A DNA stretch of 64,000 bases from NCBI RefSeq assembly GCF_014196495.1, contig NZ_JACIDT010000005.1:62001-126000 (forward strand). The letters are read 5' to 3'. Origin of the DNA: Sphingobium jiangsuense (GTDB lineage: Bacteria > Pseudomonadota > Alphaproteobacteria > Sphingomonadales > Sphingomonadaceae). Of the stretch, positions 1 to 64,000 are shown one piece after another (within the stretch, counting starts at the first letter, position 1; each line of letters starts with the position of its first letter). Below the pieces are notes generated by a model that saw nothing but the letters and a program-made list of their open reading frames with translations, did not search any database and had not been told where the DNA came from. Made by a program: the position numbers and the translations under genes.

Positions 1-396
1 CAGCGCTATGCCCGCCTCTTCGGCGAGGGATCGGGTTTTGCCGGGGCGGGCATCCACGCCATCACCTTCCGCATCCGGGGCTTCGGCCTGCTCGAAACGC
101 ATCCCGTGTTCGAACCGCTCGCGCGGGCGGTGTCGCCGGATCCGTCGGCGGCGCTGCTGGAAACCCGGCCCGTCTGTCTCACCGCCGGCAAGGGCTTCGT
201 CGATACGCCGGTCTACGATTATCACGCGTTGCGCGCCGGGCACCGGATCACCGGGCCCGCGGTCATTCAGGTGCCGACGACATCGGTGGTCGTGCCCGAC
301 GGCATGTACGGCGACATCGACGAGATCGGCGTTCTCAGCATCCAGACCAACAGCAATGTCACGCAGTTTCAGCCCAAGAGGAGTGTCGCAGGATGA
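1..396 (+). CDS. Hydantoinase/oxoprolinase HyuA-type subunit, C-terminal fragment
   Basis: This is the last 131 codons of a gene that begins before the window. Frame 1 is open from base 1 and reads into a C-terminal beta-rich segment (RITGPAVIQVPTTSVVVPDG) typical of the HyuA half of ATP-dependent hydantoinases, 5-oxoprolinases and acetone carboxylases. The stop overlaps the start of the next gene by ATGA, the usual arrangement for the two subunits of one enzyme. In the family, HyuA carries the actin-like ATP-binding fold; that part lies outside the window, so the substrate cannot be judged. Family assignment is firm because of the HyuB partner. Confidence 0.82.
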   Translation, partial: QRYARLFGEGSGFAGAGIHAITFRIRGFGLLETHPVFEPLARAVSPDPSAALLETRPVCLTAGKGFVDTPVYDYHALRAGHRITGPAVIQVPTTSVVVPDGMYGDIDEIGVLSIQTNSNVTQFQPKRSVAG

Positions 397-2684
397 TCCC
401 CGGTTCCGAAGCCTTTGTAACCCGTCCCGTCGACCCCGAGGCGCTGATCCGGTCGCTGCCCTCCAGGCTTCAGGTGCACACCGTCAGCCAGCAGGCGATC
501 GACGATCTCGATCCCCTGACCTATGAGGTCGTGCGCCACCGCCTCTGGTCGGTGACGGATGAAATGGGCGAGACGCTCAAGCGCATGTCCGGCTCGCCCA
601 TCGTGACCGATGCCAATGATTTCGACTTCACGATCAACGACGAGGCGGGGCAGCTCGTGCAGGTCGGCCTCTACAACACGATGCTGATCGGCGCGATCGA
701 CCTCGCGCTGACATGGACGCTCCAGAACCGGGCGGTCAATCCGGGGATAGAGGAAGGCGACATGTTCCTGTGCAACGATCCGTGGGTCGGCGGCGGGCTG
801 CACCAGAACGACACCGTGGTGTTCCAGCCGATCTTCCATGACGGCAAGCTGTTCGGCTGGACCAGCGCCGTTTGCCACGAGCCCGATCTGGGCGGAACGG
901 CGATCGGCTCGGCGCCGATCGGCAATGTCGACGTGTTCTCGGAAGCCCTGCCGACGCCGCCTGTCAAGGTGATGCGCAAGGGCGAGCTTCAGCATGATAT
1001 CGTCGATGTGTGGGTCCGCCGCTCGCGCGTGCCGATGGTGGTGGGGCTGGACCTGCGCGCCAAGGTCGGCGCCAACACGATCGGCCGCCAGCGGCTGAAG
1101 GCGGTGATCGAGGAATATGGCCCTGATGTGGTCAAGGCCGTGATGAAGAAGATGATGAACGACGCCGAGCATCGGCTGCGTCACAAATTGCTCTCCGTCC
1201 CCGACGGCAAATGGACCGCGACCGGCTATCAGGACCAGGCTTTCGCGGGTGACCGGGCGACGCACAAGGTCGTCCTCGCGATGACCAAGACCGGCGACCG
1301 GCTGCTGTTCGACTTCACCGGCACGGACCCGCAGGCCGGGGTCATCAGCTGCACGCTGGGCGGCTGCCGGGGCGGCATCATGCTCGCCTTCCTGCCGATC
1401 CTGTGCGGCGACATTCCATGGTCCGCCAGCGGCCTGATGCGATGTTTCGACATCATCGCGCCGGAAGGCACGCTGGTGAACGCGACCTTCCCGGCGGCGA
1501 TCAACCGCGCGCCGCTGGGCACGGGCTGGATGATCGGCAATCTGGTCGCGCAATGCCTTTCGCAGATGCTGGAGCGGGATTTCAGGTTCCGCGACAATGT
1601 GCAGGCGAGCTGCTGCGGCACGTTCGACTTCGCCTGCGTCGCGGGCACCGACGAGCGGCCGAAGGAGCCTGTGCCCTTCCTCAACGTGGTGATGGAAACG
1701 GTGGCGGGCGGCTATGGCGCGCGGCCCGGCCGCGACGGGATCAATACCGGCGGCAGCTTCTGCATTCCGATGGGCCGCGTGCCCGATGCGGAGGTGACCG
1801 AGCTGCTCTATCCCCTTCTCGTCCTCTGGCGGCGCGAGGAACAGGATTCCGGCGGCGCGGGCAGGCAGCGCGGCGGCACGAGCTGCGCCGTCGCCATGAC
1901 CCCCCACGGCACGTCGCTGCCCGCCCATGTCATCATGTCCACATCGGGCAAGGCGACGGCGCAGAATCCCGGTCTTGCCGGGGGCTATCCCGGCAATCTG
2001 GGGCATGACGTCATCGTCCAGGGCGCGGCGGTGGACGCGATGCTGGCGCGCGGCGTCATTCCCACCGACCTCGGCGAACTGGCGGGCGAGGCGGACGCGA
2101 CCCAATGTTTCGCGACCAGCATGCTGTCGCCGGGGGATGTGCTCTACATGAATTGCCAGGGCGGCGGGGGCTATGGCGATCCCCTGTTGCGCGATCCCGA
2201 GCTGGTGGCGCGCGACATCGGCGACGGCCTGATCAGCATGGCCGCCGCGCGCGACATCTACGGCGTGCTTTTCGATGCGGAGGGCCGCGTCGATGCCCCC
2301 GCGACCGACCGGCTGCGGCAGGACATGCGGCAGGCCCGTCTGGACCGGATGACGATCGGCTCGATCATCGAGGGGCGGGTGGAGCCGGGCGAGGGGCAAC
2401 CGGTCGACGACAACCTCGTGATCGTCGGCGACGGCGATCGCGCAAGGGTCGGCTGCCGGCATTGCGGGCAGGCTCTCGGCGATGCGGACGGGCTGCTCCA
2501 TGTCGGCGCGGTCGAAGGGGAGTCGAGCATGGCCGGGCCCATCGTCCGCTCCGACCCCCATCATTTCGTCGATGAGGAGATCGGCTTTATCCAGCATATA
2601 TGCCCCGGCTGCGGCACGGCGCTCCACACCTCCATCGCCCCCAGGGACGGAAAGCAGACCATCAGCGGCTTTGCGCTGGCATAG
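393..2684 (+). CDS. HyuB-type subunit with C-terminal zinc-ribbon-like domain
   Basis: A 763-residue protein. Roughly residues 25-590 match the HyuB fold of N-methylhydantoinase B, 5-oxoprolinase and acetone/acetophenone carboxylase subunits, with the family blocks FLCNDPWVGGGLHQND and a Gly-rich LYMNCQGGGGYGDPL. Family members are normally about 520-600 residues. Here the extra C-terminal part has two CxxC pairs (CRHC near residue 688 and CPGC near 735), which could bind zinc and resembles the small third subunit of acetone/acetophenone carboxylases fused in. Start: ATG overlapping the HyuA stop. Such enzymes use ATP to activate a cyclic amide or a ketone. A link to the nitrogen genes downstream is plausible, but no regulatory element is visible in front of this gene pair inside the window. 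Confidence 0.85.
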   Translation: MIPGSEAFVTRPVDPEALIRSLPSRLQVHTVSQQAIDDLDPLTYEVVRHRLWSVTDEMGETLKRMSGSPIVTDANDFDFTINDEAGQLVQVGLYNTMLIGAIDLALTWTLQNRAVNPGIEEGDMFLCNDPWVGGGLHQNDTVVFQPIFHDGKLFGWTSAVCHEPDLGGTAIGSAPIGNVDVFSEALPTPPVKVMRKGELQHDIVDVWVRRSRVPMVVGLDLRAKVGANTIGRQRLKAVIEEYGPDVVKAVMKKMMNDAEHRLRHKLLSVPDGKWTATGYQDQAFAGDRATHKVVLAMTKTGDRLLFDFTGTDPQAGVISCTLGGCRGGIMLAFLPILCGDIPWSASGLMRCFDIIAPEGTLVNATFPAAINRAPLGTGWMIGNLVAQCLSQMLERDFRFRDNVQASCCGTFDFACVAGTDERPKEPVPFLNVVMETVAGGYGARPGRDGINTGGSFCIPMGRVPDAEVTELLYPLLVLWRREEQDSGGAGRQRGGTSCAVAMTPHGTSLPAHVIMSTSGKATAQNPGLAGGYPGNLGHDVIVQGAAVDAMLARGVIPTDLGELAGEADATQCFATSMLSPGDVLYMNCQGGGGYGDPLLRDPELVARDIGDGLISMAAARDIYGVLFDAEGRVDAPATDRLRQDMRQARLDRMTIGSIIEGRVEPGEGQPVDDNLVIVGDGDRARVGCRHCGQALGDADGLLHVGAVEGESSMAGPIVRSDPHHFVDEEIGFIQHICPGCGTALHTSIAPRDGKQTISGFALA

Positions 2685-2770
2685 CGCCCATTGACGGGGC
2701 GCCGCGGCTCGAAACCGGCAGGGGAAGCCGGTTCGGGCCGTTGCCCGCTGCGCGCCACGCCGCTCCGGTT

Positions 2771-2788
2771 TACGTCAAACGCCCCATA
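2771..2788 (+). promoter_or_regulatory. 18-bp TACGTCAA regulatory element, copy 1
   Basis: TACGTCAAACGCCCCATA, 76 bp (element start to ATG) upstream of the TonB receptor at 2847. It is one of eight near-identical elements in the first 27 kb, all intergenic or at the gene border and all oriented toward a start codon. A weak CATAGG, possibly a -10, lies about 24 bp beyond the element, so it would sit near -35 to -50, where response regulators of the LuxR type usually activate. Confidence 0.8.
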
Positions 2789-2846
2789 TCCTCTTGCGGC
2801 GGGGTTTTCCACATAGGGCAGGTTTCCGAAGGATCAGAAGCCTGCA

Positions 2847-4859
2847 ATGCCCCATAGCCGCCTTTCCCCCGCGCCCCGGCCCCGCCTGCATGCGCCGTGG
2901 CGGACGCTGTCCTGCTGGATTCTGTCCGGCGGTTTGGGCCTTGCCGCGCTTCCCCATGCCGCGCTGGCGCAGGATGCCGGCGGCGTGGGCAATGGGATGG
3001 CCAACGGCGCGGCCGGCAGCGTAGTAAGCCAGGCGCGCGATGCGTTCGGCCAGCGGATCGGCAATGAGGAGATCGGCCTCTATACCGAAGGGCAGGTGCG
3101 CGGGTTCAGCCTTGAGAATGCGGGGAATTACCGCATGGACGGGCATTATTACGTCCGCGCCGCCCGCTTGCCGGACGTGGTCCTCGCCGGTGTCGCGATC
3201 GAGGTCGGCGCCAATGCACTGGCCACCGATTTCCCCGCGCCCTCCGGCATCGTGGCCTCCCGCCTGCGCAGGCCGGGCGCGGGCACGGCCGGGCTGACGG
3301 TGGAGGCGGGCATCCGTCCGCAATTCGCCCCGATGGTGGAGATGAAGGGATGGCTCGCCAGCGCGGACGGGACGCTCGGCGTCGCGGGCGGGGCGCTGGT
3401 CAACCCGCATATCCTCTATTCCGACGGAACGCGGGGGGAGGAATATGCGGTGGGGGCGGTACCGCGCGCGCGGATCGGGGCGCTTAACCTCACCGGGCTG
3501 GCCGCATGGCAGCACCGGCGCTTCAACGGCAATTACAGCTTCCGCAGCGCCAACGGCGCGCTGCCGCCGGAGCTGAAGGGCATCCGGCTGTTCGCCCCGC
3601 CATGGCAGCGTTTCAGGAACGACATGGTCAATCTGGGCGGCATGGCCGACTGGTCGACGCCCGACGGGTGGGAGAGGAAGGCCGGGCTGTTCTGGTCCTC
3701 CTCGTCGCAGCCGGAAAACGACTTCACGATGATGACGCTGAACCCGGACGGCACGGCGCGCACCACGGCGATCGCGGTGCGCGACCAGTATACGCGCTCC
3801 CTTTCCGGCGAGGTGCTGGCCGGGCGGCGGTTCGAGTGGCTGGGCATCGCCCACCGGCTGACCGGCGCGGCGCGGTATCGCCGCACCACCACCCGCGCGA
3901 CGCCGGGGCAATCCTTCGACCTCGGCCTCGTCGACCTCGACGCGCGCGATTTCGGGCCGCCGCCCGTTCTCGACGGCGACATGGTCTACAGCCACGGGCT
4001 GGTGAGGCAGGACAGCATCGGCCTCAGCTATGAAATGGATATCGCCGGGCGGGTAAGGATACAGGCGGGTGTCCAGCGAGCCTTCTACCGCAAGACGGTC
4101 GCCATTGACGGCGCCGTCCCGCAGGAGACGGACGACCGCTACTGGCTGTACAATGGCGCGCTGATCCTCCCGCTGCCGCGCGGCTGGCTCGGCTATATGA
4201 GCTATACGCGCGGGCTGGAGGAAAAGGGCGTCGCCCCCGCCAACGCGGCCAACCGCAACGAGGTGCTGCCCGCCGTGATGGCGCGGCAGGTGGAACTGGG
4301 CGTGCGCGGGCGCGTCCACGGCCGGCTGTCGCTGGCCGCCGGGCTGTTCGAGATCGTCAAGCCCACGACCGGGTTCGACGAGCAGGGGCGCTTCGGCCTG
4401 CAAGGCACGGTGCGCCATCGCGGCGTCGAGCTGTCGCTGTCCGGTCCGCTGACGGACCGGCTGACCATCGCCACCGGCGCGGTCTTTCTCGACCCGGAAA
4501 ATTCGGGACCGGCGGTGGAAACGGGCCTCATCGCGCACTGGCCCGCCGGGCAATCCCGCCTCACCGCGCAGTTCAACATGGAATATCGCCTGCCCGTGCC
4601 CGCGAACCTGTCGGTCGACGTGCAATTGACGCATAATTCCACGCAGCCCGCCGACATGGCGGACAGGTTCCGCACCGGCGCCAACAGCCTGTTCGACATC
4701 GGCGCGCGCTATCGCCTCGCGCTGGCGGGCAGGCCCACGACCTTGCGCTTTCGCGTCCAGAATCTGCTGAACGACCGGTCCTGGTCGGCCAGCGGATCGG
4801 GCACCCTGTCCCGCGTCCGCCCGCGCGCCTTCACCCTGACCGCGCTGGCCAGCCTGTAG
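2847..4859 (+). CDS. TonB-dependent receptor with short plug
   Basis: 670 residues. The N-terminus has an export signal ending near AALPHAALA-QD. The following plug is abbreviated: it begins at about residue 60 with QRIGNEEIGLYTEGQVRGFS and goes directly to the R-G-F and RMDGHYY elements, with no recognisable TonB box or the usual first plug strands. Residues of about 160-670 are amphipathic beta-strand repeats of a 22-strand barrel. It stands alone behind element copy 1 and in front of the nickel permease operon, so outer-membrane uptake of a nickel chelate or of the guanidino substrate is plausible. The substrate cannot be read from the sequence. Confidence 0.8.
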   Translation: MPHSRLSPAPRPRLHAPWRTLSCWILSGGLGLAALPHAALAQDAGGVGNGMANGAAGSVVSQARDAFGQRIGNEEIGLYTEGQVRGFSLENAGNYRMDGHYYVRAARLPDVVLAGVAIEVGANALATDFPAPSGIVASRLRRPGAGTAGLTVEAGIRPQFAPMVEMKGWLASADGTLGVAGGALVNPHILYSDGTRGEEYAVGAVPRARIGALNLTGLAAWQHRRFNGNYSFRSANGALPPELKGIRLFAPPWQRFRNDMVNLGGMADWSTPDGWERKAGLFWSSSSQPENDFTMMTLNPDGTARTTAIAVRDQYTRSLSGEVLAGRRFEWLGIAHRLTGAARYRRTTTRATPGQSFDLGLVDLDARDFGPPPVLDGDMVYSHGLVRQDSIGLSYEMDIAGRVRIQAGVQRAFYRKTVAIDGAVPQETDDRYWLYNGALILPLPRGWLGYMSYTRGLEEKGVAPANAANRNEVLPAVMARQVELGVRGRVHGRLSLAAGLFEIVKPTTGFDEQGRFGLQGTVRHRGVELSLSGPLTDRLTIATGAVFLDPENSGPAVETGLIAHWPAGQSRLTAQFNMEYRLPVPANLSVDVQLTHNSTQPADMADRFRTGANSLFDIGARYRLALAGRPTTLRFRVQNLLNDRSWSASGSGTLSRVRPRAFTLTALASL

Positions 4860-4895
4860 GCGGTGCATCCTGGACCGGCGCCGCCGCCCCCGCAC

Positions 4896-4913
4896 TACGT
4901 CAAATGCCCCTTG
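4896..4913 (+). promoter_or_regulatory. 18-bp TACGTCAA regulatory element, copy 2
   Basis: TACGTCAAATGCCCCTTG, 82 bp before the hupE start at 4978. A TTATGA, possibly a -10, lies at the same spacing (about 22 bp beyond the element) as the CATAGG of copy 1. It would drive the four-gene hupE-receptor-DUF4198-NikL-like operon. Confidence 0.8.
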
Positions 4914-4977
4914 GGCGAGGGTCCTCCCCGCCGGTTATGAGGAATGCGGGCAATCTTCATAACAGCGGAGGCAAGAG

Positions 4978-5769
4978 ATGAGCAGGCATTTCCCCGGATA
5001 TGGGCCCGGATATGGGAACGGGTTGGCCAGAGGGGCCGCGCGCGCCGCCTGTGCGGTGCTGGCGCTGCTCGCCCCCGTTCCGGCGATGGCGCATAATGTA
5101 TCGGAGCAGGCGCGGCAGATGATGCTGGAAGGCGGCCTGCTGGATGTCGTTCGCATCGGCGCCGAACATATGCTGACCGGCTACGACCATCTGCTGTTCC
5201 TGCTCGGCGTGCTGTTCTTCCTCAAAAGCCATGGCGAGATCGTCCGCTTCATCACCGCGTTCACGCTGGGGCACACGATCACGCTGCTGGGCGCGACGAT
5301 GCTGGGCGTCACCGCCAACGCCTATCTGGTTGATGCGGCGATCGCGCTGACCGTCTGCTACAAGGCGTGCGAGAATCTCGACCTGTTCCGGCGCTGGCTG
5401 GGCGTGCGCCAGCCCAACCTGCTGCTGATGGTCTTTCTGTTCGGCCTGATCCACGGTTTCGGCCTTTCCACCCGGTTGCAGCAGATGACGCTGATGGACG
5501 ACCCGCGGATCGTGCCGAAGATCCTCGCCTTCAATGTCGGCGTGGAGTTGGGGCAGATCGCGGCGCTCGGCCTGATGGTCGGCGTCGTCGGATTATGGCG
5601 CCAGACCGCGCTGTGGCGCCCGGTGACGCGCGCCGTCAACGCGGCGCTCATTCTGGCGGGCCTTGGCCTGTTCGCGACGCAGCTCGGCCATTTCGCCGCG
5701 GGCGATCGTGACGAGGCGGCGATCGCCAGCCGTTCCACCTCCCTCCTTTCCAAGGAAGCTCGCATATGA
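4978..5769 (+). CDS. hupE: HupE/UreJ-family permease (probable nickel transporter)
   Basis: 263 residues with a signal-like N-terminus ending MAHNVSEQA, followed by about six membrane segments. The family signature is present as GAEHMLTGYDHLLFLLG (H..G.DH in the first membrane segment), with a second His-containing segment FGLIHGFGLS. HupE/UreJ proteins are secondary nickel or cobalt permeases of the inner membrane, found with hydrogenases and ureases. The stop overlaps the next receptor's ATG (ATGA), so the permease and the outer-membrane receptor are translationally coupled. The urease genes 22 kb downstream explain the need for nickel. A related but longer paralog lies at 18157. Confidence 0.85.
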   Translation: MSRHFPGYGPGYGNGLARGAARAACAVLALLAPVPAMAHNVSEQARQMMLEGGLLDVVRIGAEHMLTGYDHLLFLLGVLFFLKSHGEIVRFITAFTLGHTITLLGATMLGVTANAYLVDAAIALTVCYKACENLDLFRRWLGVRQPNLLLMVFLFGLIHGFGLSTRLQQMTLMDDPRIVPKILAFNVGVELGQIAALGLMVGVVGLWRQTALWRPVTRAVNAALILAGLGLFATQLGHFAAGDRDEAAIASRSTSLLSKEARI

Positions 5770-7790
5770 AAAAGGCCCTCGCTTTCCTGATGCTCGGCGG
5801 CATCGCAACCCTGCCCGCCGCCGCGCTGGCGGAGGACGCCTCCGCCGACGCCGACGATGGCAGCGCCATTGTCGTCAAGGGCCAGCTGGTCGCTGCGACG
5901 GCGAGCGCCTGGTCGGTCACCACCCTCGGCACGGAGGAGATCCGCGAGCAGGCGCTCGGCCAGATGGACGACTATCTGCGCTTCGTGCCGGGCATGGCGG
6001 TGCGCAACCTCGGCATGGGCGGCGTCGCCAACAGCATCGTCATTCGCGGCTTCGGCAATGGCGGCCATGGCGGCGATCTGGGCGCGGTGATCGACGGCAT
6101 CCCGCTCAACGAGGCGATGAGCCATGCGGACGGCTATGTCGATCTCAATGTCGTCGTCCCGCTGGAGCTGGAGAGCCTGACCGTCTATCGCGGGCCGGTT
6201 TCCGCGCTCTACGGCAATTATAATCGCGGCGGCCTCGTCCGCCTCGATACCCGCAAGGGCGGCGACTATCTCAACGCCGACGCCAGCATGGGCTCATTCG
6301 GTACGGGCGATCTGCAAATGGCGCTGGGGCGGGAATGGTCCGGCGGCACGCTCAACCTCACCGGGCAATATTTCCTCTCCGACGGATATCGCCCCCAAAC
6401 CGATCAGGAGCGGCAGACGCTGTCGGGCCGCCTCGGCCTCGACCTGTCGCCCGGTGTCACGCTGGCGCTGTCGGGCCGCTATCATCATGCCGATGCGCAA
6501 AATGCCAGCTATATCACCGCCGCGCAGTTCGAGACCGACCCTTATGGCATCGACCCCGCTGTGCAGAATGACGGCGCGCGCAAGCATTTCGGTACGGCGC
6601 GGGCGGACCTCGGCATCGCGCTTTCCCCCTCGGCCAGCCTGCTGGGCTTCGCCTATGGCACGCGGCAGGATTTCACCCGCTGGTTCTCCCGCCCCGTTTC
6701 CGGCGCATGGCGGCAGCGAGAGGAAAGCTATGACCGCGCCATCTTCGGGGCGGGTACCAGCCTCAACGGCACCATCGCTGCGGACTGGGCGACAGAGCCG
6801 ATCCGCTATGTCGTCGGGGTGGAGCTGTTCCGGGAACGGACCGACTATATGTTCTACGACGGGCTGGACCGGCGCAGGCGCGTGAGCCCGGCGCTGGCCG
6901 ATCGGCGCACGCGGCTCAACAGCCTGTCCGCCTTCACCGAGATTCAGGCGCCATTGCACCGGCTGTTCGACCTCTCCCTCGGCCTGCGCGCCGACCGCTT
7001 CACCGGCGGCTGCGCGGTGCGCGGGCCGGAAACCGGGGGCGACCCCTGCGGCAGGCTGCGGGTGATCGAGCGGCTCAGCCCCAAGATCGGGCTGCGCTCG
7101 CAACTGGCCGAGGCGCTGCAATTGCGGCTCGGCTGGGCGGAGGGCTTCGCGCTGCCCAATGCCTTCGTCAAATATGCGACCGGCGGCCAGCCGCTCGACG
7201 CCAGCGTCTTCCGCCAGACCGAAATCGGCGTGAAGCTGACGCCGGGGGAGGGCCTCACCCTCGATGCCGCCGCCTATCGCCTGACATCGAGCGGCGAGGT
7301 TCGCACCGTCGCGCCGGGCATTTACGAGAATTACGGCTCCACCCGCAATCAGGGGGTGGAGATCAGCGCCGAATGGCAGGCGACGCCGCGCCTCTGGCTG
7401 CGCGCCGTCTATGGCCATACCGATACCGAGGTGCGCAAGAACGGCGACCCGGCGCTGATCGGCAACAGCGTCGCCGGGGTGCCCCGCGACAGCGCCAATG
7501 TGGATTTGCGCTGGCAGCCGATCGGCGGATGGGAACTGGCGGGCAATTGGCGCTATGTCGGCGCCTATCAGGTCAATGCCGCCAACAGCCTGCAAGCCGA
7601 CCCTTATGACATAGTCGACCTGACCCTGTCGCATGAAGGCCGCGCGCCCTTCGCCTATCGCGCCTATGTGCGGGTCGAGAATGTGGCCGACACCCGCTAT
7701 GCCGCCTCCGTCTCCCTGATCGGCGGGCAGACGCTGTTCTCCCCCGGAGCGCCGCGCACCGTCCGCGCGGGCATCCAGATCACGTTATGA
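5766..7790 (+). CDS. TonB-dependent receptor, nickel operon
   Basis: 674 residues. A clean signal peptide (cleavage near ALA-EDA) is followed by a normal plug: a TonB-box-like SAIVVKGQLV, the segment EEIREQALGQMDDYLRFVPG and the IVIRGFG block, then VYRGPVSALYGNYNRGG, the usual plug end. The rest is beta-barrel. It overlaps hupE by 4 bp and is followed after 16 bp by the DUF4198 gene. Its context strongly suggests outer-membrane uptake of a nickel (or cobalt) complex delivered to HupE. The C-terminus ends in Leu rather than the usual aromatic residue. Confidence 0.85.
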   Translation: MKKALAFLMLGGIATLPAAALAEDASADADDGSAIVVKGQLVAATASAWSVTTLGTEEIREQALGQMDDYLRFVPGMAVRNLGMGGVANSIVIRGFGNGGHGGDLGAVIDGIPLNEAMSHADGYVDLNVVVPLELESLTVYRGPVSALYGNYNRGGLVRLDTRKGGDYLNADASMGSFGTGDLQMALGREWSGGTLNLTGQYFLSDGYRPQTDQERQTLSGRLGLDLSPGVTLALSGRYHHADAQNASYITAAQFETDPYGIDPAVQNDGARKHFGTARADLGIALSPSASLLGFAYGTRQDFTRWFSRPVSGAWRQREESYDRAIFGAGTSLNGTIAADWATEPIRYVVGVELFRERTDYMFYDGLDRRRRVSPALADRRTRLNSLSAFTEIQAPLHRLFDLSLGLRADRFTGGCAVRGPETGGDPCGRLRVIERLSPKIGLRSQLAEALQLRLGWAEGFALPNAFVKYATGGQPLDASVFRQTEIGVKLTPGEGLTLDAAAYRLTSSGEVRTVAPGIYENYGSTRNQGVEISAEWQATPRLWLRAVYGHTDTEVRKNGDPALIGNSVAGVPRDSANVDLRWQPIGGWELAGNWRYVGAYQVNAANSLQADPYDIVDLTLSHEGRAPFAYRAYVRVENVADTRYAASVSLIGGQTLFSPGAPRTVRAGIQITL

Positions 7791-7806
7791 CAGAAAGGAC
7801 CCCCTG

Positions 7807-8511
7807 ATGCGCTCACGCCTTGCCGCGCCACTGATTGCATTCGCCTGCTTCGCGCTGGCCGCCCCGGCGCACGCCCATACGGTCTGGCTGGTGCCCGAAA
7901 AGGCCGGGCGCTGGCATGTTCTCTTCGGCGGCCATGCAGGCCAAACCAACGCCTATCCCGCCGACAAGCTGAAGACGGTGCGGGCGATCGCCGCCAACGG
8001 CAAGACGCTCCCCGTCCGCCGTACCGTTGCGCCGGACGGCGTGCATCTTGCCATAGAGGGGAAACCGAGCGTCATCCTCGCCCATTATGACAATGGCATC
8101 CACACCAGCCGGACGGACGGCCCCTCGGTCGAAAAGCCGATGAACCAGGTGCCGCATGCGACCAGGGGCGTGCGCGCGATCAAATATCACAAGACCCTTG
8201 CCGACTGGACGCCCGCCGTCGCCCGCAGCTACGGCCAGCCGTTCGAGCTGGTGCCGCTTTCCGCGACCCGGCCCGTCGCGGGCAGGCCGATGAAGCTGCG
8301 GGTGCTGATCGGCGGCAAGCCCGCCCCCGGCATCGCCATTGCGCGCAACGAGGAAGGCCGGGAGGCCGTCACCGACGCGCAGGGCGTGGCGAGCTTCACG
8401 CCCGTCGCCGGGTTCAACCGCATCTGGTCCGGCAGGCGCGTGCCGGTAAAGGGCAACCCCGCCTTCACCGAGGACAGCATCGAATATTCGCTGGGATTCT
8501 TCGCGGAATGA
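7807..8511 (+). CDS. DUF4198 periplasmic protein (NikK-like)
   Basis: 234 residues with a signal peptide cleaved near APAHAHTVWLVP, so the mature N-terminus carries His residues. The remainder has the DUF4198 layout: HAGQTNAYPADKL near the start, VLIGGKPAPGIAIA in a beta-sandwich region, and DAQGVASFTPVAGFNRIWS toward the end. DUF4198 proteins occur with nickel and cobalt importers and are thought to bind or hand over metal in the periplasm. Here the gene sits between a TonB receptor and a NikL-like gene and overlaps the latter by 4 bp, which supports a nickel role. Confidence 0.75.
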   Translation: MRSRLAAPLIAFACFALAAPAHAHTVWLVPEKAGRWHVLFGGHAGQTNAYPADKLKTVRAIAANGKTLPVRRTVAPDGVHLAIEGKPSVILAHYDNGIHTSRTDGPSVEKPMNQVPHATRGVRAIKYHKTLADWTPAVARSYGQPFELVPLSATRPVAGRPMKLRVLIGGKPAPGIAIARNEEGREAVTDAQGVASFTPVAGFNRIWSGRRVPVKGNPAFTEDSIEYSLGFFAE

Positions 8512-8999
8512 GGCGGCTGCTATCCCTCGCGCTCGCCGGTGCGGCGCTGCTGTTCTCGCCCGCCGCGCTCGCCCATGGCCTGCTGATGAAGCTGGAGCGG
8601 GAAGGCGATGCGATCGCCGGGACGCTCTATTACAGCAACGGCCAGCGCGCGGGCGGCGAATGGATCGAGCTGTTCGACGAGGCGCGGCCCGGCGCGGCCG
8701 TGCAGACCATCCGCACGCAGGGCGACGGTTCCTTCCGCCTGCACGGAGAGCAGGGCCATCGCTATCGCGTGCGCGCGTCGGGCGAGGAGGGGCATGAAAT
8801 CACCATGACCATCGCCTTCGACGGCGCGCAAGCGCGGGGGAAGATGGTGAGCGGCCCGCAGGAAGAGGGCGCGGCCCCCTCCGAAGCGGAGGCCGTTCCC
8901 GCCTGGGCGGTGCTGGGCGGGCTGCTCGCCCTGTCGGCGATACCGGCGCTGTGGCTGCGGCGGCGCGCGCCCGCCGCAACCCGCGATCATCGGGATTAG
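8508..8999 (+). CDS. NikL-like membrane-anchored periplasmic protein
   Basis: 163 residues. A signal peptide (cleavage near ALAHG) puts a His at the mature N-terminus. A small beta-sandwich domain follows (GTLYYSNGQRAGGEWIELFD, GDGSFRLHGEQGHRYRVRA), and a single C-terminal membrane helix (WAVLGGLLALSAIPALWL) is capped by Arg residues. This is the layout of NikL, an accessory protein of nickel ECF transporters; no ECF components are seen here, so it may serve HupE instead. It closes the operon; the next gene has its own TACGTCAA element. Confidence 0.6.
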   Translation: MRRLLSLALAGAALLFSPAALAHGLLMKLEREGDAIAGTLYYSNGQRAGGEWIELFDEARPGAAVQTIRTQGDGSFRLHGEQGHRYRVRASGEEGHEITMTIAFDGAQARGKMVSGPQEEGAAPSEAEAVPAWAVLGGLLALSAIPALWLRRRAPAATRDHRD

Positions 9000-9008
9000 A
9001 CGCCCGGC

Positions 9009-9026
9009 TACGTCAAATGCCCGATG
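9009..9026 (+). promoter_or_regulatory. 18-bp TACGTCAA regulatory element, copy 3
   Basis: TACGTCAAATGCCCGATG, 115 bp before the first arginase-family gene (9124). The last half differs from the consensus by one base. No convincing -10 is visible at the spacing used by copies 1 and 2. Confidence 0.75.
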
Positions 9027-9123
9027 GCATGCCCCGCCGGTCCGGCCGAAAAAGGACCGGTTTCGCCCGCCTTTCCTCTACGGACCGGCGCGGGCGGCAC
9101 GAAGGGAGCGCAAAGGAGACATC

Positions 9124-10617
9124 ATGCCCGGTTCAGGCCATCCCCCCATCGATCGACCGCCCGCCCGCCGAACGCATAGCGCCAGGACCCTGTGGAAGCC
9201 GGCGCTGGCGCTGTCCGCCGTGACGCTGCTCGCCACCGCGGCGGTCGCCAATATGGACCGGGCGCCCGGCATCACGCGCGCGCCGACGCCCCCCGAACCG
9301 ATCGAGATACCGGAAAAGCTCCAGTCCAGACTGTCCGGCCTCAGCGCCGAGCAGATGGACTATCTGAAAAGCGGCAAGAGCCGCCGCATCGTCAACCCGG
9401 AGGTGATGTTCAGGCGCTTCGAAAGCCTGTCGTCCGAAGAGATCACCGCCTATGTCGATGCGCTGCTGTCGTTGCAGGACCAGATCGACTACAAGGCCGG
9501 GCGCGACAAGGCGTCCATCCCGCTCGATACCTCATCGCCTTCCTTCAACGCATGGAAGATCAGGCGCCCGGCGGAGCTGAACCCGTGGCGCGAGGACGGG
9601 CCGATCGAGCTGGGCCGCTATCTCGGCGGGCGCGGCAGCGGCTTTGCGACCTTCGCCAACGCCCCCGTCGCGCTCGGCCCGAAGGATCTGATCGCCGACG
9701 GCATAGAGGTGGCGATCGTCGGCGCGCCGCTCGACATGGGGTCGGGCTGGCGCGACGCCCGCAACGGACCGCTGGCGCTGCGCACCGCGGGTGCGGTCGG
9801 CGGCTATGGCAATGACATGTTCTCGATGATCGATCCGACGCGGGTGCTGAAGATCGCCGATTACGGCGACATCGCCATCGACCAGCAGAGCACCGAGCGC
9901 AGCGTCCATCATGTGCGCGAGGTCGTCCGCGAGATCGCGAAGACCGGCGCGATCCCCATCGTCATCGGCGGCGACCACAGCCTCGAATATCCCAATCTGG
10001 CGGCGATGGCCGATGTGCACGGCAAGGGCAATGTCGGCGTCGTCCACTTCGATTCCCATTACGACATCGGCAGCGACCGGGTGCACCTGATCGACCATGG
10101 CCAGCCGGTCTACCGCGTGCTGCACGAAGGCCATGTCCGGCCCGACCAATATGTCGAGGTCGGCCTGCGCGCCCGCGGCCCGGACAAGCCGACCTTCCAG
10201 TGGATGCGCGAGATGGGCATGAACTATCATACGATGGTCGAGGTCGAGAAGAACGGCTGGGCCAAGGTGATGGAAGCCGCGCTCGCCAATGCGCGCAAGA
10301 GCGCGAAGAAGATCTGGATATCCTTCGATATCGACGTGCTCGACCCGGCCTATATGCCCGGCACCGGCACCCCGGTCCCCGGCGGCCTCACCATGCGCGA
10401 GGCGCAGCCGATCATGCGCCGCCTGTGCGCGGAAAACGACATTGCCGGGATCGATATCGTCGAGGTCGCGCCCTATCTCGACGTCAGCTACAAGACCGCG
10501 CTCAACAGCGCCTATCTGCTCAACGCCTGCCTCACCGGCATCGCTATGCGCAAGAAGGGCCTGACCAAGCCGCATTGGCTCGATCCCGTTTCCTCCAGCA
10601 GCCGGAAAGGAGCCTGA
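9124..10617 (+). CDS. Exported arginase-superfamily ureohydrolase, paralog A (intact metal site)
   Basis: 497 residues. The N-terminus has basic residues followed by a hydrophobic stretch (ALALSAVTLLATAAVANM), a signal peptide or membrane anchor. A roughly 130-residue helical region precedes the catalytic domain (about 195-480). All six ligands of the binuclear metal site are present: His285 in GGDHS, Asp310/His312/Asp314 in HFDSHYD, and Asp402/Asp404 in SFDIDVLDP. The DHGQPVYR block seen in agmatinases is also there. The family hydrolyses guanidino groups to urea with Mn or Ni. Start: ATG behind AAAGGAG. The partner paralog follows after 3 bp. Substrate unknown: guanidine, agmatine-like, guanidino acids or biguanides are all possible. 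Export is unusual because known family members are cytoplasmic. Confidence 0.85.
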   Translation: MPGSGHPPIDRPPARRTHSARTLWKPALALSAVTLLATAAVANMDRAPGITRAPTPPEPIEIPEKLQSRLSGLSAEQMDYLKSGKSRRIVNPEVMFRRFESLSSEEITAYVDALLSLQDQIDYKAGRDKASIPLDTSSPSFNAWKIRRPAELNPWREDGPIELGRYLGGRGSGFATFANAPVALGPKDLIADGIEVAIVGAPLDMGSGWRDARNGPLALRTAGAVGGYGNDMFSMIDPTRVLKIADYGDIAIDQQSTERSVHHVREVVREIAKTGAIPIVIGGDHSLEYPNLAAMADVHGKGNVGVVHFDSHYDIGSDRVHLIDHGQPVYRVLHEGHVRPDQYVEVGLRARGPDKPTFQWMREMGMNYHTMVEVEKNGWAKVMEAALANARKSAKKIWISFDIDVLDPAYMPGTGTPVPGGLTMREAQPIMRRLCAENDIAGIDIVEVAPYLDVSYKTALNSAYLLNACLTGIAMRKKGLTKPHWLDPVSSSSRKGA

Positions 10618-10620
10618 GCC

Positions 10621-11997
10621 ATGACCGCGACGGCGAACACGCGCATCGGGGCTTTTGCCCTTCCTTCCCTGCTGGCGATGGCCTGCGCGCTGGGCATCAT
10701 GCCCGCCGCCGCCGAGACCGTCCGCTATTCCGCCGCGCTCGCCGCGCGGATCGCCGCCCTGCCGGCCGAGCAACAGGCGTTCCTTACCGACAGCGCGATG
10801 CTGGACCGGGTCGGGCTGACGGCGGACGAGGTGGCGCTCGCGCTGCAGGGGCGCACCGACGAGCAGGCGAGCGCCTATGTCGGCGCGCTGGTCCGGGTGG
10901 TGGCGGACGCCCGGTTCGACCCGGCGACGGACATGGCGGAAATCCCGCTCAACCCGGAAGCCACCGCGTTCAACCTGCCCACCACGCTGCGCCCGGCCCT
11001 GCTGGACAAATTCTACCGCGCGCCCGGCCCGTTCAGCATCGCCTCCTATATGTATCAGCCCGCCGGCATCCCCACCTTCGCGCAGGCCCCGATCGCCCTG
11101 CGCAAGGAGGATCTGGTCGCGGGCAAGGTGGAGGTGGCGTTCGTCGGCATTCCGCTCGACTTCAGCAACGGCCATCGCGACGCCAAGCACGGGCCGATGG
11201 CGTTGCGCGCCAGCGACGGGCTGGTCGGCACCGACATCCATACCGGCCTCGACCCCGCAAAGCTGCTGCGCATGGCGGATTATGGCAATATCGCCGTCGA
11301 CAATATGAGCGTCGAACGGACGGTCGGGCATGTCCGCACGATGGTGGCCGAGATCGCCTCCACCGGGGCGGTGCCGTTCATCGTCGGCGGCGACCATGCG
11401 CTGATGTACCCGGATGTCGCCGCGATGGTCGATGTCTACGGCAAGGGCAAGGTCGGCGTGATCCAGCTCGACGCCCATTATGAGGGCGTCGCGGAGGATG
11501 CGCATTATATCTCCGACATCCAGTCGGTCAGCCGCCTGATCCGCGACGGCATCCTCAGCGGCGGCGACATCGTGCAGATCGGCATAAGGGGCGCGGGCAT
11601 GTCCGGCGCGGACAAGGCCCGCGCGACCGCGCAGGGCATCCGCATGCACAGCATGGCCGATATAGAGAAGGACGGCTGGCGGGCGGTGGTCGACCGGGCG
11701 CTGGCGCAGGTGCGCGCGGGGCCGGAGCATCTGTTCGTCTCCTTCGACATGAGCGTGCTCGACCCGGCCTATGCCCCCGGCGTCGGCCGCCCCGCGCCCA
11801 ACGGCCTCACCATGCGGGAGGCGGTGCCGCTGGTGCGGACCCTGTGCGCGCAGAACAAGGTGGTGGGTTTCGAACTGCTCGACCCCGCGCCGATCCTGGA
11901 TATCAGCTACAAGACCGCGCAAAACGCCAATTACATCCTGCACAGCTGCCTGGCCGGAATGGCGCAGCGTAAGGCGGCTGTCACAAAAGCGCCCTAG
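10621..11997 (+). CDS. Exported arginase-like protein, paralog B (metal site degraded)
   Basis: 458 residues with a clear Sec signal peptide (cleavage near MPAAA-ET). It has the same helical pre-domain and arginase fold as paralogs A and C, but the active site is altered: His259 (GGDHA), Asp284 and His286 are kept, the third ligand of the DxHxD motif is Glu288, and SFDID has become SFDMS, so the second Asp is Ser378. The DHG(Q/T)P block is replaced by SDIQSVSR. It is probably not an independent ureohydrolase. Start: ATG with AAAGGAG upstream. The 3-bp spacing from intact paralog A suggests a heteromeric enzyme, as described for metformin hydrolase, where two arginase-family subunits are needed; that comparison is inference. 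Confidence 0.85.
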   Translation: MTATANTRIGAFALPSLLAMACALGIMPAAAETVRYSAALAARIAALPAEQQAFLTDSAMLDRVGLTADEVALALQGRTDEQASAYVGALVRVVADARFDPATDMAEIPLNPEATAFNLPTTLRPALLDKFYRAPGPFSIASYMYQPAGIPTFAQAPIALRKEDLVAGKVEVAFVGIPLDFSNGHRDAKHGPMALRASDGLVGTDIHTGLDPAKLLRMADYGNIAVDNMSVERTVGHVRTMVAEIASTGAVPFIVGGDHALMYPDVAAMVDVYGKGKVGVIQLDAHYEGVAEDAHYISDIQSVSRLIRDGILSGGDIVQIGIRGAGMSGADKARATAQGIRMHSMADIEKDGWRAVVDRALAQVRAGPEHLFVSFDMSVLDPAYAPGVGRPAPNGLTMREAVPLVRTLCAQNKVVGFELLDPAPILDISYKTAQNANYILHSCLAGMAQRKAAVTKAP

Positions 11998-12026
11998 ATT
12001 TTCCTTTCATCGAGAAGACGGCACTC

Positions 12027-12055
12027 ACCCCCGGAGCGATCCGGGGGTATTTTTG
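12027..12055 (+). terminator. Rho-independent terminator after the arginase pair
   Basis: A perfect 9-bp stem ACCCCCGGA/TCCGGGGGT with a GCGA tetraloop is followed by ATTTTTGG. It lies 30 bp after the stop of paralog B and ends the 9124-11997 operon. Confidence 0.85.
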
Positions 12056-12122
12056 GTTATGCTTGTGGGAATAGGGCCATGCGATGGCGGGTTTTGGGTG
12101 GGAGCAGACGTCCGCCTCACTC

Positions 12123-12202
12123 GTCACCCCGGCGAAGGCTGGGGTCGCAGGCCATGTGGCGCGCCTCCTCCTGAGATGCCAGCCTGCGCTGGCATGACGG
12201 GG
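12123..12202 (+). repeat. 80-bp dispersed intergenic repeat, copy 1
   Basis: The last 36 bases (12167-12202, from CCTCCTGAGATGCC on) are identical to 20879-20914, and the full 80 bp are clearly related to 20835-20914. The core TGCCAGCCTGCGCTGGCA folds into a hairpin. Both copies sit between convergent genes, as REP-like elements of sphingomonads do. Confidence 0.8.
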
Positions 12203-12244
12203 TAGAATGGTGGTTTTGGGGGATTAGGCGCCGCTAACCCAAAA

Positions 12245-12331
12245 CCGTTCGGGCTGAGCCTGTCGAAGCCCTGTACTTTCTTTCTTGGCCCCACGAGAAA
12301 AGCAGCCCTTCGACAAGCTCAGCCCGAACGG
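12245..12331 (+). repeat. Inverted repeat of sphingomonad type, copy 1
   Basis: Two 24-base arms (12245-12268 and 12308-12331) are inverted copies with one mismatch. The right arm is identical to 21022-21045. This and the preceding repeat fill the 365-bp gap between paralog B and urtE; I see no gene there. Confidence 0.75.
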
Positions 12332-12362
12332 CTCTGGTCAGGATCCGGTCTGGACCAAATTC

Positions 12363-13070
12363 TCAGATATGCACGAGATGCGCTACCGTGTCCGCCGTCT
12401 CCGTCCCGGTATCGCCGGACCTCACGATCCGCCCGCACTGCATCGCCGCGTAGAGATCGGCGAGGCGCCAGGCGAAGTCGAGATATTGCTCGACGACGAG
12501 GATCGTCATGCCCATTTCGCTGCGCACATGGCGCAGCGCGTCCTCGATCTGCGCGACGACATTGGGCTGTATCCCCTCGGTCGGCTCGTCGAGGAGGAGC
12601 AGGCGCGGGTCGCCCGCCAGCGCCCGCCCGATCGCAAGCTGCTGCTGCTCGCCGCCCGACAGCAGCCCGCCCTTGCGGTGGCGTATCGCGTCGAGCTTCG
12701 GGAAAAGGTCGAAGATGAAACCGGGGATCGTCCGCCGCCCGTCCCGCCGCGCGGCGAGGCCGGACAGCAGATTCTCCTCCACCGTCAGGAAGGGAAAGAC
12801 ATGCCGCCCCTGCGGCACCAGCGCGATCCCTGCGCGGGCGCGCTGATGGGTGGAAAGGCGGCTGATATCCCGCCCGTCGAACAGCACCCGCCCGGAAATC
12901 AGAGGGCGCAGCCCCATGATGGTGGAGAGCAGCGTCGACTTGCCGACGCCGTTGCGTCCGATCAGTGCGGTGGCCTTGCCGCGTGGCAGCGCGAAATCGA
13001 CATCCCACAGGATGCGGCTCTGGCCGTAGCCGCTCGATACCCCTTCCAGACGAAGCAGCGCGTCGCTCAT
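12363..13070 (-). CDS. urtE: Urea ABC transporter ATPase UrtE
   Basis: 235 residues. Walker A GRNGVGKST, signature LSGGEQQQLAIGRAL and Walker B LLLLDEPTEGIQP are intact. The phrase DEPTEGIQPN followed by V..IE is a hallmark that separates UrtE from the related branched-chain amino acid ATPase LivF. It is the last gene of urtABCDE and its ATG overlaps the urtD stop by ATGA. Together with UrtD it energises import of urea (or a short amide) through UrtBC. Confidence 0.88.
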   Translation of the reverse strand: MSDALLRLEGVSSGYGQSRILWDVDFALPRGKATALIGRNGVGKSTLLSTIMGLRPLISGRVLFDGRDISRLSTHQRARAGIALVPQGRHVFPFLTVEENLLSGLAARRDGRRTIPGFIFDLFPKLDAIRHRKGGLLSGGEQQQLAIGRALAGDPRLLLLDEPTEGIQPNVVAQIEDALRHVRSEMGMTILVVEQYLDFAWRLADLYAAMQCGRIVRSGDTGTETADTVAHLVHI

Positions 13071-13825
13071 GCCGTATGCCCCAGATAAACCGATGCGACC
13101 TCCGCATTGTTGCGGATCGCCTGCACGTCGCCCTGCGCGAGGAAGCGTCCCTGGTGCATCACCGTCACGGTGGCGCCCAGCTGCTCGACGAAGCTCATGT
13201 CATGGTCGATCACCAGCACCGTGCGGCTGTCGCCGAGGCTGTGGATCAGTTCCGCCGTCCGTCGCGTTTCGGCGGGCCCCATGCCGGCCGTCGGCTCGTC
13301 GAGCAGGATGAGCTCCGCGCCGGTGGCGATCACCATGCCGATTTCCAGCCATTGCTTTTCGCCATGGGCCAGCAGCCCGGCCTGCGTCGCGCGGCGGGCG
13401 GTCAGGCCGACCTGTTCGAGAATGTCGTTCACGATCGCCTGTTCCCCGGCCGGGATGCCGAAGCCGAGGCTGCGCCACCAGCGCCGGTCCCGCCGCGCGG
13501 CGAGGCCGATATTGTCGGCGACGGTCAGGCTGGGCAGGATGCCGGGCGCCTGAAACTTGCGGCAGATGCCGCGCGCCACGATCAACTGTTCGGGCAGCGC
13601 GCTGATATCCTCGCCGCGGAAAAGGATCGCCCCCTCGGTGGGCCGCACCCGGCCGATGATCGTGTCGCACAGCGTCGATTTGCCCGCGCCGTTGGGGCCG
13701 ATCACCACGCGCGTCTCGCCGCGCTGGAGGGTCATGCTGAACCCGTCCAGCGCCTTGAACCCGCCATAATCGACGGTGACGCCGTCGACCGCCAGCAACA
13801 GGTCCCTGGTGCTTTCGTCCTTCAT
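13067..13825 (-). CDS. urtD: Urea ABC transporter ATPase UrtD
   Basis: 252 residues starting MKDEST; this ATG overlaps the urtC stop (ATGA at 13822-13825), which decides the start although the frame stays open far upstream. Walker A GPNGAGKST, Walker B LILLDEPTAGMGP and the UrtD-specific signature LAHGEKQWLEIGM are present. In LivG-type ATPases this signature reads differently, so the assignment to a urea system is specific. Confidence 0.88.
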   Translation of the reverse strand: MKDESTRDLLLAVDGVTVDYGGFKALDGFSMTLQRGETRVVIGPNGAGKSTLCDTIIGRVRPTEGAILFRGEDISALPEQLIVARGICRKFQAPGILPSLTVADNIGLAARRDRRWWRSLGFGIPAGEQAIVNDILEQVGLTARRATQAGLLAHGEKQWLEIGMVIATGAELILLDEPTAGMGPAETRRTAELIHSLGDSRTVLVIDHDMSFVEQLGATVTVMHQGRFLAQGDVQAIRNNAEVASVYLGHTA

Positions 13826-14931
13826 CGCGCGCGCGCCCTTTCGATCAGGTTGCGAGCGGCGCCCGCCAGCCCGTCGGGCATCAGCGTCACGACGAGGATG
13901 AACAGCGCGCCCATCACATAGAGCCACAGTTCGGGAAAGGCGCTCGATATGCTGTCGCGGGCGATGTTGATCAGCAGCGTGCCGAGTATCGCCCCCGCGA
14001 AGCTGTAGCGCCCGCCGATCGCGACCCAGACGATCATCTCGATCGACGGGATCACACCCACCAGCGCCGGAGAGATCACCCCGGCGTGCAGCGTGAACAG
14101 TGCGCCCGCCATGCCCGCCAGCAGGGCGGAGAGGGCGAAGGCGGCGACCTTCACCGGCGTCGGGCTGTAGCCGAGGAAGCGCAGGCGGTTCTCCCCGTCC
14201 CGCGCCGCGCGCAGCAGCATGCCGAAGCGCGAGGCGAGCAACAGCCTCAGCCCCAGATACGCCGCCACCACTATCGCCAGCGTCACCCAGTACAGCCCCT
14301 GCACCACCGAGGGGCGCGTCAGGCCGAAGCCGAACAGGCTGGAAAACTGGGTGAGGCCGTTGAAGCCGCCGGTCACGTCCTGCTGGCTGACGAGCAGCGT
14401 CGCGAAGGCCAGCGCCAGCGCCTGGCTGATGAGCGCGAAATAGGTGCCGCCGACCCGGCGGTGAAACACCGCCCAGCAGAAAAGGCCCGCCACCAGCGCG
14501 GGAAGCACCAGCACCGCCAGCAAGGTGAACATGGGGCTGGAAAACGGCTCCCACCACCAGGGCAGGGCGGTACGCCCGCTCCATTGCATGAAATCGGGGA
14601 TTTCGCCTTGCGGCAGGTCGGCCAGCTTCATGTGGATGGCCAGCGCATAGCCGCCGAGGCCGAAGAACACGCCATGGCCGAGGCTCAATATACCGCCATG
14701 GCCCCAGATCAGCACGATGCCGAGCGCGAGGATCGCCATCGCCATGAAGCGCGCCAGCAGGTTGAGGTCATAGGCCGACAGCAGCCATGGCGCCGCCACC
14801 GCAAGGCCCAGCGCCAGCCATGGCAGCGCCTTGCCCACCGGCGCCAGCCGGGCGGCCAGAGGTGCAGTCAGAGGTGCAGCTCCCGGTGCGGCCCCGGCAG
14901 CGGAAAGGATCATGGGATCAGGATCAGACAT
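13822..14931 (-). CDS. urtC: Urea ABC transporter permease UrtC
   Basis: 369 residues of LivM/UrtC type with about nine to ten membrane segments and the motif GHGGILSLGHGVFFGLGGYA at about residues 75-95, characteristic of UrtC. It overlaps urtB by 8 bp and urtD by 4 bp. The N-terminal 30 residues are Ala/Pro rich and not part of the family core, so the true start could be slightly internal. Confidence 0.87.
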   Translation of the reverse strand: MSDPDPMILSAAGAAPGAAPLTAPLAARLAPVGKALPWLALGLAVAAPWLLSAYDLNLLARFMAMAILALGIVLIWGHGGILSLGHGVFFGLGGYALAIHMKLADLPQGEIPDFMQWSGRTALPWWWEPFSSPMFTLLAVLVLPALVAGLFCWAVFHRRVGGTYFALISQALALAFATLLVSQQDVTGGFNGLTQFSSLFGFGLTRPSVVQGLYWVTLAIVVAAYLGLRLLLASRFGMLLRAARDGENRLRFLGYSPTPVKVAAFALSALLAGMAGALFTLHAGVISPALVGVIPSIEMIVWVAIGGRYSFAGAILGTLLINIARDSISSAFPELWLYVMGALFILVVTLMPDGLAGAARNLIERARAR

Positions 14932-15817
14932 CGAGCGCGCGACTCCGCACCGCGACCACCCCTTGCGGGCGGATCTGAAGGAAGAGGATGACCAGCACCA
15001 GCATCAGCATCTGGGCGATCGACACATCGAAGAAGATCTGGGCCAGCGCCGAGAACAGGCCGAGGATCAGCGCGGCCATGCTGGTTCCGGTCAGGCTGCC
15101 CAGCCCGCCCATCACCACCACGAGGAAGGCGGGGACGATATAGACCTGCCCCGCATTGGGCGTCACCGGCCCCAGCAGCGCGAGCAGCACGCCCGCCAGC
15201 CCCGCCACCCCGGCGCCGGCGCAGAAGACGGTCAGCTCCACCTTGCGGACGTTGATGCCGGTGGCGCTGGCCATCATCCGGTCCTGATTGACGGCGCGGA
15301 TGTCGAGGCCGATCCGGCTGCGGTTCAGCATCAGCGCGATGCCGCCCAGCACGAGCAGGGTCATCACGATGATCATCAGCCGTGCCGAGGGAATGACCAC
15401 ATCGCCAAGGCTGATGCTGCCCGCCAGCCAGTCCGGCGCGCGCACTTCCACGCCGATGGCGCCGAACAGGTCGCGCGCCGCCTGCTGGAGGATGAGGCTC
15501 AGCCCCCATGTCGCGAGCAGCGTGTCGAGCGGCCGGTCCGCCAGCCGCCGGATCAGCCCCATATGTACCAGCGCGCCGATCGCCGCCGTGCCGAGGAACG
15601 CCACCGGCAGCGCCAGCAGGATGCCGAACGCGCCCGGCACCACCATCAGCGTCAGCCAGGCGAGATAGCCGCCCAGCATCAGCATCTCGCCATGCGCCAT
15701 GTTGATGACCCGCATCAGCCCGAAGCTGAGCGCCAGCCCCACTGCCGCCAGCAGATAGAGCGAGGCGACCGACAGGCCGTTGAACAATTGGGGCAGGAAA
15801 AGCGCTACGCTATCCAT
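14924..15817 (-). CDS. urtB: Urea ABC transporter permease UrtB
   Basis: 297 residues of LivH/UrtB type with a hydrophobic multi-span profile, the N-terminal LFNGLSVASLYLLAAVGLAL, and the conserved RVINMAHGEMLMLGGY around residue 35-50. It has no long periplasmic N-terminal extension, unlike some cyanobacterial UrtB proteins. It lies 54 bp downstream of urtA. Confidence 0.87.
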   Translation of the reverse strand: MDSVALFLPQLFNGLSVASLYLLAAVGLALSFGLMRVINMAHGEMLMLGGYLAWLTLMVVPGAFGILLALPVAFLGTAAIGALVHMGLIRRLADRPLDTLLATWGLSLILQQAARDLFGAIGVEVRAPDWLAGSISLGDVVIPSARLMIIVMTLLVLGGIALMLNRSRIGLDIRAVNQDRMMASATGINVRKVELTVFCAGAGVAGLAGVLLALLGPVTPNAGQVYIVPAFLVVVMGGLGSLTGTSMAALILGLFSALAQIFFDVSIAQMLMLVLVILFLQIRPQGVVAVRSRALDV

Positions 15818-15871
15818 CGTCTCTGTCCATCGCCTCTGTCCCCTGGGGCGACACCGGGCGGCGGCCCGGCG

Positions 15872-17092
15872 TCAAAGCGTGCAGCTCTTGCCGGGGAAGG
15901 CGAGCGGGTCATAGGGTTCCGGCTGGATCGCCTCTCCGCTGTCGGAGAGGATCTCGAACTGGCCGTCCGCCTTCAGCCGTCCGATATAGGCCTTCTGCAC
16001 GAGGCTCTGGTTGGCGGCGAAGGATACAGGGCCCATCGGCGTCGCGAACGATCCCAGCGTCGCGGCGGCCTTGCGCACCTTTTCAGGGTCGAAGCCGCCC
16101 GCTTTCTCGACGGCGGCCTTCCACGCATAGACGTTGAGATAGCCGTGCACCATCGGGTCGGTGATCGCCGCGTTGGCGTCGTATTTCTTGCGATAGGCGG
16201 CGATGAACTTCGCATTGTCCTCCAGCGTCAGGCTCTGGAAATAATTCCAGCTCGCATAGCTGCCCTCGACCAGCCGGGGGCCCATCGCCTGCGCCTCCTG
16301 CTCGCCGATGGAGAAGGACATGACCGGCAGCTTCGTCGGCGACAGGCCCGCCGCCTGCATCTGCTTGAAGAAGGCGACGTTGCTGTCGCCGTTCAGCGTG
16401 TTGATGATGATGTCGGGCTTCGCCTGCTGGATCTTCGCGATCACGCCGGAAAAGTCGGTGCCGCCCAATGGCACGTAGGATTCGCCCGCGACCTTCAGCC
16501 CGTCCTTTTCGATATGCTTCTTCAGAATCAGGTTGGCGGTGCGGGGATAGACATAATCGGACCCGATCAGGAAATAGCTCTTATAGCCCTGCCCGACCGC
16601 CCACTGGAGCGCGGGCAGCGCCTGCTGGTTGGGCTGCGCGCCCGAATACATGATGTTGGGCGAGCATTCATTGCCCTCGAATTGCACCGGGTACCAGAGC
16701 AGGTTGCCGGTGCGCTCGAACACCGGCAGCATCGCCTTGCGGCTGGCGGAGGTCCAGCCGCCGAAGACGGTGGCGACGCCATTGTCCTCGATCAGCTTCG
16801 AGGCTTTCTGCGCGAAGGTGGAAGGGTCGGACGCGCCGTCCTCGACCAGCGCGGTGATCTTCCGGCCCAGCACGCCGCCCGCCGCGTTGATCTCCTCGAT
16901 CGCCAGCATCTCGGCGTTCTTCACCGTGATCTCGCTGATCGCCATCGTGCCGGTCAGCGATTGCAGCACGCCGACGGCGATGCCGTCCCCTCCGCTGCCG
17001 CTATCGGCCGACTGCCCGCCGGAACAGGCACCGAGCGCAAGGCTGCTCGCCATGCAGGCAAGGGCAAGAACGCGCCGACGAACTGAAATCAT
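15872..17092 (-). CDS. urtA: Urea ABC transporter substrate-binding lipoprotein UrtA
   Basis: 406 residues from MISVRRR. The start is decided by a GGAGGT box 6 bp upstream. A lipobox LALGAC places Cys near residue 22. The mature protein follows the UrtA/amide-binding family: GVLQSLTGTMAISE, FGGWTSASRKAMLPVFE, LLWYPVQFEGNECSPNIMY and GAQPNQQALPALQW. These blocks are typical of urea and short-amide binders rather than leucine binders. The gene lies behind a regulatory element at 17211-17228 shared with the divergent ppiC gene. Its role in the locus is to capture urea released by exported ureohydrolases or from outside. Confidence 0.87.
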   Translation of the reverse strand: MISVRRRVLALACMASSLALGACSGGQSADSGSGGDGIAVGVLQSLTGTMAISEITVKNAEMLAIEEINAAGGVLGRKITALVEDGASDPSTFAQKASKLIEDNGVATVFGGWTSASRKAMLPVFERTGNLLWYPVQFEGNECSPNIMYSGAQPNQQALPALQWAVGQGYKSYFLIGSDYVYPRTANLILKKHIEKDGLKVAGESYVPLGGTDFSGVIAKIQQAKPDIIINTLNGDSNVAFFKQMQAAGLSPTKLPVMSFSIGEQEAQAMGPRLVEGSYASWNYFQSLTLEDNAKFIAAYRKKYDANAAITDPMVHGYLNVYAWKAAVEKAGGFDPEKVRKAAATLGSFATPMGPVSFAANQSLVQKAYIGRLKADGQFEILSDSGEAIQPEPYDPLAFPGKSCTL

Positions 17093-17210
17093 GAACACCT
17101 CCGAACGAAATTCTGGCCGAACGAACCTTTGGCCGAACAAACCTTTGAACGGTGCCGCGACAGGCCGCCGATCCTGCCTTGAAAGCTAGTGAGGGCCGCC
17201 CCCGGTCCGA

Positions 17211-17228
17211 TATGCGTCATTTGACGTA
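17211..17228 (-). promoter_or_regulatory. TACGTCAA regulatory element, copy 4 (palindromic variant)
   Basis: On the minus strand TACGTCAAATGACGCATA, 136 bp before urtA. The right half deviates from GCCCC and instead creates the inverted repeat CGTCA-TT-TGACG, so the site is nearly symmetrical. It lies between urtA and the divergent ppiC-hupE-sulfotransferase operon and could serve both. A CTAGCT occurs at the spacing of the proposed -10 on the urtA side. Confidence 0.68.
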
Positions 17229-17333
17229 GGCCGGGCGCGGGCAAAAGGCATATCATGCCGCCATGCACAGCCCGCGCCCCGTGGAAATCCGCCGGGTTCC
17301 GGGCATCGCGACGCAGAAGGGAAAAGGCCCGCC

Positions 17334-18179
17334 ATGCAGGCAAATGCTCTGGTTCGACGCTTCCGTCCGGCGGGGGGAGGGACCATCCCGGCATCGGCCG
17401 GGCGTCTGGTCCGCGACCCGCTGTTCCTGTTCCTGATCGTCGGCGGGGCGATCTTCCTCGCCTGGCATCTGACGCAGCGGAGCCGCGCCGACCCCGTCAC
17501 CTACACCCCGGCGATCGAGAAGCAGCTGGTCGAGAATTTCGAGCTGGTTTCCGGCCGCAAGGCGACGCCCGCCGACCGGGAAAAGCTGCGCGACGACTAT
17601 ATCGGCGACGAGCTGATGTTCCGCGAGGCGCTGGAGCGCGGCCTGCACCTGAGCGACGCCGAAACGCGCGAGCGGCTGGTGGATCAGTTGCGCTACATCG
17701 TCGCGGGCGCGCCGGTCGAGCCGACCGAGGAGCAGATGGTCGATTATTACGCCTCCCATCCGGATCTTTACCGGACCGAGCCGGGCATCAGCTTCTCCCA
17801 GGTCTTTTTTGCCAGCCGCCCGGCGGACGAGGCGGCGATACTGGCCGCGCTCAACCGGGGCGAGGCGGTGAGGGGCGACGATTTCTGGCTGGGCAGGGAC
17901 TTTCCCGATTATGGGCACAGCATGATCCGCGGCATGTTCGGCAAGCCCTTCCTCGACCGGCTCGAACAGGGCGTGGCGGGGGTCTGGCAGGGGCCGGTGC
18001 AGAGCAGCCGGGGCTGGCATTTCGTGCGCAAGACCGGGACAAAGGCGCCCGCCCGCATCCCCTACGCCACCGCCCGCCCGCAGGTGCGGCAGGATTTCAT
18101 GATGAGCAGCACGCGCGAGGCGCTCGATCGGGAAGTCGCGAAGCTGAAAGAGAAATATGATGTCGAAATCACCGGCTAG
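17334..18179 (+). CDS. Membrane-anchored PpiC-type peptidyl-prolyl isomerase
   Basis: 281 residues. A hydrophobic segment near residues 30-45 (DPLFLFLIVGGAIFLAW) anchors the protein, followed by a SurA/PpiC-like helical part and a parvulin-like domain around 125-235 (GISFSQVFFA and FVRKTGTKAPARIPY). Such proteins help fold exported or outer-membrane proteins. Start: ATG with AAGGGAAAAGG upstream. The gene overlaps the next (a HupE-like permease) by 23 bp and that one overlaps a sulfotransferase, so the three are one operon, divergent from urtA. A maturation role for exported enzymes or receptors of this locus is inference. Confidence 0.8.
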   Translation: MQANALVRRFRPAGGGTIPASAGRLVRDPLFLFLIVGGAIFLAWHLTQRSRADPVTYTPAIEKQLVENFELVSGRKATPADREKLRDDYIGDELMFREALERGLHLSDAETRERLVDQLRYIVAGAPVEPTEEQMVDYYASHPDLYRTEPGISFSQVFFASRPADEAAILAALNRGEAVRGDDFWLGRDFPDYGHSMIRGMFGKPFLDRLEQGVAGVWQGPVQSSRGWHFVRKTGTKAPARIPYATARPQVRQDFMMSSTREALDREVAKLKEKYDVEITG

Positions 18180-19203
18180 GCTTGTCCGTTTCCTGCTGCT
18201 GCTGTGCGGCGTGCTGCTGGCGGCTCCGGCATCGGCGGACGTGTTCCGCGCGGGCGAATTCACGCTGATGAACGGCGAGGACGCGACCAGCTTCACCTTC
18301 GTCGCCTCGGTGCCGGACCTCGCGGATTCGACCGAAGCGCCGGTCTGGCCCGAAGGGTGCGAGCAGATTTCCGCGACCCGCCATCTCGTCGGCACGCGGA
18401 CGCAATATGGCTACGGCTTTCGCTGCGACCATGTGCTGCGGGCAGGCGACACCATCCTCACCCCGTGGAAGCTGGACGGCGCGAGCTTCCGCTCCAATGT
18501 GATGGGGGTAGAGGCCAGCCGCTCGCTCAGCGGCGGCGATAGCGGCATCGCCATCCCGATCGGCGGCGCGCTGTCCGGCGCGCGCAGCATCGTGGAGATC
18601 GCCTGGGAGTATCTGATACAGGGCGTGCTGCACATCTGGATGGGGTGGGATCATCTCGCCTTCGTTCTGTGCCTGTGCATGATCGCGCGGGGGCGGCGCC
18701 TGATCGCGCTCGTCACCGCCTTCACCATCGGCCACTCGCTGTCCCTGTCGCTGGCCTTTTTCGAGCTGGTGCGGCTGCCGGTGCCGCCGGTGGAGGCGAT
18801 CATCGCGCTTTCCATCGCGATCATGGCGCGCGAGGCGCTGCTGATGCACAGGCGGGATGAGGGGTGGGACGGGGGACGGGACGGGAAGGGCGACGGCGCC
18901 CTGCCCCATTTCCGGCGGCAGATGCTGGTGGTCGTGGCCTTCGGGCTGCTGCACGGGCTGGGCTTTGCCAGCGCGCTGTCGGAGCTGGGCGTGCAGCAGG
19001 CCGAGCGCGTGCCCGCGCTGATCTTCTTCAACCTCGGCGTCGAGGCCGGGCAACTCGTCTTCGTTGCGGCCATGACGGCGGCGCTGGCCGCCTTGCGCGT
19101 GGTTGCGCTTGCCCGCCCGATGGAGGCCGCGAGCATGACGGCCGCGGGGTGCCTCGGCTGCTTCTGGATGGTCGAGCGCATCGCTGGTTTCCTGCAGGCA
19201 TGA
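18157..19203 (+). CDS. HupE/UreJ-family permease with N-terminal periplasmic domain
   Basis: 348 residues. A signal sequence (cleavage near PASA-DVF) is followed by about 120 residues of predicted periplasmic domain with two Cys (EGCEQ, RCDHV). Then comes the six-span HupE/UreJ part with HIWMGWDHLAFVLCLCM and a second His motif FGLLHGLGFASAL. The N-terminal domain is absent from the paralog at 4978. Family knowledge says nickel/cobalt permease, but many HupE-2-like proteins are uncharacterised. A His/Asp/Gly-rich cytoplasmic loop (about residues 230-250) could bind metal. Confidence 0.78.
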   Translation: MMSKSPARLVRFLLLLCGVLLAAPASADVFRAGEFTLMNGEDATSFTFVASVPDLADSTEAPVWPEGCEQISATRHLVGTRTQYGYGFRCDHVLRAGDTILTPWKLDGASFRSNVMGVEASRSLSGGDSGIAIPIGGALSGARSIVEIAWEYLIQGVLHIWMGWDHLAFVLCLCMIARGRRLIALVTAFTIGHSLSLSLAFFELVRLPVPPVEAIIALSIAIMAREALLMHRRDEGWDGGRDGKGDGALPHFRRQMLVVVAFGLLHGLGFASALSELGVQQAERVPALIFFNLGVEAGQLVFVAAMTAALAALRVVALARPMEAASMTAAGCLGCFWMVERIAGFLQA

Positions 19204-20795
19204 GCGGGGCCGCGACCGCCCGTCTCGCCGAAGCGCGCGACGCTCTCGCGCGGGGCGAGATCAAACGCTGCGCCGGTATGGCGGGCGAGATGATCCGCGC
19301 CGATGCGGGCAATGCCGAGGCGCTGTTCCTGCTGGCGCTGGCGCTGGCGGAGATGGGACGGGTCGGCCTTGCGCTCCAGGCGCTGGAGCAGGCGGTGGAG
19401 CGGGCGCCGGACCGGGCCGACTATCAGGCCCAGCTCGCCCGCCTGCTGTCCCTCGCCCGGCGCGAGCGGGAGGCGCGCCACACCGCCGACCGGGCGCATA
19501 TCCTGGCCGAGCGGCGGAAGGATCGCGACGCGCGGACCTGGGACACCATCGGCTGCGTCTATGCGCGGCTGGGCGATCATGGCGCCGCCCTTCCCCTGTT
19601 CGCGCGCGCCGTCGCGCTGTCGCCGCATGACGCCCGCTGGCGGCTCAACCATGCGATCAGCCTCGGCTTCTTCGGAAATGTCGCGGCGGCGGAGCGGGAA
19701 TATGAGGCGGTGCTGGAGCGGGAGCCGCAAAACGGCCGCGCCCATCTGGGGCTGGCGGGCCTGCGCACGCAGAAGGAGGACGCCAATCATATCGAGCGGC
19801 TGGAGCGCGCGATCCGGCAGGGCGCGCCCGAAGCGGACCTGCTCCGCATCCGGCATGCGCTCGCCAAGGAATATGAGGATATCGGCGCGCATGACGCCTG
19901 CTTCGCGCAGCTGTCCGCCGCCAATGCCCGCCTGAAGCAGGGCCGGGGCTTCACGCTGGCGGCGGACGAAGCGCGCGTCGCCGCGTTGATCGAGGCCTTT
20001 TCCGACCCCGGCTATTTCCGGTCGTCCGGTTTCCGCGCGGGGGACGATCCGATCTTCATCACCGGCCTGCCGCGTACCGGCACGACGCTGGCGGACAGGA
20101 TCCTCTCCTCCCATCCCGCCGTCCGCGCCGCCGGGGAATTGCAGGCGATGCCACTCGCGATCAAGCATCTCGCCGGCACCGGCTCTCGCTATGTGCTGGA
20201 CCCGGAAACGATCCGCGCGATGCGGGATGTCGCGCCCGCGCAACTGGGGCAGGCCTATCTCGACCGCGCCCGCCAGCATGAAGGGGCGAGAAGCGGGCGC
20301 TTCACCGACAAGCTGCCGCTCAATTTCCTCAACATCGGCCATATCGCGCGGGCGCTGCCCGATGCGCCGATCATCTGCCTGCGGCGTCAGCCGATGGATA
20401 CGGTCTGGGCGACCTACAAGATGCTGTTCGCGCCTGAATCGCCTTATTATGGCTGGTCCTACGACCTGCTGGACTGCGCCGGATACTATGCGCTGTTCGA
20501 CCGGCTCATGGCGTTCTGGAAGGCGCTTTTCCCCGGCCGCATCCTCGAATTGAACTATGAGGCGCTGATCGCCGATCAGGAAGGGGAAACGCGGCGCCTG
20601 CTCGATCATGCTAGGCTGGAATGGTCGGGCCGCTGCCTGCGCTTCCACGAAAGCGACGGGGCCGTCGCCACGCCGAGCGCGCAGCAGGTCCGCAGCCCCC
20701 TGAATGCGCGCTCGATCGGCAGATGGCGCGCCTATGCCCGGCATCTGGAACCCGCCCGGCAATGGCTGGAGCGGCAGGGCATCTCCACCGACTGA
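19200..20795 (+). CDS. TPR-containing sulfotransferase
   Basis: 531 residues; ATG overlaps the permease stop (ATGA), which fixes the start. Residues 1-240 are helical TPR repeats (GNAEALFLLALALAEMGR, DTIGCVYARLGDHGAALP). From about 270 a P-loop of PAPS-dependent sulfotransferases appears (FITGLPRTGTTLADRILSSH) with a downstream CLRRQPMDTVWATYKMLF block matching the 3'-phosphate site. The protein should transfer sulfate to a hydroxyl on a protein or small molecule. Co-occurrence with TonB receptors is common in Caulobacter- and sphingomonad-like genomes, but its coupling here to a HupE-type permease and PpiC is unexplained. Confidence 0.82.
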   Translation: MSGAATARLAEARDALARGEIKRCAGMAGEMIRADAGNAEALFLLALALAEMGRVGLALQALEQAVERAPDRADYQAQLARLLSLARREREARHTADRAHILAERRKDRDARTWDTIGCVYARLGDHGAALPLFARAVALSPHDARWRLNHAISLGFFGNVAAAEREYEAVLEREPQNGRAHLGLAGLRTQKEDANHIERLERAIRQGAPEADLLRIRHALAKEYEDIGAHDACFAQLSAANARLKQGRGFTLAADEARVAALIEAFSDPGYFRSSGFRAGDDPIFITGLPRTGTTLADRILSSHPAVRAAGELQAMPLAIKHLAGTGSRYVLDPETIRAMRDVAPAQLGQAYLDRARQHEGARSGRFTDKLPLNFLNIGHIARALPDAPIICLRRQPMDTVWATYKMLFAPESPYYGWSYDLLDCAGYYALFDRLMAFWKALFPGRILELNYEALIADQEGETRRLLDHARLEWSGRCLRFHESDGAVATPSAQQVRSPLNARSIGRWRAYARHLEPARQWLERQGISTD

Positions 20796-20834
20796 AGCCG
20801 GTTTGGGGATGGTTCGCGGACACTAGCCTTTACC

Positions 20835-20914
20835 GTCACCCCAGCGCAGGCTGGAGTCATAAGCGATGTTGCGCGCTGCCTCCTGAGATGCCAGCCTGCG
20901 CTGGCATGACGGGG
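20835..20914 (+). repeat. 80-bp dispersed intergenic repeat, copy 2
   Basis: Related over 80 bp to 12123-12202, with the last 36 bases identical. Together with the inverted repeat that follows, it fills the 349-bp gap between two convergent genes; no gene is seen in that gap. Confidence 0.8.
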
Positions 20915-20937
20915 AAATAGCATTATCCCCACCCCTG

Positions 20938-21045
20938 TTCGCCCTGAGCTTGTCGACCCGAAGGGCGACCGAAGGTCAACGGCTGTTCTTCCTTCTTCCT
21001 CCCTCCAAAAGAAGGACAGGGCTTCGACAAGCTCAGCCCGAACGG
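20938..21045 (+). repeat. Inverted repeat of sphingomonad type, copy 2
   Basis: The left arm around 20938-20957 is the reverse complement of 21022-21042 with one or two mismatches. The right arm's 24 bases (21022-21045) are identical to 12308-12331. Confidence 0.72.
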
Positions 21046-21095
21046 CTTTCTATATCTGCAACTTGAAACACCAACTCCCCGCAATTCCCATGCAA

Positions 21096-21124
21096 AAGGG
21101 CCGCTCCACAGGGGAGCGGCCCTT
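21096..21124 (-). terminator. Hairpin terminator after the TonB receptor
   Basis: A 12-bp GC-rich stem (AAGGGCCGCTCC on the plus strand, loop ACAGG). Read on the minus strand, the stem is followed by TTTTGCAT. It lies 21 bp after the stop of the minus-strand receptor gene. Confidence 0.75.
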
Positions 21125-21144
21125 CGCTGGCCGGGGAGGCAGGA

Positions 21145-23526
21145 TCAGAAACTCTTGGTGAACTCTATTCCGACCTTGCGCGGGCTGATGATCGTGTTCG
21201 CATAATAGCGGGACACCACCCCGTCATTGAGGATGCGCCGGGTCAGGTCGTTGCCGACGCTCGCCACCGCGAACTTGTCGAAGATGTTGTCGGCATAGAG
21301 GCGGATTTCCATGCCATCCAGCTTATAGGCGACCGATGCGCGGTGCAGCGTATAGGCGGGCAGCTTCTCGCCCCCGGCGCGGCCGCCCACGCGGGTCAGC
21401 ACATTGCCGGTGTAGGTCGCGGTCCAGTTGAGGTCGATATCCCCGTCGCCCGCCGGAACGGTGTAGGTGACGCCGAGGCTGCCCGAATTCTTGGTGGAGC
21501 CGGGCAGGCGGTCGCCCGACAGCGCCGATACCTTCGGCCCGCCATTGACGTCCATCAGCAGCGGCACGTCCTCGGTCAGATGCGCGTCGTTATAGCTGTA
21601 CGTGCCCATGATGCGCAGCGCGTCGATCGGCCGGGCGCTGAAGTTGAACTCGACCCCCTTCGACACCGCCGCGCCGCCATTGGTGGTGATGCCGATCGCG
21701 CCGTTGATCGTCTGGCCGGCCAGCTGGATGCCCGCCCAGTCGATATGATAGACCGACAGGCTGGCCGACAGGCGCCTGTCGAACAGCGTCGCGCGCACGC
21801 CCAGCTCGGCATTCTTGACCGTATCGGGCGCGAAGAACAGCTCGTCGGGCAGGGCGCACAGATTCTGGCCCGCCGGCAGCGGCAGCACGCAGGGCGCGAC
21901 GCGGTTCACGCCGCCGATGCGGTATCCCTTGCTGTAGGTCCCGTACACCATCCATTCGGGCGAGAGCTTGTAGGAGGCGTTGAATTTCCAGACCATGCCG
22001 TCGTCCGCCGTCGTGCCCTCGCGTGAGCGGAAGTTGATCTGCGGATAGGTCTGGAACAGCGGCAGCGCGGTGCCGCCGATGATGTAGGAGTCATATTTGA
22101 AATAGCGCGCGCCCGCGGTCAGCGTCAGCCCCTCGACCGGTTCCAGCGTCGCTTCGCCGAAAACCGCCTTTTCCGTATCCTTGCTTTTCACATAGGACGC
22201 ATATTCGACCGCGTCCGGACGGTATATGCCCGCCCATTCGGGATAGCCGGGCAGGATTTCCCGACGGTCGCTCCTGTATTTCAGCTTGTTGTAGAAGCCG
22301 CCCAGCACCCAGCTCAGCGGGCCGCCATGGGTGGAAACGAAGCGCACTTCCTGCGTGAACTGGCGATAGCTGGTGTCGCCCGTCGCATAGCCCGCAAAGG
22401 CCGGGAACATCTCATAGCCATAGTCGAGATCGAGCAGCAGGTCGGTCACGTCCGACTTCGACCGGATCTTGCGTTCGGACCATGCGGTCGAGGAAACCAG
22501 CTGCGCGATGCCCGCCAGATCCAGCTCGATTTCGGCGCTGAGCATCTGCGACTTGCGCTTGACCGGCTCCAGATAGCGCCAGGGCGCCTCATATTTGCCG
22601 GTGCCGAGCACCCCGCCGCCATTGGACTGGCGGCCATTGGTGCTGGTCTGCTGATAGAGATAGGTGAGGTAGACGTTCAGCCCGTCGAACGGGAACAGGC
22701 CCAGCTGGTTGCGGGTGGAATAGGTCAGTTCCGAATTCGCGTCCTTGTAGGACCAGAGATTCTGCGCGATCTGGTCCGGCGTGCCGATGGAGCCGTCCCA
22801 TGTCGTCGGGCTGCCGGGCTGGGGGAGCGAGACGCCCGGCGTCTGCACCAGATAGTTGTAATCGATGAAGCCGGGATCGTTGTAATAGCCTGCGGTCGAG
22901 CGCAGCGCGACCTTGCCGGGGATGATCGGGATGTTGATCGTGCCGTCCACGCTGAAACCCGGATCGGACGCATGGGCGACGTCGTAGAGGCGGCCGTGGA
23001 ACTTGCCGGACCATTTGTCCGGGTCGGGCCGGGCGGGGATATAGCGCATCGCGCCCGCCATGGTGGCGGACCCGTAAAGCGTGCCCTGCGGCCCCAGCAG
23101 GGTTTCCACCCGCTCGATATCGAGGAACTTGACGTCCAGATAGAGCGGCACCTCGCCCATATAGGTGGTCAGCATCGTGCTGTTGTTGCTGCCGGTGGAG
23201 CTGGCGTCGTTGGCGCTGAGGCCGCGCATCACGATGGTGCCGGTGTTGCCGGGGCCGGTGTCGCGGATCGTCACGCCCGGCGTGAAGGCGGCGAGATCGC
23301 GGACGTTCTGCACGCCCTGTTCCTGGATCTGCTCCGACGACATGGCCGCGATGTTGATCGGCACGTCCTGCAACGATACGGCGCGGCGCGTGGCGGTGAC
23401 GACGATCACGTCGCCGGACTCGGCATTGGCGGCGTCGGCTTCCTGCGCCTGCGCGGGGACGGCGGAAAAGCCCGCCAGCGCGGTCGCCGACATCAATGCC
23501 AGACGGGTAAGAGTGTGAAACTGCAT
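21145..23526 (-). CDS. TonB-dependent receptor (large, OMR type)
   Basis: 793 residues from MQFHTLTRLAL, chosen because GGGGG lies just upstream and the signal peptide (cleavage near PAQA-QEA) follows at once; the open frame extends 550 bp further but through the regulatory element. TonB-box-like DVIVVTATRRAVSLQDVP, the plug blocks IQEQGVQNVRDLAAFTPGV and VETLLGPQGTLYGSATMAG, and a C-terminal Phe (FTKSF) are all standard. The plug block normally reading RG.G/R.I is TIVMRGLSAND. It is controlled by element copy 5, so it belongs to the same regulon as the urease genes. Substrate unknown. Confidence 0.88.
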   Translation of the reverse strand: MQFHTLTRLALMSATALAGFSAVPAQAQEADAANAESGDVIVVTATRRAVSLQDVPINIAAMSSEQIQEQGVQNVRDLAAFTPGVTIRDTGPGNTGTIVMRGLSANDASSTGSNNSTMLTTYMGEVPLYLDVKFLDIERVETLLGPQGTLYGSATMAGAMRYIPARPDPDKWSGKFHGRLYDVAHASDPGFSVDGTINIPIIPGKVALRSTAGYYNDPGFIDYNYLVQTPGVSLPQPGSPTTWDGSIGTPDQIAQNLWSYKDANSELTYSTRNQLGLFPFDGLNVYLTYLYQQTSTNGRQSNGGGVLGTGKYEAPWRYLEPVKRKSQMLSAEIELDLAGIAQLVSSTAWSERKIRSKSDVTDLLLDLDYGYEMFPAFAGYATGDTSYRQFTQEVRFVSTHGGPLSWVLGGFYNKLKYRSDRREILPGYPEWAGIYRPDAVEYASYVKSKDTEKAVFGEATLEPVEGLTLTAGARYFKYDSYIIGGTALPLFQTYPQINFRSREGTTADDGMVWKFNASYKLSPEWMVYGTYSKGYRIGGVNRVAPCVLPLPAGQNLCALPDELFFAPDTVKNAELGVRATLFDRRLSASLSVYHIDWAGIQLAGQTINGAIGITTNGGAAVSKGVEFNFSARPIDALRIMGTYSYNDAHLTEDVPLLMDVNGGPKVSALSGDRLPGSTKNSGSLGVTYTVPAGDGDIDLNWTATYTGNVLTRVGGRAGGEKLPAYTLHRASVAYKLDGMEIRLYADNIFDKFAVASVGNDLTRRILNDGVVSRYYANTIISPRKVGIEFTKSF

Positions 23527-23680
23527 GCTACCCCCTTTTTCAGGTATCTTGTTCAACGCCTTTTCAGACCATGCCCCCCTCCCGAGGCTCGCGCTCTTGC
23601 GGCGCATGGGGCGAGGACGCCTGCGGTCCTCTGGATCCTTGTCCGATGGGGTGACGCTATGCGCCGGGGGGCGGGCCAGC

Positions 23681-23698
23681 CATGGGGCGTTTGACGTA
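23681..23698 (-). promoter_or_regulatory. 18-bp TACGTCAA regulatory element, copy 5
   Basis: On the minus strand TACGTCAAACGCCCCATG, 172 bp before the receptor start at 23526. A CATAGC lies about 20 bp beyond it, matching the spacing of copies 1 and 2. It is the main recognisable signal in the 303-bp gap 23527-23829. Confidence 0.8.
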
Positions 23699-23829
23699 GG
23701 CGCTGCGGCACCCTGCCAAGCAATTGATTTTACATGAAAATAATGCGGATTGTGGCCGGGTCGGCTTTGCATTACCCTCAGGCGCAAAGTCGAACGAAGA
23801 CTCGACGGAACAACGCAGGAGTGAACAGG

Positions 23830-24129
23830 ATGCCTTTCTCCCTGACCCATGGGGCAGCTGCGGCTGCGCTCGCCTTCTCCCCCTTCATCATGGCCGCCGG
23901 CACCGCGCAGGCGACCCCGTTCGCCAGCGAGCGGGCGGCGGTCAGCACGTCCGGGCTGGACCTCGCCACCGACAGCGGCCGCGCGGCGCTGGACGCCCGC
24001 ATCGCGCGCGCGGCGGCCGAGGTCTGCGGCAAGTCGGTGCATCATCTGGGCGCGTCCGCCACGACCAGGGCCTATCAATGCCGCCAGGAAGTGATCGCGG
24101 AAACCCGCTCGAAGCTGCTCCTGCGCTGA
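23830..24129 (+). CDS. UrcA family small secreted protein
   Basis: 99 residues from MPFSLTHGAA, with a signal peptide cleaved near GTAQA-TPF. The mature part has the UrcA pattern: VSTSGLDLATDSGRAALDAR followed by an EVCGK...YQCRQEV pair of Cys likely to form a disulfide. UrcA proteins are common in sphingomonads and have no established function. Start: ATG 7 bp after AGGAGTGAACAG (GGAG). It has no forward TACGTCAA element, so its place in the regulon is uncertain. It converges with the next gene, leaving 3 bp between stops. Confidence 0.75.
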   Translation: MPFSLTHGAAAAALAFSPFIMAAGTAQATPFASERAAVSTSGLDLATDSGRAALDARIARAAAEVCGKSVHHLGASATTRAYQCRQEVIAETRSKLLLR

Positions 24130-24132
24130 TCG

Positions 24133-24732
24133 TCAGGTGACGGAGACGGCGGCCCCGGCCCCGTCTCCGCCTCCGTCCTGACCGGCATGCCTGCCGCCTT
24201 GCCCGGCGGCGGGCGGGGAACGCTTCGGGGCAACGCTGGCGAGCAGGTGGACGAGGTCCGTCCGCCCGCTGACCTCGCTTTGCGCCACGATCATCCCGGC
24301 GCCGTCGATGATCATCGCGTGCGGCAGCGGCGCGCCTTGCGCGGCGGGCCTGCGACGGAGCGGCGGCCCCTTCGGTCCGCGCGCGCCCGGCCGGGCGCCG
24401 CGCGGCGGAATCCATGCGCTTCCGTCCTGCCCGTCGCGCGCGAGGACGAGGCGCATATTCTCGGCCCGCGCCATCAGCTCCGCATCCTCGGCCAGAGTGC
24501 GGCCGAGGATGCAGTTTTCCGCCATATGGATCAGCAGGGTGACGCCATCGGGACGTTCGGGCGGGACGGCGGGCAAGGGCTGTTGCCGGCTCGCGCCATT
24601 GCCCTGCCGGCGGGCGCGGAAGACATTGCCCATGCCGGAGCCCGCGGCCCGGATATGGCGCGCCATCGCGATGAGCGCCACGGTCTGGAGCAGCACGACG
24701 ATCCAGAGCAGGAAGCTGGAAACGATCAGCAT
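24133..24732 (-). CDS. MauD-like thioredoxin-fold protein lacking the CxxC motif
   Basis: 199 residues from MLIVSSFLLWIVVLLQTVAL, an N-terminal membrane anchor like MauD of methylamine dehydrogenase maturation. The redoxin-like core follows: DGVTLLIHMAENCILGRTL where the redox CPxC should lie, then ENMRLVLARDG, and a C-terminal AMIIDGAGMIVAQSEV with HLLASV. Only one Cys (ENCIL) of the expected pair remains, and the region between is shortened and Arg/Gly rich. It is not a normal disulfide reductase; a scaffolding or single-Cys role is possible. Element copy 6 lies 195 bp upstream. A 27-codon frame (24726-24809, GGAGAG before two ATGs) overlaps its start by 7 bp and may couple translation. Confidence 0.55.
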   Translation of the reverse strand: MLIVSSFLLWIVVLLQTVALIAMARHIRAAGSGMGNVFRARRQGNGASRQQPLPAVPPERPDGVTLLIHMAENCILGRTLAEDAELMARAENMRLVLARDGQDGSAWIPPRGARPGARGPKGPPLRRRPAAQGAPLPHAMIIDGAGMIVAQSEVSGRTDLVHLLASVAPKRSPPAAGQGGRHAGQDGGGDGAGAAVSVT

Positions 24733-24909
24733 GGCCGGTCGCTTTCCCGGCCGCTCTTCCTGCGCCCCGGCGCGAGGCGCGGCCGGGTGAAAAGGCGGGC
24801 GGGCATCATGATCGTCTCTCCGGCATGGTGTTCTCCGTTGAAGGAGGGGGAAGGGCCGTCGAACCGGCTGCATCCGTCGGGCAGGCTGCCCGCAATCGCC
24901 CTTTTCCGC

Positions 24910-24927
24910 CATCGGGCAATTGACGTA
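24910..24927 (-). promoter_or_regulatory. 18-bp TACGTCAA regulatory element, copy 6
   Basis: On the minus strand TACGTCAATTGCCCGATG, pointing to the MauD-like gene (start 24732). It lies 42 bp from copy 7, which points the other way, so the pair forms a divergent control region. Confidence 0.75.
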
Positions 24928-24969
24928 GAGGCGGGCCTTTTCCCGCGCCGGTCCAGCGCAAGGGCGGGC

Positions 24970-24987
24970 TACGTCAATCGCCCCATA
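24970..24987 (+). promoter_or_regulatory. 18-bp TACGTCAA regulatory element, copy 7
   Basis: TACGTCAATCGCCCCATA, 88 bp before the arginase-family gene at 25058. A CCTAGCC is found at the spacing of the proposed -10 (about 20 bp beyond). Confidence 0.8.
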
Positions 24988-25057
24988 GCCCGGAGGGCTC
25001 GACCGGCCTAGCCTGCCGTCCTCAGCTACAGCAACGGCCTAAAGGGGGCAGGCGGGA

Positions 25058-26557
25058 ATGGCGATGCGGGACTGGATCACGGGGGCGGCGCTGGCCGCCG
25101 CCGCGCTGACATCGGCGGCGGTCATCGCCGAAAGCGGGAAGCCGCAACTGCCGCCCGAACTGGCGCAGAAGGTCGCATCGCTGCCGAAGGAGAAGCGCGA
25201 TTTCCTGACCTCGGAAGCCGCCGAGGGACTGGCCGGATCCTTCGCCAAAATGTTCCAGCGCCTCGAAAACCGCACCACAGGCGAGATAGAGGCCTATATC
25301 GACGGGCTGATGAGCGCCGCCGAGGCGTTGAAATACAACCCGGAAACCGATGTCGCCTCCATCCCGCTGCGGACCGAGGACCCGTTCTTCAACTCGTGGA
25401 AGCTGATGCGCCCGCGCACGATGGACCCGAAGCGGGAGCCGGGGCCGTTCGGCCTCAGCCGCTATATGTTCCAGCATGGCGCGCAGGGCATGTACGGCAG
25501 CGGCATCGCCACCTTCGCGGGCGCGCCGGTGGCGATCTGGCCGGAGGATCTGGTGGCAGGCAAGGTCGATGTCGCGATCGTCGGCGCGCCGCTGGACATG
25601 GGGTCGGGCTATCGCGGGGCGAAGGGCGGTCCGGCGGCGATGCGCAATCAATATGGCATGGGCGGCGTCGACATGGCGACGATGGTTGACCCGTCGAAGG
25701 AGCTCAACATCGTCGATTATGGCGATATCGCCGTCGACAATATGAGCACCGAGCTGACCGTGCAGCATGTGCGCGAGCGCGTGGCGGAGATCGCCCGCAC
25801 CGGCACCGTCCCGTTCATCGTCGGCGGCGACCACAGCCTCGAATATCCCAACGTCGCGGCGATGGCGGACATCCACGGCAAGGGCAGCTTCAGCGTCATC
25901 CATTTCGATTCCCATTTCGACGCCGGGCGCGAGGGCATTCATTTCCTCACCCATGGCGCGCCGGTCTATCGCGCCGTCAAGGAAGGGCATGTGCGGGGCC
26001 AGGATTATATCCAGGTCGGGCTGCGCGGGTCGTGGCCGGGCGCCGAGGGCTTCGAATGGATGCGCGACAACGGCATGAGCTACTACACCATGCCGACGGT
26101 CGAGAAATATGGCTGGGCCGCGACGATGGAGCGCGTGCTGAAGAACGCGAAGGAAAACGGCAAGAAGCTCTATATCTCGTTCGACGTCGACATTCTCGAC
26201 CCGGCCTTCATCCCGGCGACCGGCACCCCGGTTCCGGGCGGCCTCACCATGCGCGAGGCGATACCGATCGTGCGCCGGCTGTGCGCGGAAAACGACCTGA
26301 TCGGGTTCGAGATCGTCGAGCTCGCGCCGCAGCTCGACACCAGCTATCGCAGCGCGCTCAACGCCAATTTCATCCTGCACGCCTGCCTGACGGGCGTGGC
26401 GATGCGCAAGAAGGGCATCAGCGCGCCGGGCTTCCTTTCCGAGCTGACGACCGACCATAGGCAGCCCGGCGCGGGCCGCACGGGTGCGAAGGACGGCAAG
26501 GCGGAGAAGATCGACCCCGATTATGGCGACCTGCGCAGGTCCCGCCCGCGCATCTGA
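25058..26557 (+). CDS. Exported arginase-superfamily ureohydrolase, paralog C (intact metal site)
   Basis: 499 residues. The N-terminus MAMRDWITGAALAAAALTSA is a signal peptide with cleavage near VIAES. A helical pre-domain (LPKEKRDFLTSEAAEGLAG, GEIEAYIDGLM) leads into the arginase fold. The metal ligands are complete: His259 (GGDHS), Asp284/His286/Asp288 (HFDSHFD) and Asp376/Asp378 (SFDVDILDP), plus HGAPVYRAVKEG. It is closer to paralog A than to B in its active-site blocks. About 45 residues after the family core are charged and variable. Start: ATG behind AAAGGGGGCAGGCGGGA. It stands as a single gene under element copy 7, ending in a hairpin, just before the urease operon. Expected product: urea plus an amine or ammonia; substrate unknown. 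Confidence 0.87.
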   Translation: MAMRDWITGAALAAAALTSAAVIAESGKPQLPPELAQKVASLPKEKRDFLTSEAAEGLAGSFAKMFQRLENRTTGEIEAYIDGLMSAAEALKYNPETDVASIPLRTEDPFFNSWKLMRPRTMDPKREPGPFGLSRYMFQHGAQGMYGSGIATFAGAPVAIWPEDLVAGKVDVAIVGAPLDMGSGYRGAKGGPAAMRNQYGMGGVDMATMVDPSKELNIVDYGDIAVDNMSTELTVQHVRERVAEIARTGTVPFIVGGDHSLEYPNVAAMADIHGKGSFSVIHFDSHFDAGREGIHFLTHGAPVYRAVKEGHVRGQDYIQVGLRGSWPGAEGFEWMRDNGMSYYTMPTVEKYGWAATMERVLKNAKENGKKLYISFDVDILDPAFIPATGTPVPGGLTMREAIPIVRRLCAENDLIGFEIVELAPQLDTSYRSALNANFILHACLTGVAMRKKGISAPGFLSELTTDHRQPGAGRTGAKDGKAEKIDPDYGDLRRSRPRI

Positions 26558-26599
26558 CAGGAGAGTTACGGAACAACCGGGGCCTTTCGGGTCATAAAA

Positions 26600-26639
26600 G
26601 GCGCCTCACGCACCATTTCCCCGGTTGGCGTGAGGCGCC
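26600..26639 (+). terminator. Hairpin after arginase paralog C
   Basis: A perfect 12-bp stem (GGCGCCTCACGC and its complement) with a 16-nt loop lies 42 bp after the stop. There is no clear T-run, so termination is likely but not certain; it separates paralog C from the urease promoter. Confidence 0.55.
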
Positions 26640-26664
26640 ATCATCCTTTCCCGCGCGGCGGCCA

Positions 26665-26682
26665 TACGTCAAACGCCCCATG
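26665..26682 (+). promoter_or_regulatory. 18-bp TACGTCAA regulatory element, copy 8
   Basis: TACGTCAAACGCCCCATG just in front of the urease operon. Its last three bases form the ATG at 26680, which argues against that codon as the ureD start and for the ATG at 26716 (51 bp after the element start). Confidence 0.8.
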
Positions 26683-26715
26683 TCGCCGCAAGCGGCCCGA
26701 CCGCACCTTGCCGTC

Positions 26716-27585
26716 ATGGAGCAGCCAGCGTCTTTACCGGAAAGGAACAGGGTTTCCGCCCCCTCCCTGCCTCCCCGTCATCAGCGCGTCGACGGCCATG
26801 CCCGCATCCGCTTTTCCAGCCATGGCGTCGGCGATCTCTACCAGCGCGCGCCCTGCCGCATGCTGTTCCCCGACCGGGAGCAAGGCGAGGCGCCGCTCGC
26901 CGTGCTCATCACCACCAGCGGCGGCCTGACCGGCGGCGACCGCATCCGCCTCGATATCGAGGCGGAACCGGAGGCGCGGGGCACGGTGACGACGCAGGCG
27001 GCGGAAAAGCTCTATCGCGTGCTGCCGGGCGAGGCGGATATCAGGATCGACACGCGGATCGAGATAGCGCGGGGCGCGGTGGTCGAATGGCTGTCGCAGG
27101 AGGCGATAATCTTCGACCGCAGCCGCTTGCGCCGGTCGCTGGACATCCGCCTGCACGGCGATGCGCGCCTGCTGGGCGTGGAGATGACGATGCTGGGCCG
27201 CGACGCGATGGGCGAGCGGTTCGCGACCGGCCTCGTCCACGATGCATGGCGGATATGGCGGGACGGCCGGCTGGTCTGGGCCGATGCGCTGCATCTGGAA
27301 CGGGCGGGGGTTGCCTCCCCCGGCCCGCGCTTCGGCATGGGCGAGGCGCGGGCGATGGCGACGCTGGTCTATGCCGGGGCCGACGCCGCCAGCCATCTCG
27401 ACCTTGCCCGCGCCCTTGCTCCGGCGCCATGGGGCGGCGCGACGGCGATGCACGACCTGCTGATCCTGCGCCTGATCGACCGTGACGGCATGGCCCTGCG
27501 CGCGGCCGCCGTTCGCGCGGTGACGGCGCTGCGCGCCGCCGCGCTCGGCTCCCCCGCCCGCCTTCCAGCCCTGTGGACCTGCTGA
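26716..27585 (+). CDS. ureD: Urease accessory protein UreD
   Basis: 289 residues from [11 protein letters not shown]. UreD core: [40 protein letters not shown] and [12 protein letters not shown]. UreD binds the apo-urease and together with UreF and UreG forms the complex that loads nickel. It is the first gene of a ten-gene run in which nearly every junction overlaps. An upstream ATG at 26680 would sit inside the regulatory element and is less likely. Confidence 0.9.
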
Positions 27586-27905
27586 TGCAACTGACCCCCC
27601 GCGAAAAGGACAAGCTGCTGATCGCCATGGCCGCGATGGTCGCGCGCAATCGCCTGCAACGGGGCGTGAAGCTCAACTATCCCGAAGCCATCGCCCTCAT
27701 CACCGAGCATGTGGTCGAAGGCGCGCGCGACGGCGCCAGCGTGGCCGATCTGATGGCGAGCGGCGGCCATGTGCTGACCGCCGATCAGGTGATGGAGGGC
27801 GTGCCGGAGATGATCCACGACGTTCAGGTGGAGGCGACCTTTCCCGACGGCACCAAGCTCGTCACCGTCCACCTGCCCATCCGCGCGAAGGGAGGCGCCG
27901 CATGA
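27585..27905 (+). CDS. ureA: Urease gamma subunit UreA
   Basis: 106 residues from [13 protein letters not shown], the standard family start. A shared TGATG at 27583-27587 links it to the ureD stop. It contains the usual [21 protein letters not shown] and [20 protein letters not shown]. UreA is the smallest subunit of the (UreABC)3 enzyme. Confidence 0.95.
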
Positions 27906-28206
27906 TCCCCGGAGAGATACTCCCCGCGCCGGGCGAGATCGTGCTGAACGCCGGGGCGGAGGCGACGACCCTGACCGTCGCCAATAGCGGCGACCGGCCG
28001 ATCCAGGTGGGCAGCCACTATCATTTCGCGGAGGCCAACCCCGCGCTGCTGTTCGACCGCGCCGCCGCGCGCGGGCGCCGCCTCGACATAGCGCCCGGCA
28101 CCGCCATCCGTTTCGAGCCGGGCCAGAGCCGCGAGGTCGCGCTGATCCCCTTTGGCGGCGCGCGCCGGATCATCGGCTTTCGCGGCGACATCATGGGGGA
28201 CCTCTG

Positions 28207-28207
<1 letters not shown>
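27902..28207 (+). CDS. ureB: Urease beta subunit UreB
   Basis: 101 residues. [13 protein letters not shown] at the start and [20 protein letters not shown] are diagnostic. It overlaps ureA by ATGA and ureC by TGATG. As expected for alphaproteobacteria, the gamma and beta subunits are separate proteins rather than fused. Confidence 0.95.
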
Positions 28208-29919
<1,712 letters not shown>

Positions 29920-29932
29920 GGGGAAGCGTCCG

Positions 29933-30433
29933 ATGCCGGTTGCCCATATCGTCCTTTCCCCCTTCGACTGGTCCCGCGCCCGCGCGGCGGATGTCATCAC
30001 GCTCGACCATGACGCCCGCCATCGCCGCCGCATCAGCCTGGTCGCCGACGGCGGCACGGCGTTCCTGCTCGACCTGCCCCGCGCGGCGGTGCTGCGCGAC
30101 GGCGATGCGCTGCAACTGGAGGACGGGCGGCTGATCCGGGTGGCGGCGGCGGCCGAGCCGCTGATGCACGTCGCCGCTGGGTCTTCGGTCGGTCTTGCCC
30201 GCCTCGCCTGGCATGTCGGCAACCGGCACCTGCCCGCGATGATCGGGGACGATCATCTGCTGCTGCGCGAGGATCATGTCATCGCCGCGATGCTGGAGGG
30301 GCTGGGCGCGACGGTCACGTACGTCAGCGCCGCCTTCACCCCCGAACAGGGCGCCTATAGCGGTACGGGCGCGCATGACCACGCCCCCGCGCAGGGGCAA
30401 CATCACCACCACCACCACGACCATGCTCACTGA
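29933..30433 (+). CDS. ureE: Urease nickel metallochaperone UreE
   Basis: 166 residues from MPVAHIVLSPFD. The UreE N-terminal peptide-binding domain is followed by the metal domain (ARLAWHVGNRHLPAM, LREDHVIAAMLEGLGA), and the C-terminus is a His-rich tail with six consecutive His followed by DHAH. The tail should bind several nickel ions. It overlaps ureF by 11 bp. Confidence 0.93.
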   Translation: MPVAHIVLSPFDWSRARAADVITLDHDARHRRRISLVADGGTAFLLDLPRAAVLRDGDALQLEDGRLIRVAAAAEPLMHVAAGSSVGLARLAWHVGNRHLPAMIGDDHLLLREDHVIAAMLEGLGATVTYVSAAFTPEQGAYSGTGAHDHAPAQGQHHHHHHDHAH

Positions 30434-31103
30434 CGCCGCTCTTCAGCCGCTGCTGGCATGGACCTCCCCCGCCTATCCGATCGGGGCCTTCACCTATAGC
30501 CATGGCCTCGAAACGGCGGTCGACGATGGCCGCGTCCGCACCGCCGCCGATATCGTCGCCTATGTCGAAACCGTGCTGTCGAGCGGCGGCGGCTGGGTGG
30601 ACGCGGTGCTGTTCGCCCATGGCTGGCGCGCAGCGGGCGACGAGGCCGCGTTCGACGAGCTGGCCGATCTCGCCGCCGCCTTTCGCGGCAGCAGCGAGAC
30701 CCTGCTCGAAAGCGTGCAGCAGGGCCGCTCCTTCCTCGCCGTCACCCGCGCGGCATGGCCGCATCCGGCGCTGGACGCCTTCGCCGCGCGGCGGGCGGAC
30801 CTGCCCGTCGCCCATTGCAGCGTGATGGCGCTGGCCTGCGCCGCCCATGGCCTGCCGCTCGCCCCTTCGCTGCACGCCTGTATCCACGGCATGGCGGCCA
30901 ATCTGGTGTCGGCGGGGGTGCGGCTCGTGCCCCTCGGCCAGACCGACGGGCAGATCGCGACGGCGGCTCTCTCCCGCCTGATCCCCGCCCTCGCGGACCG
31001 CGCGCTCGCCACCTCGCTCGACGATCTGGGCACCGCCTCCCCGCTGCTGGAGCTGGCGTCCTTCCACCACGAAACCCTCTATACAAGGCTGTTCCGGTCA
31101 TGA
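30423..31103 (+). CDS. ureF: Urease accessory protein UreF
   Basis: 226 residues from [13 protein letters not shown]. The conserved [16 protein letters not shown] and the all-helical profile are typical of UreF, which regulates the UreG GTPase in the UreDFG nickel-insertion complex. The start lies within the ureE end and the stop overlaps the ureG ATG. Confidence 0.93.
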
Positions 31104-31765
31104 TCCCATCCAGCGTTTCGCCAGCCCCCGCCGCCGCCTCCCTCAGCGGACCGCTGCGCGTCGGCATCGGCGGGCCGGTGGGGTCGGGCAAGACCGCGCT
31201 GACCGACCGGCTGTGCAAGGCGCTGCGCGACCGCTACAACATCGCGGCGATCACCAACGACATCTACACGCGCGAGGACGCGGAATTCCTGAACCGGTCC
31301 GGCGCGCTCGCTCCCGAACGGATCATGGGCGTGGAAACCGGAGGCTGTCCGCACACCGCGATCCGCGAGGACGCCAGCATCAACCTCGCCGCGGTCGAGC
31401 AGATGACGGCGCGCTTTCCGGGGCTGGAGATGATCTTCATCGAAAGCGGCGGGGACAATCTCGCCGCCACCTTCAGCCCGGAACTGGCCGATATAACGAT
31501 TTACGTGATCGACGTGTCCGCCGGGGATAAGATTCCGCGCAAGGGCGGGCCGGGCATCACCCGGTCGGATCTGCTGGTCATCAACAAGATCGACCTCGCC
31601 CCGCTGGTGGGCGCCAGCCTTGAGGTGATGGACCGCGACGCCCGCAGGATGCGCGGGTATCGCCCGTTTCTGTTCACCAACCTCAAGGACGCTATCGGGC
31701 TGGACGAGATCATCGCCTTCATCCTCCGCGCGGGCGGGCTGCCGGAAAGGCCGCTCGCCCCATGA
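31100..31765 (+). CDS. ureG: Urease nickel-insertion GTPase UreG
   Basis: 221 residues. P-loop [11 protein letters not shown], the metal-binding CPH motif ([11 protein letters not shown]), [11 protein letters not shown] and the G4 NKIDLAP are all present. UreG hydrolyses GTP to drive nickel transfer. The start overlaps ureF and its stop overlaps the sensor kinase start (ATGA). Confidence 0.95.
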
Positions 31766-34700
31766 CAAGCGCAGCGCCGGTCTTTCGCGAAAAACGGCTG
31801 TACAACAAATGGGTCGCCAGCCAGACGCTGGAAGATTATGCGCTGCGCTACACCGCCGACCATGCGCGCAAATGGACGGTCGGGCGGGTCGTGCACACCG
31901 CGCTGGGCGCGGCGGCCTTTCTGGCATGCGAGGCGATCGGCGCGGGGATAACGCTGGCCTACGGTTTCGCCAACAGCATCGCCGCGATTGCCGCCGCCAT
32001 GGTGGTGATGTTCCTGATCGGCCTGCCCATCGCCTTCCGCGCGGCACGGCACGGCCTCGACATCGACCTGCTGACGCGCGGGGCCGGGTTCGGCTATCTG
32101 GGCTCGACCGTCACCTCGCTGATCTACGCCTCGTTCACCTTCCTGCTGTTTTCGGTGGAAGCCAGCATCATGGCGGTCGCCCTCGTCGCGCTGACGGGCA
32201 TGCCGCTCGGCCTCGCCTATCTTCTGAGCGCGGTCGCGGTGCTGCCGATCGCGCTCTACGGGATGAAGTCGATCTCGCGCTTCCAATGGGCGACGCAGCC
32301 GCTGTGGCTGGTGCTGCAACTGGCGCCCTTCGCCTATCTGCTGTGGCTCGGCCCGTCCGCCATCGCGCCGTGGACCGAGCTGATCGGCGGCGGCGGGGAG
32401 GGGAAGGGCGGCCTCGACCTGCTGCATTTCGGCTTCGCCTTTTCCATGCTGATGTCGCTGATGCCGCAAATCGGCGAGCAGGCGGACTATCTGCGCTTCC
32501 TGCCCCGCCCGCGCGGCCGCGCCTCCGCGCGCCGGTGGAGGATGGCGGTCGTCATGGGCGGCCCCGGCTGGGCATTCATAGGCGGCGCGAAACTGGCGCT
32601 GGGGTCGCTGCTCGCCTGCTACGGCATGGCCCATGGCGTGGCGGACCCGGCCAGTCCGACCGGCATGTTCCAGGCGATCTTCGCCGCGATGACCGGGCAC
32701 GACCGGCTCGCCCTGCTGCTGACGGCGATCTTCATCATCACCTGCCAGCTCAAGATCAACGTGACCAATGCCTATGCGGGGTCGATCGCCTGGTCGAACT
32801 TCTTCGCCCGGCTGACCCACAGCCATCCCGGCCGGGTCGTCTGGCTGTTGTTCAACATCGTGCTTGCCGTGCTGCTGATGGAAATCGGGCTGGGGCAGAC
32901 GATCGAGGGCCTGCTGATCCTCTACGCCAATGTCGCGGTGGCGTGGATCGGCGCGCTGGCGGCGGACCTCGTCATCTCGAAGCCGCTGGGCCTCAGCCCG
33001 CCCGGCATCGAATTCAAGCGCGCCCATCTCTACGACATCAACCCGGTGGGCGTCGGTGCGATGGGCCTGTCGGTGCTGGTGTCGAGCCTCGCCTGGTTCG
33101 GCCTGTTCGGCCCGATGGCGCAGGCGTTCGGATCGCTGCTGGGCCTGTCGGTCGCGTTCATCAGCGCGCCGGCGATCGCCCTCCTGACCCATGGCCGCTA
33201 TTATCTGGCGCGCCAGTCGAAGCTGCCTTCGGGCGATGCCACCCATCGCTGCGTCATCTGCGAGAACAGCTTCCAGCGCGTCGACATGGCCAGCTGCCCG
33301 ATGTACGACGCGCCGATCTGCTCGCTCTGCTGCACGCTGGAGGCCCGCTGCTACGACCGCTGCAAGACCGACAGCCGCGCGACCCAGCAGGCGTCGATCT
33401 GGCTGGAAAAGCTGCTGCCCGCCGCCATCGCCCGCCATGTGCACACGCCGGTCGGGCATTTCATCGCCATCTTCGCGCTCATCCTGTGCGGCAACGCGCT
33501 GCTGATGCTGCTGATCGGGGCGAGCCATGCGCATCGCCAGGCGGACGAGCGGGAGCTGATACGGGGCATATTGATCAGCCTGTTCCTGCTGCTCTCTTTC
33601 GTCGGCGGCATCGCGGCGTGGATCGTCGTCCTCGCCCATGAGAGCCGCCGCACCGCGATCCGCGAGACCCGCCATCATCTCCGCAAGCTGAGCGAGGAGA
33701 TCGCCGCCCATGAGATAACCGATGCGCGGCTGCAACGCGCGAAGGAGGCGGCGGAATCCGCCAATGCCGCCAAGAGCCGCTATCTGGTCAGCGTCAGCCA
33801 CGAAATCCGCTCGCCGCTCAATTCCATCTACGGCTATGCCCAGTTGCTGGAACGGGGCGGCAACGACGTCACCCCGGTCAAGGCCGCGCGGGTGATCCGC
33901 CGCAGCGCCGAGCATCTGACCAATCTGGTCGAGGGCCTGCTGGACATATCGCAGGTGGAAAACGGCGTGCTGCGCCTCAGCAACGACACGGTGCAATTCG
34001 CCCCCTTCCTCGACCAGATCGCCAGCATGTTCCGCTATCAGGCGAAGGCCAAGGGGCTGAAATTCCTCTACGACCGCCCTGAGATATTGCCGGATTTCGT
34101 GCGCACCGACCAGAAGCGGCTGCGCCAGATCCTCATCAACATCCTGTCCAACGCGATCAAGTTCACGCGTGAGGGGCATGTCCGCTTCCGCGTCCTCTAT
34201 CGCAGCCAGATGGCGACGTTCGAGATCAGCGACACCGGCCCCGGCATCGCGCCCGACGAGCTGGACCTGATCTTCGTTCCGTTCGAGCGGGGCAACAATC
34301 CGCAGGCGCGCGAGCAGCAGGGCGTCGGCCTCGGCCTGTCGATCACCCATGCGCTGGTGCAGATATTGGGCGGCGAGATCGGCGTGAAGAGCCAGCTCGG
34401 CAAGGGCACGCGCTTTTCCGTGCGGCTGATGCTGGGCGAGGCGGCCGGGCATGCGGCCGACCCGGCGTCGAGCGGCGCCATCATCGGCTATGATGGCCCC
34501 CGGCGGACCATCGCGATCGTTGATGACGACCCGCAGCAGGTGTCGCTGATCCGCAACCTTCTCGAACCGCTCGGCTTCACGATGGTGGAGGCGGGCGACG
34601 GGCTGAGCGGCGTGACCCTGTGCGAGGAGCGCCAGCCCGACCTCGCGCTGCTCGACATCACCATGCCGGGGCAGAACGGATGGGCGGCGGCCAGGGGGAT

Positions 34701-35148
34701 ACGCAAGGCGCTGGGCGAGCATGTGCGCATCGTCATGCTGTCGGCCGACGCCCATGAATATCGCACCGACCGGAGGCCCGACGACGCGCACGACCGCTTC
34801 CTGATGAAGCCGGTCGATTTCGGCGCCCTGCTCGACAGCATCGCCGAACTGCTGAAGCTCAGCTGGATCGTCGAGGAAAAGCCGGGCGGGGACGGTGAGG
34901 CGCGGCCGGTGGCCGACACAGGCGATGCGCGGCGCACCGTCACGCCGCTGCCCGCGACCGCCCGCCCTCATCTCGACGATATCGCCCGGCTGGTGCGCAT
35001 CGGACATGTGCGGGGGATAGAGGGCACGATCAAGGCGATGGTGGAGGCGGTGCCCGAAAGCGAGCCGCTTTCCGTGCAGCTGCTGCTCTGCCTCGATCGT
35101 TTCGACCTGCGCGCCCTTTCCGACCTGATACAAAGGCATGCCGCATGA
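31762..35148 (+). CDS. Hybrid histidine kinase with transporter-like (NCS1-type) sensor
   Basis: 1128 residues. Residues 1-485 form about 12 membrane segments resembling NCS1 (nucleobase/allantoin) symporters. A cytosolic Cys cluster at about 497-537 has seven or eight Cys ([23 protein letters not shown]) and could bind metal. Two more membrane segments follow near 568-620, then a HisKA domain ([11 protein letters not shown], His680), HATPase N box, G1 (DTGPGIA) and G2 (GVGLGLSI), and a receiver domain with Asp965 and Lys in LMKPVDF. The C-terminal 110 residues may be an Hpt-like remnant without a clear phosphoacceptor. It overlaps ureG and the response regulator, so sensor, regulator and urease share one transcript. 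Likely ligand: a urea or guanidino compound, by context only. Confidence 0.85.
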
Positions 35149-36089
35149 CAGCTTCCCCGCCATCCGATCCCCGCATCATCGGCGATACTGTCCTGATCGT
35201 CGACGACACGCCGGATTCGCTCCGTTTCCTGACCGATACGCTGGAGGCGTCGGGCCTGACGGTGCTGGTCGCCACCACCGGCGAAGGGGCGCTGGACCTG
35301 CTGGCGCATATCGAACCGAACCTCATCCTGATGGATGCCGTGATGCCCGGCATGGGCGGGTTCGAGGCGACCCGCGCGATCAAGGCCAACCCGGCTTGGG
35401 CGCATATTCCCGTCATCTTCATGACCGGCCTTACCGAAAGCGAGCATGTCGTCCATGGCTTCGACGCGGGCGGGGCCGATTATGTCCGCAAGCCGATCGA
35501 CGTGGACGAACTGCTGGCGCGGGTGCGGGTGCACATCAACCATGCGCGGGCGCGGCAGGCGAGCGAGGCCGGGCTGGACGCGACCGGGCGCCTGCTCGCC
35601 GCCGTCGACACGCGCGGCGCGCTGCTCTGGTGCACGCCGCTGGCGCGGCAGCTCATCCTCCGGCATGCGCCCGGCTGGGCGGAAAGCAGCGGCACGCTGC
35701 CGCCGCCCTTTCGGGCGCTGGCGGCGCGCCTCACCGCCGCCGGCGCCCCGCTCGGCACGCCTGCCCGGATGGACATGGGCGAGGGCCTCTCCATCGAACT
35801 GGTGCTGATCGCCCGCTATCGCGACAATGAATGCCTGCTGCGCCTCAACGAGATCAACCCCGCCGCCGATATCGCCCGATTGCAGGAGCGGCACGGGCTG
35901 ACGCTGAGAGAGGCCGAGGTGCTGCTGTGGATAAGCTATGGCAAGCCCAATCGCGTCATCAGCGAGATCCTCGCCATCAGCCCGCGCACGGTGAACAAGC
36001 ATCTGGAGCAGATATTCGAGAAGCTGGGCGTGGAAACGCGCGCGGCGGCGGCGGCGGTCGCCGTGCGCACGGGCAGCCATTATGGCTGA
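35145..36089 (+). CDS. LuxR-type response regulator
   Basis: 314 residues. Receiver domain 14-130 with the DD pair in LIVDDTPDS, phosphoacceptor Asp64 (LILMDAVMPGMGG) and Lys in VRKPIDVD. A middle segment (about 145-240) has no recognisable domain. The LuxR helix-turn-helix is at 255-310 (LTLREAEVLLWISYGKPNR, ISEILAISPRTVNKHLEQIF). It overlaps the kinase by ATGA and nikR-like by 8 bp. It is the best candidate to bind the TACGTCAA elements because it is the only response regulator in the region; that is inference. Confidence 0.88.
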   Translation: MTASPPSDPRIIGDTVLIVDDTPDSLRFLTDTLEASGLTVLVATTGEGALDLLAHIEPNLILMDAVMPGMGGFEATRAIKANPAWAHIPVIFMTGLTESEHVVHGFDAGGADYVRKPIDVDELLARVRVHINHARARQASEAGLDATGRLLAAVDTRGALLWCTPLARQLILRHAPGWAESSGTLPPPFRALAARLTAAGAPLGTPARMDMGEGLSIELVLIARYRDNECLLRLNEINPAADIARLQERHGLTLREAEVLLWISYGKPNRVISEILAISPRTVNKHLEQIFEKLGVETRAAAAAVAVRTGSHYG

Positions 36090-36624
36090 CCGTCCCTCTG
36101 CCCCGGCGGCCCTCGACCGGAAGGACGGGGAAGGCGCGGCGACGCAGGCCAATCTCCAACGCCTCACCATCTCGCTCGGCGTGGCGCTGGGCGCCGAACT
36201 CGATCAGCTGGTGAAGGAAAGGCAGTATAGGAGCCGGTCGGAAGCCGTCCGCGACCTGATCGGCGAGGGGTTGGAGCGCTGGCGGACGGAGATGACGGGC
36301 AGCGCGCTGTGCGTCGCCAACCTCTCCTATGTCGTCGACCGGCGGATGCGCGCGCTGTCGCAGAAGATCGCGGAGCTGCAACATGCCCATCACGATCTCG
36401 TCGCCTCCAGCACCGTGGTGCGGCTCGACCATTTCCACAGCCTGGAAAGCGTGATCCTCAAGGGACCGACCGGCGCGGTGCGGGCCTTTGCCGATCGCCT
36501 GCGCGCCGAGCGGGGCGTGCGCTTCGGCGCGCTCAACCTGTTGCTGGTGACGCCGGGGGACGATCACGACCGGCCGGACGATCATTCCCATGACGGCCAC
36601 CGGCATCTGTCGCCGACGCTGTAG
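36082..36624 (+). CDS. NikR-like ribbon-helix-helix regulator with altered nickel site
   Basis: 180 residues. The N-terminal RHH DNA-binding part is clear (QRLTISLGVALGAELDQLV, RSRSEAVRDLIGEGLE) and the ACT-like C-terminal domain aligns with E. coli NikR through LQHAHHDL and SLESVILKG. In my alignment the canonical high-affinity ligands (E. coli His87, His89, Cys95) fall on Val, Arg and Ser, although nearby His residues (DHFHS) could substitute. An extra C-terminal tail is His/Asp rich (DHDRPDDHSHDGHRH). It ends the urease operon. Likely role: metal-dependent repression of nickel uptake; the altered ligands mean this needs proof. Confidence 0.75.
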   Translation: MADRPSAPAALDRKDGEGAATQANLQRLTISLGVALGAELDQLVKERQYRSRSEAVRDLIGEGLERWRTEMTGSALCVANLSYVVDRRMRALSQKIAELQHAHHDLVASSTVVRLDHFHSLESVILKGPTGAVRAFADRLRAERGVRFGALNLLLVTPGDDHDRPDDHSHDGHRHLSPTL

Positions 36625-36711
36625 CGGCAGCACCAACGGAAGGCCGTTAGGCTGGCCGGGCGGAGAATCCTCGCGGTGAAGAGGTGATGCTTCGCGAGGC
36701 TGGAGGTGCGT

Positions 36712-37464
36712 TCACTTCCCGGCGACCGGCACCACGCTCGCAGGCGCATCGGCGGAGGGCGTGTAGCTTTCCTTGACGGCGGGCCGCTCGCGCATTCGCT
36801 CAAGCCACGCCAGGGTGCGCGGCGTGTCGGCGTCGGGGCCGAGTATGTCCGGGAAATAAAGGGCGATCCGGTCGACATAGGGCAGCAGGTCGATGTCGGC
36901 GAGCGTATAGGCCTGCCCCATCAGCCAAGGTCCATCGCCGACGCCCGCTTCTATCTTCTCCACGATGCGCTTTGCCGACGCGCGCGCTTTCTCGTGATCG
37001 TGCGCCGAAAAGCTGTTGTCGGCCGCCTTCCGCCACTGCTCGCGCCGTTCATCGGTCGGCACCTGGGCGATCACCTTCTCATATTCATCGGCGCTCAGCC
37101 TGGCCAGGACCGGCTGATAGAAAGCCCAGGTGTTCGGGACGACGGCGGCCAGGCCATAATTGTCCGCCAGCTTCGTCCACAGCCGCATCCGCGCCAGGGC
37201 GAGGGGATCGGCGGGGCGCAGCGGCGGATCCGGGAAAACCGCATCGATATATTCGTTGATGAGCATCGATTCGAGGATCGGCTCCCCGTCATGCACCAAT
37301 GCCGGCACGACGCCGTTCGGGTTGATCGCGAGATATTCGGGCCGGTGATGCTCGAACTTGCGCAGGTCGAGATAATGGCTGCGGTAATCCAGTCCTTTTT
37401 CGGCGAGACAGAGCCTGACCTTCTTGGAGCAGGTGGTCAGACCGGCATGATAGAGTTCCAGCAT
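36712..37464 (-). CDS. Glutathione S-transferase, LigF/beta-etherase-like
   Basis: 250 residues from MLELYHAGLTTCSKKVRLCL; GGAGA lies 8 bp upstream and fixes the start although the frame is longer. The thioredoxin-fold half carries NPNGVVPALVHDGEPILES (cis-Pro loop and glutathione-binding ES). The helical half has LRPADPLALARMRLWTKLAD, similar in layout to LigF beta-aryl-ether cleaving GSTs and related dehalogenating enzymes. The neighbouring Rieske oxygenases fit cleavage of an aromatic ether or thioether adduct. It is divergent from the first Rieske gene, with an operator between them. Confidence 0.72.
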   Translation of the reverse strand: MLELYHAGLTTCSKKVRLCLAEKGLDYRSHYLDLRKFEHHRPEYLAINPNGVVPALVHDGEPILESMLINEYIDAVFPDPPLRPADPLALARMRLWTKLADNYGLAAVVPNTWAFYQPVLARLSADEYEKVIAQVPTDERREQWRKAADNSFSAHDHEKARASAKRIVEKIEAGVGDGPWLMGQAYTLADIDLLPYVDRIALYFPDILGPDADTPRTLAWLERMRERPAVKESYTPSADAPASVVPVAGK

Positions 37465-37748
37465 GAATATTCTCCAGATTTCGGCGAGGAACCGCCAGCC
37501 CCATGCGCCGAAATGGATGGCGCAAGCAGCGCTGCCGCGTCCGGCCACAGGCGGGCCCGATCTGTCGCGGCGGTAGAACCGTCGATTCAGGATCGGTCGT
37601 TCGGGTCGGCGCCCGGCATAACCGGCTATCTCCGACTGCGTACTAAATCGATCATGTTCAGTTATTGATACTGTGGGAATTGCGGGTGTCAAGCCCGCCA
37701 CTCCATTCGACGACGCTTTTGCAACGGCGGCTCAAGCGCTTCTCCTGC

Positions 37749-37777
37749 TTGACGTTTGTGATCATGATCATTATTGA
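37749..37777 (+). promoter_or_regulatory. Promoter with TGAT-N4-ATCA operator A
   Basis: A -35 TTGACG (37749-37754) and -10-like TATTGA (37772-37777) are 17 bp apart. The palindrome TGATCATGATCA (37759-37770) lies in the spacer. It drives the Rieske gene at 37856. The 391-bp gap to the divergent GST contains no gene. The same layout recurs at 45032, 48043 and 48360. Confidence 0.7.
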
Positions 37778-37855
37778 TCAGAATCTGGTCATATCTATAA
37801 CATCCTTGCTCATGGCGCAGCGTACCCGTGACGCAAATTTCGAGAGGAGAATTTG

Positions 37856-38941
37856 ATGTCCACCCTGGTTGCCAATCGTCCGATTCAGAAAAGCACGAGC
37901 GCAAGGGACCGCATCATACCGACCAATATCCCGATTCCGCGGGAAACATGGTATGTTGCGGCCTTCTCCGACGAAGTGTCGGAAAAGCCGTTCACCCGCC
38001 GGATAGCCGGCATCGACATGGTGTTCTTCCGCGATGAAGCCGGGCAGGTCGTTGTTCTGGAAGATCGCTGTCCCCATCGCGCCATGCCGCTTTCGATGGG
38101 GAAGGTCTGCGGAAGCCGGATCGAATGCGGCTATCATGGCTTCATGTTCGACCGGGACGGCAATTGCACCGACATCCCGTCGCAACAGACGATACCGCGC
38201 GCGATGGCCGTCCGGTCCTTTCCGGCCGCCGAACGCTGGCAGTGGATCTGGGTCTGGACGGGAGAGCGGGACAATGCCGATGCCTCCCTTATCCCGGACC
38301 ATCACAGCCTGGGGCTGGACCGGGACGGATATGGGAATATCAAATTTTTCGTGCTGGAAATTAACGGGCACCTGCAACTGCTGCACGAAAATCTCCTCGA
38401 TCTTACCCATATCACCTATCTGCACCCCGGCCTTCTGGATGCCGGCAATGCCGCCGCGGCCGGGTTCCGCACGGAATATGAAGGGAACGTCATCCGCCTG
38501 ATCCGGGAAATGCCCGCCGGCGTCGCGGGTAAGGCATTTGCCCATCTCTTCGCCATCGATGAGGACACCATCATCACCAGAGAGCTTATTACCGAAGCGC
38601 ATCTGCCGAATTTAAGCGTCGTGCGGAATATCATCCGACCGGCCGACCGCCCGAACGAAATTCTGCGCGAGTTCATTTCGCCTTTCGCCATCACCCCGCG
38701 CGATGACGAAAACACCTATCAATTCGTTGCGGGCTCTTCGTCCTTTTCCGAATTTTTCGACACGGAGGAGCGGGTCAGGGAGCATGTCGAAGGGGTGAAG
38801 ATGATCTTCGAGCAGGACAGGCTGGCGATCGAGGCCATCCAGCGCGAATATGATCGCCTCGGCGATCAGGTTCAGGAAGTCAGCGTCAGGGCGGACGAGG
38901 CTGCGCTTCGCAGTCGTCGTGTCATGTGCGGAATGGCATGA
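37856..38941 (+). CDS. Rieske oxygenase, VanA/dicamba-demethylase type (1)
   Basis: 361 residues; ATG is preceded by AGGAG. Rieske 2Fe-2S ligands: CPH (near residue 72) and CGYH (near 92). The mononuclear iron site lies in ENLLDLTHITYLHP (D..H....H). Length and motifs fit the O-demethylase branch (VanA, dicamba monooxygenase, Ddm) rather than ring dioxygenases with a small beta subunit. Electrons probably come from the reductase at 41765. It is the only gene of its strand in this region before the MFS gene. Confidence 0.88.
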   Translation: MSTLVANRPIQKSTSARDRIIPTNIPIPRETWYVAAFSDEVSEKPFTRRIAGIDMVFFRDEAGQVVVLEDRCPHRAMPLSMGKVCGSRIECGYHGFMFDRDGNCTDIPSQQTIPRAMAVRSFPAAERWQWIWVWTGERDNADASLIPDHHSLGLDRDGYGNIKFFVLEINGHLQLLHENLLDLTHITYLHPGLLDAGNAAAAGFRTEYEGNVIRLIREMPAGVAGKAFAHLFAIDEDTIITRELITEAHLPNLSVVRNIIRPADRPNEILREFISPFAITPRDDENTYQFVAGSSSFSEFFDTEERVREHVEGVKMIFEQDRLAIEAIQREYDRLGDQVQEVSVRADEAALRSRRVMCGMA

Positions 38942-39005
38942 CGGGGGTCGATTGAGCTCCTTCTTCCCGATTTACAGTAATCGTACAGGGTCAGCTTCCA
39001 ACGCC

Positions 39006-39042
39006 CCATGAACTCATCGGTACAGGACTTATGAGTTCATGG
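39006..39042. terminator. Bidirectional hairpin between Rieske gene and MFS gene
   Basis: A perfect 12-bp inverted repeat CCATGAACTCAT / ATGAGTTCATGG with a 13-nt loop spans the convergent gene ends, including the MFS stop codon. No strong T-run is present. Confidence 0.55.
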
Positions 39043-40188
39043 CCGGCGGGCGCAAAATCCATGCAGCACCAGCGCCGCACCGGTATAGGCCGCAAGGATT
39101 ACCACGGCCATCGGCAGCGCCGTGCCGTCATCGAACCAGCCCGCCGTCGTCGCGCCCAGCGCGCCGCCTCCGAATTGCAGGAAACCCACCAGCGCCGATG
39201 TCGCGCCCGCCCGCTGCGGATCGTGCGCCATCGCCCCCGCCAGCGCATTGGCCTGGGTGAAGCCCATCATCGCGACCATGAAGAACAGCGGGACGGTCAC
39301 GCCCCACAGCCCGCCGAAGCCCCCGGCGGCGCAGGCCAGCAGAGCCGCGGCGGCCATCACGCACCCCAGATTGGCGCGGCGCAAGATATAGTCGTAGCTC
39401 AGCCGGGCGAGCAGCCGCCGGTTCAGATAGTTGGTCGTCACCAGCCCGATCCCGTTGATCGCGACCACCCAGCCATAGGCCTGCGGCGAGATGCGGAACC
39501 CGTTCACCAGCACCGAAGGCGACACCGCCAGATAGGTGAGCAGCCCCATATGCGACAGGCCTGCGACAAGCGCATAGCCCATCACCCGCCGCTCGCCCAA
39601 CAGCGACCGATAGGCGGCAAAGGGGGATTCGGCGCGGGCATGGGCGGCGGTTTCGGGGGAGCGCGTCTCCGGCAGGCCGACCAGGGTGGCCACGCCCACC
39701 AGCACGCCGAGCGCAGCCAATATCCAGAAGATCGCCCGCCAGCTGGCGATGAGCATGACCCAGCTGCCGAGCAGCGGGGCGATGATCGGCGCAAGGCTCA
39801 TTACCAGCAGCAGCAGGGAAAAGACATGGGCGCTTTCCTGGGGTGAGAAGCGGTCGCGCACCGATGCACGCGACACGACCATCCCCGCGCACCCGCCGAG
39901 CGCCTGGACGAAGCGCGCGACGATCAGCAGTTCGATCGACCGGGCGAGCGCGGCGCAGACGGCGGCGGCGATATAGAGCGCCAGCCCGCCCAGCAGCGGA
40001 AGGCGGCGGCCGATCCGGTCCGACAACGGGCCGTGCACCAGCTGGCCGAGGCACAGCCCGGCGAAGAAGGCCGCGACGGTCAGGGATCCTTGCGCCGCGC
40101 CTGCATCCAGATCATGCGTCATCGCCGGCAGCGCGGGCAGATACATGTCGATGGAGAGCGGCGCAAAGGCGCTGAGGCCCGCCAGCAC
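39037..40188 (-). CDS. MFS drug exporter, Bcr/CflA family
   Basis: 383 residues as given from a GTG; family members usually start about 10-20 residues further upstream (RIPFTLLLVLAGLSA continues the frame), but no ATG is visible there. Family blocks: APLSIDMYLPALP at the first membrane segment, GPLSDRIGRR in loop 2-3, and RFVQALGGCAGMVVSRA. There are 12 membrane segments. The family exports bicyclomycin and other small molecules, so here it may expel an aromatic substrate or product. It is convergent to the Rieske gene. Confidence 0.85.
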   Translation of the reverse strand: MLAGLSAFAPLSIDMYLPALPAMTHDLDAGAAQGSLTVAAFFAGLCLGQLVHGPLSDRIGRRLPLLGGLALYIAAAVCAALARSIELLIVARFVQALGGCAGMVVSRASVRDRFSPQESAHVFSLLLLVMSLAPIIAPLLGSWVMLIASWRAIFWILAALGVLVGVATLVGLPETRSPETAAHARAESPFAAYRSLLGERRVMGYALVAGLSHMGLLTYLAVSPSVLVNGFRISPQAYGWVVAINGIGLVTTNYLNRRLLARLSYDYILRRANLGCVMAAAALLACAAGGFGGLWGVTVPLFFMVAMMGFTQANALAGAMAHDPQRAGATSALVGFLQFGGGALGATTAGWFDDGTALPMAVVILAAYTGAALVLHGFCARRP

Positions 40189-40341
40189 CAGCAGCAGGGT
40201 GAAGGGAATGCGGGGAGCGGTGTCGGAACGGATGACGATGCCTTTCTGCGTGCCTTGCCTCGATCCGGTGCGGAAAGGCCGGTTCCGGGCGGCTATATGC
40301 CCGAAATCCGCAGCATCAGGAACCGTAAAGCCTCCGGGCTT

Positions 40342-40713
40342 TCAACCCGCCCGCGCAAAGGCGCACAGCTTATGGCCATCCGGGTCGCGCAGATAGGCGC
40401 CGTACATATGGCCGGGGGATTCCTCCCTGATGCCGGGCGGGCCTTCGCAGGTCCCCCCGTTGGCGAGACCGGCGGCGTGGAACCGGTCGACCGCCGCCCG
40501 GTCGGGCGCCGCGAAGCCCAGGGTGAAGCCGTTGGAAGGCGCCGTCTCGCCGCCGTCGCGGGGCGTGGCGACGATAAGGCCCTGCGTCGCGGAATGATAG
40601 GCCCATCCCCGCGGATGGGGCCCGCCCTCGAAACCGAGCGCGCTCATCACCCCATCGTAGAACCGCTTCGAGCGTTCCGTGTCGTTCGAGCCGAGGAACA
40701 TATGCGTGAACAT
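40342..40713 (-). CDS. Glyoxalase-fold (VOC) protein
   Basis: 123 residues from MFTHMFLGSNDTERSKRFYD, the usual VOC start with His4. The second half has HMYGAYLRDPDGHKLCAF near the C-terminus, where a metal His/Glu pair normally falls; here the Glu is replaced (HKLC), so catalysis is uncertain. The fold is shared with lactoylglutathione lyases and antibiotic-resistance proteins. No specific substrate is evident. It follows the extradiol-type gene by 60 bp on the same strand. Confidence 0.72.
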   Translation of the reverse strand: MFTHMFLGSNDTERSKRFYDGVMSALGFEGGPHPRGWAYHSATQGLIVATPRDGGETAPSNGFTLGFAAPDRAAVDRFHAAGLANGGTCEGPPGIREESPGHMYGAYLRDPDGHKLCAFARAG

Positions 40714-40773
40714 GGTCTTTCACCTTTTCATCTTGATTGTCCACGCGGCAGGGGTGCCGGACGCGGGCGTCTG

Positions 40774-41712
40774 TCAGGCCGGTTCGAAGGCGCCGGCCAC
40801 TTCGTAATTATGGACGAAATCGTCGGGCACTTTCGGTCCCCAGCTCGCAAGACTATCCGCCATGTCGTAATTGGTCGGCGACCAGAGATCATAGTCGTCG
40901 ATGAAGTCCATATCCGCATAATATTCGAACCAGCTGCCCCACGGGTCCTGAATATAATGGAAAAAGTTCGATCCGATGGTGTGGCGGCCGAAACCCCAGT
41001 CGCCCCGCCGGCTCCTGTCGGCAAGCGCGCGTCCGGCGCGGCCCGCCTCGTCCGGGTCCGCCACCTGAAAGCTCGCATGGTGAAAGCCGATGCCGGGCGA
41101 TTTGGCGAAGGCGAGGACATGATGGTCGCTGTTCGTGCGCGCGCAGCAAAAGGCGATGACATCCTGGGCATGATCCGCCAGACCCATGCCGAGCGCCTCC
41201 GACAGGAAGCGCACGCTTTCGGGAACGTCCGGCGTAAACAGAAGCGCATGGCCCATCCGCAGGGGCCGGGCCGGGGGATAGGCGGCGCGGGGAAGAATGG
41301 CCGATCGCCGCGTGCGGACGATGCGGCCGGGCGCATTGATCCGGAATTCCGGGCCTTGGGGCAGCTCCGCATCGGCCGCGCAATCGACGAGATGGAACAG
41401 GCCGCCATGCGGGTCCTCCACCCACAGTCCATCCTCCGCGAACCCCTCCGGCGCCGCGACGAGCTTTCCGCCGTTTGCAGGGACCCTCTCCGCGATCTGC
41501 GGCAGGTCGGCGGCGCGCAGCGCGACATGGTGGAGGCGTTTGCGCGGCCGTCCGCCCAGCAGCACGATGGAGGGGCGATCCTGCCCGGCACAGCGCAGTT
41601 GCGCGTCAGGGCCGACGCGATCGCAGAGCAGTCCCGCATCGGTATAAAAGCCGATGCCCGGCTCCACGTCCGGCACTTCAAGCGTTACCGACAGCAAACC
41701 CGTAACTGGCAT
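40774..41712 (-). CDS. Extradiol dioxygenase-like (two-domain VOC)
   Basis: 312 residues with a duplicated VOC fold of type I extradiol dioxygenases. The metal triad appears intact: His in MGHALLFTP, His in GFHHASFQVAD, Glu in SWFEYYADMD. Residues such as GRHTIGSNFFHYI and PWGSWFEYY match the C-terminal catalytic half. This family cleaves catechol-like rings with Fe(II) or Mn(II). It is likely in one transcript with the reductase and the second Rieske gene, after the promoter at 45032-45073. Confidence 0.82.
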   Translation of the reverse strand: MPVTGLLSVTLEVPDVEPGIGFYTDAGLLCDRVGPDAQLRCAGQDRPSIVLLGGRPRKRLHHVALRAADLPQIAERVPANGGKLVAAPEGFAEDGLWVEDPHGGLFHLVDCAADAELPQGPEFRINAPGRIVRTRRSAILPRAAYPPARPLRMGHALLFTPDVPESVRFLSEALGMGLADHAQDVIAFCCARTNSDHHVLAFAKSPGIGFHHASFQVADPDEAGRAGRALADRSRRGDWGFGRHTIGSNFFHYIQDPWGSWFEYYADMDFIDDYDLWSPTNYDMADSLASWGPKVPDDFVHNYEVAGAFEPA

Positions 41713-41764
41713 ATCAACCTCCCATGGATCGTTATCCGGCCCCCCGCCCTGCGGCTGCCCGGCC

Positions 41765-42766
41765 TTACAGGTCGATGCGCAGCACCGGCGTCAGCGAGCG
41801 CGAGCAGCACAGGGCGATCTGTTTGTTGGATGCCTTCTCCTCGTCGCTCTGGATGAGATCCCGGTGATCGGGCGTCCCTTCCAGCACGTCGCACAGGCAG
41901 GTGCCGCAAATCCCCTGCTCGCACGACACGGGCACATCGATCCCCGCGTCGAGCAGCACCTGCGCGGGGCTTTTGCCGGGCGGAACGATGAAACGGCGGC
42001 CGCTCCGTTCGGCGATCAGCTCGAAGCTCCCGCCGCTCAGATCGACGGCGGCGTCGAAGCTTTCGGAGTGGATCTGGTCGTCGGGCCAACCGACGCGCCG
42101 GGCCTCCGAGCGGACATGGTCGATGAACCCCGCCGGGCCGCAGACATAGAGGTCCGTTCGCCGGTCGGCCCCGGCGAGCAGCGCGGCGACATCGAGGCGC
42201 TGCTCGGCCGCGCCGTCATCGAAATGGACCTTGCAATGCGGCGCGAGCGCTCCGGCCCCGATCTCGTCGAGAAAGGCCGCGCGCGAGGCGTCCCGCACGC
42301 AATAATGCAGCGCGAAGGAAGCGCCCGCGGCCTCCAGCTCATGGGCCATCGCCAGGATCGGGGTGATGCCTATGCCGCCCCCGAACAGGAGAGCCGGGCG
42401 CGCCTTGTCCCGGATCGGGAAGAGGTTGCGCGGCATCCCGATGTCCACCAGCTCGCCTTCGGCAAACCCCGCATGGATCGCCGCCGATCCGCCACGGGAT
42501 TGCGGGTCCAGCAATATGCCCAGCCGGTAGCGATGGCGCTCGCGCGGATCGTTGCAGAGCGAATATTGGCGGATCAGGCCGTCGCCGGCGCGCACATCGA
42601 CATGCGCGCCGGCGGCGAAGACCGGCAGCGGCTCGCCCGCCGGGTCCTCAAGATCGAAGGCCACGATATCGCGCGCGACGATGCGGCGATTGACGACCTT
42701 CAGGCGCAGCCATTTCGCCGCCTCTTCCTGATCGAGGCGCGGTTCGGAGGCGGAAATGTGGGACAT
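41765..42766 (-). CDS. Phthalate-dioxygenase-reductase-type oxygenase reductase (VanB-like)
   Basis: 333 residues from MSHISASEPRLD (ATG 13 bp after the Rieske stop; an upstream in-frame GTG is less likely). FMN domain (RQYSLCNDP), NAD domain (LLFGGGIGITPILAMA), and a C-terminal plant-type 2Fe-2S domain (CEQGICGTCLCD, last Cys in ALCC). This one-protein reductase supplies electrons to single-component Rieske oxygenases. It is the only such reductase in the window while three oxygenases are present. Confidence 0.9.
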   Translation of the reverse strand: MSHISASEPRLDQEEAAKWLRLKVVNRRIVARDIVAFDLEDPAGEPLPVFAAGAHVDVRAGDGLIRQYSLCNDPRERHRYRLGILLDPQSRGGSAAIHAGFAEGELVDIGMPRNLFPIRDKARPALLFGGGIGITPILAMAHELEAAGASFALHYCVRDASRAAFLDEIGAGALAPHCKVHFDDGAAEQRLDVAALLAGADRRTDLYVCGPAGFIDHVRSEARRVGWPDDQIHSESFDAAVDLSGGSFELIAERSGRRFIVPPGKSPAQVLLDAGIDVPVSCEQGICGTCLCDVLEGTPDHRDLIQSDEEKASNKQIALCCSRSLTPVLRIDL

Positions 42767-42779
42767 ATGGGTCAAGCGG

Positions 42780-43985
42780 CTACTCCGCGCCACCCAGCGG
42801 AAGCAGCCCTTCCGGGCGTTCCCATGTACGCAGCGGACGCCCTTCGGCCAGCGCCGTCAGCTCTTCGGTGTAGAGCCTGCGTATGGCGACGATCCCCGTG
42901 TCGGACGCGCCGAGATTTTCGATGCCGCGACGGCGGTCGGCGATGACGCCCTGACCGACCTGCACCACCTCGTCCTGCGCCAGCGGCACATGGTGGCATT
43001 TTTCCGCGATCGCATCATAGGGCAGTTCGCCGCTCAGGACCTTTGCCGCGACCTCGTGCGCCTCCGCCTCGGCGTCGGAGAAATCCTCCCACCGCTTCTT
43101 ATAGTCCTCGCTCGGTTCGCCGTCGATGAAGACGGCGATGGCGTGAACCTGAAGATGGCTTTCGTCATCGACGGGCACGCGATAGTCGAGGAACATCTGC
43201 CAGGCGGATTCCTCGGCGTTCCGCTCTTCCCCCTGCCGCTTGATGTTGTCCGGGTGGACGGCGAACATGCCGATGTTCGGCATGCCGAACAGGGTCGCGC
43301 GGCGGCGCCCGTCGGGGAACAGCGAGGTCTGGCTCAGCCCCCAGGGCGTCTTTTCGGTCTTGATCTTCGGGATCTGCGTCAGATCGAGATCCTCGAAGGC
43401 GGAGCGCCGGTGCGTGAAGAAGACATGGCCTTCGTCCTGGAAATTCTCGACATTCTGGAACCAGTTGCAAGGCCGCGTATCGATCTGGGCCGAAACGAAC
43501 TTGGCGTTTTCCCATTCGGGATAGGTCGGAAATTCCGGCGGCTCCCCCTCGCCGAGATAGGCGAACACAAGGCCGAGATATTCCCGCGTCGGATAGCCGC
43601 CGATGCGGATGTTCTTCGCATATCCCGCCGCTTCGAGCGGCTGGTGCACGCACTGGCCGTCCGGGCCGAACGCCCATCCGTGAAAGGGGCAGCGTATCAC
43701 ATCGCCTTCGACCCAACCGGTGCTGAGCAGGGCGCCGCGATGGGCGCAGCGGTTTTCCACGCAATGCACCTTGCCGTCCTGGCTGCGATAGAGCGCCAGC
43801 TTCTGGTTCATGATGGTGAGCGGAACGGCGCGGCCTGCCTCCAGCTTGCGGCTGACGTAGATCGGCTGCCAGAAAAGCCGCAAATAGGTGCCCGCAAGTG
43901 TCCCCGGCCCGGTGTGGATATAATCGATCGTGCCGGGATCGGTCAGCGGCGGCGGCGGGGTCTGAATGGCGACCTGTTCGTTCAT
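42780..43985 (-). CDS. Rieske aromatic oxygenase, phthalate-dioxygenase-like (2)
   Basis: 401 residues. Rieske motif CAH (CAHRGALLSTG) and CPFH (RCPFHGWAFG), and a mononuclear iron site in ENFQDEGHVFFTHR (D..H....H). It is longer than the two VanA-like proteins and lies next to the reductase, so it is likely its direct partner. The start overlaps the stop of the preceding GlcG-like gene (TAATG). Confidence 0.9.
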   Translation of the reverse strand: MNEQVAIQTPPPPLTDPGTIDYIHTGPGTLAGTYLRLFWQPIYVSRKLEAGRAVPLTIMNQKLALYRSQDGKVHCVENRCAHRGALLSTGWVEGDVIRCPFHGWAFGPDGQCVHQPLEAAGYAKNIRIGGYPTREYLGLVFAYLGEGEPPEFPTYPEWENAKFVSAQIDTRPCNWFQNVENFQDEGHVFFTHRRSAFEDLDLTQIPKIKTEKTPWGLSQTSLFPDGRRRATLFGMPNIGMFAVHPDNIKRQGEERNAEESAWQMFLDYRVPVDDESHLQVHAIAVFIDGEPSEDYKKRWEDFSDAEAEAHEVAAKVLSGELPYDAIAEKCHHVPLAQDEVVQVGQGVIADRRRGIENLGASDTGIVAIRRLYTEELTALAEGRPLRTWERPEGLLPLGGAE

Positions 43986-45010
43986 TAACGCTCTCCTTCA
44001 AAATTCGTGGAAGCCCATTGCGCGGCGCCGCGTGCCAGTTCCTGCGCGAGGTCGAGGTCGTGGCAATGGATGCCGACGCCGCCCGCCGGCTCGTCCTGAG
44101 GGCCAAGAGGATATCCGCCGGGCAACGCCAGCATGGGGTAGGGGACGGTGGCCAGCAGCCTGTCCAGCGCGGCGGAATAATGCTTCTGCGCGGCAATTTC
44201 GCCGGACGCGACGCCGAAGTTCACCGACGCCACCGCGACGGCGGCGGCCACGTCCACGCCCATGGGCGGCGCGCCGTCCATGCGGTCGAGCGTGACGACA
44301 TCGCCCGCGGCATCGACGATCGCCATCGCGACCCTGGCGCCCTTGTTTGCGGCTTCGCCGACTATATGATCGGCGATCGCCTGCGCCCGGCCGAGCCGCG
44401 CCTGCGCGCTTGCCCTGGGCGCAGGGGACAGGCCGGTGCCCTTGATGCCGGGATCGGGCGGGCCGCCATAGGCATCGACCCAGCGGGCCATATCGTCGCC
44501 ATGCTGCGGGCTATAGTCTATGCCCAGCGCATAGCTGATGATCAGGTCTTCGAGATTGGCGGGCTTGCCGTCCACGATCAGCTCCGAAGGCTCGACGCCC
44601 GCCAGCTTCACGAACGGCCCGATGCCCAGGCCCGTGGCCATCGCGCCGAGCGCCGTGCCTTCCTTCTCGACCAGCATCGCCCCGCCGCCAGGGAAAGGCT
44701 GGTCCCGCAGCACGGCCTGATAGCTGGCGAAGACGGCCGGGCTGAACTTGGCCATGCGCGCCGCGAAGCTGGCGCTCGGTTCCCCGTTCGCCGCCGCGCC
44801 GAAGGCCTTCGCCCGGACGATCGCCAGCGCGCCGGGGGCGCATCCATCCATCCGGGCCGCGCTGACGGGCGATCCCGATGAATCCACCACGATGAATGTG
44901 CCGGTTTGGCGCAGGGCCTCGGTCTTGTCGACGGCGCGAGCCAGCAGCGAGCGCGCCGTGGCGAGCGAAAGCCGGGCCGGGGAGGGGAGGGAACCCACAT
45001 TGTTCTCCAT
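43985..45010 (-). CDS. Tandem GlcG/HbpS-like (DUF336) protein
   Basis: 341 residues containing two copies of the roughly 140-residue HbpS/GlcG fold: residues 12-140 (LSLATARSLLARAVDKTE, FIVVDSSGSPVSAARMDG) and 195-320 (LGRAQAIADHIVGEAANKG, AMAIVDAAGDVVTLDRMDG). GlcG-like proteins are usually single-domain and often accompany oxygenases or heme and small-molecule catabolism; their role is unclear. The gene is the first of the minus-strand operon behind promoter/operator B. Confidence 0.75.
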   Translation of the reverse strand: MENNVGSLPSPARLSLATARSLLARAVDKTEALRQTGTFIVVDSSGSPVSAARMDGCAPGALAIVRAKAFGAAANGEPSASFAARMAKFSPAVFASYQAVLRDQPFPGGGAMLVEKEGTALGAMATGLGIGPFVKLAGVEPSELIVDGKPANLEDLIISYALGIDYSPQHGDDMARWVDAYGGPPDPGIKGTGLSPAPRASAQARLGRAQAIADHIVGEAANKGARVAMAIVDAAGDVVTLDRMDGAPPMGVDVAAAVAVASVNFGVASGEIAAQKHYSAALDRLLATVPYPMLALPGGYPLGPQDEPAGGVGIHCHDLDLAQELARGAAQWASTNFEGER

Positions 45011-45031
45011 CTTAATCGAACTGATTCTTTT

Positions 45032-45073
45032 TTGATTACGATCAATATAAAACTATGTCTTGAGTCGAGTCAA
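45032..45073 (-). promoter_or_regulatory. Sigma-70-type promoter with operator B
   Basis: Minus strand: -35 TTGACT (45068-45073), 17-bp spacer, -10 TTATAT (45045-45050), then the palindrome TTGATTACGATCAA (45032-45045) overlapping the likely transcription start. The gene start is at 45010. The divergent tetR gene begins 81 bp away, so the same site could autoregulate it. Confidence 0.78.
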
Positions 45074-45125
45074 GGCGGCTGGCACATTGGCCGGAGGTAC
45101 CAGGAATGCAGTATAGGTTACGCCA

Positions 45126-45761
45126 ATGCCCCCAAGTCTGCGTGAACGCCGCAAAGCGGAGAAGCTTCAGGCGATCCGTAATGCCGCGCGCCAGTTGTTC
45201 ACGACGCATGGTTTCCACGAGACCCCGATGCGCGAGGTTGCGCGCATCGCCGATGTCGGCTTCGGAACCGTTTCCGCCTATGCGAGCGATAAGGCAGGGC
45301 TGGCGGCGATGCTGTTCGTGGAGGATCTGGACCAGCTCGACCCGATCTTCACCGAGGTTCGGCCCGACGTGCCGCTGCTCGATCAGGTGGTGGACAATTT
45401 CGCGTTCACCTTCCGCTTCTGGGCCAGCAAGCCGGAGCTGAGCCGCGTCGTCCTGCCGATGCTGGGCAATACCGACAACCCCTATGTCGACATCATCATG
45501 CGCAGGCGCGCCGGCGTTCGCGCCGCGCTGATCGCCTGGCTGTTCCAGTTCAAGCAACAGGGCCTCATCGGGCATCAATGGAACCTTGAGCAGGCCGGGG
45601 AGCTGCTGTTCGCGCTCTACATCGCGTCGGTCAACGAATGGCTGAGCGCGAACGAGTCCGACGTGGAAAGCGGCATCGAACGCATGCGCTATCTGATGGA
45701 AATCCCGATCCTGGCCCTTGTGAGCCGGCCGTCGAGGAAGTCGGGCAAGGACGCCAAATGA
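45126..45761 (+). CDS. TetR-family transcriptional regulator
   Basis: 211 residues from MPPSLRERRKAEKLQ. The N-terminal helix-turn-helix is clear (AIRNAARQLFTTHGFHETPMREVARIAD, GFGTVSAYASDKAGL). The C-terminal ligand domain is helical and variable. It lies next to operator B, facing away from the operon it probably represses. The four TGAT-NNNG-ATCA palindromes at 37759, 45032, 48043 and 48363 are the best candidate operators. The ligand is probably an aromatic pathway intermediate. Confidence 0.87.
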   Translation: MPPSLRERRKAEKLQAIRNAARQLFTTHGFHETPMREVARIADVGFGTVSAYASDKAGLAAMLFVEDLDQLDPIFTEVRPDVPLLDQVVDNFAFTFRFWASKPELSRVVLPMLGNTDNPYVDIIMRRRAGVRAALIAWLFQFKQQGLIGHQWNLEQAGELLFALYIASVNEWLSANESDVESGIERMRYLMEIPILALVSRPSRKSGKDAK

Positions 45762-45763
45762 AA

Positions 45764-45787
45764 CGGCGCGATCACCCGATCGCGCCG
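45764..45787. terminator. Hairpin between convergent tetR and TonB receptor
   Basis: Perfect 10-bp stem CGGCGCGATC / GATCGCGCCG with an ACCC loop, 2 bp after the tetR stop and 19 bp after the receptor stop on the other strand. It can serve both directions, though the T-run is weak. Confidence 0.7.
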
Positions 45788-45806
45788 CCCATCGTTTAGC
45801 GCCTCC

Positions 45807-47975
45807 CTAGAACCGGACGGACAGAGTCACCCCGTAGGTGCGCCCTTCGGCCGGCGTGGTCAGGTCGCCCACATCGGTTTCCGCCAGGAACGCGGCGTAG
45901 ACCTTGTCGAACAGGTTCTTGCCCCACAGCGACAGGGTCAGCCCGTCATTGGCCGTGCTGTAGGCGATCGACGCGTTGACCAGATCATAGGCGGGCTGCC
46001 TCACCCTGTTCTCGACCTCGGCATACCATCCGTCATTATGGTAGTAGTTGGCGTTGAGATCGAGATGGCCGTTGCCCATGTCGATCCGGTAATTGCCGCC
46101 GATGTTCAGCGTCCAGTCGGGCGCGGCCTGCAACCTGTTGCCGGTGGCATCGTCGGTCCCGATGACATTGCCGCCATTCGGCCCGGCGGCCGGCGGCGGA
46201 AAGACCGGCACGCGCGGCGTCGCGGTGAAGGCGTTGGTGAATGATTTGTACCGGTGGTGCAGCCAGCTCGCGCCCGCGTTCAGCGTGAGGCCGCCGGTCA
46301 CGTTGACGGTCAGGTCGGCGTCGACGCCATAGAGCTTGGCGCCCGACCCCTGATAGGCGGTTATCAACCCGTTGTTGATTAGCTGGACCTGTATGTTCTT
46401 GTAATCATAATAGAAGCCGGCCAGGTTCAGCCGCACGCGGCGATCGAACAGGTCGCTCTTTATGCCGGCTTCGAACGCATCGAGTATTTCGGGCTTCAGC
46501 ACCTCGGCGGGGTAGGCCTGGATCAGATAGGCGCCGCTCTTGAAGCCGCGATTATAGGAGGCATAGGCGAGCAGCTCCGGCGAAAAGCGATGGTCGAGCG
46601 CCAGACGCCAGCTGGCCTCGGAGAAGCGCTTGCGCCCGGTCGAAATATCGGTGGCGACGATAAAGCCATTGGGAAGGACAATATCCCTGCGGCCGTTCAC
46701 CTTGCGAAGATCCGTGGTGTAGCGGATGCCCGCCGTCACATTGGTGTCCTCGCCGAGCGGCAGCGTCGCCTGGCCATAAGCGGCGAGCGATTGCACCGAG
46801 GTCGAGGAGTTCTGGACCGACGAGGCGCCGGACGGAATGGCGAGGCCGTTCGTCACCGTCGGATCATAGCCCGACTTCGCCCAGAAATAATAGCCGCCGA
46901 CGATCCACTGCAACCCGCCTGCGGACTGGGGCTGGATCTGGAATTCCTGGCTGAACTGGCGGTCATATTGTCCGATATAGGTGTTGACGATGGGCAGGAA
47001 CGTCGCGTCATAATCCAGATCGGTGTTGTTCGTGGACTTGCGCGCCGCGGTGATGCTCTGGAATTCCAGCGAGCCGATATCCTGCACGATCGTCAGGCTG
47101 CCGCCATATTGCTCCAGCCTTGCATGGGGTTGCAGGCTCGCGCTGACGTCGAAGGGGCCGCCGGTGAAAGGCAGGCCGATCGCGTTCAGGCCGCCGTCGA
47201 TAACGCGCATGCCCGGCAGCGAGCCGGTCGTTTCGGCATAGTCGCCGGAAAGCGTGACGGTCGTCGTCGGGCCGGGCTGCCAGCGGATCTTGCCGCGCGC
47301 GGCGATGTTGCGGCCGGCATAGACGTCCCGGCCGTTGGCGAGATTGGTGCCGAAGCCCTTGCCGCGATTCTGGTAATAGACCGAGACATTGGCGGCGAGT
47401 CCGTCGGTGAGGCCACCGTTGAGATAGGCCGAGCCGGTGACGGTATCGAGATTGGCATAGCCGATGCTGAAGTCCATCGCGGGGCGTTCTTCGGGCTGGC
47501 GGGTGGTGATCTGGATGAGGCCGCCCGTCGCGTTGCGGCCGAACAGGGTGCCCTGCGGGCCCTTGAGGACGGCGACCTGCTCCACATCGGTCAGGTTGAG
47601 CAGGGACGCACTCATCGCGCTGATATAGACGCCGTCAATATAGGTGGCGACCGGGTTCTCGATGCCGGGACCGTTGCTGCTCGTCCCGATGCCGCGGATC
47701 TTCGGCTGCGCGAAGATGCCGGCGGCCACCGTGTAATTGAGGCCGGGGGTGATCGCGATGAGGCCGCTGGTGGCGTCGATGCCCGTCGAGGCAAGCACAT
47801 CGCCGCTGATCGCCGTGATGGCGATCGGTACGTTCTGGATATTCTCCGCCCGGCGCTGCGCCGTCACGATTATGTCCTGGATCGATGCGCTATCGGGCGC
47901 ATCCTGGCTCCAGGCCGGCTCCGCCAGCAGCAAACCGCCCAGAGCCGCAGACATCATGAATGAAGATTTTCGCAT
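45807..47975 (-). CDS. TonB-dependent receptor (aromatic locus)
   Basis: 722 residues from MRKSSFMMSAALGG, chosen because a GGGAGGAG box lies about 12 bp upstream and the signal peptide (cleavage near AWSQD) starts immediately; the open frame adds 13 residues. TonB box DIIVTAQRRAENIQNVP, plug blocks ISGLIAITPGLNYT-like and VLKGPQGTLFGRNATGG, and terminal Phe (LSVRF) are normal. Under operator C, so probably induced with the aromatic genes; an outer-membrane route for the aromatic substrate is likely. Confidence 0.9.
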   Translation of the reverse strand: MRKSSFMMSAALGGLLLAEPAWSQDAPDSASIQDIIVTAQRRAENIQNVPIAITAISGDVLASTGIDATSGLIAITPGLNYTVAAGIFAQPKIRGIGTSSNGPGIENPVATYIDGVYISAMSASLLNLTDVEQVAVLKGPQGTLFGRNATGGLIQITTRQPEERPAMDFSIGYANLDTVTGSAYLNGGLTDGLAANVSVYYQNRGKGFGTNLANGRDVYAGRNIAARGKIRWQPGPTTTVTLSGDYAETTGSLPGMRVIDGGLNAIGLPFTGGPFDVSASLQPHARLEQYGGSLTIVQDIGSLEFQSITAARKSTNNTDLDYDATFLPIVNTYIGQYDRQFSQEFQIQPQSAGGLQWIVGGYYFWAKSGYDPTVTNGLAIPSGASSVQNSSTSVQSLAAYGQATLPLGEDTNVTAGIRYTTDLRKVNGRRDIVLPNGFIVATDISTGRKRFSEASWRLALDHRFSPELLAYASYNRGFKSGAYLIQAYPAEVLKPEILDAFEAGIKSDLFDRRVRLNLAGFYYDYKNIQVQLINNGLITAYQGSGAKLYGVDADLTVNVTGGLTLNAGASWLHHRYKSFTNAFTATPRVPVFPPPAAGPNGGNVIGTDDATGNRLQAAPDWTLNIGGNYRIDMGNGHLDLNANYYHNDGWYAEVENRVRQPAYDLVNASIAYSTANDGLTLSLWGKNLFDKVYAAFLAETDVGDLTTPAEGRTYGVTLSVRF

Positions 47976-48042
47976 AACGGGCACGCTCTCCTCCCTCTCT
48001 CTTTTTATCGCCAAACCCCACCGGTTTGACCGTATTCTATTA

Positions 48043-48073
48043 TGATTATGATCAAAAAAGATTTGATGGTCAA
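48043..48073 (-). promoter_or_regulatory. Promoter with operator C for the TonB receptor
   Basis: Minus strand: -35 TTGACC (48068-48073), 17-bp spacer, -10 CATAAT (48045-48050), with the palindrome TGATTATGATCA (48043-48054, plus-strand reading) covering the -10. It is 68 bp from the receptor start. The 476-bp gap 47976-48451 is AT-rich and holds this promoter and operator D but no gene I can support. Confidence 0.75.
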
Positions 48074-48359
48074 TATATCGATTATGCAGATTTCCTTAAT
48101 CGCGATCCCGTGCCGATTTCCATGTGGCGCTCACCTTGATCCAGGCCCGGTCCGGCGCGCTCTTCATGTTGGATATGCCGGTGCGATGCCCCGCGATCGG
48201 GGTGCGGTCGGGTACAGCGTAGCAGCGGTGAAGGAGCGATGTGCTTTCATAGGCTTATGGATGAACGCGGAGGAACGCAACTGAGACAATCCGGGCCTCC
48301 CTGATTTCATCCGCAAGTCTCTTTTCCGGCCGGTCCTGCAGGAAATTTCGCCTTTGCTC

Positions 48360-48388
48360 TAGACATAATCGATTGCGATCGATTATGT
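48360..48388 (+). promoter_or_regulatory. Promoter with operator D for Rieske gene 3
   Basis: A 26-bp perfect palindrome (48363-48388) has 11-bp arms ACATAATCGAT around TGCG. A -35-like TAGACA (48360-48365) and -10-like TTATGT (48383-48388) are 17 bp apart, with the core CGATTGCGATCG between them. It is 64 bp before the GTG start at 48452. Confidence 0.75.
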
Positions 48389-48451
48389 ACATGTTCTATT
48401 CAAAAACAGGACGATTCTTGCTGCTTTGCCCCCAAATCGAGGAGAGCGGGT

Positions 48452-49567
48452 GTGGAAAACCGGAAATATTTGCTCAACTGCTGGTATGGGCTCGGATGGG
48501 CGACGGAAATCGATGACGGCCAATTGCTGAGCCGTAAGATTCTGGGACGGAATCTCATCGCCTTCCGGGATGCCGAGGGCCGCCCGGCCGCGCTGCGCGA
48601 TCGCTGCCCCCACCGCATGGCGCCGCTGAGCCGTGGCGTGCTGCGGGACGGTGTCGTGCAGTGCCAATATCACGGCCTGTGCTTCGACGGCGCCGGCCGC
48701 TGCGTCGAAAACCCCCTCGGCCCTCTGCCCGAACGCGCCAGGGTGGAAAGCTTCGCCGTCGTGGAGCGGGACAAGATGCTGTGGATCTGGCCGGGAGATG
48801 CCGCGCTGGCGGACCCGGACCAGATCCCGGATTACAGCTTCCAGAATCATGACGGGGTGGACGGCGACTGGGTGGTGTTCGGCTACACCCATGTCGAGGC
48901 GGATTATCAGCTCGAAACCGACAATCTGCTCGACCTGTCGCATACCGAATTCCTGCATGCCGGTTCGTTCGGCGGGCGGGGCTTCATCCAGAACGGCGAA
49001 TTCCAGCTGCGCGATTTCGGGAATGAAATCCATTCCAACTGGTGGATGCCCGATATCCCGTTCATCGACCCGAAAACGCGCACGCCGACGGGCAAGCGGC
49101 TCGATCATTTCCTCGACATGCGCTGGAATGCGCCCAGCAACATGCGCCTGCATGTCAGCTTCCTCCCCCAGGGCGTCCATGCCGACCGCAAGGATACGAA
49201 GCGCGACGACCTGCCCGGCCAGTTCTCGGCCCATATCATCACGCCGGAGGACGACGGGTCGTGCCATTATTTCTGGAGCGCGAACAAGCCGACCGGTGCC
49301 GGTCCGTTCGTGGGTGGGCTCGACAAGGATGCCGGCCTCGCTCTCTTCAAGCTCGCCTTCGAGGTCGAGGACAAGCCGATGATCGAGGCGGTCGAGGCGA
49401 ACATGGAAAGCGATTTCTGGGGCGAAGAGCCCGTCATCCTGCCCAATGACGCCGGAGGCATAAGGGCGCGCCGCCGCCTCGCCAAACTTATCCGCGACGA
49501 ACAGGCGGCCGCGGGCGGCAAGGAGGCTCAGGCCGACAAGCAGCGGCTTGCCCAGCCCGCCGAATGA
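48452..49567 (+). CDS. Rieske oxygenase, VanA/O-demethylase type (3)
   Basis: 371 residues from a GTG start (MENRKYLLNCWYGLGW) with GAGGAGAG upstream. Rieske ligands: CPH (RCPHRMAPLS) and CQYH (VQCQYHGLCFD). Mononuclear iron site: TDNLLDLSHTEFLH. Closely similar in design to the gene at 37856 but with a different C-terminal half. First gene of a seven-gene plus-strand run (48452-55728) that turns to CoA-ester chemistry, so it may demethylate or hydroxylate the substrate before or after CoA activation. Confidence 0.9.
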   Translation: MENRKYLLNCWYGLGWATEIDDGQLLSRKILGRNLIAFRDAEGRPAALRDRCPHRMAPLSRGVLRDGVVQCQYHGLCFDGAGRCVENPLGPLPERARVESFAVVERDKMLWIWPGDAALADPDQIPDYSFQNHDGVDGDWVVFGYTHVEADYQLETDNLLDLSHTEFLHAGSFGGRGFIQNGEFQLRDFGNEIHSNWWMPDIPFIDPKTRTPTGKRLDHFLDMRWNAPSNMRLHVSFLPQGVHADRKDTKRDDLPGQFSAHIITPEDDGSCHYFWSANKPTGAGPFVGGLDKDAGLALFKLAFEVEDKPMIEAVEANMESDFWGEEPVILPNDAGGIRARRRLAKLIRDEQAAAGGKEAQADKQRLAQPAE

Positions 49568-49629
49568 AGCCCCGCGCCGGGGCCGCGCGGATCAACCGAA
49601 CATAATCCTGAACGAAATTGGAGAGCCGA

Positions 49630-50400
49630 GTGAGTGAGAAGAGAAAGGCCGCACTGGTCACGGGTGCCGCGACCGGCATCGGCCGCGCCATTGCCATCGC
49701 CCTTGCGGAAAATGGCTTCGATGTCGCGATCAACTACAGCCGAAGCGAAGGCGCGGCCCTTGAAACGCTGGCCAGGGTCAAGGAAGCCGGCGCCGTCCGT
49801 GCGGCCGCATTTCGCGCGGACGTGAGCGACGAAGCGGACGTCGGCCGGATGATCGCCGAGACGGAGGCGCTGTTCGGCGGCGAGCTGGACCTGCTCGTCA
49901 ACAACGCGGGCACCACCAGCGAGGTGCCGCCCCATAAGTTCGACACGATGGAAGTGGAGGATTTCGACCGGGTTTTCGCGGTCAATGTGCGGGGGACTTT
50001 CCTCGTCACCAAGCATGCCTGCCGGCTGCTGAAGGCGATGCCGAAGGCGAATGTCGTGAACACGGCGAGCATCGTCGGCCTGCGCCCCGGCCCGCAGCCG
50101 CTGCCCTATTCGTCGAGCAAGGCGGCGATCATCTCGATGACGCAGACCATGGCGGGCGCGCTGGGGCCGAATATCCGGGTGAACGCGGTGGCGCCGGGCT
50201 GGCTGGAAGGCGACTGGATGGAGCGGACGCTGGGCGACAATTACGAACGGCTGATGGAACGCCGGGCGAAGATGACGCCGCTCAAGCGCTGCGCGCGCGT
50301 CGAGGATGTCGGCGAGGCCGTCGTCACCCTGGCGACCCGCCTGCCCTTCTCCACCGGGCAGACCATCGTGATCGACGGCGGGTACAGCTTCGTCAACTGA
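49630..50400 (+). CDS. Short-chain dehydrogenase/reductase
   Basis: 256 residues from GTG at 49630 (GGAGAG 6 bp upstream). Cofactor motif TGAATGIG (Gly-rich loop), NNAG at residues near 93, catalytic Ser in NTASIVG and YSSSK (Tyr/Lys), and GG-Y at the end. The sequence fits classical SDRs of the FabG kind, which reduce or oxidise a carbonyl/alcohol using NAD(P). In this operon it could oxidise a hydroxyacyl-CoA or an alcohol side chain. Confidence 0.88.
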   Translation: MSEKRKAALVTGAATGIGRAIAIALAENGFDVAINYSRSEGAALETLARVKEAGAVRAAAFRADVSDEADVGRMIAETEALFGGELDLLVNNAGTTSEVPPHKFDTMEVEDFDRVFAVNVRGTFLVTKHACRLLKAMPKANVVNTASIVGLRPGPQPLPYSSSKAAIISMTQTMAGALGPNIRVNAVAPGWLEGDWMERTLGDNYERLMERRAKMTPLKRCARVEDVGEAVVTLATRLPFSTGQTIVIDGGYSFVN

Positions 50401-50446
50401 TCGAAAGATGCGGCGTGAAGGCCGCGCAAGCAGAAAAGGATTTCCG

Positions 50447-52084
50447 ATGAGAGGCGTCACGCCCTTTCCCCCCGAATTCGCGGCCCGCTATCGCGCCAAG
50501 GGCTATTGGCGGGACCAGCCGCTGCGCGTGGTGTTCAAAATATGGTGCGATGCCTTTACCGATCGCATCGCCGTCAGGGATACCGAGCGGGCGCTGACGT
50601 TCAGTGAACTGGACGCGGCCTCGACCAATCTCGCGCTCAATCTGCTGGAACTGGGCATCCGTCCGGGGGAGCGGGTGGTGGTTCAGCTGCCCAATGTCAT
50701 CGAGTTCGCGGTGCTGCACTTCGCCTTGCAGAAGATCGGCGTGATGCCCGTGCTCGCGCTGCCGCCGCACCGCTTCCGGGAAATCAGCTTCTTCGTGAAG
50801 ACGGCCGAAGCGGTGGCGGTGTTCTCACCCGTGGCGCACCGCGATTTCAGCTTCACCGACATGATCGTCCGCATCCGGGCCGAGGCGCCCTGCCTCAAAT
50901 ATGGCATCGTGATCGGGGACGCGCCGGAGGGCTTCTTCTCGCTCGCCGAGCTGATCGCGAAACCGGCGTCCGGCGACCCGTCGGCGCTGGACGCTATTAC
51001 GATCGATCCGACCGATCCCGCGCTGTTCCTGCTTTCGGGCGGCACCACCGGCATCCCGAAGCTGATCCCGCGCACCCATAACGACTATGCCTATAACAGC
51101 CGCATGGCCGCCTCGGTCTGCGGTATCGACAAGGACAGCGTGCTGCTCGACGTGCTGCCGATCGGGCATAATCTGCCGCTCGGCTGTCCGGGGCTTCAGG
51201 GGTTTCTCCTGAACGGCGCGACGACGCTGCTGCATACCAGCACGGCACCGGAAGAGATTTTCCCGTTGATCGAGCGGTTCGGCGTCACCCATATCCATGC
51301 CGTGCCCGCCTTGCTCGTCCGCTGGACCGAAAGCCCGCTGGCGAGCCAATATGACCTGTCGAGCGTGCGGGTGATCCAGAGCGGCGGTCAACGGTTGCAG
51401 CCGGAAATCCGCAGGCGCACGGCGCGGGTGTTCCCCAATGTCACCGTGCAGGAGAATTTCGGCATGGCCGAGGGGCTGCTGATGTTCGTCCGCCTCGACG
51501 ATCCCGAAGATGTGCGGATGGAGACGGTCGGGCGGAAAATCTGCGAGGATGACGAAATCCTGCTGCTCGGCGAGGACGACCAGCCGGTGGCGTTCGGCGA
51601 GGTCGGCGAGCTTTGCTGCCGCGGCCCCTATACGCTGCGGGGCTATTATGACGCGCCGGAGCATAATGCCCGCGCCTTCACCCCGGACGGCTTCTACCGC
51701 TCCGGCGACCTGATGCGCCAGCATCCCTCCGGCAACTATATGGTCGAGGGGCGCAAGAAGGACCTGATCAACCGGGGCGCGGAGAAGATCAGCGCCGAGG
51801 AGATCGAGGAGCTGATCCTCCAGCATCCGGCGGTCGAGAATGTCGCCTGCGTGCCGATGCCCGATCCGGTGCTGGGGGAGCGGAACTGCGCCTGCGTCGT
51901 GCTGCGCAACGGCTCTTCGCTGGAACTGGGCGAGCTGGTCGATTTCCTCGGCCAGTTCGAACTGGCCAAGTTCAAATATCCCGAACGGATAGAGCGCTTC
52001 GAGGAGTTTCCGCTCAGCAATTTCGGCAAGGTTTCGAAGAAGGATCTGACGGCCATCGTCGCCGGGCGCGTGAGCGCGCAATGA
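50447..52084 (+). CDS. Aryl-CoA ligase / DhbE-like adenylating enzyme
   Basis: 545 residues from ATG at 50447 (AAAAGGA upstream). AMP-binding signature LLSGGTTGIPKLIPRTHNDY, the A5 block QENFGMAEGL, YRSGDL and the C-terminal hinge with catalytic Lys (NFGKVSKKDL). The blocks DVLPIGHNLPLGCPGLQG resemble DhbE/EntE and salicylate/SdgA-type ligases that activate hydroxybenzoates. No carrier protein is nearby, so CoA thioester formation is more likely than siderophore synthesis. Its stop overlaps the next ATG. Confidence 0.85.
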   Translation: MRGVTPFPPEFAARYRAKGYWRDQPLRVVFKIWCDAFTDRIAVRDTERALTFSELDAASTNLALNLLELGIRPGERVVVQLPNVIEFAVLHFALQKIGVMPVLALPPHRFREISFFVKTAEAVAVFSPVAHRDFSFTDMIVRIRAEAPCLKYGIVIGDAPEGFFSLAELIAKPASGDPSALDAITIDPTDPALFLLSGGTTGIPKLIPRTHNDYAYNSRMAASVCGIDKDSVLLDVLPIGHNLPLGCPGLQGFLLNGATTLLHTSTAPEEIFPLIERFGVTHIHAVPALLVRWTESPLASQYDLSSVRVIQSGGQRLQPEIRRRTARVFPNVTVQENFGMAEGLLMFVRLDDPEDVRMETVGRKICEDDEILLLGEDDQPVAFGEVGELCCRGPYTLRGYYDAPEHNARAFTPDGFYRSGDLMRQHPSGNYMVEGRKKDLINRGAEKISAEEIEELILQHPAVENVACVPMPDPVLGERNCACVVLRNGSSLELGELVDFLGQFELAKFKYPERIERFEEFPLSNFGKVSKKDLTAIVAGRVSAQ

Positions 52085-52839
52085 GCCTTGTTCGCATGGA
52101 AAGCCATGGCGGCGCGCGGCTGATCGTCCTCGATGATCCCACGCGTCGGAACCTGCTGTCGGGCGAGCTGTGCCGCCAGATCAGCGAGGCCGTGGCGCGG
52201 GCCAATGCCGATCCGGCGGCGAGCGCGATCGTCATCACCGGCGCGCCGCCCGCCTTCTGCGCCGGGGCGCATCTCGACGATCTGGAGGCTGCCGCCGGGG
52301 GAGAGACGGAAACGCTCCATCTCGTCTATCGCTCGTTCATCGACGTCGCCGACAGCGCGCTGCCGACCATCGCGGCGGTGAACGGGATCGCCGTCGGCGC
52401 GGGCATGAACCTCGCGCTCGCCTGCGACATCAGGCTGGCGGCGGAGGACGCCCGTTTCGACTGCCGCTTCCTCAAGATCGGCCTGCATCCGGGCGGCGGC
52501 CATGGCTGGATGCTGCTGCGCGCGGTCGGCTGGGCGGAGGCGGCGCGCATGCTGCTGCTCGACCGTGCGCTGAATGCCGACGAAGCCCGCGCCGCCGGCC
52601 TCGTTCAGGAGGTGGTCGCCGGCGGGACCCTGTTAGACAGCGCGCTGGCGCTCGCCCGCCGCACCGAGGCGCTGCCCCGCGACCTGCTGATCCGTGCGAA
52701 AGAGACGCTGCGCATGGCGGTGGCATCCGATCATGCCGGGGCGCTGGCGCGCGAGACGGAGGAGCAGATGGCGTCGCTGCAACAGCCCGCCTTCAAGGCG
52801 CTGGTCGCCCGCCTGAAGGGCGAAATCGGAAAGCGCTGA
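52081..52839 (+). CDS. Crotonase-fold protein (enoyl-CoA hydratase-like) 1
   Basis: 252 residues. Overlaps the ligase by ATGA. The CoA-binding oxyanion hole (CAGAHLDDL and NGIAVGAGMNLALACDIRLA) is present. The segment where canonical hydratases have a PE-containing FG.PE reads DCRFLKIGLHPGG, so the first catalytic Glu is missing; the enzyme may be a lyase, isomerase or thioesterase-like member rather than a true hydratase. Confidence 0.82.
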   Translation: MSLVRMESHGGARLIVLDDPTRRNLLSGELCRQISEAVARANADPAASAIVITGAPPAFCAGAHLDDLEAAAGGETETLHLVYRSFIDVADSALPTIAAVNGIAVGAGMNLALACDIRLAAEDARFDCRFLKIGLHPGGGHGWMLLRAVGWAEAARMLLLDRALNADEARAAGLVQEVVAGGTLLDSALALARRTEALPRDLLIRAKETLRMAVASDHAGALARETEEQMASLQQPAFKALVARLKGEIGKR

Positions 52840-53627
52840 TGACCGAGCCTGTTCTTCTGGACATTAGCGGGCCGGTCGCCCGGCTGACGATCAACCGGCC
52901 CGAGCGGATGAACGCGATGGATTCCGCCGCGCACCTCGCCCTGAGCGAGGCGCTCGACCATCTGGCCGGGGATGAGGCGGTCCGCGTGATCATCCTGACC
53001 GGCGCGGGCGAGCGGGCCTTTTCGGCGGGGCGCGACCTCAAGGAACTGGCGGCGGACCTGACCGGCGAGGAGCGGGCGGTGATCGACGGCCGCTGGGCAA
53101 GGACGACAAGGCTCACCGACCGCCTCGAATATCCCAAGCCGCTGATCGCGGCGGTGCGCGGCGTGGCCTTTGGCGGCGGGTTCGAGATCGCTCTGGCGTG
53201 CGACCTCATCATCGCCAGCGAGGATGCGCGGTTCGCGCTGCCGGAGCCGAGGCGCGGGCTCATGCCCTTTGCCGGGGGCGTGCACCGCCTGCCCCGCGCG
53301 ATCCCGCGCCATGCCGCCATGGGCTATCTGCTGACCGGGCGCGAGATGAGCGCGCGGCGCGCCTATGAACTTGGGCTGGTCAACGAGGTCGTCGCGCCCG
53401 CCGAGCTGATCGCCACGGCGGAGAAATGGGCGGCGGATATCGTCGCCTGCGCGCCGCTCGCCATCGCCTCCATCCGGCAATGCGTGGCGCGCGGGCTGTC
53501 TCTGCCGCTGCGCGACGCCATGGCCCTCGACTATCCGACCGAAACGCTGCGCCGGACGAGCGAGGATTCGATCGAAGGCCCCCGCGCCTTCGCGGAACGC
53601 CGGCCCCCACGCTGGACCGGGCACTGA
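52839..53627 (+). CDS. Crotonase-fold protein (enoyl-CoA hydratase-like) 2
   Basis: 262 residues from MTEPVLLDISGPVAR; ATG shares TGATG with the previous stop. The family motifs FSAGRDLKELAA and GVAFGGGFEIALACDLIIASE are complete and the catalytic-Glu segment reads FALPEPRRGLMPFAGGVHRL. It should act on an acyl-CoA produced by the neighbouring ligase. Two different crotonase paralogs in one operon suggest two successive steps. Confidence 0.85.
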   Translation: MTEPVLLDISGPVARLTINRPERMNAMDSAAHLALSEALDHLAGDEAVRVIILTGAGERAFSAGRDLKELAADLTGEERAVIDGRWARTTRLTDRLEYPKPLIAAVRGVAFGGGFEIALACDLIIASEDARFALPEPRRGLMPFAGGVHRLPRAIPRHAAMGYLLTGREMSARRAYELGLVNEVVAPAELIATAEKWAADIVACAPLAIASIRQCVARGLSLPLRDAMALDYPTETLRRTSEDSIEGPRAFAERRPPRWTGH

Positions 53628-53695
53628 TTTTTGCCGTGATTTCCAAGCCAGCAAGTGACCCACTTGCTTCGAAATCACTCTAAGAAAGGACCGTC

Positions 53696-54538
53696 ATGCG
53701 CGTTATCGATCTGCATTGCTACCCCAACACCAGGACATGGATCGACTGCCAGGGCCCCTATGTCGATGCGCTCGCCAAATATTGGAAGCGCGACTGGACC
53801 TGGAAGGAAGAGGAGGACGTCGCGCAGGAGTTTCGCGACAATGGCATCGAGGCCTGTCTGGTGGCGCTCGACCTGACGACGACGATCAACACGCCGCCCT
53901 GCTCGAACGACTATGTCGCGGGGATGCGCGACCGCAACAGGGATTGCATGATCGCCGCCTGGGGCGCGGTCGAGCCCGCCATGGGGCAGGCCGCCATCGA
54001 CGAGGCGAAGCATGCGGTGCGCGATCTGGGCATGATCGGCTTCCACTTCCATCCGATCATGCAGCATTTCAGCGTCGACGATGTGCGCTATTATCCGCTG
54101 TTCGAAGAAATCAGCGCGCTCAAGGTGCCGGTGATGATCGACGTCGGGATGACCGGCATGGGCGCCGGGATGCCGGGCGGAATGGGCGCCAAGACGCGCC
54201 ACGCCCATCCGGCCGCGATCGATGCGCTGGCGGCGGATTTCCCGGACCTGACGATCATCATGGCGCATCCAGGCTATCCGTGGATCGACGAGACGACCGT
54301 GGTCGCGCTGCACAAGGCCAATGTCTTTTGGGAGATGTCGGGCTGGGGCCCCAAATATCTGCCCGAGCAGATCATCCGCGACATGCGCGGACGATTGAGG
54401 GACAAGATGATGTTCGGCAGCGACTATCCCAGTATTCCCTATCCGCGCCTGCTCAGGGAATGGCATGAACTGGGCTTCAAGGACGAATTCCTCGAAGCCT
54501 TTTTCCACGGCACGGCCGAGCGGGTGCTGGGGCTGTGA
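53696..54538 (+). CDS. Amidohydrolase-2 family metal-dependent enzyme
   Basis: 280 residues, TIM-barrel amidohydrolase related to ACMSD and aromatic decarboxylases. Metal-site blocks: DLHCYPN at the start (HxH of the family is here HxY, with Cys after the His), [17 protein letters not shown], and MFGSDYP with the conserved Asp. The modified first motif means a single-metal or altered site. It is coupled to the thiolase by a GTGA overlap. Possible roles: decarboxylation or hydrolysis of a ring-cleavage product; the exact reaction is not visible. Confidence 0.8.
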
Positions 54539-55728
54539 CGGGCCGGAGCGTCGCTATCGTCTCGACGGCCCGTACGCCGATCGGGCGCGCCTATAAGGGC
54601 GCCTTCAACGACACGCATGGCGCATTGCTTGGGGGGCATGTCGTCCGCCATGCGGTGCTGCGCGCCGGTGTGGAGAAGGAACGGATCGAGGATGTCGTGC
54701 TGGGCTGCGGACGGCCCGAAGGCGCTACGGGGGCCAATATCGCGCGGCAATCCGCCCTGATGGCCGGGCTGCCGGTATCGGTGAGCGGCCTCACCGTCAG
54801 CAGGATGTGCGCATCCGGCTTGCAGGCGATCGCCATCGCGGCCCAGCGCATCCTGTGCGGCGAAGCCGACATCATGGTGGCGGGCGGGCTGGAATCCATC
54901 TCGCTCGCGCAGAACGCGCGGACGAACGAGTGGCGCAAATATGCGCCCGCGCTTCAGCAGAGCAACGTCTATATGCCGATGCTCCAGACCGCGCAGAATG
55001 TGGCGGACCGCTATGGCATCGGGCGCGAGGCGCAGGATGCCTATGCGCTCGCCAGCCAGCAGCGCACGGCGACCGCGCAGGCGGCGGGCCGTTTCGATGC
55101 CGAGATCGTGCCTCTCCCGTCGAGCAAGGAGCTCCCCGCGACCGACGCGCCGGAGTCCACGCATGAGGCGGTGACGCTGCTGCACGATGAGGGCAATCGG
55201 CCCGATACCACGGCGGAGGGGCTGGCGTCGCTGAAGCCGGTCACCGGGCCGGAGGGATCGATCACCGCAGGCAATTCCAGCCAGCTTTCCGACGGGGCGA
55301 GCGCCTGTGTGCTGATGGAGGCCGGGCTGGCGCAAAGCCAGGGCTTGCAGCCGCTGGGCCTCTTCCACGGCTTCGCGATCGCCGGTTGCGAGCCGGACGA
55401 AATGGGCATCGGCCCGGTCTTTGCGGTGCCGAAGCTGCTTGCCCGCCATGGCCTGACGGTCGGGGATATCGACCTGTGGGAACTGAACGAAGCCTTCGCC
55501 GTCCAGGCGCTCTATTGCCGGGACACGCTCGGCATCGATCCCGATATCTTCAATGTCGACGGCGGGGCGATTTCCATAGGCCATCCCTATGGCATGTCCG
55601 GCGCGCGCATGACCGGCCACCTGCTCATCGAGGGGCAGCGACGGGGGGCGAAGCTGGGGGTGGTCACGATGTGCGTGGGCGGCGGCATGGGCGCGGCGGC
55701 CCTGTTCGAGATCCTCGGCGGGGCGTAG
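54535..55728 (+). CDS. Thiolase (acetyl-CoA acyltransferase)
   Basis: 397 residues from a GTG ([17 protein letters not shown]). Active-site Cys in [18 protein letters not shown], His in [12 protein letters not shown], and Cys in [10 protein letters not shown] are all present, matching a degradative thiolase. It ends the operon and would split a beta-ketoacyl-CoA, giving acetyl- or another acyl-CoA. With the ligase, crotonases and SDR it completes a beta-oxidation-like side-chain route. Confidence 0.92.
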
Positions 55729-56031
55729 CTCTTCGGAGATCGGCCTTGGGAATGCCAGAGGAGCCTTTCCCCGACAGGCGTGCTTGTCAGTTTGCGGGCC
55801 CTTCGAGCGGGCACCGATCGGCTGCGGTCGTCGCCGGAAATGCGGCGAAGCTGCCCCATTGGTGCCGCCAGTGATCCATAGCGCCGATAAATCGCGATCA
55901 AAACCCCGATAACCGCTGGCTCACAATGCCTGAGGGCGCGCTATTTCCTGCTGAAGTGTCCTCCAAATAAAAGCTATTGCGTCTTGATTGCAATAGAGAT
56001 AGACGCCCCCTATTCACATAAGGGGATAGAC
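55729..56031. other. Intergenic region before the siderophore receptor
   Basis: No gene. An inverted repeat CTATTGC/GCAATAG (55974-55980 and 55990-55996) lies 36 bp before the receptor start and could be an operator. It is unlike the two motif families elsewhere in the window. AAGGGGA precedes the ATG at 56032. Confidence 0.5.
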
Positions 56032-58176
56032 ATGTTCCGCGCTTCAGCTGCATCTTTCGCCATGGGCATCGCCCTGTTTTCCGCTCCGACCGCCGCCCTT
56101 GCCGCCGCGAATGAAGCCGCAGAAAACAGTGCGGCGGAGGAGGCAGAGGCCAGGCGCGGCACCATCATCGTCACCGGCCATCTCGCCAAGGATACCGCGA
56201 TGGCCGCCAAGGCCGACATCCCGATCCTCGAAAACAGCCAGGCAATCTCGATCATCTCGAAGGAGACGCTCGATCTTCAGGGCGTGCGTCGCCTCGGCGA
56301 TGCGCTGTTCAACGTCGCGGGCGTGTCGCGCAACAACACCTATGGCTTTTTCGACGGGTTCAACATTCGCGGCTTCAGCGCCTCTGCGGGCGCGACCTAT
56401 CTCGACGGGCTGCTCGACGATCCCGGCGTCAACTACGCCACCACCGAACTGGCGGGGCTGGAACGCGTCGAGGTGGTGAAAGGTCCCGCCTCCGGCCTGT
56501 TCGGCCAAGGCCCCCTTTCCGGCATCGTCAATCTCGTCAGCAAGCGCCCGCAGGAGGAAGCCTTCGTCGACGTCTCGGTCGCGGGCGGCTCCTATGATCT
56601 GTTCGAGGCGCAGATCGACGCCAATTCGCCGATCACCGCAGACGGCACTTTGCTGGGGCGGATCAGCGCGGTGTTTCGCGATCAGGATTTCTTCGTCCAC
56701 GGGTCGGGCCAGCGGCGCATCTTCATCGCGCCCTCGCTGACATGGAAGCCGTCGCCCGACACCAGCCTGACTCTGCTCGGCCGCTATGTCGACGACAAGG
56801 TCAATCCCTGGTCGCCGACGACCGCCTATGGCACTGCCCTGCCCAACCCCAATGGCGATATCTCGATCAAGCTGTCGATCAACGACACCGAATATCCGGC
56901 GATCCAGAAGAATGATTACTGGACTTTGGGCTATGTGCTCGACCACAAGTTCAGCGACGCGATCTCCTTCCACCAGTCGGTGCGCTATCAGGATTTCCAC
57001 AACAGCTGGGATCACTGGCTGTTCGTCAGCAGCATCTCCTCGGACTATCGCCAGGTCGCGCGCTTCTATTACGGCCCGTTCAATGAGAACGGCACCTATT
57101 TCCGCGCCGACAGCAATCTGAGCGCGCGCTTCGACACCGGGCCGCTCAACCATTATGTGCTGGCGGGCATCGATTATGGCCGCAAGAAATATGACCAGTC
57201 CAACCTGTTCGACGGCGGGCCTTATTATCTCGACCTTTATGAGCCGGTCTACGGCACCGTCAGCGGCCCGGACCCCGCCGTCGCCTCCACCACCTCCGGC
57301 GGCATCAACAAGCAGCGCGGCTTCTATCTTCAGGACCATGTGAAGCTGGGCGAGTGGCTGACCGTCACGCTCGGCGGACGCTGGGACAAGGCGAGCAGCC
57401 ATAACAGCAGCGGCGGCGTTTTCGGCGCCAAGGTGACGGACACCGCCTTCAGCCCGCGCGCGGGCCTGACCTTCGGGCTCAGCAATGCCGTGTCGCTCTA
57501 TTTCAACTTCGCCAAGTCGTTCAGCCCGCAGGGCTCCTACCGGTCTGCGGACGGCTCCACCCTGCCTCCCGAACGCGGGGTGAACTATGAGGGCGGGCTC
57601 AAGGTCGCGCGGCCGGACGGGACGCTGACCGGCATGGCGACGATCTTCCAGCTCACCCGCGAGAATGTCGCCACGGCGGACCTGTCCCCCAATGCGCCGC
57701 CGAACACCTATGTCCTGACCGGCGAGCAGCGCACACGCGGCATCGAGCTGGAGGGCGCATGGCGTCCCGTGCCCGGCCTCGACCTAACGGCGGCCTATAC
57801 CTATCTCGACGCCGAGGTGACCGCCGACAGCCGCTTGCTGGTGGGCTCGCGCCTGGGCAGCGTGCCACGTCATATCGTCAACCTGTGGGGGCGCTATACG
57901 ATCCAGAGCGGCGCGCTCGCCAATCTGGGCGCGGGTCTGGGCCTGCATCATGAAAGCAACCGCCCGTCGAGCACCGCCACGGCCAGCGCGCCGCCGTTCA
58001 TGCTCGACGGCTATGTGCTGGTGGACGCGGCGCTCTATTACAAGATCGGCGCATGGTCGGTGCAGGCCAATGTGCGCAACATCTTCAACGAGCGCTATTT
58101 CCCGACCGCCTCGCTGACCCGCACCACGCCGGGCGAACCGCGCACCTTCATGATCAGCCTGTCGCGCCGGTTCTGA
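56032..58176 (+). CDS. TonB-dependent siderophore-type receptor
   Basis: 714 residues from MFRASAASFAMG (AAGGGGA upstream). A signal peptide (near LAAA-NEA) is followed by a TonB-box-like IIVTGHL, and the plug blocks QAISIISKETLDLQGVRRLGD, FNIRGFS and VEVVKGPASGLFGQGPLSG, which match the siderophore-receptor subgroup. The barrel ends in Phe (LSRRF). It is followed after 117 bp by a YncE-like gene, a pairing also seen in E. coli (yncD-yncE). Iron-type uptake is likely; the ligand is unknown. Confidence 0.9.
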   Translation: MFRASAASFAMGIALFSAPTAALAAANEAAENSAAEEAEARRGTIIVTGHLAKDTAMAAKADIPILENSQAISIISKETLDLQGVRRLGDALFNVAGVSRNNTYGFFDGFNIRGFSASAGATYLDGLLDDPGVNYATTELAGLERVEVVKGPASGLFGQGPLSGIVNLVSKRPQEEAFVDVSVAGGSYDLFEAQIDANSPITADGTLLGRISAVFRDQDFFVHGSGQRRIFIAPSLTWKPSPDTSLTLLGRYVDDKVNPWSPTTAYGTALPNPNGDISIKLSINDTEYPAIQKNDYWTLGYVLDHKFSDAISFHQSVRYQDFHNSWDHWLFVSSISSDYRQVARFYYGPFNENGTYFRADSNLSARFDTGPLNHYVLAGIDYGRKKYDQSNLFDGGPYYLDLYEPVYGTVSGPDPAVASTTSGGINKQRGFYLQDHVKLGEWLTVTLGGRWDKASSHNSSGGVFGAKVTDTAFSPRAGLTFGLSNAVSLYFNFAKSFSPQGSYRSADGSTLPPERGVNYEGGLKVARPDGTLTGMATIFQLTRENVATADLSPNAPPNTYVLTGEQRTRGIELEGAWRPVPGLDLTAAYTYLDAEVTADSRLLVGSRLGSVPRHIVNLWGRYTIQSGALANLGAGLGLHHESNRPSSTATASAPPFMLDGYVLVDAALYYKIGAWSVQANVRNIFNERYFPTASLTRTTPGEPRTFMISLSRRF

Positions 58177-58293
58177 CGGCCGTGCTGGTAAGCCGCCGCA
58201 TGTGTTATCTTCTAATGCAAATCATGTGTAATAAGGCGTCGTCGTGATTGGTGCGAACGCACTATGTCATCCTCCAATAGGGGAAATATCGTC

Positions 58294-59439
58294 ATGAAAA
58301 TCCTGAACGCCGCCTCCTGTCTCGTCATGGCGCTGATCGTCTCCGCCCCCGGCGTCGCGCAGCAGCCGGTCGCGGCTCCCGCCCGTCCGGTTGCCGCCAC
58401 TGGCGAGGCCGCCAAGGTCGAGCGCAAGGCCCTTGCCAAGGGACTGTATGAGCTGGCCTACAGCCCGCGCCAGAATGCGGTGTTCGTCGCCTCTTCGGGC
58501 GGCTTCGGCGCGGATGCCGATGCGCCGAAGATCCTGCGCCTGAACCCGCAGACCCTGGCGGTGGAGCGCGAGATCCCGCTGGAGCGCAAGGCCTTCGGCG
58601 TGACGCTGGATGATGCCGGCGGCCGCCTCTATGTGGGCAATACGGTGGACCTTTCGGTCACGGTGGTGGACATCGTGAACAACCGCGTGGTCGGCGTGGT
58701 CCAGCTCGAAGAGAAGGTGAAGGGCGAGGACGGCAAGGAACGCTACCCTCGCGACCTGCGCGAGCTGGCGGTCGATCCTGCAGGCAAGCGCCTGTTCCTG
58801 CAGGGCCATTCGGATGACAGCGTACTCTATGTTGTGAACACCGAGACGCTCAAGGTGGACAAGGTCATCCCCGGCCTGGGCAAGGCGAAGGCGCCGGGAA
58901 TGACCTTCGATCCGGCCGGGCAGCGCCTGTTCGTCACCAACCTGCTGGGTGAGCTGATCACCATCGATACGCGCACGCTGGAAATCGCCAGTCGCGTCAA
59001 GACCGAGGCCGAGCAGCCGCTGAACATCGCCTTCGACCCGGCGTCGCAGCGCCTGTTCGTCACCGATCAGGGGCTGGAGATGATCCGCAACTTCCAGACC
59101 AGGAGCATCCCCGGCTTCCAGTCCCGGCATCCCGGCAACCGCATCGCCGTGTTCGACGCCAACAGCGGCAAGCAACTCCACAGCATTCCCACCGATGCGG
59201 GTCCGATGGGCATTTTGCTCGACGCGCAGCGCCAGCGCCTCTACGTGACCAACCGCGCGGCAGGGAATGTGGGCGTGTATGACAGCCGCAGCTACGCCTT
59301 GTTGCAGACCATCCCGCTGCCCACGCATCCGAACAGCTTCGCGCTCGATGCGCAGCGCAACTCGCTCTATGTCAGCATCAAGAACGGCGAGGCCGATCCC
59401 AAGGGCGCCCCGGAAAGCATCGCGCGCATCCAGTTCTGA
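58294..59439 (+). CDS. YncE-like periplasmic beta-propeller protein
   Basis: 381 residues from MKILNAASC. The signal peptide is cleaved near GVAQ-QPV. The rest is a seven-bladed propeller with repeats of the YVTN type (RLYVGNTVDLSVTVVDIVN, RLFVTNLLGELITIDT, RLYVTNRAAGNVGVYDSRS). YncE of E. coli is an iron-regulated secreted propeller of unknown function. Here it sits next to a siderophore-type receptor, so a joint metal role is plausible. Confidence 0.82.
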   Translation: MKILNAASCLVMALIVSAPGVAQQPVAAPARPVAATGEAAKVERKALAKGLYELAYSPRQNAVFVASSGGFGADADAPKILRLNPQTLAVEREIPLERKAFGVTLDDAGGRLYVGNTVDLSVTVVDIVNNRVVGVVQLEEKVKGEDGKERYPRDLRELAVDPAGKRLFLQGHSDDSVLYVVNTETLKVDKVIPGLGKAKAPGMTFDPAGQRLFVTNLLGELITIDTRTLEIASRVKTEAEQPLNIAFDPASQRLFVTDQGLEMIRNFQTRSIPGFQSRHPGNRIAVFDANSGKQLHSIPTDAGPMGILLDAQRQRLYVTNRAAGNVGVYDSRSYALLQTIPLPTHPNSFALDAQRNSLYVSIKNGEADPKGAPESIARIQF

Positions 59440-59754
59440 GGCGAGGCCCGGCCTTGCAGCGTCGCGGCCGCATTCGAGACCGCGACGTTGGCGGCTCGAC
59501 CGAACCTGGCGTTGACCGGATTCCGTCGACGCATTGACGTGCGGAGTTGCGCAAGCGCATGAAACAATGGCTCGACGGCGCTGGCGCGCATTGCCTTGAC
59601 GCGGAGATGTCCGCCCGGAAGGAGGGATGATGGTGGCCTGCACCGCTGCCGTCAGGACAGAACGGCTGATGTATCTGGATGATCCGTGGACGCCGGCCGC
59701 CCGCTTCATCGACTGGCAGACCATGCCGCTTTTCGCGCGCCGTTGGCGTGGTGC
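59440..59754. other. Intergenic region without a supported gene
   Basis: A 51-codon frame (59627-59782, MMVACTAAVRTERLMYLDD) has GGAGG-type upstream bases but overlaps the end of the opposite-strand regulator gene and shows no family match I recognise. It may be a gene remnant. No repeat or promoter is convincing here. Confidence 0.4.
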
Positions 59755-60882
<1,128 letters not shown>

Positions 60883-61007
60883 TCTACCCTCCATGGTTCG
60901 ACGGCCCGACTATGCGCCCTTTCATTGTCAATTGAAATGGTAGATTAATTGGGGCGGCAGATAATCCTGCTTGTCCGCGTCCGGCTGCGACGGGTTGTCC
61001 CGCCGCG

Positions 61008-62855
61008 TCAGAGGGCGGGTTGCCGCGCCTCGTCCTCGCCGGTTCCGCTCGACGAGAGATAGGCTTCGTAGAGCGCGGCATAGTGGCCGCCCCGCGCCAT
61101 CAGCGCGTCATGGGCACCGATCTCCACGATGCCGCCGTCGCGGATGACCGCGATCCTGTCCGCCTGCCGGATCGTCGCGAGGCGGTGGGCGATCACCACC
61201 GAGGTGCGCCCTTCGCACACCACGCGCAGCGCCTCCTGAATGCGCCGCTCCGTGCTGACGTCGACGGCGGAGGTCGCCTCGTCCAGCACCAGCACCGCCG
61301 GGTCGGCAAGATAGGCGCGCACCAGGCAGACGAGCTGCCGCTGCCCCTGGCTCAGCTGCGCGCCCAGCGCGCCGACCTGCGAGTGATAGCCGTGCGGCAG
61401 CGCCTCCAACACCTCATGCGCGCCGATGACGCGGGCGGCGGCGATCAGCTCTTCGTCGCTCGCCTCGGGCCTTGCGAGGCGGAGATTGTCGAGCACCGTG
61501 CCGCCGAACAGCACATTGTCCTGCAACACCACGCCCACCTGCCGCCGCAGGCTGGCCTCGGAAATGGCGCGGATGTCGTGGCCGTCGATCAGCACCGCGC
61601 CCGAATCCACATCATAGAAACGCGTCAGCAGCTGCACCAGCGTGCTCTTGCCGTGGCCGGTGGGGCCGACGATCGCCAGCACCTCGCCCGGCGCGATGGT
61701 GAGGTCGAGGCCGTGGATGACCGGCTTGCCGGGCAGATAGCCGAAGCGCACGTCGCGAAACTCTATCTCGCCGCGCAACCGGGGCAGGGCCACCGCATCG
61801 GGGCGGTCGCGAATGTCCGGCTCGGTATCGAGCAGCAGGAAGATCCGCTGCGCGCAGGCGGTGCCGTTGGCGAAGCGCTCGAACAGGTCGCTGAACTCCT
61901 GCAACGGCGCGAGGAACAGGAACACGTAGAACAGGCTCTGCGCCAGCTCGCCCAGCGTCAGCGTGCCGAGCGCGATGCCGCGCCCGCCGATCAGCAGGAT
62001 GAGCGCGATGCCGGCGGTGGTCAGCAGGCCGGTGAACGGCGCGAACCAGCCCGACCGCGCCGTCCCCCGGATCAGCGAGGTGTTGAAATCGTCGAGCAGC
62101 CCCTTGTAGCGCGCCAGATTCTCCTTTTCGCGCCCGGCCTGCTTGATCAGCCGCACGGCGGCCACCGTCTCCACCAGATGCGCGGTGAAGCGGCTGCGGT
62201 TTTCCGCCACCCTGGCCCAGCTGCGCTGCGCGATCCGCTTGAAGAGAATGGTCGCGACGATCAGCACCGGCACGATGGCCGCCAGCCCCAGCAGCAGCGC
62301 GGGCGCGAGCAGCCAGAGCAGCAGGCCCGACAGGCACAGGCGCAGCACCGCCGAAAGGAATTCCGGCGGCCCCTGGATCAGCAGCGGCTCCAGCATGTCC
62401 ACGTCGCGGTCGGCGCGGGCGATGATGCGCCCGGCGCGGGTGCGGTCGAAATAGCCGACGCTGAGCGTCTGGACATGGGCGAAGACGCGCGCGCGCAGGT
62501 CGTTGAGCAGGCGGATCGCCGCGACGCCCGCGAAATAGTGCGACAGACCGCCGAGCGCGAAGCGCCCGCCCCATGTCGCCGCCAGCCCGATACAGGCCCA
62601 GAGGATCAGCGGCAGGTCGATCCCGCCCTGCGCATGGCGCAGCCCCCGGTCGATGACGAGGCCGATCAGCAGCGGCCGGGCGAAGATCACCAGCACCTGC
62701 ACGATCTCGATGGAAACTACCGCCGCGATCTGCGCGCGGATCGGCGCGACCAGCGGCAGCAGGCGGCCGACCATGCCCCGGTTCAGCGCCTTCTTCGCCA
62801 GCTTTTCCTCAAGCTCTATGTCGGAAAGGGCCGTATCCCCCCGGAATGCGTTCAT
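61008..62855 (-). CDS. ABC exporter subunit B (TMD-NBD)
   Basis: 615 residues from MNAFRGDTALSDIELEEKL; the start lies 2 bp after the upstream gene's stop. Six membrane segments (about 30-310) are followed by the nucleotide-binding domain with Walker A GPTGHGKST, a Q-loop, signature LSQGQRQL and Walker B VLVLDEATSAVD. The signature LSQGQ and the degraded upstream partner suggest a heterodimeric exporter. Likely cargo: lipid-like or drug-like compounds. Confidence 0.88.
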   Translation of the reverse strand: MNAFRGDTALSDIELEEKLAKKALNRGMVGRLLPLVAPIRAQIAAVVSIEIVQVLVIFARPLLIGLVIDRGLRHAQGGIDLPLILWACIGLAATWGGRFALGGLSHYFAGVAAIRLLNDLRARVFAHVQTLSVGYFDRTRAGRIIARADRDVDMLEPLLIQGPPEFLSAVLRLCLSGLLLWLLAPALLLGLAAIVPVLIVATILFKRIAQRSWARVAENRSRFTAHLVETVAAVRLIKQAGREKENLARYKGLLDDFNTSLIRGTARSGWFAPFTGLLTTAGIALILLIGGRGIALGTLTLGELAQSLFYVFLFLAPLQEFSDLFERFANGTACAQRIFLLLDTEPDIRDRPDAVALPRLRGEIEFRDVRFGYLPGKPVIHGLDLTIAPGEVLAIVGPTGHGKSTLVQLLTRFYDVDSGAVLIDGHDIRAISEASLRRQVGVVLQDNVLFGGTVLDNLRLARPEASDEELIAAARVIGAHEVLEALPHGYHSQVGALGAQLSQGQRQLVCLVRAYLADPAVLVLDEATSAVDVSTERRIQEALRVVCEGRTSVVIAHRLATIRQADRIAVIRDGGIVEIGAHDALMARGGHYAALYEAYLSSSGTGEDEARQPAL

Positions 62856-62857
62856 CG

Positions 62858-64000
62858 TCAGATACCCATAAGCGCGCGATAGGCGGGATTGGTCGCGGCG
62901 AGCGTGGCATGGGTGCCCTCGGCCACGATCTGCCCGGCGGACAGCACCAGCACCCGGTCGGCGGCGAGCGTGGTGGACAGGCGGCTCGACACGATCAGCA
63001 TGGTCAGCGGCCGCGCGCTTTCGCGGCGCAGGCGGCGGATATTGTCGATCGCGCGCCGCTCCGTCGCGGCGTCGAGCGCGCTGGTCGCGTCGTCCAGCAC
63101 CAGGATGTCGGCATCGGCCAGCAGCGCGCGGGCTAGGCAGATGCGCTGGCGCTGGCCGCCGGACAGGGTCACGCCCCGGTCGCCCATCCGCGTGTCGAGG
63201 CCGTCGCTCAGCCGGGCCAGCACTTCCCCGGCGGCGGCCATGTCCAGCGCGCGCTCCAGCTCGGCGTCGCTCGCGTCCGGCGCGGCGAGGCGCAGATTGG
63301 CGGCGAGGCTGTCGGAAAAGAGGAAGCTTTCCTGCGGCAGCACATGCACTTGCCGCCGCAGCTGGCTGAGGTTGAGATCGCGCACGTCGTGCCAGCCCGC
63401 CGCGTCCGAGCCGATTTCCAGCCTGCCCTTGTCCACATCGACGAGGCGCGGCAGCAGCGCGGTGAGGATGCTCTTGCCCGATCCGGTCGCGCCGACCAGC
63501 GCGACGACCTCTCCCGGCTGGACGGTCAGGCCGATGTCGTGCAGCACCGCCGCGCCGTCGCCCAGCGGGGAGGCGGAGACATGGGACAGGCGAAAGCCCA
63601 GCGGCCCTTCCGGCGGCACTTTTCCGCCGGAGACGATGGCCGGTTCGGCGTCCAGCACCTCCCAGATGCGCGCGGCCGAGGCGCGGGCGTCGGCGATGAC
63701 CTGCAACAGCCGCCCTATGCCCTCGATGCGCAGCACCAGCGTATTGACCACCAGCAGCGCGGCGACGAGCGCGCCCAGCGTCAGCTCGCCCCGGCCGACC
63801 ATCCAAGCGCCGAAGCCCAGCACCCAGGCATGGCCGAGCGCGATGATCGTCTGCGGCAGCGGAACCCGCCGCGACGCATGGACGATGGCCGCGCGCGCCT
63901 CGCGCCGGAAGACGTCGACATGGTGGCGGAAGCGCCGCGTGCGCGCGTCGCCCAGCGCGAACGCCTTGATCACGCGCACGCCGTTCACCCCTTCGGACAG
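62858..64000 (-). CDS. ABC exporter subunit A (partial, runs off the window)
   Basis: The frame is open to base 64000, so the N-terminal membrane part is missing. About 380 residues are visible: the last part of the membrane domain and a full NBD with Walker A GATGSGKS, signature LSGGQRQRICLARALL and Walker B ILVLDDATSALD. Walker B lacks the catalytic Glu (LDDATSALD), which marks the degenerate site of heterodimeric ABC exporters. Its partner is the gene at 61008. Confidence 0.88.
   Translation of the reverse strand: MSEGVNGVRVIKAFALGDARTRRFRHHVDVFRREARAAIVHASRRVPLPQTIIALGHAWVLGFGAWMVGRGELTLGALVAALLVVNTLVLRIEGIGRLLQVIADARASAARIWEVLDAEPAIVSGGKVPPEGPLGFRLSHVSASPLGDGAAVLHDIGLTVQPGEVVALVGATGSGKSILTALLPRLVDVDKGRLEIGSDAAGWHDVRDLNLSQLRRQVHVLPQESFLFSDSLAANLRLAAPDASDAELERALDMAAAGEVLARLSDGLDTRMGDRGVTLSGGQRQRICLARALLADADILVLDDATSALDAATERRAIDNIRRLRRESARPLTMLIVSSRLSTTLAADRVLVLSAGQIVAEGTHATLAATNPAYRALMGI

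Follow-up and report, generated by a model that had tools for sequence, protein, structure and literature searches.

A putative operator of a transporter-like two-component system in a urea, guanidino and nickel gene cluster of Sphingobium jiangsuense

The acetate-utilisation system CrbS/CrbR of Pseudomonas and Vibrio has, like the locus described here, a transporter-fold input domain on a hybrid kinase, a LuxR-family response regulator and a metabolic regulon, and CbrA/CbrB of Pseudomonas, a global metabolic regulator, also uses a transporter-fused, STAC-containing kinase (both according to the available excerpts of PMC5715377). In gene content, the locus resembles the metformin hydrolase cluster MetCaCb, which has a pair of ureohydrolases, one with and one without a metal centre, together with nickel incorporation genes and the NCS1-like protein MetT (PMC11271267, as excerpted). 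The guanidinase systems, for example that of Nitrospira inopinata, share the ureohydrolase-family enzyme, the nickel and the route through urea to urease (PMC11410670, as excerpted). In Dechloromonas aromatica, a histidine kinase of 1131 amino acids and a receiver protein of 308 amino acids are encoded beside UrtA; this pair resembles the kinase and response regulator here by size and neighbourhood, and the available part of the source lists no function for it (PMC2907700). The available part of an RNA-seq study of Sphingobium sp. ba1 grown with added nickel does not name the present cluster (PMC5557971). A literature search by the letters of the motif gave nothing relevant-looking in the best 20 of 562 matches, and the matches listed from the open-licence literature, where an absence weighs little, held no description of Alphaproteobacteria sensing urea or guanidino nitrogen in this way.

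The element and the genes of the cluster

The window, that is, the whole stretch of DNA analysed, comprises 64,000 nt from S. jiangsuense (contig NZ_JACIDT010000005.1, positions 62,001 to 126,000, forward strand). We consider it quite probable that an 18-bp element in the window is the operator of the adjoining two-component system, with a transporter-like sensor and class II activation of a urea/guanidino/nickel regulon. The NCS1-like input domain of the membrane kinase would sense a small nitrogenous molecule, with urea or a guanidino compound the likeliest. The kinase would phosphorylate the LuxR-type response regulator, a dimer of which would bind an inverted repeat of TACGTCAA and its complement, with the downstream half decayed in sphingomonads. 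The bound site would be centred near -43 and overlap the -35 region, and the regulator, acting as a class II activator, would recruit RNA polymerase to a transcription start predicted about 51 bases past the beginning of the site. Outer-membrane receptors, nickel permeases, ureohydrolases, the urea importer, urease and the kinase-regulator operon would be activated together, and the apparently exported ureohydrolases would release urea in the periplasm.

An earlier note on this DNA had claimed eight copies of the element, more than expected by chance, and all eight were found, against 0.31 expected from dinucleotide shuffles (the largest count in 100 shuffles was 3). Its consensus, TACGTCAA followed by (A/T)(C/T)GCCC(C/G)AT(A/G), was exact for six of the eight copies and failed for the other two, at 4896 (one mismatch) and 17211 on the minus strand (two mismatches), while TACGTCAA itself is exact in all eight. 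The refined consensus, TACGTCAAWYGMCSNATR, fits the 17211 copy exactly, and the 18 letters of this copy recur 5' of urtA in genome G094, with one further identical copy in genome G057.

Operator 1 (2771..2788, +) is located 5' of a TonB-dependent receptor gene (2847-4859), operator 2 (4896..4913, +) 5' of the hupE operon (4978-8999) and operator 3 (9009..9026, +) 5' of the ureohydrolase pair (9124-11997). Operator 4 (17211..17228, -), of a near-palindromic subtype, is 5' of urtA, and operator 5 (23681..23698, -) is 5' of a large TonB-dependent receptor gene (ORF 21145-24078). Operator 6 (24910..24927, -), 5' of a MauD-like gene, is divergent from operator 7 (24970..24987, +), 5' of ureohydrolase C. 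Operator 8 (26665..26682, +), whose position at ureD is kept in relatives, precedes the urease operon, which continues into the kinase, response regulator and nikR genes. The earlier placement of every copy between genes or at a gene border, facing a start, can be kept as intergenic and gene-facing for all eight, because three listed ORF starts that reach into or beyond a site, 26680 (ureD), 24912 (MauD-like) and 24078 (large TonB-dependent receptor), are read as over-extended, as they probably are; downstream candidate starts are 24732 for the MauD-like gene and 23526 for the large receptor.

Ureohydrolases A (9124..10617, +; GGDH, DSHYD, SFDIDVLD) and C (25058..26557, +) have the full metal-ligand motifs, and those of ureohydrolase B (10621..11997, +; GGDH, DAHYE, SFDMSVLD) are degenerate. 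The adjacent A and B combine one intact with one degenerate metal site, which makes them a MetCaCb-like pair by their motifs; a further mark of such pairs is a heterohexamer with nickel-dependent activity. In a second pair, in locus L213, the B-type member has DAHYD and SFDMSVLD, with GGDH unmatched. The N-termini of A, B and C look by eye like signal peptides, and these enzymes are putatively exported. UrtA, the binding protein of the urea ABC transporter (15872..17140, -), matched TIGR03407 above the cut-off, and ureG of the urease operon (ureD to ureG, 26680..31765, +) matched TIGR00101 above the cut-off; the names urtBCDE and those of the other urease subunits are taken from the earlier reading. 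Control by a guanidine riboswitch was considered and rejected: no riboswitch reached the cut-off in an Rfam scan of the window, where the sole match at the gathering score was 5_ureB_sRNA.

The single regulon of the earlier note was supported by a genome-wide scan (4.82 Mb in 67 contigs) with TACGTCAAWYGMCSNATR, in which matches with up to one mismatch were the eight window sites only (seven exact and one with one mismatch); the element is confined to the cluster genome-wide, and may control the cluster genes jointly. Two matches had two mismatches (C8 and C49, both within open reading frames), and 71 more had three, where the reversed control pattern gave 41 matches in total. When 36 of the weaker matches were read as loci, 29 were within ORFs of at least 150 amino acids and seven, all with three mismatches, were outside; these seven, and the three-mismatch matches beyond the 36, could include weak further sites.

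The sensor kinase and its putative signal

The hybrid sensor kinase (31762..35148, +), the partner of the response regulator, consists of an NCS1-like membrane domain (residues 22-478, approximately), a module of eight cysteines (residues 497-534), a long helix, HisKA, HATPase and a receiver domain. The predicted model of the input domain (pLDDT 88) was closest to CodB (Z 37.8, rmsd 3.0, 395 of 400 residues), and also matched Mhp1 (Z 32.2). SLC5 structures ranked below (Z of about 25 at most, versus 37.8) and many other transporter families were found at Z 22-26, leaving NCS1 alone standing clear, and the model thus points to the fold of CodB and Mhp1. We call this an NCS1-like fold, and not a member of NCS1, because the sequence profile of the family was unmatched: none of the 52 kinase input domains reached any NCS1 Pfam model (E up to 0.1). 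A further mark of an NCS1 symporter is transport of a nucleobase-like substrate. STAC was absent among the Pfam matches of the kinase, in a Pfam set that may lack a STAC model.

It is possible, but in our view rather unlikely, that the regulon responds to nitrogen limitation or to nickel, with an NCS1-like domain that is vestigial or has an unrelated ligand. Several targets are nickel-related, and the eight cysteines of the kinase module, which are invariant, could bind metal. However, the kinase-regulator pair adjoins urtA in many loci outside the sphingomonads, and the NCS1-like MetT of the metformin cluster is described as a putative importer in the available part of PMC11271267; both points favour urea or a guanidino compound as the ligand.

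The putative binder and the geometry of its sites

The response regulator (35145..36089, +) has a receiver domain (PF00072, residues 16-128, E 2.4e-26) and a C-terminal GerE helix-turn-helix (PF00196, residues 252-306, E 1.7e-15), and is thus of the LuxR/NarL type; the phospho-acceptor aspartate and its partner residues are conserved by eye (VDD, LMDAVMPG, RKP).

In other Alphaproteobacteria, the urtA-proximal site frequently takes the form of a 16-bp inverted repeat, TACGTCAATTGACGTA, with the core TACG-N8-CGTA. Among 26 named loci, TACGTCAATTGACGTA was found 5' of urtA in five and TACGTCAATCGACGTA in six, and the core was found between urtA and the kinase in 10 of the 15 class-level loci examined. 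In these bacteria, the element or its symmetric form also occurs at urtA next to the genes of the same kinase and regulator, and many relatives carry the element that co-occurs with the regulator as an inverted repeat. Because the urtA site is so often symmetric there, the window element resembles a LuxR-type dimer site of which one half is intact and the other has decayed. When 68 stretches around regulator genes (1.30 Mb) were scanned with up to two mismatches, 42 matches were obtained, whereas 12 letter-permuted control patterns averaged 0.67; 24 of the 42 were directly 5' of orthologues (urtA 8, large TonB receptor 7, ureD 6, kinase 2, ureohydrolase C 1), and 18 had no recognised window orthologue directly downstream.

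Among 75 non-redundant sites outside the window, a -10-like A...T was found at offset 39 in 32 and at offset 40 in 13 (together 45, versus a mean of 5.1 and a maximum of 13 for other adjacent offset pairs). This spacing places the site near -43, a position which suggests the geometry of a class II activator. In the window, the best -10 candidate at offsets 38-41 has four of the six letters of TATAAT, and most sites have two or three. The hexamers of operators 1 to 8 are CACATA (which has the A of a -10 but lacks its T), TATGAG, GAAAAA, TAGCTT, TAGCGT, CAGCCT, TAGCCT and CACCTT, at offset 40 for operators 2 and 4 and at offset 39 for the others. No -35 hexamer was recognisable in the site alignment. 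A spaced -10-like element without a recognisable -35 hexamer is the usual mark of activator-dependent promoters. Since site and predicted -35 region overlap, the regulator might instead block polymerase and repress, or the kinase might be mainly a phosphatase, with the regulon on by default; nevertheless, the preferred spacing and the missing -35 hexamer make this improbable, and the excerpted text of PMC5715377 has CrbR activating its promoter from an imperfect inverted repeat that spans -52 to -36, a likeness to the present sites.

The earlier note had named this regulator as the best candidate binder, and it remains the predicted one on co-occurrence. In a family survey of 199 genomes, 25 with and 174 without the regulator (match at E 1e-30), the exact element was found in 10, all of them among the 25 and none among the 174 (Fisher p 1.5e-10, shared ancestry ignored); element and regulator coexist in related bacteria. 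All 26 exact family sites, 19 of them outside the S. jiangsuense genome, are at most 33 kb from the regulator gene. Among regulator-bearing genomes, the exact element occurs in 8 of 10 with a full-length kinase and in 2 of 15 with a short one; it is absent from 15 of the 25, and 13 of these have the short kinase. At the class level, 2 of 20 other regulator-bearing genomes have it, in one case (G248) 58 kb from the regulator gene and pointing away from urtA, and two genomes without a detected regulator match it exactly, with no window gene seen nearby. Note that the exact class-level matches in G261 and G310, with no window genes found nearby, were set aside, as were TACATCAATTGCCCSATG, which matches in numerous genomes of the family, most of them lacking the regulator, and TACGTCAATCGCTCGATG (G185, G072, G081), both separate recurring sequences that are probably coding.

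NikR (36082..36624, +), whose gene overlaps the end of the regulator gene and lies at most 10 kb from it in eight relatives, might bind the element and repress the genes at plentiful nickel, as nickel permeases and a nickel enzyme are among the targets. We regard this as very improbable, because nikR is not found wherever the element is: NikR_C occurs in 29 of the 199 genomes of the family survey, and these 29 include only 3 of the 10 that carry the exact element (Fisher p 0.16), the search finding none in the other seven. A tblastn search with the window NikR as query was negative in other loci, but it missed copies that the NikR_C search found, so that only the latter search counts. The element also looks unlike an operator of the NikR type. 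Finally, an origin of the eight near-identical short copies within 24 kb from a dispersed repeat or from recent duplication can practically be discounted, because conservation in 110 aligned sites (window and relatives) drops outside the 18 bp except at the -10-like positions and, weakly, for CG at +19/+20, and copies stand at orthologous genes across several genera.

Comparison with described systems

We tentatively suggest, as a serious possibility, a hitherto unnamed class of two-component systems distributed across the Alphaproteobacteria, with an NCS1-like fold and eight cysteines as the receptor for urea or guanidino compounds and a conserved TACG-N8-CGTA operator for urea uptake, extended in sphingomonads to periplasmic urea scavenging, from exported nickel ureohydrolases to UrtA. 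With operator, regulator, kinase and target list defined, the question is directly testable and regulons become predictable by pattern. If the suggestion is true, the NCS1 fold joins the transporter folds serving as sensors, and, should the ureohydrolases be exported, bacteria might not have to import guanidino compounds, which include some pollutants or drugs, before using them.

CbrA/CbrB differs in its SLC5-type domain and has an NtrC-type response regulator. In the excerpted text on the MetCaCb cluster, MetT is a separate putative importer, the regulators are of the AcrR and MerR types, and export of the enzyme is unmentioned (PMC11271267). Guanidinase systems differ in their RNA-based control by guanidine riboswitches (PMC11410670, as excerpted), and the ammonia system GrtK/GrtR, with a PilS-type membrane domain and a Fis-type helix-turn-helix, is unrelated, according to the part of PMC12918730 available. 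The input of CrbS is SLC5 plus STAC, whereas here the best fold is NCS1, with the eight-cysteine module between membrane and kinase; its regulon concerns acetate, whereas that here concerns urea, guanidino compounds and nickel; and in contrast to CrbR, the regulator here, of 314 amino acids, has a middle stretch separating the receiver from the helix-turn-helix (PMC5715377, as excerpted). By analogy, the system described here would work in the manner of CrbS/CrbR, but with a different fold in the sensor and a different regulon.

Copies of the 18-bp element in the window and in the genome

All eight copies of the 18-bp element proposed in the earlier note (2771, 4896, 9009, 17211(-), 23681(-), 24910(-), 24970 and 26665) were present at those positions, and the claim that their number is far above chance was borne out (eight matches with at most three mismatches in the window, against 0.31 from dinucleotide shuffles). 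TACGTCAA by itself found the identical eight sites in the window, and the refined consensus derived from relatives, TACGTCAAWYGMCSNATR, was exact at seven of them and had one mismatch at the eighth (4896). A genome-wide scan, which the earlier note had suggested as a check, agreed with it for strong sites, every match to TACGTCAAWYGMCSNATR with at most one mismatch in the 4.82-Mb genome being one of the eight window copies. Two matches with two mismatches were found, both within open reading frames (ORFs), and 71 more had three mismatches; a reversed control pattern gave 41 matches in total. Among 36 weak matches examined, 29 were within ORFs of at least 150 amino acids, and the other seven, all with three mismatches, were outside such ORFs. 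These results leave room for weaker additional sites elsewhere in the genome.

The copies had also been described as lying at gene borders and facing starts. The listed ORF starts at 26680, 24912 and 24078 overlap or precede a site. Relatives have a site at ureD in 13 loci; in 12 of these the tblastn match starts 8-234 bases past the site, and in the thirteenth the two overlap by 41 bases. In the window, candidate starts are available at 23526 for the large TonB protein and at 24732 for the MauD-like protein. On these grounds, we read all eight sites, from the sequence, as intergenic and directed at a gene, in agreement with that description.

Co-occurrence with the kinase and the response regulator

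The urease genes are followed by those for a hybrid kinase (31762-35148), a response regulator of the receiver-GerE type (35145-36089) and NikR (36082-36624). Matches to the response regulator at E 1e-30 were found in 25 of 199 Sphingomonadaceae genomes, and the exact element in ten genomes, all among these 25 (0 of the other 174; Fisher p = 1.5e-10, uncorrected for relatedness). All 26 exact sites in the ten genomes are within 33 kb of the regulator gene. NikR_C was found in 29 of the 199 genomes, yet in 3 of the 10 element-bearing ones; tblastn with the window NikR overlooked copies (for example in G156), and its silence was not used as evidence. In tblastn searches with 23 window proteins, G028 and G156 gave only the kinase, the regulator and the large TonB receptor near their sites, and G011 and G031 gave the kinase, the regulator, urease and urt genes; the kinase-regulator pair was the sole companion found common to these four. 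In eight relatives (G013, G036, G045, G079, G115, G117, G156 and G164), most of which carry a short kinase, NikR and the regulator are no more than about 10 kb apart, so the nickel link recurs although NikR does not track the element. A different recurring sequence, TACATCAATTGCCCSATG, occurs in many family genomes (many of L027-L056), usually once per genome and mostly without the regulator.

Some results fit this association less well. The exact element was absent from 15 of the 25 regulator-bearing genomes, 13 of which carry a shorter kinase that lacks the membrane domain (exceptions, G109 and G117); the full-length kinase is present in eight of the ten element-bearing genomes (exceptions, G028 and G156). 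Near the regulator, one-mismatch copies were found in G029 and G117 and two two-mismatch copies in G045, and variants such as TACGCC-N4-GGCGTA in some other element-less genomes. In our reading, the loci with the short kinase form a paralogous branch. Such palindromes occur at the short-kinase loci L200 (18903) and L205 (1295 and 2124), and the L117 paralogue locus (5265-7976, 12463) adjoins NMT1-type ABC transporter genes; these three loci are perhaps a sister regulon. Among 289 alphaproteobacterial genomes, the regulator was found in 21 and the exact element in five, with the present genome counted in both; of the other four element genomes, two have the regulator and two have none detected. 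The G472 site is directed at urtA, 80 bases off, and the G248 site, 58 kb from the regulator, points away from urtA.

Structure prediction for kinase residues 1-646, based on an alignment of this sequence with those of 51 relatives (52 in all), gave a model with pLDDT 88.4 and pTM 0.88, for which CodB (Z 37.8) and Mhp1 (Z 32.2) were the top structures, the next family scoring 26.0 (Foldseek and a second aligner). Because the input domain reached no NCS1 Pfam model, we call the predicted membrane domain an NCS1-like fold. Eight cysteines between this domain and the kinase core (residues 497-534), invariant in 52 of 52 sequences, are a possible metal or redox module. From the regulon, the frequent urtA neighbor outside sphingomonads and MetT, the NCS1-like protein of the metformin cluster (PMC11271267), we infer urea or a guanidino compound as the candidate ligand.

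Symmetry and predicted promoter placement of the site

The region before urtA was classed by eye at 26 loci: five have the perfect palindrome TACGTCAATTGACGTA (L139, L149, L151, L157, L158), six TACGTCAATCGACGTA (L135, L140, L141, L147, L148, L156), six other TACG-N8-CGTA-like or near forms (L133, L145, L150, L154, L160, L161), four the asymmetric form (L137, L138, L142, L144) and five no convincing site (L129, L134, L146, L152, L153). Of the 20 class-level loci, 15 could be sampled, the other five being without a usable pair; TACG-N8-CGTA is at urtA in ten, the asymmetric form in L243 and L261, a near-palindrome in L258, and no site was found in the urtA region of L252 and L262. As a control, TACG-N8-CGTA occurs 17 times in the 20 loci together (397 kb), ten times in urtA-kinase gaps and three times just upstream of the kinase match (L248, L249, L251). 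Given the symmetric forms at urtA in relatives, the window element is best read as one intact and one putatively decayed half-site.

In an alignment of 110 sites (weighted 81, window copies included), conservation covers the 18 bp and a weak CG at +19/+20; beyond +20 the main conserved positions, counted from the site start, are offset 40 (A in 60%) and offset 44 (T in 53%). Among 75 non-redundant sites outside the window, 45 different sites have this A...T, at offset 39 in 32 and at offset 40 in 13, while other adjacent offset pairs average 5.1 (maximum 13); in the window five of eight have it, the T being missing at 2771, 4896 and 9009. With a start assumed about seven bases past the -10, the site would span roughly -51 to -34, and this predicted position is class II activator geometry. 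In 68 stretches around regulator genes (1.296 Mb), 42 sites were found at up to two mismatches, against 0-2 (mean 0.67) for 12 letter-permuted patterns. Twenty-four are close to the start of a tblastn match to a window orthologue (urtA 8, large TonB receptor 7, ureD 6, kinase 2, ureohydrolase C 1), at most 500 bases upstream of it or 60 bases within the match, and 18 had no recognized window orthologue just downstream.

The ureohydrolases and comparison with known systems

The metal-ligand motifs are intact in ureohydrolases A (9124-10617) and C (25058-26557), and B (10621-11997) has DAHYE and SFDMS in place of two of them; judged by motifs, the adjacent A and B (9124-11997) are an active/degenerate pair like MetCa/MetCb. 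The SFDMS motif is also present in L213. Among solved structures, A and C both scored best against guanidinobutyrase (3nio), and B against guanidinase (7esr/7oi1). By eye, the N-termini of A, B and C (9124, 10621, 25058) are signal-peptide-like, as are those of relatives' enzymes where visible (L089, L187, L193, L212, L219); such a start was not evident in the stretch inspected of the L213 A-type enzyme. These N-termini suggest periplasmic enzymes. If exported, they would generate urea in the periplasm, where UrtA, the binding protein of the urea ABC transporter, could capture it for urease. The cluster also contains a TPR-sulfotransferase fusion (18864-20795 (+)) with no element in front, and an Rfam 5_ureB_sRNA match (91 bits, 28361-28646 (-)), antisense within the ureC ORF, which probably reflects conservation of the urease coding sequence.

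Among the best matches listed in the open-licence literature, no description of the operator, the regulon or an NCS1-fused kinase was found. In Dechloromonas aromatica, a kinase-receiver pair recorded next to UrtA (PMC2907700) resembles the present pair in size and neighborhood. We file the present pair as a transporter-fused two-component system that may work like CrbS/CrbR; the CrbR inverted repeat at -52 to -36 (PMC5715377) has a placement like that predicted for the element here.
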